Source: Bacteroidota bacterium
Lineage (GTDB): Bacteria; Bacteroidota; Bacteroidia; Bacteroidales; FEN-979
DNA: 40,279 nucleotides
Assembly: GCA_026391835.1 (NCBI GenBank)
Contig: JAPLDF010000024.1
Coordinates: 1-40,279 of the forward strand
Reading direction: 5' to 3'
Position 1 is the stretch's first letter. Every line of letters starts with the position of its first letter. The position numbers and the translations under genes were made by a program. Positions 1-40,279 of this stretch are shown piece after piece. Below the pieces are notes generated by a model. The model was not told where the DNA came from. It did not search any database and saw only the letters and a program-made list of their open reading frames with translations.

Positions 1-111
1 CATATCCGTGATGTTTGGTGGTACTTACATCTAAGATACTGATTTCTAGGGCTTTATTATATTTATATTTTCATAATTTACTAACAATCAATTGTTTATA
101 TCCATTGAATT

Positions 112-528
112 TTAAAAGTTCAACCCTTGATTCACATTAATTATGAATTTCCTTTTTTCAAGTTCGGTCTTTGTAATCTCCATCTTTTTGATAAAGAGAT
201 TATTCCCCACAATATAATCCATGTTCATGTATTTTTTGATGGTATCGGCATCAAAGAAGTAAATGTTCAATTTTTTGTTGTAGCTGACATCTATATAATG
301 ATTCCAGTCATTGTTAAACAACGTCGCCCGTTTTACCGAATCGGCAGGTATTGGCTTACCCAGGTAGTATTCCGCAGTATTGAACCGGGTGATCGCCGTA
401 TCCGTGGTTGTGACATAAATGATGGTCCTTTTACTTCTATTCCGGATTTGCAGAGAAGAATCCCAGCTGTCCGTCGTACAGCTGAACGCGATAAAAACCA
501 TGACAACCAGGAGGGATTGACGTTTCAT
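112..528 (-). CDS. Small putative lipoprotein, function unknown
   Basis: A 138-residue protein when started at the ATG at 528; the open frame extends further upstream, but only this start gives a proper N-terminus (MKRQSLLVVMVFIAFSC), a short basic n-region, a hydrophobic core and a Cys at about residue 17 that would be lipidated. The mature part is short, polar and rich in Thr, Tyr, Asn and Lys, ending in a charged helix (KKMEITKTELEKRKF). No domain is recognised. It is separated from the next gene by about 500 bp of repeat-bearing DNA, so it is probably a single-gene unit. Outer-membrane or periplasmic anchoring is inferred from the signal only. Confidence 0.6.
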   Translation of the reverse strand: MKRQSLLVVMVFIAFSCTTDSWDSSLQIRNRSKRTIIYVTTTDTAITRFNTAEYYLGKPIPADSVKRATLFNNDWNHYIDVSYNKKLNIYFFDADTIKKYMNMDYIVGNNLFIKKMEITKTELEKRKFIINVNQGLNF

Positions 529-597
529 GGTATATTTCCTTTGATTAATCGTATTCTCATTTACCTTGCATTTACAATACAGCAAATACAGCCACAA

Positions 598-1026
598 AAA
601 TAATTAAAATTCCTGCTGAAATGCAGAAAAAGGGATCAAAAGGAATTTCTGGGGGGAATGGAACTTCGGATTTCAGATTTCACATCTCAAGAATAAATGA
701 CACCAGATATCCCAGCAACAGCAAGACCGACTCAGTAGGAGCCGAATATTGGTAGAATTGCAGGCACGTTCACAATCATCGGCCCTGTAGGGGCCGGATT
801 ATCCGCAATGGTAAAACAGATAATTATCATTTATAAACATCATAAATGGGTTGGTATTATGACATTCTGTTTTTTAAATATTCGGCCCCTACAGGGCCGG
901 CAAGCGTAAAAGATTAGCATAATTATTTCCTGATTTTAAGATGTGTTTATAGAATAGTCTCCAGGAGGAGGACACGGGCGGGGTCTTTTGCTGGCAGGGG
1001 ATTGTCGGGAACCCCGGTTTCTCCAT
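598..1026. other. Intergenic stretch without a gene
   Basis: No convincing coding frame. It holds the long inverted repeat at 780-900 and, at 733-750, a partial relative of the same motif (GTAGGAGCCGAATATT). Nothing else is supported. Confidence 0.6.
780..900. repeat. Long-range inverted repeat around a GTAGGGGCCG motif
   Basis: The left arm at 780-799 (CGGCCCTGTAGGGGCCGGAT) is the near-perfect reverse complement of the right arm at 880-900, with about 80 bp of A/T-rich DNA between. Each arm is itself partly self-complementary (GGCCC...GGGCC), so each can form its own small hairpin. Motifs of this kind recur as intergenic REP-like repeats in Bacteroidota genomes (from memory). No transposase of the RAYT type is present in the window. 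Confidence 0.6.
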
Positions 1027-1533
1027 TCACAGCAGCCTCAAATCATACCGTTGTTCTGTCAGTTGTCTGCCCCAACGGGTATGCGCCGTCGCGTCGGTAA
1101 TTGTAAAACCAACAGACCTATAAAGGTTTGCAGCTTCCAGTAAAAAATCAGCTGTCCACAAAAAGATGGATAAGTAACCACAACTTTTTGAAAAGGCGAT
1201 TGCCTCATGGATAAGTTTTTTACCGATCCCCAAACCCCTGTACGTTGGATGCAATAAAAACCATCTTAGTTGTGCCTCAGAATCATCGTGTTGAACGATT
1301 GTAATACACCCGACCATTTCCTCCCCCTGTTCGACAATCCAGGTTCGTTCCCGGCCGGATTTCGTCCTGAAAAACTCCGTAATTGCCGAAGCAACGTCGG
1401 TTTCAAAAGAAAGATCAAAGCCATATTCTTCAGCATACAGCAGGCCATGCAGGTGAATGACCGAACCGAGATCCCCGGGCCTGATGTTATGCCGTATTTG
1501 AATTGAAGGATCGCACATGGTGCCGGATATCAT
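1027..1533 (-). CDS. GNAT family N-acetyltransferase
   Basis: A 168-residue protein from the ATG at 1533; an ATG at 1518 is an alternative, but the A-rich bases before 1533 fit Bacteroidota starts better. The sequence has the GNAT core: an N-terminal stretch (IRHNIRPGDLGSVIHLHG), the beta-4 segment EAQLRWFLLHPTYRG, and the acetyl-CoA pyrophosphate loop RGLGIGKKL. The tail (ANLYRSVGFTITD) is the usual beta-6/alpha-4 region. It resembles the acetyltransferase half of MarR-GNAT fusions, here without the MarR domain. The acceptor substrate cannot be read from sequence. The gene begins 11 bp after the stop of the small lipoprotein gene at 1545-1859, so the two are probably co-transcribed. Confidence 0.85.
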   Translation of the reverse strand: MISGTMCDPSIQIRHNIRPGDLGSVIHLHGLLYAEEYGFDLSFETDVASAITEFFRTKSGRERTWIVEQGEEMVGCITIVQHDDSEAQLRWFLLHPTYRGLGIGKKLIHEAIAFSKSCGYLSIFLWTADFLLEAANLYRSVGFTITDATAHTRWGRQLTEQRYDLRLL

Positions 1534-1544
1534 GTTTCTATCAA

Positions 1545-1859
1545 TTACCGCTTCCTGTATGTCCTTGATGCTCCATGTCCTCCAAGAAAGCCCCATCCGC
1601 CACTTCCGAGAACAAATCCAAAGGCATACCAGATGCCATTGTTGTTCGGAGCAAAGACTGATACATCATCCCTCCAGAGCATAGCGATCAGGTCGATGGG
1701 GGCGATGATCCCATGCCACAGGCCGCTCCAGAACCCATAGGTTTGACCTTTGAGACATTCGGTGACAACTTCGTTGTTGGAGCATCCTGATAGGATCAGT
1801 GTGGTGGCAAACAGGACGAGGATAACCAGGGTTCCATTTGCCGGAATTAACTTTTTCAT
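1545..1859 (-). CDS. Small membrane lipoprotein of a conserved hypothetical family
   Basis: A 104-residue protein from the ATG at 1859. It starts with a lipoprotein signal (MKKLIPANG, a long hydrophobic run, then LILSGC). The mature portion is Trp/Gly-rich, with the striking segment GFWSGLWHGIIAPIDLIAML followed by a second hydrophobic Gly-rich segment (AFGFVLGSGGWGFLGG) and a basic tail (SRTYRKR). I recall similar small proteins as conserved hypotheticals in Bacteroidota, but no function is known to me. It is the first gene of a likely two-gene unit with the acetyltransferase just downstream. Confidence 0.7.
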   Translation of the reverse strand: MKKLIPANGTLVILVLFATTLILSGCSNNEVVTECLKGQTYGFWSGLWHGIIAPIDLIAMLWRDDVSVFAPNNNGIWYAFGFVLGSGGWGFLGGHGASRTYRKR

Positions 1860-2233
1860 GTCGATCATATTAAGTGTTTTGTTTCAATTTTTTCTTCCAA
1901 TCGGGCAGGCGGCAGTAAATAGATATTCCTGTCGGCCGGGTTAAGATGTCTTTTTACAATATCGTGGATAAGCAGTTTTGACATGGATGTGCATTATTTT
2001 CCAAATCTTTCACAAAGTTGAAGAATTTCTTCGTGTTTCTCTAACAAATTGATCAATTCATCATGCAAATAAACTCAAATTCAGCCAATAATTCTTTGCG
2101 CCAATACATTCCTATTTGATAACTATATTGAATGCATTGCCAAAAAAACCACCTGTCAAGCCCGGAAATGAGGCTGTAATAAGGAAAATGTCCTTATCTC
2201 TAAAGTATTAATTCCAGGGAAAAAACAGGCAAC
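1860..2233. other. Intergenic stretch without a gene
   Basis: About 370 bp between two minus-strand genes. It should hold the promoter of the small lipoprotein gene, but no clear -33/-7 pair, hairpin or repeat was recognised. Confidence 0.5.
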
Positions 2234-3616
2234 TTACTGTTTCGCGATCAGGTAACTGTATGGCTGCAGAACAAGCTGTGTGGCCATCGTGATGCTTTCG
2301 CCTGTCATGGCATCTGTCCACGTGGTATTTTGAAGCGGGAGGGGCAATGCAAATGTGATGACACTGTCCCTCAGGTTGGAAACGACCAGGACTTTCTCTC
2401 CCGCCAGTTCTTTGGTAAATGCGCTGATATCCGCATCGCCGTATGAGGATAGCTGGCCGCGCCGCATCGCTGCACTGGTGCTCCTGAAAAGCAGGATCTT
2501 TTTATATTCGGCCATGATGTCGGGGTTCAGGGTCCAGTCAATTTTTCTCGAGGTAAACGGGAAAACGATCCTGAAAGGAGTTCCAACCTCCTGCCCGTTG
2601 TATACCATGGGTACCCCTTTCATGCATGCGGTTACCACGAAAGCCGCCATGGAACCCTTCCTGCCCCCGAACAGATCGAGCGGCGTGCCATCGGAACCAT
2701 TCACATCGTGGTTGGTGGTGTAACGCACCACCTGCTGGCCATTGGTTGCATTGGTGTATTCGGTGTTGTTCATGTTGTTGATCTGCATTACAGAGACATT
2801 GCTGCTGTAAATGGTTTTCAGCAGCCCGTAATAGCTGAAGCCAAAGATGTAATCAAATCCCGCAAGGAAGTTGGCCGTACGTTTGCCCTCGGCCAGGATC
2901 AGCAGCTTGTGGGTTGAAATGTGCCGGAGGGTATCGATGGCCTGCGTCCAGAAATCGAGCGGCGGACCGTCGGCATAGTCACAACGGAAACCATCCACAT
3001 TGGCTGCAAAGACCCAGTATTTCATGTCCCAGATCATCTGCAGGCGCATGGCCGGGTTGGTAAATTCGAGCTGGGCAACATCGTTCCATCCCATTCCCGG
3101 CGGACTGACAACATTCCCCGAGCCATCCTGCATGTACCAGTTTTTGTGGCTGGTGATCCAGCCATTGTCCCAGGAGGTATGGTTTGCAACCCAGTCAAGT
3201 ATGACACACATGTTCCTGCTGTGAGCGCCATCGACAAGGCTGCGCAAGTCGGCCAGGGTGCCGAATTCGGTATTCACGGCGGTATAGTTTTTCACGCAGT
3301 AGGGTGAGTTTACCGACTTCACCTTACCCACCGGGTAGATTGGCATGAGGTAGATCACATTCACCCCCAGCGCCTTTATCGAATCAAGCCGGGCAATGAC
3401 GCCCTGGAAGTTGGCCTGCTGGCTGAAAGCCCGCATGTTCACCTGGTAAATGACCGCGTCCTGCCGGTCGGGGACATTGCCGAACGGTGTGCCATATTGC
3501 GAAGGGGTTGTATCGGTAACGGGCGGTATAACCGGGGTGATGACCGTGGATGCCGGCTCCTTGCTGCAGGCCAGCATGATGCACAGGAACAGAAGTAAAA
3601 AGAAATTTCTTTTCAA
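2234..3616 (-). CDS. GH13 alpha-amylase family lipoprotein
   Basis: A 460-residue putative alpha-glucan hydrolase with a lipoprotein signal (MKRNFFLLLFLCIMLACSKE, Cys at residue 17). All GH13 conserved regions are visible: region I DWVANHT near residue 140, region II GFRCDYAD near 208 with the nucleophile Asp near 212, region III ILAEG with the acid/base Glu near 242, and region IV TTNHD near 300 with the transition-state Asp. A short beta-sandwich domain C closes the protein (DAMTGESITMATQLVLQPYS). It should act on starch-like glucans at the cell surface or in the periplasm. No SusC/SusD pair lies beside it, so it is not in a classical polysaccharide locus within this window. The start is TTG at 3616, directly preceded by an 11-C tract, which is unusual. 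Exact specificity (amylase, cyclomaltodextrinase or other) is not decided. Confidence 0.9.
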   Translation of the reverse strand: MKRNFFLLLFLCIMLACSKEPASTVITPVIPPVTDTTPSQYGTPFGNVPDRQDAVIYQVNMRAFSQQANFQGVIARLDSIKALGVNVIYLMPIYPVGKVKSVNSPYCVKNYTAVNTEFGTLADLRSLVDGAHSRNMCVILDWVANHTSWDNGWITSHKNWYMQDGSGNVVSPPGMGWNDVAQLEFTNPAMRLQMIWDMKYWVFAANVDGFRCDYADGPPLDFWTQAIDTLRHISTHKLLILAEGKRTANFLAGFDYIFGFSYYGLLKTIYSSNVSVMQINNMNNTEYTNATNGQQVVRYTTNHDVNGSDGTPLDLFGGRKGSMAAFVVTACMKGVPMVYNGQEVGTPFRIVFPFTSRKIDWTLNPDIMAEYKKILLFRSTSAAMRRGQLSSYGDADISAFTKELAGEKVLVVSNLRDSVITFALPLPLQNTTWTDAMTGESITMATQLVLQPYSYLIAKQ

Positions 3617-3617
3617 T

Positions 3618-3628
3618 GGGGGGGGGGG
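3618..3628. repeat. G11/C11 homopolymer at the start of the GH13 gene
   Basis: Eleven consecutive G on the plus strand, read as C11 on the coding strand, end one base before the TTG start codon of the GH13 lipoprotein. Such tracts slip during replication. Here it occupies the place where the ribosome binds, so length changes would alter initiation context rather than the reading frame. Confidence 0.75.
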
Positions 3629-3785
3629 AATTTAATACGATGGCAAAGGTAGGTTATAAATCTGTCCCTTAAGTCAAATCCCTCCTTTCACAGGTTGATG
3701 CCATATTCAGGACAGGTTCTCAGGCATGCGGGACAATTGGCCCATCCCTCCGTGCTGAGACAGGCTGGTCAACAAAAAGCGGATG

Positions 3786-6700
3786 CTATTGCCTGATGAT
3801 CCTGGCGGTTCCGGAAATTTTTGCTGAAACAACCTTCAGCAGGTAAATACCCGCCGGTGCCTGTGAGAGGGAAAGTTCATATTGATTTCCTCCATGAAGA
3901 TTCTTCGATATGATCTTTTCGCCGTTCATTGTGTAGATTTCGGCATGGATATTCTCCTGTGGATCCATCCCTTTCACGTCTAACACAAATGTGCCGTTTG
4001 TCGGATTGGGGCTGACCCTGAAGTGTGGTTGTACCAGGATGAGGGTGCCTGGTCCTTCGCCCGGTGTATTCGTGACCATGGAGGCCGATTTGGTGCCGCA
4101 ATACTGGCCGGTTGTGGTGATGTAACCATGCATGTAGCCGCCTTCGAAAACCAGGGTCCCCGGCAGGTAGTCTATCCACTGCCCGGCGATCATGGTAACA
4201 TTCGCACCGTTTTCCACTGTGAAGCTGCTGTCATTCCCGGCTACCGTGATGGACTGGGCGGCATTGAAACACTGCGTACCGGCGATATCCATATTCCGAA
4301 GAACCGTGACGCCGGCAATACCGCTCACCGACATGATCACTGTATTGGAACTGACCGGAGCATTCGGGGGGCAGTTTAAATTCGGGACCATAACACAGGT
4401 GATCACATCTCCGTCGCCGGGAATATAGGTATAGGTTACGCTTGTCGCCCCGGAGATCGTGATCCCGTTCACGGTCCACGTGTAAGCCGGTGCCGGCCCT
4501 CCGTTTGCTGGGGTTGCGGTAAAGGTCACGTCGGTACCGGGGTTGGCCGGATTGGCAGAAGCGCTGACGGTGACACTTGCCGGAAGCGGCGGATTAGCGG
4601 TCCTGGTCACGGCAAGCATGGCGTCATTGGCCGGTGTGTTATCCCCGGTTAACCCGGTGGTGGCGTTGAACGTATAAGCCCCCGGGGTATTCATGCCGAT
4701 CGTGGAAGGCATTGTAACATCCAGGGTGGCAAGGGAAGCCAGGGTGCCGCTGCTGATGACCGTGTTGCTGCTGTACCCTCCCGTAGCGGTCACAGAAACT
4801 GTCACCGGGTTATCGGAGAAATTCAGGATGGTGGCGGAAAAGTTTTTTATGGTTACAGTAACCGGTTCCGCATTGGTGTAGCACGACAACGCCGCCGGCG
4901 ACACCAGGGCGGTTGCTCCCATATCGGGAGGTGCAGGAGCCGTAAACTCATCAGCCCCTACATCGGGGGTTGTCAGGCTCCTGGTTTGATTGTCGATATC
5001 AATGGCAATCCCGTTTATGGGTGTTCCCAGGTTATCCAGGGCGGTACCGGTAGCGGCCACGATATGCAGGTCGGCGGAGGAGGCAAAAACCGGGATGACA
5101 TTGCTGGAATGTGCGTCTTTCCCGGTCGCAGCCTGCCACGCCCCCAGTGTGGCCACATCCGTACCCAGGTAAGAACAGAGCATGCCCTGCGCACCGGATA
5201 CGGCATAATCGTTGTAATCGAGGTTGTTATATGCCATATTGGCTGCCGCAGTGTAAACCGCATAGTTTTTCGACCCTGAACCGGAAACGTTGGTGTTGTT
5301 CATGGAGTTCATGAAAATATTATCCCGGATATCCAGTCCCGACGACCCGCTTCCGGCATAGAGCGCAGCAGCATGGCACACAGAGGGGTTGCTGTAGGTT
5401 CCATACATGCTCACAGAATTATAACAGAGGCTGATCCCGCCGGCAATGGTTGTAAGGTCCTGGTTAATGCCGATCATTCCGATTCCGATCCCGATAAAGG
5501 TTGCGCTGATGAACCCCGAGCTGTTATAACCCCCTATGCCACTGATGAAATTGTTGGAAATGGTCAGCGCACTTGCGGTCAGCCCTGTTCCAACAGTAAT
5601 GCCCCTTGCGCCCCAGCCATCGCCCGAGTAATTGTTGACACAGTTAATGATGTTCCTGCTTACACCCGATGAGACGAACCCCGTCTCCAGCGACATGCCG
5701 ACAGGGAGACCGGCCGTCGACCTGACACTGATGGTGTCCTCGTTGACGGAACAGTTTACCCCGTTACCCAGCTGGATCCCGATAGCGGGATTCACCGCAT
5801 TGATCGTTACGGAATTCCGGCTCACGACCAAGCTGTCCATCCCGCCGCTGCTGACGGCGGCGGTGCCAAATGCATAAATGCCAATGTCGGCGCCGGTGAT
5901 TGCATTATTCTGCAACAAAACATTGTCGTTATCCGACCCGGCTGTACCGGGCGTCAATCCGCCGAGCGTGATGCCATATCCCGTACCACTGCTTACAGCG
6001 GTGCCGACATTGCAGTTTTTAATGGTGATATGGGTGCAACCCTGACCAGGTCCATAGCTTTCCAGGGCGACTGCCGTTGGATTGAGGGTGCTGGTGTTGG
6101 TGATGGTCAGGCTCCGGTCTGCCAGTCCGCAGTTGCTGCCATCGATGGTCACATAGCTGGCATTGACAAACTTGATCACGGGGCTTTCCGACCAATTTTC
6201 GCTGATGACGACGTTGGTGTTCCAATTGGCAGGCCTGATGGTAAGGGTATGCGTGGCATCTGCGGTAGGGTTGGCCATGAAGGTTGCAGAATGATAGCTG
6301 GCATCCGTCAGCAGGAAGGTTACCGGCCCTGCCAGGCATGATTGGTTGTATGCATCGGCGGCAGTCTGCAGATCGGGATAATCTTTATTTGCCCCAACCG
6401 TGTGTTGCCCCGACAAGCTGGGTTTAACGATATAGAAATTCGGGTATGTTGGCGGCGTGATCACCGTGTTTACATCGGTCGCCACAAGGCCGGCCGAAGG
6501 ATTCGAAATGAGGTTGTTCGCAGCGGAAGAATCCTGGGCGATGATAAAATAATGAACCGAGTCGCCGACCGGGACATTTGATACTGCGATTTTAAATTTC
6601 CAGGTCCCGTTGACACCATTCCCTGACATCAGCTGTCCGGTGAGCGGACCCAGCCAACTGCCGGAACCTGTTTTGTAATAGATCTTGGGCATCAGCTCAC

Positions 6701-6953
6701 CGGTAACAGGAACACCCGTGATGTCGGTAATGGTCACTCCCGTTAAAAAGCGGGTGGAATCACTGCATGTGGCAGGGAGCGGCGTATAGGTAATTACCGG
6801 GGGAGTAAGATCCAGGTTGGCACCATTAAATTCAGTTGCACCGATACCGGGCCTGGTCGCATTGCGGGTGTCCCCGCCGCTCACGGTAGCCTGGGCCAGT
6901 GATGTTGCGGCTACCAGCAACACCAGGTTGACGAGTAGTATGATCTTTTTCAT
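3786..6953 (-). CDS. T9SS-sorted secreted beta-helix protein
   Basis: A 1055-residue secreted protein. Order of parts: signal peptide (MKKIILLVNLVLLVAATSLAQ); an Ig-like region with a TWKFKIAVSNVPVGDSVHYF segment; a right-handed parallel beta-helix from about residue 185 to 650, with recurring Asn/Ser-rich rungs (VTIDGSNCGL, ITIKNCNVG, LLQNNAITG); the closing sequence DVGADEF; a CARDB-like domain (PVTVTIKNFSATILNFSD); an Ig-like domain (PAPAYTWTVNGITISGATS); and a T9SS sorting domain (FRVSPNPTNGTFVLDV to the C-terminal GTARIIRQ). The same helix-plus-DVGADEF-plus-CARDB module occurs three times in the giant protein at 28109-36205. Beta-helices of this type bind or cleave polysaccharides, but no catalytic motif is evident, so adhesion is as likely as enzymatic activity. 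Confidence 0.85.
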   Translation of the reverse strand: MKKIILLVNLVLLVAATSLAQATVSGGDTRNATRPGIGATEFNGANLDLTPPVITYTPLPATCSDSTRFLTGVTITDITGVPVTGELMPKIYYKTGSGSWLGPLTGQLMSGNGVNGTWKFKIAVSNVPVGDSVHYFIIAQDSSAANNLISNPSAGLVATDVNTVITPPTYPNFYIVKPSLSGQHTVGANKDYPDLQTAADAYNQSCLAGPVTFLLTDASYHSATFMANPTADATHTLTIRPANWNTNVVISENWSESPVIKFVNASYVTIDGSNCGLADRSLTITNTSTLNPTAVALESYGPGQGCTHITIKNCNVGTAVSSGTGYGITLGGLTPGTAGSDNDNVLLQNNAITGADIGIYAFGTAAVSSGGMDSLVVSRNSVTINAVNPAIGIQLGNGVNCSVNEDTISVRSTAGLPVGMSLETGFVSSGVSRNIINCVNNYSGDGWGARGITVGTGLTASALTISNNFISGIGGYNSSGFISATFIGIGIGMIGINQDLTTIAGGISLCYNSVSMYGTYSNPSVCHAAALYAGSGSSGLDIRDNIFMNSMNNTNVSGSGSKNYAVYTAAANMAYNNLDYNDYAVSGAQGMLCSYLGTDVATLGAWQAATGKDAHSSNVIPVFASSADLHIVAATGTALDNLGTPINGIAIDIDNQTRSLTTPDVGADEFTAPAPPDMGATALVSPAALSCYTNAEPVTVTIKNFSATILNFSDNPVTVSVTATGGYSSNTVISSGTLASLATLDVTMPSTIGMNTPGAYTFNATTGLTGDNTPANDAMLAVTRTANPPLPASVTVSASANPANPGTDVTFTATPANGGPAPAYTWTVNGITISGATSVTYTYIPGDGDVITCVMVPNLNCPPNAPVSSNTVIMSVSGIAGVTVLRNMDIAGTQCFNAAQSITVAGNDSSFTVENGANVTMIAGQWIDYLPGTLVFEGGYMHGYITTTGQYCGTKSASMVTNTPGEGPGTLILVQPHFRVSPNPTNGTFVLDVKGMDPQENIHAEIYTMNGEKIISKNLHGGNQYELSLSQAPAGIYLLKVVSAKISGTARIIRQ

Positions 6954-7035
6954 GTTCGTTCGTATTTATGAGATTCTTCTGGATTCCCGGGTTCACCGGC
7001 ATCGGTTTAAAAGGCAAAATAAAAGAAGGCGGGGG

Positions 7036-9231
7036 TCACTGAACCGTGTTATAACCCCTGTACACAAACTGGAACCCCTGTTGAAATTTCAGGTAGGCAG
7101 GAACAGACACGGGGAATTTCGGGGTTTCGAAATAATACTGAACACCGGCGGTGTAACTCTTGCCGGTATTGATCTTTACAGTACCGGCATTGCAAGCCGA
7201 ATCTGCCTGCGTGAGGTTGAATTTCGCCGTCACCACATTCCCCGGAACATAGGAAGATGAGTTTCCAGGGCCGGAAAACCCAATATTTACAAAGCAGGTG
7301 GAGTCGACCGGCATATTGTAATACATTTTATAATAGCCCCAGGCCTGCAGGGTATCACTGATGCCGGTTTCCCGGTCGGCAGGGACTTCCGATCCTGTCG
7401 CTACATCAAGCGTCCAGGCATCGCCTATCGCATAGTAATCACTTTTTGACGGGGTGGTCCCCGTCCACCACATGGCTCCGGCCGTGTTATATGGATAGGA
7501 AAATTTGTTGGTGGTTACCCTCTTCAGGTCACTCTTTGAACCGGTTGCCTCAAAGGGAACATTCAGTGAATTCCCCCCCAGGGCCTTGTTGAAATGGGTG
7601 AAATCAAACGCCCCGGACAGCGGTTTCCACCCGTTGGTTATCTGCGAATTTGATAGCAACAAGGAGCCCCAGGGCCACGCGGCGGAAAAGAACCCCAACT
7701 TCAGGGTGCAGAGTGCTGTTTTTGTTGTCGTGAACTGAGTGAGGTTTGCCGGATTGTAGTACCTGATGGTAACAGAACCGGTGATTGGGCTATAATGAAC
7801 CCAGGGATCGATGGAACTGTTGTCCTGGACCTGAATATTCATTTTTCCGTCCGGCCAGCTGTTGCCATTATCCTCGTACGATTCAAAATGGTAAACATTC
7901 CACCGGTAATCGGGATGGCAGGTGTTGGTTTGATCCCAGGATGTATAAGGGATCCGGCTTATCGTAACTGTCATAGGATTTGCACTCACCGCATTGGATC
8001 CGATGACCAGGTTCAGGGGCGCTAAAGGATTGAAGGCGTAATCATGGGGAATAAAAACATGTCCGCACATGACCGGGTATGGAATATACAAAGCACTATA
8101 GATCTCATTGGCAACAAGCTGTGCCCGTGCCAGTACGCTGCCGAAGAGCTCGTCGGGTGCAATACCCGCCGCGGCATAACCCATATCATGTTGAAAAATG
8201 TTTATATCCCTGTATTCATTGAGGTTTGCAACCAGCGAATCAACGGTTGAAAGGAAGCAGGTAACTTCCGGCTTGATGCTTGGAACAACGGTCGCACACC
8301 AGAAAATACTGTCCAGACTCCTGGTATCGCCCGGATTTATCACATTACATGCATTTAAGTAAACGATGGCAGCCTGGAACTGTACGTTTACAGCGGTCAA
8401 AAAATAACTTTCCAGCATCGAATAGGCTTCCATGGCCTGCTCATTGGTCCTCACAACAGAAGCTCCTGTGAATAGCGGGACCAGCGTGTTTTCAAAGGCG
8501 GCAAGTGCCGGGGCCGCATTTGTACTGCTGGGAAGAATGTCATCCTTGATACTGAGGATGATATGTGTCATGTTGGAACTTTGCGGGGCGCTATAAATAC
8601 TCTGCGCATATTGCGGCGCAGAGGCTATAGCCAGGTCCATGGTGCGAATATTATCGGGATTGGTGGAATCAGCATAATAATTCGCTGCAGCATTGGAATA
8701 AAACAGGAGTCCACTCGGTGACCCCGGATCCATAACTGCCTGGATATTGACAACCTGCGCATTAATATCAGCAGATGCCAAAAGTGATGTCAACTTACCC
8801 ATATCTATGCTCAGGGCTTCTCCCATTGCATTAATGTTGTCTGACAGAACTTTAAGCTGACCATTGATGGAGTCCAGGCTTTGTTTGATTTCCTGAAATT
8901 CATTGTTGGATTTAGGTTTCGGTTTCGGTAAATCAAGCAACAAGCTAATGAGTTCCAAACCTATACTGACATATTCCGCGTCGCCGGTGACTGCTTCCCC
9001 CAGTTTTGGCATGATGGAGGCCGGAAAAATGGAATGATTCCTGATTTCCCGTTCCGTCATCATGATTAATGGTTTATCGGCAAATACATCCGGCGTAATA
9101 AAGGAGGATGGACCTCCGCCAACCGGGATGTAATGAACATCATACTTTCTGCAGGAACTGGTTCCGGCAACAACCAGCGCAACCATCATGGCCAGCAACA
9201 AGGTTTTTCGGAGGATGTAATGAGTTTTCAT
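7036..9231 (-). CDS. Large putative lipoprotein with helical N-terminal half, function unknown
   Basis: A 731-residue protein with a lipoprotein signal ending in AGTSSC (Cys about residue 27). Residues 100-160 are strongly helical with heptad-like spacing (EIKQSLDSINGQLKVLSDNI), followed by a longer mostly helical stretch to about 390. The C-terminal half is beta-rich with many aromatic and Asn/Ser/Thr residues (SITGSVTIRYYNPANLTQF and similar). The helix-bundle-then-beta layout is reminiscent of membrane-active or insecticidal-type proteins, but this is architecture only and I do not recognise a family. No T9SS tail is present. It lies 83 bp upstream of the beta-helix T9SS gene on the same strand and may be co-transcribed with it. 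Confidence 0.7.
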   Translation of the reverse strand: MKTHYILRKTLLLAMMVALVVAGTSSCRKYDVHYIPVGGGPSSFITPDVFADKPLIMMTEREIRNHSIFPASIMPKLGEAVTGDAEYVSIGLELISLLLDLPKPKPKSNNEFQEIKQSLDSINGQLKVLSDNINAMGEALSIDMGKLTSLLASADINAQVVNIQAVMDPGSPSGLLFYSNAAANYYADSTNPDNIRTMDLAIASAPQYAQSIYSAPQSSNMTHIILSIKDDILPSSTNAAPALAAFENTLVPLFTGASVVRTNEQAMEAYSMLESYFLTAVNVQFQAAIVYLNACNVINPGDTRSLDSIFWCATVVPSIKPEVTCFLSTVDSLVANLNEYRDINIFQHDMGYAAAGIAPDELFGSVLARAQLVANEIYSALYIPYPVMCGHVFIPHDYAFNPLAPLNLVIGSNAVSANPMTVTISRIPYTSWDQTNTCHPDYRWNVYHFESYEDNGNSWPDGKMNIQVQDNSSIDPWVHYSPITGSVTIRYYNPANLTQFTTTKTALCTLKLGFFSAAWPWGSLLLSNSQITNGWKPLSGAFDFTHFNKALGGNSLNVPFEATGSKSDLKRVTTNKFSYPYNTAGAMWWTGTTPSKSDYYAIGDAWTLDVATGSEVPADRETGISDTLQAWGYYKMYYNMPVDSTCFVNIGFSGPGNSSSYVPGNVVTAKFNLTQADSACNAGTVKINTGKSYTAGVQYYFETPKFPVSVPAYLKFQQGFQFVYRGYNTVQ

Positions 9232-9786
9232 GGGTTCTGTGGTTTAGTTGTTCATCGTACCCGGGTTTGCAGGAATGGCAGTATAATAGGGTTCCTCCCG
9301 TCTTTGAAGCCTTCAGGGAAAGAAATTTGCTGGTCAATAAAGCAGGCCGGTACCGTTCGGACCAGGACCGGAAAAGAGCGAAAGGGACATATTTTGGACG
9401 AATTGTTCGGAGTCATGGAAGTAAGATGTGAGTATTGGCAGATTCACGGGAGTAAGGCTACTCACCCGGAAAAACACAGCATCAGGCCTACGATTGGAAA
9501 GATGATCATTGTTTATTCTTTCACAAGTCAAAGATACAAATTAAATAATATCAACCCCGTAAATAATCTTTTCTTTAATCCCTGCAAACACAAAGCGAAA
9601 AAATACGCATGCGGATCAGGCATTTCAACGCTTGACCGGCCATGTGCGGCGGGTGTACTTTTACACCATCAAAACGGAACAGTAAACGTTACGAAACATC
9701 TTGATCTTTTAAACAAAAAAACAAGGCTTCAGCGGATTCGTGCCTGAAACCTGGTCATTAAAATAACACTAAAAAACAAAAAAATT
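9232..9786. other. Divergent intergenic region without a supported gene
   Basis: About 555 bp between a minus-strand and a plus-strand gene, so it should carry two outward promoters. Short open frames exist here but show no signal, motif or codon pattern that supports them. The last 60 bp before 9787 are A-rich, as expected for a Bacteroidota leader. Confidence 0.5.
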
Positions 9787-10275
9787 ATGAAAAAATTCAA
9801 TTCAGCATTTTTGCTTCTCCTCTGCCTGACAACCATAGGCATGGCCCAGCCTGAAGCCGGGGAATACGATAGCATAGGCAGGCAGTCGGACCTGATCTTC
9901 AGCGGAACGGTCGTCCGGCAGGATTGTTTCCTCCGGAACGACTCCATGCTGGTCACCGAAACGGTTTTCAGCGACATCGGGATTGTAAAGTCTGTGAATC
10001 CTTCCAGATCAGGTAACGATAACGAGATCAGGATCGGGTATGCCGGGGGGACACTCAACGGGAAGGTCATCAGGAACCCCGACATTCCTGACCTAGCCGT
10101 CGGAAAAAGGTACTTCGTTTTTGTGAAAGACGACGGAGTGTTTCATCCCAATCCCTTTCCCGGAGGTTGCAAGTCGGTGATCGGGATCTCAAGAGACCCC
10201 CTGACCGGGGGAGAGAGTATCTCGCCCGAAACGTCGTGCCGGCCGGTTGCATTAGCCCCGCGAAAGGGGTGGTAA
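9787..10275 (+). CDS. Short secreted protein, possibly the N-terminal stub of a larger one
   Basis: A 162-residue protein with a clear signal peptide (MKKFNSAFLLLLCLTTIGMA followed by Q). The mature part has a beta-rich domain (DLIFSGTVVRQDCF, EIRIGYAGGTLNGKVI, LAVGKRYFVFVKDDGVF) that looks like the N-terminal domain of larger Bacteroidota secreted proteins, where it describes a 'transport/value plus duration' beta-sandwich of unknown role and is followed by protease-like and sorting modules. Here it stops early in a Cys-containing tail (SPETSCRPVALAPRKGW). A deletion or frameshift that cut off the rest is a reasonable reading, but a genuine small protein is not excluded. Confidence 0.55.
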   Translation: MKKFNSAFLLLLCLTTIGMAQPEAGEYDSIGRQSDLIFSGTVVRQDCFLRNDSMLVTETVFSDIGIVKSVNPSRSGNDNEIRIGYAGGTLNGKVIRNPDIPDLAVGKRYFVFVKDDGVFHPNPFPGGCKSVIGISRDPLTGGESISPETSCRPVALAPRKGW

Positions 10276-10651
10276 AAACAGGTTGGGACTAGCGTTTCTT
10301 CAGGTTAACATTGGGTTTTACACAAAATAGAAAAAGAGATTGTCTCAAAAGTCAACCTCAGTTTTATCGGTCAATATTACAAATTAATCAAAGCCTGTTC
10401 AATCTAAACAGCCTGGTTAACAATAAACTCCATAATAAATATCGATCGCAAAACAACCACATTCATCTTTAATGTACTGGCTAAGGGTGAGCGGGCTGTC
10501 AGGCATATCCACTAATCCTTCAAACATCTGCTTCTCCCTGATGCCCGGAGTTTCCGGCTATTTTTCTCAGCAGGCGTAAAATCTTGAAAATATATGTAAC
10601 ATCTGCGTAATATTGCGATCTAATAAGGTTTAAACATTTAATTCAAATCCT
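10276..10651. other. Intergenic stretch upstream of the S9 peptidase
   Basis: About 375 bp without a coding frame worth naming. The A/T-rich last 60 bp are the expected promoter and leader of the peptidase gene. No hairpin with a T-run or repeat was found. Confidence 0.5.
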
Positions 10652-13300
10652 ATGAAAAAATTTAAAATTTTCTTATTCTCCATGGCCATGATGACCCTTG
10701 CTTACTCAACATCAGCCCAACAGCCTGCGTTGCTGGACCGTGATCTTTTTTTCGGGAACCCGGAAATCTCAGGTGGCCAATTGAGCCCCGATGGTAAGTT
10801 CATCTCGTTTATGAAACAGTACAACGGGATCATGAACCTGTGGGTAAAATCTTTTGACGAGCCATTTGAAAAGGCCCGCCCACTTACCAACAGTACACGT
10901 CCTTTTTACGGATATTTCTGGACCAGGGACAGCAAATACCTTCTTTATGTAAAAGATAAAGACGGGGATGAGAATATGAATATTTTTGCTGTTGACCCCA
11001 GGGCCAATCCGGCAGAAGGAGGGGTGCCAGATTCTAAAAACCTCACATCGTTGAAAGAGGTTGCTGCACAAATTTACATGGTAAGCAAGAAGGATCCCAA
11101 TATTCTCTATGTGGGACTCAACGATCGCGATGCAGCCTGGCATGATCTTTATGAACTGCAGATAGCCTCGGGAAAACTGACAAAACTTTTTGAAAACAAT
11201 GACCGCATCACCGGGTATGATTTCGACTGGGATGAGAAAATGAGGGTCATGAGCAAAACCGATGAAAAGGGCAACACCACCATGTTTCGGGTTGATGAAG
11301 AAAACAAACTTACCCCGATCTACGATTTCAACGTGAATGAACAGGCCTACATTGCCGGATGGAGCGAGGATAATTCGCAATGTTACTTTGTCACAAACAA
11401 GGGAGATATTGATAAGTCGACCCTGTTTTTAATGGATCCAAAAACCCAGAAAATGAAGATGATGGAAGGCGATCCAAATAAAAAAGTCGATTTCGGCGGG
11501 CTGATGCTGGACGACAATACCCGGAAGATGATATCCACAAGTTATACACTGGATAAAACCGAATATTACTGGAAAGATAAAAAATGGGAATCGACCTATA
11601 AATACCTGGAATCCAAATTCCCGGGCCGTGAGGTTTACCTCCAGAGCACCACGAAGGATTATTCGAAACTGTTGATTGCTGTCAGTGGGGATAAATATGC
11701 CGCCGAAGTTCATTTTTTCGATGTGAAGTCAAAAAAACTGATCCATCAGTACACTCCGAGGCCTGCCCTCAAAGCGGTGGAACAACACCTGGCCGCGATG
11801 AAGCCGGTTTCCTACAAAAGCAGCGATGGACTTGATATCCCGGCATACCTGACCATGCCGGTAGGAATAGCAGGGAAAAACCTGCCGGTGATCGTTTTGG
11901 TTCATGGCGGGCCCAAAGGTCCGCGCGACTATTGGGGATACAATTCGGAAGTCCAGTTCCTGGCCAACCGGGGATATGCCATATTGCAACCCAATTTCAG
12001 GTCAAGCGGCGGATACGGAAAGAAATTCATGAATGCAGGCGACATGCAGTGGGGAAAACTGATGCAGGACGATATCACCTGGGGCGTGAAGTATCTGATC
12101 GAAACAGGTATCGCCGATAAGAATAAAGTTGCCATCATGGGCGGCAGTTACGGGGGCTATGCAACACTGGCCGGATTGGCGTTCACTCCTGACGTGTATG
12201 CATGTGGCGTTGACATTGTCGGCCCGAGCAACATTTTTACCCTGCTCGAATCCATACCTGCTTACTGGGAGCCAGCCAGGGCATTCCTGTATGGCATGGT
12301 TGGCGATCCCAATACCGATGAGGGCAAGGTGGCCATTCGTGCTGCAAGTCCGCTTTTCAGCGCCGAAAAGATCAACAGGCCACTGCTGATTATCCAGGGG
12401 GCAAATGACCCGAGGGTCAAGAAGGCCGAAGCCGACCAGATCGTGATCGCACTGAGGGAGAAGGGGAAGAAAGTAGCTTATCTGCTGGCTCCTGATGAAG
12501 GACATGGCTTTATCAAACCGCTCAACAAGAAAGCGATGTATGCGGAAACTGAGAAATTTCTCTCTGAAATTCTGGGAGGCCGCTACCAGGAAGGGATGGA
12601 AGAGGATGTGAAAATGAACCTTGAAAAGCTCCGTGTGGATATTTCAACGGTGAAGTATGACCCGAAGGCAGCCCAGAAAACAGCAAAAACACTACCCGCC
12701 ATAAAGAACGTATGGAGCGCTTCAATGATGGAATATAACGTGGTTTTTGAAATCCAGGGTCAGAAAATGGCGATGGAGATGAAACGGACCATCGAATCCA
12801 AAGATGACAACTGGCTGGTAACCGATTTGGTGACAGGCGCCATGGGCGAGATGAAGGATGCAATCCTGTTTCAGCAGGATGCCACCCCGGTATCAAGGGA
12901 GATGGAACAGATGGGACAGAAGATCAGCATGACAGTGGAAGGCAACAAGGCAATCGTGGACATGAAGGGAAAAAAGACGGAGATGGAATTTACAGGCGCC
13001 ATGTTACAGGACGGACCCGGCGTGGATCAGATTATCGCCCGATGGCCGCTGAAAGATGGTTTCAGCCTGGTTGTGGAGGTTCCCGATATGACGACCATGA
13101 AAGCCAAGCAGGTGAAAATAAGCGTCACAGGAAAGGAAACCATCAAGACCGTTGAATGTGTGATGGTTGAAATGGTCAGCACCGACAATGCCAGCGATAA
13201 AACCACCTTCTGGATCAACCCAAATACCTTTTCAGCCGACAAAATGGTCTCCATGCTGCCTGCGATGGGCAACGCAGTCATGACCATCGAAAAGAAGTAA
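10652..13300 (+). CDS. S9 family (prolyl oligopeptidase-type) peptidase with extra C-terminal domain
   Basis: An 882-residue exported serine peptidase. It has a signal peptide ([19 protein letters not shown], cut near AQQ), then a WD40-like/PD40 beta-propeller (motifs [31 protein letters not shown]) and an alpha/beta hydrolase domain from about residue 390 to 640. The catalytic triad is visible: Ser499 in GGSYGGY, Asp586 in GANDPRV and His618 in DEGHGF. It should cleave short peptides in the periplasm. Family members usually end near residue 640; here about 235 more residues follow, a Lys/Met-rich beta domain ([39 protein letters not shown]) that resembles DUF3108/lipoprotein-carrier-like folds. 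The gene is intact and apparently monocistronic; a repeat fragment begins 11 bp after its stop. Confidence 0.9.
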
Positions 13301-13311
13301 CATGACAAACG

Positions 13312-13339
13312 TGGAGAAACCGGAACCACCTGCCACCCT
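13312..13339. repeat. Fragment of the 127-bp element (one end only)
   Basis: The sequence starts TGGAGAAACCGGAACC and continues to TGCCACCCT, matching the CCGG-type end of the full-length copies (TGGAAAAACCGGAGCC...TTGACCACCC, read from the complement of 13788-13913). The rest of the element is absent and the four-helix-bundle reading frame begins directly after it. Confidence 0.6.
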
Positions 13340-13345
13340 CTTGGA

Positions 13346-13696
13346 AAAGACGATTTAAAAGAGAGAACTGAACAATTTTCGCTTAGAGTGATGAACCTGG
13401 CAGAAGACCTTCCCCAGGGCAAATCGACGAGCGTTATTTCAAATCAAATCCTGCGGCCGGCAACCTCTGTTGGAGCAAATTACCGCTCTGCACGAGGAGC
13501 GAAATCAAAACGGGATTTTATCAATAAATTAAAAATAGTTGAGGAAGAGGCTGATGAAACACTTTATTGGCTTGGATTGATTCAACTGTCAGGAAAAATA
13601 AAGCCTGAGAAATTACGGGACCTGGTGAATAAAGCAACCGATTTGCTGGCAATATTTGTAGCGAGCATTAAAACGGCCAAGTTGGATTCCGGGTGA
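13346..13696 (+). pseudogene. Four-helix bundle (23S rRNA IVS-type) protein, start codon lost
   Basis: The reading frame encodes KDDLKERTEQFSLRVMNLAE, then ISNQILRPATSVGANYRSAR, DFINKLKIVEEEADETLYWL and IFVASIKTAKLDSG, the complete hallmark sequence of the S23/four-helix-bundle family (usually about 120 residues, found in 23S rRNA intervening sequences and scattered as stand-alone genes). The homologous frame reaches back to 13346, but no ATG, GTG or TTG precedes it in frame; the first possible starts are GTG 13388 and ATG 13391, which would remove about 14 residues of helix 1. The lost start coincides with the repeat fragment at 13312-13339. The role of the family is unknown. A shortened product from 13388 is possible. 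Confidence 0.75.
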
Positions 13697-13765
13697 AAAG
13701 TACGAGGTACGAAGTACAAAGTACAAACAAAAGTGGGAAGTACAAAGTTCGAAGGACGAACAAAG
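13697..13765. repeat. Cluster of short GTAC(G/A)AAGTAC-like repeats
   Basis: Directly after the four-helix-bundle stop there are five near-repeats of a 9-10 bp unit (GTACGAGGTAC, GAAGTACAAAGTAC, GAAGTACAAAGTTC). Each unit contains the palindrome GTAC. Similar clusters follow such genes in other genomes (from memory). They are too short and irregular for a CRISPR array. Confidence 0.55.
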
Positions 13766-13787
13766 GATGGGATTAGCTGGCCGTTGT

Positions 13788-13913
13788 TGGAAAGACGCTC
13801 GCTCTGACCAGCCTTCGCAGGAATAAACACACCAGCCCTGAGCATTGGTTGTAAATACGTTGGGGTGGTCATTAAAAATCGGCAGAAGGTGGTCAAGGGC
13901 TCCGGTTTTTCCA
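13788..13913 (+). mobile_element. MITE-like 126-bp element, copy B
   Basis: It begins TGGAAAGACGCTCGCT and ends GGCTCCGGTTTTTCCA, so the outermost bases are inverted repeats (TGGAAA/TTTCCA). Inside are the boxes GACCAGCC, GGTGGTCATT and GGTGGTCAAGG, spaced as in the other five full copies. No coding frame fits inside. The integrase stub starts at the base after its right end. No target duplication is visible. Confidence 0.7.
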
Positions 13914-14103
13914 GATGAATACCAAAACGATCAAGGATATCACAGGCCATAAAAAAGACAGTGTCTTTACCAAGTATGTGAAGATCTCCGAAGAGTTTAA
14001 GAAGCTGGAAATGGACAGGACGTGGGATAATATTCCTGGTCATCAAATTAAGAAAGCCCCGGATATTAAAAAATTTTCAGTTTCGCATCTGTTGGTTCCT
14101 TAA
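13914..14103 (+). pseudogene. C-terminal stub of a tyrosine recombinase (integrase)
   Basis: The frame reads MNTKTIKDITGHKKDSVFTK then YVKISEEFKKLEMDRTWD. This is the very end of a Bacteroidota tyrosine recombinase: the GHK carries the last catalytic His of the R-H-R-H set and TKYVKIS carries the nucleophilic Tyr. The rest of the catalytic domain and the DNA-binding N-terminus are absent; the homology begins exactly where element copy B ends. The tail after about residue 45 is no longer recognisable and overlaps the antisense Fic gene. It cannot recombine DNA on its own. Confidence 0.75.
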
Positions 14104-15022
14104 AAACATTAGATTTTTCTAGGAGGTCCTGCATAAAATTCATACTGCCTACTATGGTTTCCGAAAATTTATGTGCTTTGTCAAGCATCTTGATATATGA
14201 TTCAGGCTGTTTATCCCTTGATAGTTTTCTCAAGGTCAATAAATAATCTTCTCTGAAAACAGCCGGGATAATTATCCTGGTTTGATTCCTTGTCACAAAT
14301 TCAGCATTCATCATGATCCTTGAAATTCGTCCATTCCCATCCAAAAATGGATGTACTTCGCTGATCATAAACATTATAAAAGCAGCTTTGGCAAATGGAT
14401 GCACCAATGCATGATAATAATCGAAACCTTTAACCAATGTGCCTTTAACAAGCGTGTAATCAACAAAATGAGTTTCTCCTGCCCGGTTGTTCCTGTCTTT
14501 AAATTTTCCGGGATATTTAGAAGTCCTTGCAGCCAATAGTAATTTATGGCGATACTGTAAAATACCAAGTAATTCATCTGCGGAACCAGGGATAGTTTTC
14601 ATTTCCTCCTGGTTACTGACAATACTGTAGGTTGCCAGGATATCGTGTGAATCCTCATCACGTGTGGGTAAAGGAGTCGCCGTCTCAATAATTTTCTTTG
14701 CCTCTTCAATTTCAAAGATAGTGCCCTCAATGTAATTCGAAAAATAAGCTTCAAAGAATGCTAAGTTTTTAAATTCAGGATTCCTATTATTACGTTCCGG
14801 ACGATTGGCAAACTCTTCCTGTTTTAATTGAACAAATAATTTTTCAAATAATTCAATACGCTCAGGATCATAAGGGGAGCCCAGAACCCTTGCAATTGCC
14901 AGGGGGGAGGATAATATCTTAATCGAACGGGTGTTCAACATTGCACCTACCAGCTTATTTAGCTTCTCAAATTCGCTGTTCAGTTCAAGTTCTTTTGCAA
15001 TCGATCTTGCTTTGTCACGCAA
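14066..15022 (-). CDS. Fic domain protein (AMPylase core), remnant ORF of a longer gene
   Basis: An open frame of 318 residues with the complete Fic motif HPFLDGNGR (His224) and, upstream, SNYIEG (Ser95-Gly100), which fits the class II inhibitory motif (S/T)xxxE(G/N). Fic enzymes transfer AMP (or other nucleotides) to hydroxyl side chains of target proteins, and the inhibitory helix keeps them off. The first available codon is TTG at 15022, a weak start. The neighbouring upstream DNA still encodes, in another frame and with a stop, the N-terminal part that such proteins normally carry (see 15023-15444), so this ORF is the intact C-terminal two thirds of a damaged gene. Whether it is translated is open. 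It converges on the integrase stub. Confidence 0.8.
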   Translation of the reverse strand: MRDKARSIAKELELNSEFEKLNKLVGAMLNTRSIKILSSPLAIARVLGSPYDPERIELFEKLFVQLKQEEFANRPERNNRNPEFKNLAFFEAYFSNYIEGTIFEIEEAKKIIETATPLPTRDEDSHDILATYSIVSNQEEMKTIPGSADELLGILQYRHKLLLAARTSKYPGKFKDRNNRAGETHFVDYTLVKGTLVKGFDYYHALVHPFAKAAFIMFMISEVHPFLDGNGRISRIMMNAEFVTRNQTRIIIPAVFREDYLLTLRKLSRDKQPESYIKMLDKAHKFSETIVGSMNFMQDLLEKSNVFKEPTDAKLKIF

Positions 15023-15444
15023 CTCATTTAATCCTGTCTCACCTTTTCAATTTCCGGCAAGGTCAAAGTTTTCGAATCCGGTCCTGGTTTTCTGGCGGGC
15101 TGTAGGTTTTCAAGAACAGCTCTTTCCAATTGTGATTAGTAAAGGGTACCTACAAACTGTATATCTCCTTTAATTGGCCCGGTTCCTTCCTGAAAATGAA
15201 TTGTCAATCCAGGTAATTGGATTTTCCTGGTATAGGTATAAGTTAAAAAGATATTTCCCGTAACTGTTGGCTGGAATTCTATTGCAGACCGGTGACTTAG
15301 TATAGCCCCTGGATATAAATTTCCAAGAATATTGAATATGTTTCTTCTGATTATTGTCTCTGGCGGATCATTGAAATTCCCAGAATATATACGTGGAGAA
15401 ATTTTCCTGTGGATAAACCAGTCGCTATAACCAGTGTTTGTTGA
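15023..15444 (-). pseudogene. Decayed N-terminal (AbiEi-like) part of the Fic gene
   Basis: Reading the minus strand from 15444, the frame gives DWFIHRKISPRIYSGNFNDP, then AILSHRSAIEFQPTVTGNIF, LTYTYTRKIQLPGLTIHF, and GPIKGDIQFVGTLY. This matches the AbiEi-like N-terminal domain I know from long Fic proteins. It is broken by an in-frame TAA at 15136-15138, resumes as SQLERAVLENLQPARKPG and LTLPEIEK, then hits a second stop at 15028-15030. The Fic ORF continues in a different frame, so a small deletion/frameshift lies near 15040. The beginning of the domain (winged helix, about 60-80 residues) is missing upstream of 15444. Confidence 0.7.
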
Positions 15445-15475
15445 TCAAAACTGACCACCCTTGTGCCGGTGTAAA
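15443..15475 (-). repeat. Possible remnant of the 127-bp element
   Basis: The plus strand reads CTGACCACCCTTGTGCCGG, very close to the box GACCACCCTGTGCCGC of copy C (18662-18677). It lies exactly at the broken N-terminal edge of the Fic gene. The outer TGGA/TCCA end is not preserved, so a chance match within old coding sequence cannot be excluded. Confidence 0.35.
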
Positions 15476-15483
15476 AATCGGTT

Positions 15484-15651
15484 CGCGCCGCGGCATATTG
15501 ATCACTCCCTGCCAATATAAATTGACCTCTAAATATGTTTGATCAGGAATTGACATAGTTATTTACATACGACCGTCCACTGATGATTAACAGTATGGAT
15601 TTGTCAGGCAGGATATAATTTTGCTAATTTTTCTTTGCTAATTCTGGACTT
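15484..15651. other. Intergenic stretch without a supported gene
   Basis: Minus-strand reading near 15450-15540 gives a short protein-like run (GQFILAGSDQYAAARTDFY) that may be a scrap of another gene, with no start or end. Nothing else is recognisable up to the repeat at 15652. Confidence 0.4.
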
Positions 15652-15711
15652 AAATATCTATCCGTCAGCTCATCGTATATTTTGCGAAGGTGGTTGATTT
15701 TATTGAGGAAA
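15652..15711. repeat. 60-bp dispersed repeat, copy 1
   Basis: This segment shares about 80% identity by eye with 22756-22814, the longest exact block being CGAAGGTGGTTGATTT. It is non-coding and lies downstream of the PPOX gene, as the other copy lies downstream of two genes. It carries a GGTGGTTGA box like the 127-bp elements, but the rest differs. Confidence 0.6.
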
Positions 15712-15770
15712 TGGAAGATTCCTTACAAACCCATCCAACAGTTTAGACTATCCCTTTTTGAATGTCATGG

Positions 15771-16157
15771 TTATAACATTTGCTTTGCTGTTTCAACCGT
15801 GATTTCCAGTACCCTTGTGAGAAACGAAAATTTCTGTTTCATAAAATCATACTCGTCACCAGAACTGATATATCTGGCCGTACCATTGATAAGAAATCCT
15901 GTTCCCGGATAATCTTTATATCCCAAAACATTTTTACTCCCCAGTGTTAATTTCACCTTGTTATTCACATCAACATTCTTCTCGGTTTTTCTAAAACCAT
16001 AAGCAGGAATCAGGATACGCTCATCCTCGGTGACCACAAGATAGGAGTTCCATGTATTTGCAACATGCGTTTCGACACCCCACGATACAACCGATACAAC
16101 GCCTTCGTGTTGCAACACTTCTAAAAACTTTTCTGATAATATTTTATTTTCACTCAT
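15771..16157 (-). CDS. PPOX-type flavin-binding protein (pyridoxamine 5'-phosphate oxidase fold)
   Basis: A complete 128-residue single-domain protein. The start ATG at 16157 gives MSENKILSEKFLEVLQHEGV. Typical split-barrel features are present: VVSVVSWGVETHVANTWNSY, ERILIPAYGFRKTEKNV (the phosphate-binding strand with Arg and Lys), KVKLTLGSK and GTGFLINGTARYI. Proteins of this size usually bind FMN (or heme or F420 in other clades) as dimers and act as small oxidoreductases of unknown substrate. No neighbouring gene suggests a pathway. The gene looks undamaged although it lies next to the decayed Fic region. Confidence 0.85.
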   Translation of the reverse strand: MSENKILSEKFLEVLQHEGVVSVVSWGVETHVANTWNSYLVVTEDERILIPAYGFRKTEKNVDVNNKVKLTLGSKNVLGYKDYPGTGFLINGTARYISSGDEYDFMKQKFSFLTRVLEITVETAKQML

Positions 16158-16331
16158 GTTGATTTTTTAAAATTTGAGACAGCAGGTTCGTTGCACTCAT
16201 TCGGTTGCCGGTAACAGCACTGAAGAGGACAAAGATAAGGAAATTATCATTTTCACCGATTTCCATCCCCAATTCACCGGGGGTTCTCCCTGTTCAAACG
16301 AACATCTGTGTTCAAGCCCTCCCCTTCAACC

Positions 16332-16339
16332 TATCTTTG
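16332..16339 (+). promoter_or_regulatory. Possible Bacteroidota -7 promoter element
   Basis: TATCTTTG fits the Bacteroidota sigma-factor -7 consensus TAnnTTTG and lies 29 bp before the ATG of the small peptide gene. The -33 TTTG element is not clear, only TGTGTTC around 16307-16313. Confidence 0.35.
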
Positions 16340-16368
16340 CTTCATCAAACGATAAACAACAATAAAAA

Positions 16369-16599
16369 ATGAAAGCAACAACAACAATCTTAGCAGCAGT
16401 TCTGACCCTCTCAATGAATGTTCTTTTCGCCAGCAATGACGGCGCCGTAATGAATAGTGAAACCAATTCATTCCACATTTCACTGGCACCCGTTACACCT
16501 GCCGAAGCAACGTTTGAAGAGATGAATGATGCAACTGCAACTGCTTTCATTCTTGCTCCTGTTACGCCCTCTGTTGCTGATTTTTCAGACGGGATCTAA
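16369..16599 (+). CDS. Small secreted peptide with duplicated LAPVTP motif
   Basis: A 76-residue protein with a signal peptide (MKATTTILAAVLTLSMNVLF, cleaved near AS). The mature peptide of about 55 residues contains the same motif twice: LAPVTPAEATFEEM and LAPVTPSVADFSDG. I recall small Bacteroidota proteins with this repeated LAP(V/A)TPxEATFE signature, usually stand-alone and of unknown function. The mature part is acidic and Pro/Thr-rich, without Cys. The gene has its own candidate promoter and a good hairpin terminator (16630-16654), so it is a monocistronic, probably well expressed unit. Signalling peptide, surface coat component and anti-stress role are all open. Confidence 0.7.
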   Translation: MKATTTILAAVLTLSMNVLFASNDGAVMNSETNSFHISLAPVTPAEATFEEMNDATATAFILAPVTPSVADFSDGI

Positions 16600-16629
16600 A
16601 CTCAAAACATAACTTGTATTGCGTATTTA

Positions 16630-16654
16630 AGCCGCTCCGAAAGGGTGGCTTTTT
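16630..16654 (+). terminator. Rho-independent terminator after the small peptide gene
   Basis: AGCCGCTC pairs with GGGTGGCT (two G-T pairs) across a CGAAA loop, and a TTTTT run follows at once. It lies 30 bp after the stop codon. Confidence 0.75.
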
Positions 16655-16739
16655 ATATTGCGGACAAAACGGAACCACTGACCACACAGTGCCGGTTTGC
16701 CGAGTCCCTTGAATGAATCAGAAAGCGAAATCCCCGGCT

Positions 16740-18642
16740 CTATCTATGTATCATGATCTCCTTTGAAATAATGCCACCAGGGGTTATCGCCTGCAGGAAA
16801 TAGATCCCGGCCGGAAGATTGAATACCGGTATCCTGATCTTATCCAGCTGCTGACACGGCTCAATAGTTATCAAATCCCGGCCTTCAACTGCAGCGATCC
16901 TGATCAGCGAAGGCCATTGTGTCGGATTTGCAGGTGCAACATTTATATAATCGTTTGCAGGGTTGGGATAAACAGTAAATGAAGCCTGCCCTGGCGCGGA
17001 AATCCCAATCGGGCTCTGCTGTATGTTCAGCACAAGATTGTAGGTCCCTGTTAACCCGGTAAATTCGGGTCCAACTTCGAAAATTACGGTTCCTCCGTTT
17101 ATCAGTGTAATATTACCAGGGGCCTCACCTTTGTATACAGGGGATCTTGGATTCCCACTTACAGAATCGGTCCAGATCGCATTCAGGGTGTAGTTTCCTG
17201 GCCCCGGATTATGACCGGCATCGTCCACCCGTGCTGCGATTGAATAGGAATGTCCCTGGGGAAGCGTGATCTTGTAGAAATCATAGTCTGTTCCTGTGTT
17301 ACAGTTGGCTCCCTGGGTACTTACCGTCGCTGTATTCCCGCTGAAATTCACACCAGGATTAAAGGCTTCGGCCAGGGAGTTGTTTGGTTCGAACGGATCG
17401 GCATTGAGGAGTCCCTGTTGTACGATAACAAAGATTGGATTCGGGTAGTTCGTGGAACCGGCCAGTGACCAGGACGAACCATTATTTGCAAAGTATTGCA
17501 GGGCCATCAGGTAAGTTCCCGGTGGGGCAACCAGGTTCGGATTTGTAAACGTCAAACCATTCGAAAAATGGTACCCGGCTGGGAGGTTCATCCCGGTTAA
17601 TTGCTGTACTGTTGCCACGGCATAACCATCCATATCATAGAGGGAAACGTCTAAGGTCCCAATGAAATCAGCCACCCCACCGTTGGTCACATCCAGGTGA
17701 ACAGTTACCGGCTGGCCTGATGTCAGCGTAGTACCCGGAGTTACAGTCATCGCGGCATACAGTTCCATGGAGTTTGGATTGACAACCTGCAGCTGGATAA
17801 AATTGAAATAGCTCTGGTAATTGCCCACAATCATCCAATTTCCACCTGTAGCTTTGTAATATGTGGCAATATAATAGGTTCCGGGCAGAAGCGTGAATTT
17901 TCCGGGATAGTTGAAGGTTGTTGAATAAAAATACCCGGAATCATAGGACACATTCGGAATGCTGTCGACAAAATCGACGAAGTCATAGTTCGAATTAAAA
18001 ATTGCCGCGCAAATGGTACCATGGAAATTACCCGGTCCGAAATTAGCGATATCAGTGCTTACTGTGAATGGATCCCCATAACCAATGGAAGACGCAGTGA
18101 TGTTCAGGTTGGAATAGAGGGACAGCCCATACGCCTGGTTTCCGCCTCCTCCGCCGCCTCCATTACCCCCCTGGATACCGAAAATCGCCTGTTGGCCGCT
18201 ATTGAATCCCCCGGTACCGCCACCTATTCCTATGCCTTCCGGGTTCAATGCGTTGATGTTGAAATAACCATCAAACTGACCCTGCCATCCCCAGTTAAAA
18301 TGAAACATTCCGTTGTTGTCATAGCCGTCGCAAACAAAGCAATGTCCTCCTCCACTGCCAAATCCTGCATAAATAAGTGGCCGGCCTGCATCGAGATCGG
18401 TTGTCATCATATTTTTCCAGGTAGCATCAGTAAAATTCTGCCGTACCTGTCCGTTGAGTGTTGCCGGGTATCCGAAATAGGTTTTGAGTGCATATTCCGC
18501 GCAATTTGTAACGGGACTTTGCGAAGAGACAACATACGCGCTGCTTCCTCCTGCCTGGGCAGTGCCATAGGTCATATTCACACTGACTCCGCATTGGAAC
18601 ATCAGGGTTGCGATTGCAGAATTCGGGCCATTGAGCACAAGC
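16740..18642 (-). pseudogene. C10 family (streptopain-like) peptidase, N-terminus and catalytic Cys lost
   Basis: The open frame (about 632 residues from a GTG at 18638) begins inside the peptidase domain. What remains matches the second half of streptopain: GVSVNMTYGTAQAGGSSAY, the catalytic His in GGGHCFVCDGYD (codon 18342-18344), HFNWGWQGQFDGYFNINALN and the Gly-rich end. The signal peptide, propeptide and the first half with the nucleophilic Cys are missing. Behind it are Ig/CARDB-like domains, a PPC-like domain (NTGTDYDFYKITLPQGHSYS) and a T9SS sorting tail (FTVYPNPANDYINV ... SKEIMIHR). The homology stops at the border of element copy C, whose end is at 18643. It cannot be an active protease and has no signal for export. 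Confidence 0.85.
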
Positions 18643-18769
18643 TGGACAAACCGGAGCCACCGACCACCCTGTGCCGCTTCAGCGTGACCATCGTATTAGA
18701 CTGATAATAATTCACTTAAAGTGGTCAACTTAAAACAGGGTGAGGTGGACGATCTGTCCGGCGTGTCCA
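18643..18769 (-). mobile_element. MITE-like 127-bp element, copy C
   Basis: It starts TGGACAAACCGGAGCC and ends GCGTGTCCA. Internal boxes are CGACCACCC (18661-18669), AGTGGTCAACTT and AGGTGGACG. It is the most diverged full-length copy and lies in the opposite orientation to copies B, F and G. Its CCGG end abuts the beheaded C10 peptidase; its other end is 22 bp from the sulfatase stop. Confidence 0.6.
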
Positions 18770-18790
18770 TTAATCAACACGACCAAAATA

Positions 18791-21208
18791 CTACTCCTCC
18801 AATAATTTTCTTGTTGCCTCTTTTTCCAAGTCCAGGTACTCTATTTTTCCTGTGCTTACAGTTACGAAGTCAACAATGCCTCCTGTAAATGTCCCCGGTG
18901 ATTTATATTGATCACTTACAGGGTCTCCACTATCCCAACCTACACACAGTCCGTCTCCGACCAGGGTAAATTTCCCAACCTGGGCTCTCATCGGTCCTTG
19001 TGCAACCATTTTATCGTTTATATAAAGCTTCATGACACCTATTGATTCCTGGTGTTCCCCGGCCTTTTCCCTGATGAACTCCATCCCAACCGTGTATTTG
19101 CCGGGTTTTAGATCAGTTGGGGATACTAATTGTTGTTCCGGTTTGATTCCAAGGAAATTATAGATATAATACAATTTATGGTTTTTGATAAACAGGCTGT
19201 GCCCGCCAAAACGTGAGCCATGCGCAAAAATTACTCCTGAACAATTCGCATCCGTAATTTCTATATTGGCAACGATCTTGAACGACCGGCCTCTCACATT
19301 TACAGCTACTGCTTCAGGAACCGCAGTGGCATGGGAATAATAGGTATAGCTATCTGTCTCTGGTTCTTCTGAAGGACGCTCAATATTCGCCTGGACAAGG
19401 GCTGAGCGGTCGTCTATTGGCAAAACAAAGTTTTTATTTGCTTCATCGAACCATAGTTTTTTTAACATTTCCAGTTTTTCGGGATTCTCTTGGGCCAGGT
19501 CTTTGGATTCAGACCGGTCAACATCAACATGGTAGAGCTCCCATTGATCCTTGTTTAAGTTTCCAACGCCAGTCAATGGAGCATGAACGGCAACGGCTTT
19601 CCATCCATCTTGCCATACAGCACGCGTGCCGAGCATGGCATAGTATTGCAAATGTTTCCTGGTAGGCGCATCTGGCCTGGCATCAAAGGTATAGCGCATA
19701 GAAACTCCTGAGAGCGGCCACTGTGGAATACCATGGTAAACTGTTGGCATTTGCAATCCACAAATTTCGAGGATGGTCGGAACAAAGTCAACCGCATGGT
19801 GGTATTGGTTACGAATTTCACCCCGGGCTTTAATGCCTTTAGGCCAGCAAATTACCAGCGGGTCTGCCGTTCCTCCTGAATAATTTGAATACCGTTTAAA
19901 CATCTTAAACGGAGTGGAAAAGGCAGCCGCCCATCCTGTCGGATAGTGTTCATAGGTATCGGGTCCGCCTAATTTATCAATTAATTTCATGTTCTCAGCC
20001 AATGCATCTGGGTAGCCGTTAAAAAATTTATTCTCATTCACCGAACCGTTTGGACTTCCTTCTCCTGAAGCTCCGTTATCGGCTGCGTAGAGTATAATCG
20101 TATTTTCATATTGACCGGTTTTTTTCAGGTGTTCAATGATGCGGCCAATCTGAACATCAGTATATTCAGAAAACCCGGCAAACACTTCACAAAGCCTGGA
20201 AAATAATTTCTTCTCGTCAGCATTCAGGGTATTCCAGGGTCGAACGAAATCACCCGGGTTGGCCTGATCTTTTGGCATAAAATTTAAATCCGTCAATTTT
20301 GTGTCTTTTGGCAAAACACCCCTGGCAATCATACGGGGAAGAACCCATGCCCGGTATGCATCATACCCGTCATCAAATTTCCCTTTGTATTTGTCGATGT
20401 ATTCCTGTGGTGCCTGGTGCGGAGCATGGTTGGCGCCCGGGCAAAACCACATAAACCAGGGTTTTGAAGGGTTGGCCTGTTTCTGGTCACTAAGCATCAT
20501 TATCGCCTGATCAGCCAGGTCCTTGGACAAATGATACCCTTGCTCAGGGGAGTATGGCGGCTCGATGTAATGGTTGTCCTGGACCAGGTCGGGGTACCAT
20601 TGATTGGTTTCCCCACCTATGAAGCCGTAGAAACGATCGAAACCCTGTTGAAGGGGCCATTGCATTTTATTGGCTCCTGACGACAGGTCAGTTTCCGGTA
20701 CATTGTGATCTTTACCAAGCCAGAATGTGCTCCACCCATTATCCCGTAAAACATCAGCCATTGTGGCTGCCTCCTCCGGAATATGACTACTGTATCCGGG
20801 AAATCCATTCGCGCCTTCGGTTATGGAGCCCATACCGTTGAGGTTATGGTTGCGCCCGGTCAGGATGCAGGATCTTGTAGGCGAACAAAGCGCAACAGTA
20901 TGCCACTGGGTGTATGTTAACCCATCGGCAGCCAGTTTATCCAATGTTGGCATATTCACCCTGCCACCGTAGGCAGACCAGGTAGCCAAACCCGTATCAT
21001 CATAAAGTATGAACAGAATGTTTGGCGATCCTTCAGGGGCTTTTTTGCGGATGTAAGGTGCCCAGTCGGGCGTGGACTCGGTGACATAGAGTTTCATATC
21101 ACCTTTGTACCCGGCCGGAGGTTCCGGTTTTGTGTATTGCTGAGCATTTCCTTTAAAAGTGAAAAACGCCAATGCAATGAAAAGCAATGATGTAAATTTT
21201 GATCTCAT
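18791..21208 (-). CDS. Arylsulfatase (formylglycine-dependent, type I)
   Basis: An 805-residue exported sulfatase with a signal peptide (MRSKFTSLLFIALAFFTFKG, cut near NAQQ). The metal-binding start of the fold is PNILFILYDDTG, and the signature CSPTRSCILTGRN puts the formylglycine-forming Cys at residue 108 in CxPxR context. Further active-site pieces are GKDHN, NHAPHQAP and ADNGASGEGS. The C-terminal 200 residues form a beta domain (GHSLFIKNHKLYYIYN) usual for long S1_4-like sulfatases. It hydrolyses sulfate esters, probably of sulfated polysaccharides or aryl esters, in the periplasm. The Cys-type site needs a formylglycine-generating enzyme or anSME, not present in this window. The gene is intact and apparently single. 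Confidence 0.92.
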   Translation of the reverse strand: MRSKFTSLLFIALAFFTFKGNAQQYTKPEPPAGYKGDMKLYVTESTPDWAPYIRKKAPEGSPNILFILYDDTGLATWSAYGGRVNMPTLDKLAADGLTYTQWHTVALCSPTRSCILTGRNHNLNGMGSITEGANGFPGYSSHIPEEAATMADVLRDNGWSTFWLGKDHNVPETDLSSGANKMQWPLQQGFDRFYGFIGGETNQWYPDLVQDNHYIEPPYSPEQGYHLSKDLADQAIMMLSDQKQANPSKPWFMWFCPGANHAPHQAPQEYIDKYKGKFDDGYDAYRAWVLPRMIARGVLPKDTKLTDLNFMPKDQANPGDFVRPWNTLNADEKKLFSRLCEVFAGFSEYTDVQIGRIIEHLKKTGQYENTIILYAADNGASGEGSPNGSVNENKFFNGYPDALAENMKLIDKLGGPDTYEHYPTGWAAAFSTPFKMFKRYSNYSGGTADPLVICWPKGIKARGEIRNQYHHAVDFVPTILEICGLQMPTVYHGIPQWPLSGVSMRYTFDARPDAPTRKHLQYYAMLGTRAVWQDGWKAVAVHAPLTGVGNLNKDQWELYHVDVDRSESKDLAQENPEKLEMLKKLWFDEANKNFVLPIDDRSALVQANIERPSEEPETDSYTYYSHATAVPEAVAVNVRGRSFKIVANIEITDANCSGVIFAHGSRFGGHSLFIKNHKLYYIYNFLGIKPEQQLVSPTDLKPGKYTVGMEFIREKAGEHQESIGVMKLYINDKMVAQGPMRAQVGKFTLVGDGLCVGWDSGDPVSDQYKSPGTFTGGIVDFVTVSTGKIEYLDLEKEATRKLLEE

Positions 21209-21573
21209 AGTTTTAGGTTTAAATTGATACTAAATGTAAAACAATGAACCTTTTCATAAGCAAAGATAATTAATGTTGTACCCTTTTCTGCGGTTAAACT
21301 AAGAATTTTCCAGGGATCAAATAAAAAAAGTTACCTGGTTTAACTGAACAAAACATCTAACCGCCGAACTGGTCAGCCTGGAATTCTTGTCGTACCTGGA
21401 TCATCAGGAAATACGTGTTGAATTAGCATTTATAGATGATATCGATCCCGTACCCGGTTTCTCCAGCATGCCCACAGTCCGTGTCAGCACCAGATGTTAT
21501 CTTTTCAGGGTAATTTTTCAGTCGAAAAAAATGATACCGGATAATTTTGCAGCACAAATCCAGTGTAAACTTT
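21209..21573. other. Divergent intergenic region between the sulfatase and the split T9SS gene
   Basis: About 365 bp that should carry the sulfatase promoter leftward and the promoter of the gene starting at 21574 rightward. Two overlapping open frames cross it on opposite strands, neither with recognisable features. Confidence 0.45.
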
Positions 21574-21630
21574 ATGAAACGAATAGTATTATCACTTATG
21601 GTTATCCTCACCATGGGCCAGTTGCCAATG
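21574..21630 (+). pseudogene. Signal-peptide fragment of the split T9SS gene
   Basis: The ATG at 21574 opens MKRIVLSLMVILTMGQLPM, a typical Bacteroidota secretion signal, and is cut exactly where element copy F begins (TGG at 21631). Reading on into the element gives WKTRSN and then a stop. The sequence after the element (21758 onward) encodes the C-terminal half of a secreted T9SS protein without its own start, so this is very likely the start of the same gene. Confidence 0.65.
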
Positions 21631-21757
21631 TGGAAAACACGCTCGAATTGACCATTCTTCGCCGGACTAAAGTGACGCAACCAGAGGACTGATAGTTAAT
21701 AACTTGGGGCAGTCAACCAAAATCGGCGGAGGGTGGTCAGGGGGTCTGGCTTTTCCG
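21631..21757 (+). mobile_element. MITE-like 127-bp element, copy F
   Basis: It begins TGGAAAACACGCTCGAATTG and ends GGTCTGGCTTTTCCG (a TCCA end with its last base changed). Internal boxes are TTGACCATTCTTCGCCGG, GGCAGTCAACC and GGGTGGTCAGG. Orientation is as copies B and G. It separates a signal peptide from the body of a T9SS protein. Confidence 0.7.
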
Positions 21758-22635
21758 CATTATCAAGAAGCACCTTCAGCTGCAGTGATATCGGCAGTGT
21801 GCCCGTTACACTCACGGTGACCGATAATGCAGGCCACAGTGCATCCTGTACCACAACGGTCATGGTCGTTGGCGAAATCCCGGCCTGTTCAATTACAGCC
21901 ATTCCGGGAAGTGGTGCCTTTACAGGCGGCCCAGCCACGACAATTTACCTGGGTTACGGCCCGCAGTCTGTTAAGCTGCAGAGTACAGTCACAGGCGGGA
22001 GTGGTTTCCTTTATGCATGGAGTGGCCTTTCAACCGGCATGCTGAGCTGCACCGATTGTGCAAGCCCGGTTTTCACACCAGCATCGGAGGGAAAGTATGA
22101 ATTTACGCTGACCTCTACAAACAGCAACGGCTGTACAACATTCTGTTCAATAACCATCTGTGTGTTTGACGTGAGGGTTCCGGGAACAAACGGCAACAAG
22201 GTATACCTGTGCCATTTACCACCGGGAAACCCTGGAAACCCACAAACACTGTCCATCAGCGTGAATGCAGTACCGGCCCATATCCCCGGTCACACAGGCG
22301 ATCAGCTTGGACATTGCGGCCAGTCATGCGATCTCCTTGGCATCAAGTCGGGAGAGGTAGCAGGGGAACTGGTTGGGACTGAAAGTACAGATTTCAACCT
22401 CGTTATTCGTCCAAATCCTTTCAGGGATGAGATAACCATGACCGTGGAAAGCGAACGTTCAGATCCCGCAACACTCACCGTGTATGAAATGACCGGGAAA
22501 CTGGTTGGAAAAGAAATGTCAGTCAACCCGAATGTGCCGGTAACGTTCGGTTCAGAATTGACGAGCGGTATGTACATGGTGTTTGTCAAACAAGGCGACC
22601 AGGTGCAGAAGATCAAAATTATCAAGACAAAATAA
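21758..22635 (+). pseudogene. Body and T9SS tail of the split secreted protein
   Basis: From the end of copy F the frame encodes about 290 residues: the end of an HYR-type domain (STFSCSDIGSVPVTLTVTDN), an Ig-like domain (SVTGGSGFLYAWSGLSTGM is read at the middle; SCTDCASPVFTPASEGKYEF), a conserved KVYLCHLPPGNPGNP segment found before sorting tails, and a T9SS tail (LVIRPNPFRDEITMTVESER ... KIKIIKTK). No start or signal peptide belongs to this part except codons inside the element (GTG at about 21733). The original protein probably held more HYR repeats that are now gone. A short translated form cannot be secreted. Confidence 0.75.
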
Positions 22636-22680
22636 ATCTCTTTTTGTCAGTACACATTGAGAACCCAATCGGGCAGGAGG

Positions 22681-22715
22681 AAAATAAAACAGGAGGAAAA
22701 CCTGTTTTATTTTTC
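22681..22715 (+). terminator. Hairpin terminator after the split T9SS gene
   Basis: AAAATAAAACAGG (22681-22693) and CCTGTTTTATTTT (22701-22713) form a perfect 13-bp stem with loop AGGAAAA, followed by more T. With A and T runs on both sides it can work in both directions, here also for nothing facing it directly since the gene at 22842 ends 130 bp further on. Confidence 0.85.
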
Positions 22716-22755
22716 TACTGCTCATTTGCATTTTGACTGGTATACTACCCTGACG

Positions 22756-22814
22756 AAATATCTGACCGCCCGTTCATCGCAGATTTTACGAAGGTGGTTG
22801 ATTTATTGAGTAAA
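22756..22814. repeat. 60-bp dispersed repeat, copy 2
   Basis: Matches 15652-15711 over its full length (AAATATCT, TCATCG, ATTTT, then CGAAGGTGGTTGATTT, ATTGAG). It lies between two convergent genes. Confidence 0.6.
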
Positions 22815-22841
22815 ACGAATATTCTGTAATTAACAGAGGAG

Positions 22842-24041
22842 CTAATCACCACCTGCCGGGCCGGCAAGCCTGTCGTGTTTTGACGTATGTAAGTTGGTGA
22901 AGCGTTTTACATCCTTGGCGGGATCGAACATATAGCGAAGAGTGGCATGCGTTTTCACAACCGGTATGTCGAGAAGACGGTAAATTTTGTTAACAGTCAC
23001 GTTGTAATCTCCAACCCAGGACATGTCAAGATATTTGATCCCGTGCTTTTTAAGGGAGTCAACCATGGCAAGGAACAACACACCTGTGACCCCCGACCGC
23101 TGGTAATCGGGAACAACGGCGGTAAGAAGCTGCCTTGCCCTGGTGATGGTCCCGGTGTTTTTATACCATAGGAATTTTATAATGTTGAGCAGATTAAGTT
23201 TCCCGTTGCCAAGTTTTTTCAGTACCTGGTTCACATCGGGAAACACCACGACGAGAGCAACTGGCCGGTCCTGGTCGTATACGAACCAGATAAATTCCTG
23301 ATTTATGATTGCCCTGGCCTTCTTCATGATCTTTTCGATCTCGGAATAATCCAGGGGGGTATAATCCTCGTGGAAATCAGCCCATACAGCATTATATACA
23401 GTACAGATGTCATTGAGGTACTTCTCCTTTTTGCTGAAATCGAAATGCTCAAGCCGGAACTTTTCTTTCAAATGCATTGAAAATTTGACCTGTCGCTCGG
23501 GAAATGGTTTTGCAAGATCGGCCTCGTATGAGAATTGTTCGAAATACGTTTTAAACCCGTAGGCTTCGAAAAGTTCCCGGTAATATGGAAAGTTGTATGG
23601 CATCCCGTATACCGGCTGAGTAAAACCTTTGATGAGCAGTCCCCAGTATGTCAGGTTCTCTCCGAAAGTAATCGGGCCGTCCATGGCTTCCATCCCCCTT
23701 GCTTTCAACCATTCGCGGCAGGCTTCGAACAGGATGAAGGCGGCCTGGTTGTCGTTCACGCATTCAAAGAACCCCATCCCACCCGTCGGCTGTTCGGTTT
23801 TTGCAGCCTTGCCACGGTTGTAGAATGCGGCTACCCTGCCAAGCAACCTGCCTTCAACATCCTTTAAAACCCATCGTATTGCCTCGCCGTCTTTGAAAAG
23901 TATGTTGCCTGCAGGATTGAAAACGTCCTCTATGTCGGCATCGAGCGGACAAACCCAGTCAGCATCATTCCTGTAAAGTTCTTTCGCTACCAGGTAAAAC
24001 TCCTTCTTCCCCGACTTGTCTTTTACTTCGAACAGTTTCAT
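22842..24041 (-). CDS. Large GNAT-like protein (two acetyltransferase folds), substrate unknown
   Basis: A 399-residue cytoplasmic protein of a family I know as conserved in Bacteroidota. The N-terminal half has the sequence GMGFFECVNDNQAAFILFEA followed by GMEAMDGPITFGENLTYWGL, the most conserved part of the family. The second half contains a GNAT-like acetyl-CoA loop (VPDYQRSGVTGVLFLAM) and the strand IKYLDMSWVGDYN. No signal or membrane segment. The length, twice that of a single GNAT, fits a tandem fold as in FemABX or mycothiol synthase. The acceptor is unknown. It is flanked by long gaps, so it is probably expressed alone. Confidence 0.8.
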   Translation of the reverse strand: MKLFEVKDKSGKKEFYLVAKELYRNDADWVCPLDADIEDVFNPAGNILFKDGEAIRWVLKDVEGRLLGRVAAFYNRGKAAKTEQPTGGMGFFECVNDNQAAFILFEACREWLKARGMEAMDGPITFGENLTYWGLLIKGFTQPVYGMPYNFPYYRELFEAYGFKTYFEQFSYEADLAKPFPERQVKFSMHLKEKFRLEHFDFSKKEKYLNDICTVYNAVWADFHEDYTPLDYSEIEKIMKKARAIINQEFIWFVYDQDRPVALVVVFPDVNQVLKKLGNGKLNLLNIIKFLWYKNTGTITRARQLLTAVVPDYQRSGVTGVLFLAMVDSLKKHGIKYLDMSWVGDYNVTVNKIYRLLDIPVVKTHATLRYMFDPAKDVKRFTNLHTSKHDRLAGPAGGD

Positions 24042-24135
24042 ATGTTAATATTAATTTTTTGATTAAGCGCTATTATACCAGTAGGTACCATGCTGACTTT
24101 TTCTGCCTGTAAAGAGGCTGTTAAAAGTATTTTAT

Positions 24136-24244
24136 TTAACCACCAAGGACACGAAGTGAAACTCAAAGAACACTAAGCATCTGAATATCATTTGCATTTA
24201 CGTTGTGTCCTTTGCGTCGTACTTTGTGTTACTTTGTGGTTAAG
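24136..24244. repeat. Inverted repeat of the TTAACCAC...CAAAG class
   Basis: The arm at 24136-24178 (TTAACCACCAAGGACACGAA, onward) and the arm at 24201-24243 (ending ACTTTGTGGTTAAG) are imperfect reverse complements with about 20 bp between. This is a very common intergenic palindromic repeat in environmental genomes (from memory); it may form a long RNA hairpin and act in termination or RNA stability. Confidence 0.7.
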
Positions 24245-24500
24245 GACTATTGAAACAGCCTCCTGATAACCCAATTATCAGTAATAAATGTTTATTGGTA
24301 TGGTTGCGATCAATCATATTATTTTTTTTACAAATCGGTCATATGGGGTATCCATAATTATCATTTATGGTTTGCATGAACCTTGCTCCTATGGATATTT
24401 CATGTAATATAAACAGGTTCAATCGAAGTCAAAATTAAACTAGTTTTTATTCCATATAAAGATATTCTTTTAAAAGAAAAGTCTGCCCATCTCATTTAAT

Positions 24501-24552
24501 TGATAGTTAATATTATAAGCTGTTCAACCAGAACCGGCGGAAAGTAGTTGGT
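24501..24552 (+). repeat. Decayed core of the 127-bp element
   Basis: TGATAGTTAATATTATAAGC and then GTTCAACCAGAACCGGCGGA follow the core of copy F (TGATAGTTAATAACTTGGGG, AGTCAACCAAAATCGGCGGA) base for base with scattered changes. Both ends are lost. It lies 37 bp after the flavin reductase stop. Confidence 0.55.
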
Positions 24553-24588
24553 TTTAATGATGAAACAGAACGATTACAAATCATCAAC

Positions 24589-25167
24589 TCATTTTTGTTT
24601 CAATTCGTTTCCAACAGAAAACGCATCCCCAAGTCTGTCACCGATGGCATAATATGCCTGGCTTCCAAAAGAACCCCATATCAGGGGCCTGACTTTCTCA
24701 ATGTCGGGAAGTTGTTTTGGATTCAGGACCTCGCTATCAGCGACCATTCCGACAATTTCTCCAATGAACATCGTATGTGAACCAAGATTAATCTCGCTGA
24801 CCAGTTTACATTCAAGAGAATAGGGAAATTCTTTTACGATTGGTGCATTAACCAGCTTACTACTTTCCGGGGTGAGGCCGGTCTTTTTGAATTTGTCGTA
24901 TTCTTTTCCGGAAACAATGCCGACAAAATCGGCCTCTTTATAATATTTTTCAGAGGGAATGTTTACAGTAAATGCCCCGGTTTGCCTGATGTTGGAAAAA
25001 CTGAGCTTACCCTCCCTTATTGATACACTGATGCAAGGTGGCTTGCCTGATACGATTCCCCCCCATGCGGCATTCATCATATTGGGTTTACCATCGGAGC
25101 CATAGGTTCCAATAATGAGCACCGGGGATGGGAGTAAAACAGTATTTGGTGGAAGAGAAACTTTCAT
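24589..25167 (-). CDS. Flavin reductase-like domain protein
   Basis: A complete 192-residue protein, no signal peptide. It follows the flavin reductase (DIM6/NTAB-type) split-barrel: N-terminal PSPVLIIGTYGSDGKPNMMN (FMN-binding strand), AAWGGIVSGKPPCISVSI, GAFTVNIPSEKYYKEADFVG, and the long C-terminal half with SHTMFIGEIVGMVAD and PLIWGSFGSQAYYAIGDRLG. Such proteins bind FMN and reduce flavin or small aromatic substrates with NAD(P)H. The physiological partner is unknown. It is not linked by overlap to its neighbours: the tube-like gene upstream is separated by about 100 bp with a repeat remnant. Confidence 0.9.
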   Translation of the reverse strand: MKVSLPPNTVLLPSPVLIIGTYGSDGKPNMMNAAWGGIVSGKPPCISVSIREGKLSFSNIRQTGAFTVNIPSEKYYKEADFVGIVSGKEYDKFKKTGLTPESSKLVNAPIVKEFPYSLECKLVSEINLGSHTMFIGEIVGMVADSEVLNPKQLPDIEKVRPLIWGSFGSQAYYAIGDRLGDAFSVGNELKQK

Positions 25168-25214
25168 GATTTACCTTTTAGATTGATTGCATTTTACCTG
25201 AAATCTGACCACAT

Positions 25215-25266
25215 CATATTGTTGATTGTTAAAAGATAAGACTGTCAATAAAAATCGGCAAGGTTA
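25215..25266 (-). repeat. Decayed remnant of the 127-bp element
   Basis: TGTCAATAAAAATCGGCA (25244-25261) equals the core of copy B (GGTCATTAAAAATCGGCA) but for two bases, and the preceding TTGATTGTTAAAAG is similar too. The outer end and the second GGTGGTCA box are gone; the tail reaches the stop codon of the tube gene. Confidence 0.45.
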
Positions 25267-25722
25267 TTATTTTTCACGGGTTGAAAAGGAATAGGCGAAT
25301 TCAATGGATTCAACCAGGATGTCATTGTTGGTTGAATTGAATTCATCGACCGACCATTTTACCGGGTATACATCCTTAAACCGCCACATTGAGAGTACAT
25401 CCTCCTTGTCATTCTTCAGATGAACCAGGATTGTTTTGGGTTCGATAGGCGTTGACGGATCACCCTGCAGTGTTTTTGCCAGGTTGGACTCCCGGGCGAT
25501 CAAACCACTTTTACATACCAGGTTTCCATGCTTTAAGCTTTTCGGAGCAATATGAACATCGCTGTTCAAACCACCCTCTTGGATGGTTTCGGTAGTGATT
25601 TCAATTGCAATGCCTGATATTTCCCGGAACCCTATATCCGGTTTACTCCCAGGTTTGATGACCTCGCCGGGAAACTGAATCGTGAAATAAAAGGAGGGTT
25701 GTGTTGTCTCGTATAGTTTCAT
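25267..25722 (-). CDS. Orphan contractile-tail tube protein (gp19-like, eCIS/phage type)
   Basis: A 151-residue protein from the ATG at 25722; a GTG at 25737 would add five residues. The order of segments follows the gp19-like tail-tube fold: FYFTIQFPGEV, then DIGFREISGIAIEITTETIQ (the 'GFxEVSGL' strand), LKHGNLVCKSGL (the 'ITLKRG' strand), TILVHLKNDKEDVLSMWRFK, DVYPVKWSVDEFNSTNNDIL and VESIEFAYSF (the 'VESMELAHE' strand). In phages and extracellular contractile injection systems this protein stacks as hexamers into the inner tube. None of the usual partners (sheath, baseplate, LysM spike adaptor, ATPase) lies in the window. It is intact, and both sides carry remnants of the small mobile elements. 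A relict or a solitary domesticated tube protein is inferred. Confidence 0.75.
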   Translation of the reverse strand: MKLYETTQPSFYFTIQFPGEVIKPGSKPDIGFREISGIAIEITTETIQEGGLNSDVHIAPKSLKHGNLVCKSGLIARESNLAKTLQGDPSTPIEPKTILVHLKNDKEDVLSMWRFKDVYPVKWSVDEFNSTNNDILVESIEFAYSFSTREK

Positions 25723-25848
25723 CAAAAGTTCTTTCACATTACATGGTTAATCCCGGGTTATGCAATGAATTTCACAACTGAGTTAAAATTTGCTTAAAGG
25801 CATTACCTTAGCGTCACAAATGCAATCATCCAAAAAGTGAACGTACTA

Positions 25849-26063
25849 TTACCTTGCGAATATACTGATAAAAAGATGTCGCCATGGGGCTGTGTAAGAT
25901 TGATCAAAGAGTTTTATGATCGGGTCGGCTTGCTGGATAAACCAGTCCTGACTTCTGACATTTAGTGCGGTATACCGCGAAGTAAGAAGTACTTTTACCC
26001 CGGTATCCAACTTAGCTGTTTTAATGCACGCTGCAAATATTCCCAGCAATTCGGTTGCTTCTT
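25849..26063 (-). pseudogene. C-terminal relic of a second four-helix bundle protein
   Basis: Directly inside element copy G the frame reads KEATELLGIFAACIKTAKLD then TG, which corresponds to NKATDLLAIFVASIKTAKLD of the copy at 13346-13696. The first three helices are missing. The native stop has mutated and the frame runs on for about 45 non-homologous residues; its DNA just after the end still shows a GTAC-type repeat (AAAAGTACTTCTTACTTCG). The truncation point is the element border. Confidence 0.7.
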
Positions 26064-26190
26064 TGGAAAAAACGCTCGATTCGACTTGTCTTCGCCGGAA
26101 TAAATTTACCCCACCAGAGCATTGATGGTTAATAATCTGAGGTGGTCAAACAAAATCGGAAGCGGGTGGTCAAGGGCTCCGGTATTTCCA
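26064..26190 (+). mobile_element. MITE-like 127-bp element, copy G
   Basis: It begins TGGAAAAAACGCTCGATTCG and ends GGCTCCGGTATTTCCA. Internal boxes: GACTTGTCTTCGCCGG, GAGGTGGTCAAAC and CGGGTGGTCAAGG. It is close in sequence and orientation to copies B and F. It lies between the four-helix-bundle relic and the 3' end of the next gene. Confidence 0.75.
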
Positions 26191-26221
26191 CCCGCCTCCC
26201 TGGTTTGCATCAGGAATCCAA

Positions 26222-26953
26222 TTATTGAAGATCAAACTCCTTGCAGAGCGCACCGATCAATGCGATTGCAGCTGTTTCATGTCGTTGCATGATAAAAATA
26301 TGCCTTTTAAATTCTCTTTTTTCATATAAGGCATTGGTATACAACTGATCCAATGTTTCTTCGGTTGGTGGCTTAATGAAAACAGGCCCGTTATAAGGTT
26401 GCTTCTTAAGTCTGGCAGCTATGAAATGTGGATTCTGGTTCTGCAGGCAGAAGGGGACCAGGTAATGAGACCTGTAATCAAGAAAAAGCCCTGCCATTTT
26501 CAGAATGTAGTTCTTATCATTTTCATACTCCGACATCCTCTTTACCTGGTCCTGCCTGAAATAGCGAAGGGATCCGGAATTTTTAACCTGGTCATAACTC
26601 CCGGTTTGTGGATCAAACATGTTGAAATTGGAAATTTTTTCAAAGCCAAGGACATGTATGAGTGAATCGTCCTGCACCTTTTCCGGTTTTTCCAATTCAG
26701 CCATCAGGGTATCAAGTTCACCAATGACGGCTGACAAGTGTTTTGTGGCCCTGTGCACCTCGCCGGTATCGGCCCTGAGATCGTCGATCATGGAAGCCGC
26801 CATCACTTTTGCCCGTTGATTTTCAATATAGTGTTCGCGCTGGTTTTCTACGAAAAAGCTAAGCGTAACTGCCAGGAACAGCATAACGAACTGAAAGAGG
26901 TACTCCTTCCATTTTTTATCTGAATGCACATGGCCATGAGGATGCACTTCCAT
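26222..26953 (-). CDS. Single-TM conserved protein of Bacteroidota (helical)
   Basis: A 243-residue protein. I chose the ATG at 26953 because the N-terminus then reads MEVHPHGHVHSDKKWKEYLF, as in the family I recall; the open frame continues 32 residues upstream without conservation. A His-rich start is followed by one membrane helix (FQFVMLFLAVTLSFFVENQR), then a long charged helical region (YIENQRAKVMAASMIDDLRA; VIGELDTLMAELEKPEKV). The C-terminal portion (GSLRYFRQDQVKRMSEYEND) is also helical. The protein is anchored in the inner membrane with the bulk outside the bilayer; function unknown. No gene overlaps suggest a partner. Confidence 0.7.
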   Translation of the reverse strand: MEVHPHGHVHSDKKWKEYLFQFVMLFLAVTLSFFVENQREHYIENQRAKVMAASMIDDLRADTGEVHRATKHLSAVIGELDTLMAELEKPEKVQDDSLIHVLGFEKISNFNMFDPQTGSYDQVKNSGSLRYFRQDQVKRMSEYENDKNYILKMAGLFLDYRSHYLVPFCLQNQNPHFIAARLKKQPYNGPVFIKPPTEETLDQLYTNALYEKREFKRHIFIMQRHETAAIALIGALCKEFDLQ

Positions 26954-27160
26954 TGGTCTTGGTCCTTTCTTTACTTGAATTTTACCGGGTCGTTTCTTTT
27001 GCACCAGGATATTATTTAGAATCAGCAAAAATAAGAAAAATTCCGTCACTGAATTTCAACATGTTGCACTTTGCTCAAAGGCCATGAATAATTGATCGCT
27101 GGTATACTGCACGTGAACGGAAAAATCCAGTGAACTGGCAGATATGAAAGACCTGTTAGA

Positions 27161-27207
27161 ATTTACTCAGCACGTTGAGTAAATTATCTCAACACCCTGA
27201 GATAATT
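27161..27207 (+). promoter_or_regulatory. Two tandem inverted repeats upstream of the AAA ATPase
   Basis: ATTTACTCA (27161-27169) pairs with TGAGTAAAT (27176-27184), and AATTATCTCA (27182-27191) pairs with TGAGATAATT (27198-27207). The two dyads overlap by three bases and end 23 bp before the ATG. They look like operator sites for a dimeric regulator or as alternative RNA hairpins in the leader; I recall similar TTTACTCA dyads in front of other genes of this ATPase family. Confidence 0.65.
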
Positions 27208-27230
27208 ATTGTATTTGCAAAAACACAATC

Positions 27231-27947
27231 ATGTTTCAGCGTCAATACTATATGAAAATCCAGGAAAGGATTGCATTGAAACGTAAGTTCATCCAGGTCC
27301 TGGTTGGTCCCCGTCAGGTTGGGAAAACGACGATCGTCCGGCAGCTTCTGGAAAAATATTCTTTCCCCTGGCATTATGCATCGGCGGATGAAGCTACCCA
27401 ACCTCTTTGGTTACAACAGCAATGGGAAACGACCAGGCTGAAGGCGCGGTCAGTGGAAACATCAGAAGTTTTGCTGGTGATCGATGAGATTCAAAAAATT
27501 CCTGATTGGAGCAACCAGGTAAAAATCCAATGGGATAAAGACAGCTTTGACCATGTTCCCATAAAACTGATCCTGCCTGGTTCGTCACAGCTCATGCTGC
27601 AAAAGGGTTTGAGTGAATCGCTGGCCGGGCGTTTTGAAGTCATCTATATTCCCCACTGGTCCTATACGGAAATGCATGATGCCTTTGGTTTTACGGCAGA
27701 TGATTTTATCTGGTTTGGAGGATATCCGGGTCCTGCCGATCTGATCTCTGACGAAAACCGCTGGAAGGAGTATATCCGTCATTCATTGACAGAGACAACC
27801 CTGATGCGGGATATATTATTAATGGTGAGAATCGACAAACCGGTTTTACTGCGTAACCTTTTCGACCTGGACTGTTCCTGGTCTGGCCAGGTCCTTTCGT
27901 CGGTAGAAGAATTTCTGGGTACCCCTGTGTCCAATCTATTCGATTAG
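27231..27947 (+). CDS. AAA ATPase (DUF4143-type), C-terminal part missing
   Basis: A 238-residue protein that begins in the manner of its family (MFQRQYYMKIQERIALKRKF IQ) and has Walker A GPRQVGKT (26-33), Walker B VLLVIDEIQ (DE at 85-86) and the sensor region LILPGSSQLML. Full-length relatives have 370-400 residues: the AAA domain, a winged-helix linker and the DUF4143 domain. Here the linker is reached (LLRNLFDLDCSWSGQVLS) and the sequence then ends in a short unrelated tail (LGTPVSNLFD). The missing third is not found in the next 160 bp, so it was deleted. Function of the family is poorly known; many members behave as single mobile cargo genes. It may be non-functional. Confidence 0.75.
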   Translation: MFQRQYYMKIQERIALKRKFIQVLVGPRQVGKTTIVRQLLEKYSFPWHYASADEATQPLWLQQQWETTRLKARSVETSEVLLVIDEIQKIPDWSNQVKIQWDKDSFDHVPIKLILPGSSQLMLQKGLSESLAGRFEVIYIPHWSYTEMHDAFGFTADDFIWFGGYPGPADLISDENRWKEYIRHSLTETTLMRDILLMVRIDKPVLLRNLFDLDCSWSGQVLSSVEEFLGTPVSNLFD

Positions 27948-27967
27948 TTCAAGGAACTATTCCTGGT

Positions 27968-27993
27968 AATTCGCGATTCGCGAATCGCGAATT
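27968..27993. repeat. Perfect 26-bp palindrome (TTCGCGA-rich)
   Basis: The half-site AATTCGCGATTCG is followed immediately by its exact reverse complement. It lies between the convergent ends of the ATPase gene and the giant gene. There is no T-run, so a plain terminator is less likely than a protein-binding or REP-type site. Confidence 0.8.
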
Positions 27994-28108
27994 GGGAAGC
28001 AATAAATATTTTTGCGCTACAGGATAATGGTCTGTGCACGATTGAATTAATCGGGTGATGGCGTTGGATTGGACGAGGATTGTGAAATTCGTTAAACAAT
28101 GAAAACGC

Positions 28109-31100
28109 TCATTCCTTCACAATCTTCCAGCAATAGCTTCTCCCATCACCCGAAACAACAACTTCGTAAACACCGGCAACCTGGTGTTCCAGGGAAATTG
28201 AATGGGTTCCCGACGAACGGAATAACCTGCTCATGATCTCCACACCAAGTATATTGAAAACCCTCACATTCACCGTGGAGCCGGAAGGCACCCGGGTCAG
28301 GTCCAGGGTCAGCATGCCCCGTGTGGGGTTTGGATAGAGGCTTATGCCTGTACCGGGATGTTCCGGAATACCGGTGCAGCCTTCGACCACGAGCGGGAAC
28401 AACTGTGAAATACGGCCCTCCCCGCAGTCGTTGATCCCGTATACCGAAATGTTTCCCGATGATGCAGTATCACTGAAATTCACCAGGATCTCAGGCGTGA
28501 AATACCCGTCAGTTATCTCTGCACCGGGAGGTAGCGACCAGATATATTCACTGGCATTTGGTATCCCGGCCACCCGGAAATGCACCCCGGCGTCGCCTCT
28601 GCACACCGTATCGCTTCCGGTAATGGCCCCGGCTTGTTCCGGCAGCGGTTTGACCGTCATTTCATTAAAAACAGGCTGGGAAAGGGTGCATCCTGCCGGG
28701 GTAACGTAGTTCACCCCGATCGTATGAACACCGGGCACCGACCAGGTGATAAAAACCCGGGGGGTTCCCTGTCCCGAAGTGATGGTACCTCCGCCGGTGA
28801 GGACCCACTGGTAGCCGGTCATCCCAAATTCCGTATGATACCCCACCGGATCGTTCCCTTCACACGGATTATTTTCGCCGCTGATGGAGGGGAAAGGCAA
28901 CGGATTAACCACGATGATTTTACAGGTCGGGCTTTCCGCCGGACAACCGGCCGTGGAGGTGTAGGTCACTGTAACACCGCGCTTCCCCGGGTCATTCCAT
29001 GTTACATGAATCGTGTCGGACCCCTGACCGGCGGTGATCACCCCGCCCTGCGAGATGTTCCAGGTATAGCCCGCCATGCCATTCTCCGTTACGTAAATGT
29101 TCGATGCAGATCCTGCACATGCTGAATCGGAACCCAGGATGCTGGGAACAGGCAAGGGATTTACAATAACCGGGAAAACAGGTGAAGGGAGCCCCATGCC
29201 ATTGGCATTGATCCCCTGCACGATGACATCGCCCGAAAGGGCCATGCCCGTATAATCGACGGTTATGGCATTGGTTCCCGAGCCCGTTGCAATGACGGCA
29301 CCGGGAGGAACGGTCCATTGGTATGTGGTGGCATACGGGATCGAATCAACGCTGTAAACAACCCCGTAGGTTTTCCGGCACACCTCCGCAATCCCGGTGA
29401 TGATCCCGGACGCCCCGGGGAGGGCTTGCACCTCCACCGCCTGGCATGTGGGAACGAAACCCTCACATCCTGCCGGATTTGAATAGTTAACACATATGCT
29501 CTGCGTTCCGGGTGAGGTCCAGCTAACTGTAACCGTGCTGGTTCCGCCGCCTGTAAAAATCATGCCTCCTGTAACATCCCAGTTGTATTCCAGCATGCCC
29601 GCCTCGGTCGAATAGAGAGCGGTTGTATTGACCAGGGCCGAAGAGGGACCGGAAATGGTGGGTTGCGGAAGAGCCCCTGCCAGAATGCCGGCCGTTGCCG
29701 TATCAGGGCATCCGCCTGCAATAACGATCAAGGTTACCAGGAAGTTGCCGGGCACGGAGAAGAGGTGCGACGGATTCTGCAGCGAAGAGGTGTCGCTTAC
29801 CCCGGATGCGGGATCCCCGAAATTCCATTGCCAGGAGATGCCCGGGCCGCTTCCGTTCAGCACGGTCGTGTCGGTAAACATTACAGGCAATCCGACGCAG
29901 GCCGGGAAGGAATTATTAAACCCGGCACCGGGTTTTTTTTCAATAACGACGACAGCCGTGTCAAAACTCCGGCATCCATCGGCCGCTGTGACTGTCAGTA
30001 CGGCCTGATAGGTTCCCGAAGCGGCATAGGAATGGCTGACATCAGGCGAGGCGGGTGGTACGATGGTATCTGTTACCCCATCACCGAAATCGTAAATCCA
30101 GCTGGCGATGCTCCCCACGGCGATCGTGCTGTTATCGTCAAACAATACCGGGCTGTTGGAGCAATTTTCGGCAAGTGCTGTGAAACTGGCCATGGGTCCG
30201 GGCGCAACCTGGACAGTGTGTGTCTTTTCAGAATAGCAGCCCATGTTTGAATAGGCTCTCATCGCAACCGTGTAGATGGCTGGTGAGGCGTACGAATGAA
30301 CCGGGTTCTGAATGCTGTCCACACCCCCGTCGCCGAAATTCCAGGTGTATTCCGCCACGGAATAGGGCGGAACGATGGAAGCCGTGCCTGAAAACGCCGT
30401 AAGATCCCCGGCACAACTATGCTGCCATGTAAAATCAGGAACGGGTGACGGAGATGAGCCCCGGGTTACGGTTAGGGTATCGTTGCCGATGTTGTCATCG
30501 AAATTCCCGGTCATCCAGCACTTGATCACGTATGTACCTGCAACGGAGAAATTGATCACCGGTGTAAAAGCAAAAACCGTATCCCCAAACACCCACCCAC
30601 CGATGGTCTGAGAATAGGGTGTTCCGCCATTCACGCTGTAGGCCAGGGGAATGGTGTTGTAGGGGATGTCGCCGAGCTGCCGGATCCTTACTGTAACATG
30701 CTCTCCGGCGGGATGCACGCATTCGCCGGAAGGATGAAGCACCTCCGTGATGCCGAAATCGACCTTGAATTCATCGGCCCCGATATCGGGCGATGACACA
30801 TTCCGTAAATCACCCTCAACATCACGGGTAATTCCCGGGATGGGCACACCCGCCCCGTTGAGATGTCGCTGGTAGACATGGAAACTGGTGTCGGAGGCGA
30901 AGTAGGGTTGAATGTTTTTCCCACTGGCCTCTCCACCGATCGCCGACTTCCAGGATGCGAAACTGGGGTAATTGACCCCGTTGATACACCCGAACCGTGC
31001 TGAGCCCGAATAGTAGTTGTTGTAATCCATAAAACTCCGCGTCGGAGCGGTTTGAAAATAGCAGCAATAGCCACCGCCAACACTCGAGAAAATGTTGTCA

Positions 31101-34100
31101 CGCGCGGTTATGGAGTCGCTGACATTCAGGAATAGTGCGGCACTCAAAGCATTTGTCGACCGGTTATTCAGTGAATTGAACGAAACGTTGATTTTTTTTG
31201 CTCCGTTCAGGCTGATCCCTTTCGTAATGTTACCTCCGCAGGTGTGGATGAAATTGTTCCGGATCCAGCCGTTAACCAACGAATTGCTGTTCCAAAAAGT
31301 GCCGGAATAATAAATATGAAATCCCTCATTGGTAATATTTAAAAGCTGGTTCTGTTCAACGACCAGCCAGGGATGACTATTTGTCATCTGGTAAAACTGG
31401 ATGCCGGTTTCAAGGTTCCGCATCAGATTTTTCCTGATTGTGATCGAATCTGATTCTGTAATAAAGAGATAAAGGCCGACCGGAGTCTGGGAAATGATAT
31501 TGTTGTCAAAAAGCAGGTTATCGTAGCTCATTTCCTGGGTATAGACACCCGCACAGAGCCCGTAGTGGAAGTTTCCAAGCACATTGCCCCTGCAGGAGAG
31601 GTTCGTGACCTCTTCGAGCAATAATCCATAAAATGCATTCCTCAGGTTGTTTGAATCAACCCGGACAACGGAGGAATTGACAATTTTAATGCTTTGTGAG
31701 ACATAGGCGTTCTGCGGGGTATTCGGATACAAATAACAATGGGATATGTTGATATCGTGTGCTCCTTCAATCCACACACCGGTGGAATAGTTGACCGATT
31801 TAACCGTAAGAGCCCGGATGGTTACAAAGTTCTGTCCGAGAAGGGAGATGGTCCCCGGGTAAGGCGTAAGAGTGGGTGGCTGGGCGATCACCACAGAGGC
31901 GCTGTCGCTGCTCTCCGATCCGAAGGTGATGGTGTGCAAGGCAGAACTGCCTTCAACCCCGTACAAGGCAAATGGTTCCGGATAAACGCCATTGCGGAAG
32001 CGGAAGGTGATGCTGCAGTTGATCGGCGTGTTATTTAAAACCTCCACCGCGTCGGACAATTTTACAAAATCGGGGTTGCTCCCGCCGATGGTGTAAACTC
32101 CGCAGAGCAAAGGATAAACACTCTTTTGCGCTGCAGTGTCATTGGCGTGGTTGCAGTCGGTCCCGTTGTTGGGATCTCTGGTCCAGGCCCGCAGCCTGTT
32201 CACCCCGGTCACAAAAGGATAACTCCCAAGTGAAACGATTGCAGTATCGCTGCCTGCAAGCGAACCCGTCCACGAAACAGGAGGTTGATTAACCCCATTG
32301 ATCCGGCATTGCAACGTTACTGAAGTCAGGATCTCTGTCCCCTGGTTTTGCAGAACCATCCTGACTTCCGCCTGTGAGCCGTTGAAGGGCGACACGGGCG
32401 CCACAATCGCATTGATCCCGGCATCAGCCATGCAGGGCGAGAATTCACGGGCCCCGATATCCGGATTGACCGGGTTCCGCAATGTGGAATCGATGTCATA
32501 AAGCACCCCGGTAACCGGTATGCCGGCATTGTTCAGCTGAACCTGGCCGGGTAAGGGTATCACTGCGGAAGCAATGAACGGATTGAGATTAAATCCATGC
32601 TGCTCTCCGCCCATGCGGTTTTGCCATGCACTGAAGGTTGTGAAAACGTTGCCGCCGAAGGTGCCGATCTTCCCTGAAATGCTGAAATAATCGTTGTAGT
32701 CGAGCGTGATCCCCGTTGTATCCATCCCCGATATATCTGCAGCAATACCGTTTCCCATCAACGAAAAAATATTGTTTTTCAAAATGATATTTGGTGTCGA
32801 TCGGATCCTGATGGCCCTCGATCCAGGCAGATCCTGCAAGAGATTTATGGTATTGAAGAAGAGGGATGTGTTTGTCCCGCCCGTCAGGTCAATCCCGGTT
32901 TGCTGAAAGATCCCGCTGCCTGTAATATAATTGTTGCCGATCGTTGAATTGGTGAACTCCCCGGTGATCCCGGTATAACTCTCAGCAGCCGAATTAATAA
33001 TCACCCGGTTGTTCATGATGTTGAAATTGACACCTACACCATAAATTCCGGTTTGCCGGTTGGGATAGTAAGTGTCGATATGGTTCACGAGGATCCGGTT
33101 ATTCAGGATATCGACATTGTTGTACCTGGTGATCGTGATGAAATTCACCGTGCAGTTCTTCACCAGCAGGTTTTGGCACGTATACCCATTTTTATCCGTA
33201 ACGAGCCCGTTCTCGATACATGAGTTGGTCACTGAGAAATTGCTGCAACTGCTGATTGACAGCGCCTGTTCTGAAAAACTTGTTCTTTTCAGGTAACAAC
33301 GATCGATCAGCACATGAAGTGAGTTGGACACATTGCATGTTGTATTATACCCCGACATCCAGCAGTTCAAAAGTTTAATATCATAGGAATTCGCGATCGA
33401 TGCTCCCTCGAAGTGGATTCCCCTGAACCGCATGTACTGGGCTCCGGCCAAGGACAGGGAGATGGATGCATTAATATAGACGGCCGATGAATCTCCCGAC
33501 TCCGACTGAAAAGTAATGGTGTTCACCGGTGAAGCGCCGCTGACATTGCCAAGCACAATCTGGTCGGTGTAGGTATTGTTGCGCAGAAGGAATGTAACAG
33601 GGCATGAAATTCCTCCTTTCACAAGATGGGTGAGGGCCTCCGTTATCGAGTTGAAGTCGGGACCGGCTCCCCCGATGGTAAAGGTTCCGCACATTTTGGG
33701 ATAAAAGACCGGCGTTCCGGAGATGTTGTTCAACGGGTTACAGTCCGGCATCCCGTTGGGATTTTCAGTCCACGCTTTCACCTCGTAGGTGGTGGTGGAA
33801 AGGAAGTTATAGTTTCCCAGGATGATCCCGGTCATGGCTCCCGGGAGCAACATGCCGGTCCAGGGGACTGCAGGTTGGGATATCCCGTTGACCGACCAGC
33901 GGATGGTAACAGAGGAAAGATTGACCTCTCCCTGGTTCTGGAGGATGGCCCTGACCTCCTGCACCCCCGGGAGCAGGGGTGCCTGGGGGGAGGTGATCTG
34001 GCTGATCCCGGCATCGGGTGAACATAACGCAAACTCCTTTGCGCCAATGTCCGGCATGATTGGGTTTCGCAATACCGAATCAATGTCGTACAGGATGCCC

Positions 34101-36205
34101 GGTACAGGATTCGCCGTGTTGTTGAGTAAAAACTGGTTGGGTTTCAGATTGCTTATCCCCGTGAAAAACGGACAGGCATAAACGGCATGGACCTCCTTCC
34201 CTGTAGCAGCCTGCCAGTCTGCCAGGGTGGCACAACTGGTGGCATAATACCTGCCGACACGCCCGGCACCGCTCCAGTAACCATTGTAATCCAGGTCCAG
34301 CGCAGGCATCGAATAGGCAACCACCGCGCAGTACCCTGCCAGGCTGCTGAAGATGTTGTTCTTAACTGTAATGTTCGCACCGCCGGAAACATAGAATGCC
34401 CTCGAATTCTCATCTTCGCTGCAATTGTTGATGTTATTGAAGACCACCCTGGTATTGGACGGATAGTTCAGCGATATCCCTGTCATGTTGCCGGCTCTCA
34501 TCGTTATGTAATTGTTCGCTATGGTACAGTTCGACGCCGAGGATGCAATCCCGGTATTTGGGACAGAGTCAATCCTGTTTCCTGACACCGTGAAAGGACC
34601 AGGCCCGGTAATGTTAATACAAGTTTTTGCCCCCCTGACCTGGTTGTTTAGAATGCGGATCGAGTCGCCGGCAATGTTGATCCCGAAATTATCGTAGGTG
34701 ATAAAATCCCTGATGATATTGTTCCGGATGGTGATGTTCGTCATGTAATAAGGCGACGAAGTATATTGCTGAATGATCCCTTGTTGAAGATACGACTCAA
34801 TCCGGTTATTCTCGATCAGGATATCCCGGCCTCCCCCCTCAAAATAGATCGCCCGGTCGTTGGTATAGGATCTCCCCATGATGAGGTTGTTTTTGATGGT
34901 AACATCGTGTGTTCCGTGCGCCATGCGGATGATGTAACTCCTGCCCTCATCCATCCGGCAACCGGAAATCGATATATGGCCGGCGGTGTTGAAAATATAA
35001 AACTCACCATGCGTCGTGATCTTTTTAACAAAAATATGGCTGACGTTGTTGATGGCAAACGAATTTGACAGGTATGGAACCTGGATGACAACCTTGGTAC
35101 TGTCGCCCGATTCAGATTTGATCGTCAGGGTGTTGGTGGCAGAGAGGCCCTGGATATCCATCAGGATAAACCCTTCGGTGTAGGTTCCGTTCCTGAGGTT
35201 TATTGTTGAGGGACATAGGATACCGGCCGCCGAGAGGTAGCCCACAGCGGATCCGATGGAGGGAAAGGTGGGGTTGGTCCCTCCTACCGTGACAATCCCG
35301 CACAAGGCTGCCTGTTTCGGCGACGCAATTGTATCATTGAAGTGGTAGGGATCGGGAATGCCGTTGGGATTGACTGTCCAGGCCTTTACCTGGTATACTG
35401 TATTCGGGGCAAAGGTAAACGATCCGATCGTGACATTGCTGATCGAACCACCCCTGGGCAGGTTCCCCGTCCACGAAAACGGTGGTTTTGCGACCCCGTT
35501 GACACTCCACTGAATGGTGGCGGAGGTGAGTGCCTGGTACCCGAAATTGGTAACAGTTACCGCGACGTTTTTTGGACCTGCTGCAAAGGGGGCTGCTGGC
35601 TGATCAAGGTTGGATATGCCCGCATCCACGCCAAGCGGGGAATATACCTGGATGTTGTCGATCTCCCAGTAACCCTCGCCGCTGCCCTCCCACTGAAACC
35701 GGACCTTTGCCGAATCGTTCCCCGCACAGTACGGGGTCAGATCCACGATTTCATGCCTGGGGTTGGTTGCTGTCGTAGTTGTAAACGAGGTCACTTCCTG
35801 CCAGCTCTGTCCGTTGAATGCCATGATTTTACCCGCAGCGCCGGCACCGGCTTTGAAATAGTGATCAAGAAAGAGGAGGCAATAGGACCCGGCGGCCCCG
35901 TTAAACAAAGGTGTTTCGAGGGCTGCCACTTCATTGCCCGCACCGGGCGGGTAATACCCTGCATCAAAGATAGCAAAGGGCGCGGTTATGGGGTAACCGG
36001 AGGGCTTGTTTCCCGGGTTGTCGAAATGCCATTTGTCTGCCGATGACCCGGTGATCACCAGATTGTTCCAACCTGCCGGTGGAGTGGTCTGCACAGCCGA
36101 TTGAAAATCTTCGTTCAGCAGGTAGATCTGTCCATATGCGAATGAATCCGCGATCACGATCATCAGAATGAACATGAAGCGATACTGGAGTGTTGCAGGT
36201 TTCAC
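28109..36205 (-). CDS. Giant T9SS-sorted adhesin-like protein
   Basis: About 2698 residues from the GTG at 36205 (MKPATLQYRFMFILMIVIAD is the signal peptide); an ATG at 36175 lacks a basic n-region, and the frame further upstream runs into element D, so neither is preferred. Order: a MAM/jelly-roll-like domain (LNEDFQSAVQTTPPAGWNN ... YWEIDNIQVYSPLG), a CARDB-like domain, three beta-helix modules (about 300-725, 835-1255, 1370-1810), each opening with CG(I/T/V)xTxGGxxPxF and closing with PDIGAxEF followed by a CARDB-like linker, three PKD domains (YTWNFGDGG, YDFGDG, WQWNFGDP), five Ig-like repeats (xYNWDVTGG, YQWTVPPGA, YTWNISQGG, YQWVLTGGG, YIWSLPPGA) and a T9SS tail (ISLYPNPTRGMLTLDL ... 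YCWKIVKE). It should be displayed or released as a long filament-like adhesin or polysaccharide-binding protein. No enzyme motif was seen. Confidence 0.9.
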   Translation of the reverse strand: MKPATLQYRFMFILMIVIADSFAYGQIYLLNEDFQSAVQTTPPAGWNNLVITGSSADKWHFDNPGNKPSGYPITAPFAIFDAGYYPPGAGNEVAALETPLFNGAAGSYCLLFLDHYFKAGAGAAGKIMAFNGQSWQEVTSFTTTTATNPRHEIVDLTPYCAGNDSAKVRFQWEGSGEGYWEIDNIQVYSPLGVDAGISNLDQPAAPFAAGPKNVAVTVTNFGYQALTSATIQWSVNGVAKPPFSWTGNLPRGGSISNVTIGSFTFAPNTVYQVKAWTVNPNGIPDPYHFNDTIASPKQAALCGIVTVGGTNPTFPSIGSAVGYLSAAGILCPSTINLRNGTYTEGFILMDIQGLSATNTLTIKSESGDSTKVVIQVPYLSNSFAINNVSHIFVKKITTHGEFYIFNTAGHISISGCRMDEGRSYIIRMAHGTHDVTIKNNLIMGRSYTNDRAIYFEGGGRDILIENNRIESYLQQGIIQQYTSSPYYMTNITIRNNIIRDFITYDNFGINIAGDSIRILNNQVRGAKTCINITGPGPFTVSGNRIDSVPNTGIASSASNCTIANNYITMRAGNMTGISLNYPSNTRVVFNNINNCSEDENSRAFYVSGGANITVKNNIFSSLAGYCAVVAYSMPALDLDYNGYWSGAGRVGRYYATSCATLADWQAATGKEVHAVYACPFFTGISNLKPNQFLLNNTANPVPGILYDIDSVLRNPIMPDIGAKEFALCSPDAGISQITSPQAPLLPGVQEVRAILQNQGEVNLSSVTIRWSVNGISQPAVPWTGMLLPGAMTGIILGNYNFLSTTTYEVKAWTENPNGMPDCNPLNNISGTPVFYPKMCGTFTIGGAGPDFNSITEALTHLVKGGISCPVTFLLRNNTYTDQIVLGNVSGASPVNTITFQSESGDSSAVYINASISLSLAGAQYMRFRGIHFEGASIANSYDIKLLNCWMSGYNTTCNVSNSLHVLIDRCYLKRTSFSEQALSISSCSNFSVTNSCIENGLVTDKNGYTCQNLLVKNCTVNFITITRYNNVDILNNRILVNHIDTYYPNRQTGIYGVGVNFNIMNNRVIINSAAESYTGITGEFTNSTIGNNYITGSGIFQQTGIDLTGGTNTSLFFNTINLLQDLPGSRAIRIRSTPNIILKNNIFSLMGNGIAADISGMDTTGITLDYNDYFSISGKIGTFGGNVFTTFSAWQNRMGGEQHGFNLNPFIASAVIPLPGQVQLNNAGIPVTGVLYDIDSTLRNPVNPDIGAREFSPCMADAGINAIVAPVSPFNGSQAEVRMVLQNQGTEILTSVTLQCRINGVNQPPVSWTGSLAGSDTAIVSLGSYPFVTGVNRLRAWTRDPNNGTDCNHANDTAAQKSVYPLLCGVYTIGGSNPDFVKLSDAVEVLNNTPINCSITFRFRNGVYPEPFALYGVEGSSALHTITFGSESSDSASVVIAQPPTLTPYPGTISLLGQNFVTIRALTVKSVNYSTGVWIEGAHDINISHCYLYPNTPQNAYVSQSIKIVNSSVVRVDSNNLRNAFYGLLLEEVTNLSCRGNVLGNFHYGLCAGVYTQEMSYDNLLFDNNIISQTPVGLYLFITESDSITIRKNLMRNLETGIQFYQMTNSHPWLVVEQNQLLNITNEGFHIYYSGTFWNSNSLVNGWIRNNFIHTCGGNITKGISLNGAKKINVSFNSLNNRSTNALSAALFLNVSDSITARDNIFSSVGGGYCCYFQTAPTRSFMDYNNYYSGSARFGCINGVNYPSFASWKSAIGGEASGKNIQPYFASDTSFHVYQRHLNGAGVPIPGITRDVEGDLRNVSSPDIGADEFKVDFGITEVLHPSGECVHPAGEHVTVRIRQLGDIPYNTIPLAYSVNGGTPYSQTIGGWVFGDTVFAFTPVINFSVAGTYVIKCWMTGNFDDNIGNDTLTVTRGSSPSPVPDFTWQHSCAGDLTAFSGTASIVPPYSVAEYTWNFGDGGVDSIQNPVHSYASPAIYTVAMRAYSNMGCYSEKTHTVQVAPGPMASFTALAENCSNSPVLFDDNSTIAVGSIASWIYDFGDGVTDTIVPPASPDVSHSYAASGTYQAVLTVTAADGCRSFDTAVVVIEKKPGAGFNNSFPACVGLPVMFTDTTVLNGSGPGISWQWNFGDPASGVSDTSSLQNPSHLFSVPGNFLVTLIVIAGGCPDTATAGILAGALPQPTISGPSSALVNTTALYSTEAGMLEYNWDVTGGMIFTGGGTSTVTVSWTSPGTQSICVNYSNPAGCEGFVPTCQAVEVQALPGASGIITGIAEVCRKTYGVVYSVDSIPYATTYQWTVPPGAVIATGSGTNAITVDYTGMALSGDVIVQGINANGMGLPSPVFPVIVNPLPVPSILGSDSACAGSASNIYVTENGMAGYTWNISQGGVITAGQGSDTIHVTWNDPGKRGVTVTYTSTAGCPAESPTCKIIVVNPLPFPSISGENNPCEGNDPVGYHTEFGMTGYQWVLTGGGTITSGQGTPRVFITWSVPGVHTIGVNYVTPAGCTLSQPVFNEMTVKPLPEQAGAITGSDTVCRGDAGVHFRVAGIPNASEYIWSLPPGAEITDGYFTPEILVNFSDTASSGNISVYGINDCGEGRISQLFPLVVEGCTGIPEHPGTGISLYPNPTRGMLTLDLTRVPSGSTVNVRVFNILGVEIMSRLFRSSGTHSISLEHQVAGVYEVVVSGDGRSYCWKIVKE

Positions 36206-36321
36206 AATTACGATTTTTGAAGAAGCCAATGGAAAATGTAAACCAGAAATCGAAATTTCGAAAATGTAATGGAAAAAACGAATAAATATACGGATTCTGA
36301 AGCAGGAAGTCAAGAGGTAGT

Positions 36322-36448
36322 TGGAGAAAACGGTCACGCTGACCACCTTCCGCCGATTTTAATTGACCACCCTGCAATCTTAAAAATCAAAGAGGTGAGG
36401 CGGTAAAGTTGCTCTCGCAGAGGCTGGTCAATGTTAGCGTTTTTTCCA
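36322..36448 (-). mobile_element. MITE-like 127-bp element, copy D
   Basis: It begins TGGAGAAAACGGTCACGCTG and ends GTTAGCGTTTTTTCCA. Boxes: CTGACCACCTTCCGCCG, TTGACCACCC and GCTGGTCAATG. It is about 90% identical by eye to copy E (39101-39227) and in the same orientation. It lies in the upstream region of the giant gene. Confidence 0.8.
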
Positions 36449-36533
36449 CATATTGGTCAGGTTGTTTGGCATAAATGATTATATTAGTAGGCTATTTGAG
36501 CCCATTATAAGCATTTATGCTTTTCGAAGGGAA

Positions 36534-36590
36534 GGAAAAAATCAAGTAAGAGGGGTGGTCAGTTTGCGCCGTTTGGGGCTGGGCCGTTGC
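36534..36590 (-). repeat. Decayed half of the 127-bp element
   Basis: AATCAAGTAAGAGGGGTGGT then CAGTTTGCGCCGTTTGGGGC and TGGGCCGTTG follow the right half of copy E (ATCAAAGAGGTGAGGTGGTC AAGTTGCTCCGGCGGAGGC TGGTCAATG, given in parts). It lies between copy D and the next gene, possibly within its leader. Confidence 0.5.
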
Positions 36591-36615
36591 AAGCAAAACG
36601 TGATGGGCAAGGTTA

Positions 36616-36623
36616 AAGGGAGA
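36616..36623 (+). promoter_or_regulatory. Ribosome binding site of Shine-Dalgarno type
   Basis: AAAGGGAG lies 4 bp before the ATG at 36628 region of the Ycf48-like gene. Purine-rich sites of this strength are uncommon in Bacteroidota, where leaders are mostly A-rich without a Shine-Dalgarno. Confidence 0.45.
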
Positions 36624-36627
36624 TAAC

Positions 36628-39045
36628 ATGAAAAGAATCATCCTTATATGTTTCGTGTTGCTTAGTTGCTATTCAGCATTTCCCCAGTGGAAATGGCAAA
36701 ACCCCTTGCCCCAGGGGAATGGACTCTTCTCCGTTTATTTTATAAATGCTGACACAGGATTCGCTGTTGGCCGTGGCGGAACAATATTGAAAACAACGGA
36801 TGGAGGGCTGAACTGGACGATATACTCAAGCGGGCATGACAATTGGTTAACTTCAGTGTGCTTTACCAGCCCCGACACCGGATACGTGGCAGGTAGTGGT
36901 TATACAGGCGGGATCATCTTAAAAACCACCGATGCAGGTGCAACCTGGACCACGATCTTCAGCGGAACAAACAACCCGTTAACATCAGTTTTTTTCCTGA
37001 ATGCCAATACCGGATTCGCGGTGGGTGGATCAGGTTCTGTTTTTAAAACCGACAATGCCGGCTTAACCTGGACAGATCTGTCAATCGATTATTTTTATGA
37101 TCTTGAATCCGTTTTCTTCACAGGTGACAGCACAGGCTATACCGTTGGGAGTGGTCATGGCGAAATTTATAAAACCACCAATGGGGGCACAACCTGGGAT
37201 ACCTTATCGGGCGGGACGATCATGCCGCTGAAATCAGTGTTTTTCACGAGCGCTGATACAGGTTATGTTTGTGGAATGTATGGCAGTTTGTTGAAAACCG
37301 TGAATGCGGGAACCACCTGGATGTCAGACACAAATGGATTGGGCTCAAATTCTATGTTTAATTCCTATAATTCAATTTACTTTTCCGATGCCAACAATGG
37401 TTATATTGCCGGTTCGGGATCTCTGGAAGGCGGGGTAGAAGTAAACTTTTTTACAACGACAAACGCAGGGGAAACGTGGACCCCAAGATCGAATGAATCA
37501 TTTGACGACTTAACCTCTGTTTTTTTCACTGGCGCAAATACCGGCTATGGGGTGGGCCAGGCCGGTAAAATCGTAAAAACCACCAATGCCGGTATGACCT
37601 GGACACCATTATCCAGGGGAACAACCCAGGAATTGACTTCTGTTTACTTTCCCGACAGCATTACCGGTTACGCAGTGGGTTACATACTCGGGGCAAATCA
37701 CGACGCTGCTCAGAGCATCATGAAAACAACCGATGGCGGGAAGAACTGGGTAAATTTACCCAACGCGCCCAACGATGATCCTAACTTTTATTCAGTTTTT
37801 TTTACCGATGTCAATACCGGGTATGTGGTTGGTGGTAATTTTGGGATTATCTATAAAACCACGAATGGCGGTGCGTCCTGGATTTCTTTGGATTGCGGGA
37901 CAATCGAGCGGTTGAGTTCGGTTTTCTTCACGGATGCCAATACCGGTTTTGCAGTGGGAAACATCCCCTTTACGGACACGGTTACCGTAATCCTGAAAAC
38001 AACCAATGCAGGTCTGACATGGACAAAAACCACGACACCCTATTATTTAAACTCCGTTTACTTTCCCGATTCAACGATTGGGTATGCCGTGGGGTTTGAT
38101 CACCATACATACAATGGCGTCATCCTGAAAACTTCCGATGCCGGCGCCACCTGGAACACATTAAAGAAAAATGTTTCCAATACACTGACTTCCGTTTACT
38201 TTACCGATGACAGCACGGGATACACGGTGGGGTTCTCCGGCATCATCATGAAAACGAGCGATGGGGGCGCTACCTGGAAGAATCAATCCAGTGGTATGAA
38301 TGAACTGTTAAATTCGGTTTTCTTTCCTACAGTCAACATTGGTTATGCAGTAGGCTGGAATGGTACTATTTTGAGGACGATGAACGGGGGTACAACCTGG
38401 ACTTCCGACCCGAGTATAGTAGCAGTTTCTTTAAATTCCGTTTTTTTTACCGATTCCATTACCGGTTATGTGGTTGGCTACGATGGGGCCATATTAAAAA
38501 CAGGACATGGGGGTGCGCCATTCTTAGAAGTATTGCCAACCAACCGGGATGTCGGTCCACATGCCGGGGCAACAAACTTCACTGTATCCTCAAACACAAA
38601 CTGGAAGGTTACCTGCGACTCGTCCTGTTGCACTGCAACACCCTCCGGATCAGGTAACGATACTATTTTTGTCGCTTATACGGAAAACACTTCAACGAAA
38701 TCCAGGGTGGACACCATCCGGGTCTTTGCGCCGCAACAACCAACAATTTTACAGAAGATAACTGTAACACAGGCAGGATTGAATGGTATCGAAAATATCG
38801 GGTATGGTACTTTTCGGATTTATCCTAACCCGGCAACTGATATGATCACCATTAAGGTTACCCGCAACCAATTTAAGGACAAGACTGTGAGCATTTATGC
38901 AATAAGAGGAGAACTGGTTAAATATTATCAATTCCGGAAGGATCATCAGGTGGAAATTGATGTCAGAAATATGGTGCAGGGGATTTATTTAGTTAAATTG
39001 CAGACAGATTCGGAAATTGAGGTTCAAAAACTGGTGATTCAATAA
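36628..39045 (+). CDS. Ycf48/BNR-like beta-propeller protein with BACON domain and T9SS tail
   Basis: An 805-residue secreted protein with a signal peptide (MKRIILICFVLLSCYSAF, cut near PQ). Fourteen tandem repeats of about 43-50 residues follow, each of the type SVFFTDxNTGYxVGxxGxIxKTTNxGxTWT; they form one or two beta-propellers of the Ycf48/BNR-like kind. Then comes a BACON-like domain (AGATNFTVSSNTNWKVTCDS) and a T9SS sorting tail (FRIYPNPATDMITIKVTRNQ ... EVQKLVIQ). In Bacteroidota such proteins are cell-surface or released; carbohydrate or protein binding is likely, and no photosystem function is implied. The gene is bracketed by element copies D and E in the same orientation. Confidence 0.9.
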   Translation: MKRIILICFVLLSCYSAFPQWKWQNPLPQGNGLFSVYFINADTGFAVGRGGTILKTTDGGLNWTIYSSGHDNWLTSVCFTSPDTGYVAGSGYTGGIILKTTDAGATWTTIFSGTNNPLTSVFFLNANTGFAVGGSGSVFKTDNAGLTWTDLSIDYFYDLESVFFTGDSTGYTVGSGHGEIYKTTNGGTTWDTLSGGTIMPLKSVFFTSADTGYVCGMYGSLLKTVNAGTTWMSDTNGLGSNSMFNSYNSIYFSDANNGYIAGSGSLEGGVEVNFFTTTNAGETWTPRSNESFDDLTSVFFTGANTGYGVGQAGKIVKTTNAGMTWTPLSRGTTQELTSVYFPDSITGYAVGYILGANHDAAQSIMKTTDGGKNWVNLPNAPNDDPNFYSVFFTDVNTGYVVGGNFGIIYKTTNGGASWISLDCGTIERLSSVFFTDANTGFAVGNIPFTDTVTVILKTTNAGLTWTKTTTPYYLNSVYFPDSTIGYAVGFDHHTYNGVILKTSDAGATWNTLKKNVSNTLTSVYFTDDSTGYTVGFSGIIMKTSDGGATWKNQSSGMNELLNSVFFPTVNIGYAVGWNGTILRTMNGGTTWTSDPSIVAVSLNSVFFTDSITGYVVGYDGAILKTGHGGAPFLEVLPTNRDVGPHAGATNFTVSSNTNWKVTCDSSCCTATPSGSGNDTIFVAYTENTSTKSRVDTIRVFAPQQPTILQKITVTQAGLNGIENIGYGTFRIYPNPATDMITIKVTRNQFKDKTVSIYAIRGELVKYYQFRKDHQVEIDVRNMVQGIYLVKLQTDSEIEVQKLVIQ

Positions 39046-39100
39046 TTCTATTGGTAAAACGAAGATAACCAAGCCCGTAACATGGCGCTGAAATGCACCA

Positions 39101-39227
39101 TGGAGAAAACGGTCACGCTGACCACATTCCGCCGATATTGATTGACCACCCTACAATCTTAAATATCAAAGAGGTGAGGTGGTCAAGTTGCTCCGGCGGA
39201 GGCTGGTCAATGTTAGAGTTTTTTCCA
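39101..39227 (-). mobile_element. MITE-like 127-bp element, copy E
   Basis: It begins TGGAGAAAACGGTCACGCTG and ends GTTAGAGTTTTTTCCA, with boxes CTGACCACATTCCGCCG, TTGACCACCC, GAGGTGGTCAAGTTGCTCCG and GGCTGGTCAATG. It is the best-preserved copy: the box plus spacer GGTGGTCAAGTTGCTCCGG is of the kind repeated at ends of IS21-family elements (from memory). Confidence 0.8.
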
Positions 39228-39269
39228 GTTTATTATTCATTTATATTAAAATGTTTACTAAGTTTGTGA

Positions 39270-39304
39270 GCGCGAAAGGGGTTACAATGTGACCCCTTTC
39301 GCGC
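39270..39304 (+). promoter_or_regulatory. Inverted repeat upstream of abiEi, likely AbiEi operator
   Basis: GCGCGAAAGGGGTTAC (39270-39285) and GTGACCCCTTTCGCGC (39289-39304) are reverse complements with one mismatch and a 3-bp spacer, ending 23 bp before the ATG at 39328. AbiEi antitoxins of type IV systems are known to bind inverted repeats in their own promoter and repress it, so this is the natural operator candidate. Confidence 0.7.
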
Positions 39305-39327
39305 CCGATCACTTAGAAGCAAACAAA

Positions 39328-40134
39328 ATGCAGCTTTATAATTATTTGGAAGAGTTCATTGATAGACTTCGCTCCGAGGGAAGGTATTCCTTTACTTTAG
39401 GTGAGCTAAGAAACCAATATCAGTTCTCGGCAGAAGCAATAAAAAAATCCTTACAGCGAATTAGAAGAAAAAGGAAAATAGTTCAGGTACGGCAAGAATT
39501 TTATGTTATTGTGCCACCGGAATATAGTTCCACCGGGATTATTCCTCCGTCATTCTTTATCCCGGATATGATGAAATTCATTGACCGGGATTATTATGTA
39601 GGCCTTCTCAACGCAGCATCCTATTATGGGGCAGGACACCAACAGCCTCAGGAACATTTTATAATCACGGTTCCTCCGACTATTCGCCCTATTGCCAGTC
39701 ATTCGATAAAAATTAACTTTTGTAAGAAACAAAGCTGGGACAACCGGTTTGTCATTGATCAAAAAACGGAGGCAGGATACCTGAAAATCTCTTCTCCTGA
39801 GTTAACGGCGTTAGATTTGGTATTCTATCAGGATCGTGTTGGGGGATTTAATAGAATCTCAACTGTTTTACAGGAATTATCTGACCAAATCAAACCAAAT
39901 GCACTCCGGGATTGTTCAAAAACATACAATGTGAATTCAGTTGTCCAACGTCTGGGTTTTTTATTAGAGAACGTGTTGGAGCAATCTGATTTGGTTAGGC
40001 CAATGAAAAAATTCCTGCATGATACAAAACACTATCCACTTTTATTGAGCACAAAAGGTCCAAAAACCACCAATATACAAACAGATAACGATTGGGATAT
40101 TCTTGCTAACATAACCGTTGAACCTGATATATGA
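39328..40134 (+). CDS. abiEi: Type IV toxin-antitoxin system antitoxin AbiEi
   Basis: A 268-residue protein from the ATG at 39328; the open frame reaches back to 39289 but those codons lie inside the operator-like repeat. The N-terminus is a winged helix (FIDRLRSEGRYSFTLGELRN ... SLQRIRRKRKIVQVRQEFYV), followed by the AbiEi C-terminal domain (VGLLNAASYYGAGHQQPQEH, FIITVPPTIRPIASHSIKIN, GYLKISSPELTALDLVFYQD). The ISSPELTALDLV strand and the AAxxxGAxHQxPQ segment are characteristic. The protein represses the operon and neutralises the toxin without binding it, as known for AbiE. Its TGA overlaps the ATG of the toxin gene (ATGA), a usual arrangement of translational coupling. Confidence 0.9.
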   Translation: MQLYNYLEEFIDRLRSEGRYSFTLGELRNQYQFSAEAIKKSLQRIRRKRKIVQVRQEFYVIVPPEYSSTGIIPPSFFIPDMMKFIDRDYYVGLLNAASYYGAGHQQPQEHFIITVPPTIRPIASHSIKINFCKKQSWDNRFVIDQKTEAGYLKISSPELTALDLVFYQDRVGGFNRISTVLQELSDQIKPNALRDCSKTYNVNSVVQRLGFLLENVLEQSDLVRPMKKFLHDTKHYPLLLSTKGPKTTNIQTDNDWDILANITVEPDI

Positions 40135-40279
40135 TCCCAAGTTCATTCATCACCGCATGGAGAAAAAATGCTCCATGGATTGAAAATTCTCAGGTTGAAC
40201 AAGACCTGATCATCGAAAGATCCCTGGTTGAAATTTTTAACGATCCATTTTTAAAGGAACATCTTTCATTCCGTGGGGG
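40131..40279 (+). CDS. abiEii: AbiEii/AbiGii-type nucleotidyltransferase toxin, cut by the window end
   Basis: The ATG at 40131 overlaps the antitoxin stop. The 49 visible codons give MIPSSFITAWRKNAPWIENS and then QVEQDLIIERSLVEIFNDPF and LKEHLSFRGG. This is the known start of AbiEii proteins (VEQDLxLSRALVxIF...LxFRGGT) and reaches the GG(S/T) nucleotidyltransferase motif at the last bases. The family adds nucleotides to target RNAs such as tRNA acceptor ends and arrests growth, giving phage defence by abortive infection. The rest (about 250 residues) lies beyond the window. Confidence 0.9.
   Translation, partial: MIPSSFITAWRKNAPWIENSQVEQDLIIERSLVEIFNDPFLKEHLSFRG

Follow-up and report, generated by a model that had tools for sequence, protein, structure and literature searches.

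A 127-bp repeat family with IS21-type ends in Bacteroidales genomes

Mini-element copies in the window

The window, i.e., the whole stretch of 40,279 bp that was analysed, contained six copies of a short repeat (the mini-element), several shorter pieces and the relic of an insertion sequence end:

13788..13913, + strand: mini-element copy, 126 bp (nhmmer E 4.9e-34)
18643..18769, - strand: mini-element copy, 127 bp, the most diverged of the six (nhmmer E 2.5e-28)
21631..21757, + strand: mini-element copy, 127 bp (nhmmer E 3.6e-34)
26064..26190, + strand: mini-element copy, 127 bp (nhmmer E 2.9e-35)
36322..36448, - strand: mini-element copy, 127 bp (nhmmer E 9.7e-35)
39101..39227, - strand: mini-element copy, 127 bp (nhmmer E 2.2e-35)
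24484..24548, + strand: partial mini-element (nhmmer E 1.5e-7)
25202..25260, + strand: partial mini-element (nhmmer E 1.2e-5)
16662..16699, - strand: one-end fragment with the tip and the first box (nhmmer E 1.4e-5)
13312..13342, - strand: possible one-end fragment, borderline (nhmmer E 0.015)
15409..15527, + strand: left-end relic of a true IS21 rather than a mini-element (119 bp at 86% identity to the IS21 of L116, E 1e-35)

The sequence-only reading had placed the six long intervals in one family, and they aligned end to end over 127 columns, with nhmmer E values between 2.5e-28 and 2.2e-35; as the model was trained on these same copies, those found elsewhere constitute its real test. Pairwise identity among the six ranged from 53 to 77%, except for the copies at 36322 and 39101, which were 91% identical. 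The described pairing of an ACGCT end with a CCGG end held for the copies at 13788 and 26064, whereas the other four deviated: the tips were ACGCT and TCTGG at 21631, ACGCT and ACCG at 36322, ACTCT and ACCG at 39101, and of the CCGG type on both ends at 18643-18769. Among the shorter pieces proposed, those at 24501-24552 and 25215-25266 were recovered and that at 13312-13339 was borderline; the one at 36534-36590 was not retained (E 0.42), nor was 15443-15475, which falls inside the IS21 left-end relic. In the relative G002, the counterpart of the partial element at 25202-25260 retains its right tip. As noted from the sequence, the copies contain no gene, and no target duplications were visible at the six copies. 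The window had no istA or istB match (best E 0.70). The right edge of 13788-13913 adjoins the C-terminal part of a tyrosine recombinase gene, a family assigned through Pfam on an intact relative. The gene at 13388-13696, assigned to 23S_rRNA_IVP through Pfam, has a truncated relative that adjoins the left edge of 26064-26190; the corresponding repeat pair, 25989-26060 and 13632-13703, is 88% identical.

Family size and end anatomy

The source genome carried at least 28 full-length places, including the six window copies; a place was counted at 115 or more model positions and E < 1e-3, and with 150 of the 1142 first-look candidates scored this number is a lower bound. Sixteen of the 28 lay on two contigs that make up 2.6% of the genome. 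The profile search gave matches in 31 of the 37 family genomes searched. Length was nearly constant: 57 of 82 end-to-end matches were exactly 127 bp and 73 were 126-127 bp long, a set in which some loci overlap and a few copies are counted twice. Bodies were 50-75% identical in 2033 of 2485 copy pairs, and the model centre, at about positions 58-69 (ATTGATTGTTAA), was conserved across copies. The conserved centre and the fixed length bear out the earlier suggestion that the short form itself multiplied. A search of plasmid and phage collections with one copy, 26064-26190, found nothing.

The mini-element was compared with five IS21 elements (L106, L107, L108, L114 and L116), for all of which IstB (PF01695) was found; the Mu-transpos_C_2 domain was detected in the IstA of L106, L107 and L116, and rve fell under the cut-off in two. 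The boxes lie at matching distances from the tips: TGACC at 19 and 43 on the left side of the mini-element, L106, L107 and L114, and GGTCA at 42 and 18 on the right side of the mini-element, L106, L108 and L114. In L106 and L107, model position 1 coincides with the left tip of the IS21; in L107, position 127 coincides with its right tip. When aligned at the tip without gaps, the left half of the consensus matched the IS21 left ends at 41/55 (L107), 39/55 (L116) and 38/55 (L106) positions; when each of these three ends was shuffled 2000 times, the highest score was 28/55. The likeness of the right end was weaker (29-34/55). The boxes, compared at first sight to IS21 end repeats, thus occupy the positions found in intact IS21 elements. 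Together with the left-end identity, this supports the proposal of a non-autonomous derivative, a fusion of two IS21 ends that has lost the genes between them. The mini-element shares with these elements the TG...CA tips and at least two terminal boxes per end at 19/43 and 42/18; it differs from them in lacking istA and istB and in its length (127 bp versus 2.6-2.7 kb). None of the IS21 elements compared had both tips of the mini-element type, and the exact parent was not found among them. The multi-copy IS of the source genome has TGGATAAACC as its left tip. In the source genome, the left end of an L116-type IS21 was present at seven contig ends, and two contig ends bore its right end; its body was missing from the assembly, where searching for istB yielded three matches, all weak or partial.

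Target duplications and flanking DNA

Target duplications were sought beside individual copies, also at an offset, and as halves shared between two copies. A possible duplication of 5 bp was found in one of 71 copies (G015:C28 7091-7217), another point of difference from IS21, and none of 3, 4 or 6-9 bp was found in the 71, with no excess above chance. A simulation showed that repeats 4, 5 or 8 bp in length would be conspicuous, and they would outlast the divergence of the copies. Of 17 copies with a close partner (identity of 90% or higher), none had a repeat longer than 2 bp. No copy pair on the same contig shared the halves of a repeat of 5 bp or more (0/258 direct, 0/261 inverted), and at 4 bp the direct count was 2/258 versus 1.2 expected. 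Outside the tips there were weak base preferences, with A at -2 in 47% and A at -15 in 49% (71 copies, both flanks pooled).

At most of the tested copies, the left and right flanks are not neighbours in relatives. Among the matches listed from 43 family genomes, none of 24 joined flank pairs was spanned, compared with 8 of 21 control windows (24 requested, 21 placed; Fisher p 0.0009). Spanning denoted at least 20 bp on either side in a genome other than the window's own, scored by eye from match tables with six candidates per genome, so that a spanning match could be missed. Of the eight spanned controls, two belonged to a 23S_rRNA_IVP-like gene that is itself repeated, and a third contained a tRNA-Val gene; without these three windows the control value was 5/18 (p 0.010). 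In 12 of the 24 pairs, again among the matches listed, a one-sided match stopped at the element. Both flanks lay close together in another genome for 2 of 121 element matches. Within the islands, none of 43 element gaps continued in comparison to 22 of 78 element-free gaps; this contrast was abandoned as support, since the latter were mostly operon gaps and at 100 bp or more the difference almost vanished (0/43 versus 1/40). Longer element-free gaps were almost equally broken; part of the joint effect is therefore island turnover, and the islands are mosaic at most gene borders. In some copies the tips look exchanged between bodies, an appearance that may partly reflect fast-changing spacer bases.

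Origin and spread of the mini-element

The IS21-type arrangement of the ends, the constant length, the spread of the copies, the scarcity of duplications and the one-sided flanks are best explained, with a probability of roughly 60%, by a miniature IS21 derivative that is moved in trans, often with one-sided loss or exchange of DNA. The unit comprises the outermost left and right ends of an IS21 element, two boxes each, fused at 127 bp without istA and istB, and it multiplied as such. The IstA and IstB proteins of resident IS21 elements, which share the box layout, most likely recognise and move it. Insertion would often not be simple: the old neighbour may be kept on one side and lost or replaced on the other, leaving a joint without target duplication, which would be caused by transposase-linked deletion or rearrangement. 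There is precedent in ISPve1 of Paracoccus, an IS21-family element whose insertion was accompanied by one-sided deletions of 0.5-4.5 kb in 16% of clones (PMC3281130). ISPve1 differs in being a full-length autonomous IS that also produced simple insertions with 8-bp repeats (7% of clones), and that report describes such deletions as unseen with its other IS21 elements, a 99% identical isoform included. IS21 tandems are also described as giving deletions through intramolecular transposition (PMC9330008). If the joints arise from transposition itself, the mini-elements would offer a ready test of IS21-type deletion or exchange of neighbouring DNA, reshaping accessory islands.

Several observations count against this explanation. 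Published IS21 insertions normally generate a target duplication, contrary to the near absence seen here. The right end is less IS21-like, with no compared element having both tips, and ordinary insertion would yield both the 2/121 nearby-flank cases and the single 5-bp repeat. These last two fit an ordinary IS21-derived MITE whose duplications, made on insertion, were pulled apart afterwards as copies recombined, DNA was deleted and genes turned over in unstable islands. So do the mosaic islands, the apparently swapped tips and the clustering of 16 places on two contigs, which provides many recombination partners. We consider this alternative somewhat unlikely: one repeat in 71 copies is little, no repeat beyond 2 bp remains even at the 17 copies with close partners, same-contig pairs do not share the halves that such separation would leave, and bodies 50-75% identical are poor substrates for homologous recombination. 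Bacterial IS-derived MITEs resemble the mini-element in being shorter than 300 bp, gene-free, multi-copy and mostly intergenic, with terminal inverted repeats (PMC3189936, PMC2229807, PMC11578231); the mini-element differs in its IS21 parentage and in nearly lacking the duplications that are listed for several families (PMC2229807). The available text of work on IS21 and bacterial MITEs (PMC3281130, PMC9330008, PMC3189936, PMC2229807, PMC11578231, PMC11208146) yielded no miniature built from IS21 ends. IS21 employs an AAA+ helper and end boxes arranged in tandem (PMC11208146). The mini-element, a natural substrate of 127 bp that carries two boxes at each end, may represent the minimal IS21 end pair.

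An intergenic repeat retained for an RNA or terminator function, in the manner of ERIC, is highly improbable. The enterobacterial ERIC/IRU repeat is likewise 127 bp long, imperfectly palindromic and intergenic; compared by description only, it has TA ends and a target duplication (PMC2229807), whereas the mini-element has TGGA tips and IS21 boxes. Seven of nine folds (+ strand for all six window copies, both strands for three) beat their shuffles, with z from -2.4 to -6.8, and gene 3' ends lie nearer to the copies (median 61 bp, n=77) than 5' ends (median 184 bp, n=77). However, 26064-26190 folded no better than shuffles on either strand, RNAalifold returned no consensus pairs across 71 copies, and Rfam gave no match at gathering score in the window. 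The proportion paired was 82.0%, versus 80.8% after shuffling of rows. None of 500 shuffles reached the observed value and the excess is real, but it is so small that the inverted boxes account for nearly all pairing. Covariation thus gave the RNA reading no support. A still more remote candidate is an integron-like site, in which each element would sit at a gene cassette's end, the cassettes being shuffled by a tyrosine recombinase. Blocks of 0.6-1.7 kb, mostly 85-94% identical, are indeed reordered between genomes, several of them ending at element edges; parts of tyrosine recombinase genes adjoin two copies in the source genome; and all six full-length copies of the G237 array share one orientation. 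The polarity suggested by that array vanished over 90 copies: in 41 of these a gene 3' end faced the left tip, and in 54 the right tip. No recombinase tied to arrays was seen among those annotated, hairpin covariation was weak, and the IS21 end layout already accounts for the boxes.

A wider reading, which we regard as improbable, extends the miniature IS21 derivative to a dispersed gene-shuffling system, in which the mini-elements and the resident IS21 machinery would use pairs of reactive transposon ends to join unrelated segments. The accessory islands of these Bacteroidales would then be rebuilt at mini-element nodes, one transcription unit at a time.

Copy number, length and distribution of the mini-element

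The six window copies of the gene-less mini-element (13788-13913, 18643-18769, 21631-21757, 26064-26190, 36322-36448 and 39101-39227) aligned end to end over 126-127 bp, confirming the sequence-only reading of one family of nearly equal length. Their pairwise identity was 53-77%, with a single pair at 91%. The nhmmer profile search suggested in that reading was run on the whole genome (5.35 Mb, 86 contigs), counting places with E < 1e-3 that covered 115 or more model positions. It revealed at least 28 places, including the six window copies; this is a lower bound, as 150 of the 1142 first-look candidates were scored. Two contigs representing 2.6% of the genome carried 16 of the 28 (binomial p 1e-18, an optimistic value because six of these places had gone into the model). 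The length was exactly 127 bp in 57 of 82 end-to-end matches, and thus the full length is fixed.

Full or partial matches (E <= 1e-3) were present in 31 of the 37 genomes of the window's family among the 61 searched, and in 2 of the 24 from elsewhere in the order. In an even draw of 393 genomes across the order, 17 had a match at E <= 1e-6, including four from the window's family. Clustering also occurred in another family, with six full-length copies in about 14 kb on one contig (G237:C2). A search of named genomes with a DNA pattern derived from the right half, which pools mini-elements with full IS21 ends, identified 45 stretches: by title, 42 Bacteroidales, Bacteroidetes or Bacteroidia MAGs, one Flavobacteriales and two Alphaproteobacteria. 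One matching record titled Alphaproteobacteria, SACF01000001.1 (L228), may be wrongly titled. Around one element, two genomes of different genera (G018 and G025; loci L041 and L208) had contig sequence in common at 99.8-100% identity, probably a binning mix-up.

Relationship to IS21 ends

The mini-element was compared with IS21 elements of relatives retrieved with both ends, whose proteins included IstB (PF01695) and, where scanned, Mu-transpos_C_2. PMC11208146 describes at least two repeated elements in each IS21 end. The left TGACC boxes of the mini-element start 19 and 43 positions from the tip, as in three of these IS21s (L106, L107 and L114), and the right GGTCA boxes end at 42 and 18 bp from the tip, an arrangement shared with L106, L114 and L108. 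In contrast, L107 has its right boxes at 65 and 18, and TGACC is missing from the L108 left end. In an ungapped comparison of 55 positions, the left half shared 41, 39 and 38 with the left ends of three IS21s (best of 2000 shuffles, 28); the likeness of the right end was weaker (29-34 of 55). The box spacing and left-half identity uphold the earlier proposal of two joined IS21-type ends. The centre was conserved across copies, and therefore the fused form spread rather than being re-formed each time; together with the fixed length, this bears out the claim that the short form itself multiplied.

In the window's genome, the same stretch of about 139 bp terminates seven contigs and corresponds, by eye, to the left end of a G009 IS21 (L116), while an L116-type right end starts two contigs (by eye). 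A collapsed multi-copy IS would explain these shared contig ends. Its body was absent from the assembly, in which an istB search yielded three weak or partial matches. The window holds one related relic:

15409-15527: remnant of the left end of a true IS21, sharing 86% identity with this genome's multi-copy IS21

The tips of this L116-type IS21 differ from those of the mini-element, and therefore the true parent may be another IS21.

The search for solo tips returned six matches (two being one locus) versus two in a reversed-sequence control, and included the following rearranged forms:

G013, contig C250, 28367: 46-bp tip-box/box-tip form
G002, contig C204, 15563: tip-tip scar
G017, contig C275, 3695: tip ahead of another copy

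Variation in the right tip was nearly unrelated to that in the body (correlations -0.03 to 0.15), whereas the left tip correlated with its adjoining box at 0.57. The independence of the right tip fits tip exchange or fast-changing spacer bases.

Target duplications were sought at 71 non-redundant copies whose tips were exact. Flanks compared as repeats of 4, 5 and 8 bp showed 0.25-0.27 identity, no better than expected, whereas duplications with 20% divergence on each side would reach about 0.61-0.65. Exact repeats of 3, 4, 6, 7, 8 or 9 bp flanked none of the 71 copies, and no flanking repeat longer than 2 bp was present at any of the 17 copies that share at least 90% identity with a partner. 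One copy of the 71 (G015:C28 7091-7217) had an exact 5-bp repeat, CTTAT; its left tip, which reads TGGATATGCC when the element is taken in its own orientation, is the same as the right tip of the L107 IS21 and that of the L116 IS21. With tips set by eye, the full IS21s L106, L107, L114 and L116 likewise lacked a target duplication, and the flanks of L108 agreed at five of six bases.

Flanks, joints and island turnover

For 24 copies from the window's genome, the two flanks were fused with the element removed, and the resulting joints were compared with 43 genomes of the family. Among the matches listed, no match in another genome crossed any of the 24 joints with at least 20 bp on each side, and at 12 of them a match in another genome halted within 10 bp of the joint. 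In contrast, 8 of 21 element-free intergenic control windows from the same stretches were spanned (Fisher p 0.0009), or 5 of 18 after removal of three doubtful windows (p 0.010). The right edge of 13788-13913 adjoins the C-terminal portion of a tyrosine recombinase that is intact in G028. At position 8517 of G000:C15, in the window's genome, the left-flank match in G002 and G014 extends to the exact element edge, past which G002 proceeds element-free; in G014 a fragment of a different element is present close to this point. When 121 element matches (overlapping loci counted) were compared directly with all fetched loci, two copies had nearby element-free flanks elsewhere, which counts against rearranged joints. 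The G013 copy in L033 compared with G000:C9 had TGG at each side together with nine additional bases; for the G014 copy at L127 5352, the flanks are separated by 12 bp in G029, and stretches of 31 and 51 bp next to the element are missing.

Most likely, the unit would transpose through binding of IstA to its boxes in trans, and DNA on one side would often be lost or exchanged. One-sided deletions are reported in PMC3281130 for ISPve1, an IS21-family element, but not for the other IS21 elements of that study, and IS21 tandems produce deletions according to PMC9330008. By analogy, such behaviour would extend to the mini-element. An IS21-derived miniature was not found in the portions consulted of PMC3189936, PMC3281130, PMC9208149, PMC11578231, PMC9330008 and PMC5756416 (mostly open-access literature); PMC11578231 links MITEPye1 to IS1182.

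The element-rich stretches of five genomes (G000, G002, G014, G015 and G029) had blocks of 0.6-1.7 kb in common, mostly at 85-94% identity and in differing order. Among the products of ten genes scanned there (G000, G014 and G002) are Fic proteins, an IPTL-CTERM protein, a phosphatidylserine decarboxylase, a sodium/proton exchanger and secreted proteins. Non-operon gaps were about equally broken, with 1 of 40 element-free versus 0 of 43 element gaps continuing; therefore, the islands turn over regardless of the elements, which may be a cause of this turnover, its consequence or both.

Parts of tyrosine recombinase genes, recognised by similarity, adjoin two elements of one genome (window 13915-14046 and G000:C6 near 7608). 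A 23S_rRNA_IVP gene lies at 13388-13696, and the broken end of a truncated related copy (25945-26064) adjoins the element at 26064. A T4 gp19-like tail tube protein (25267-25737) has a partial element on one side and, on the other, sequence that directly adjoins this element in G002; a related ORF lies at G000:C15 10123-10602. Elements are joined to one stretch with short tandem motifs (about 225-625 bp matched) three times in one genome (L072 8319-9972, L070 7294-7416). Another dispersed repeat, about 70 bp long and located at 24337-24413 (query 3838-3914), has many copies in the genus. A strong inverted repeat at 39258-39316 lies beside the element at 39101, with like stretches in G002:C173 and G015:C508.
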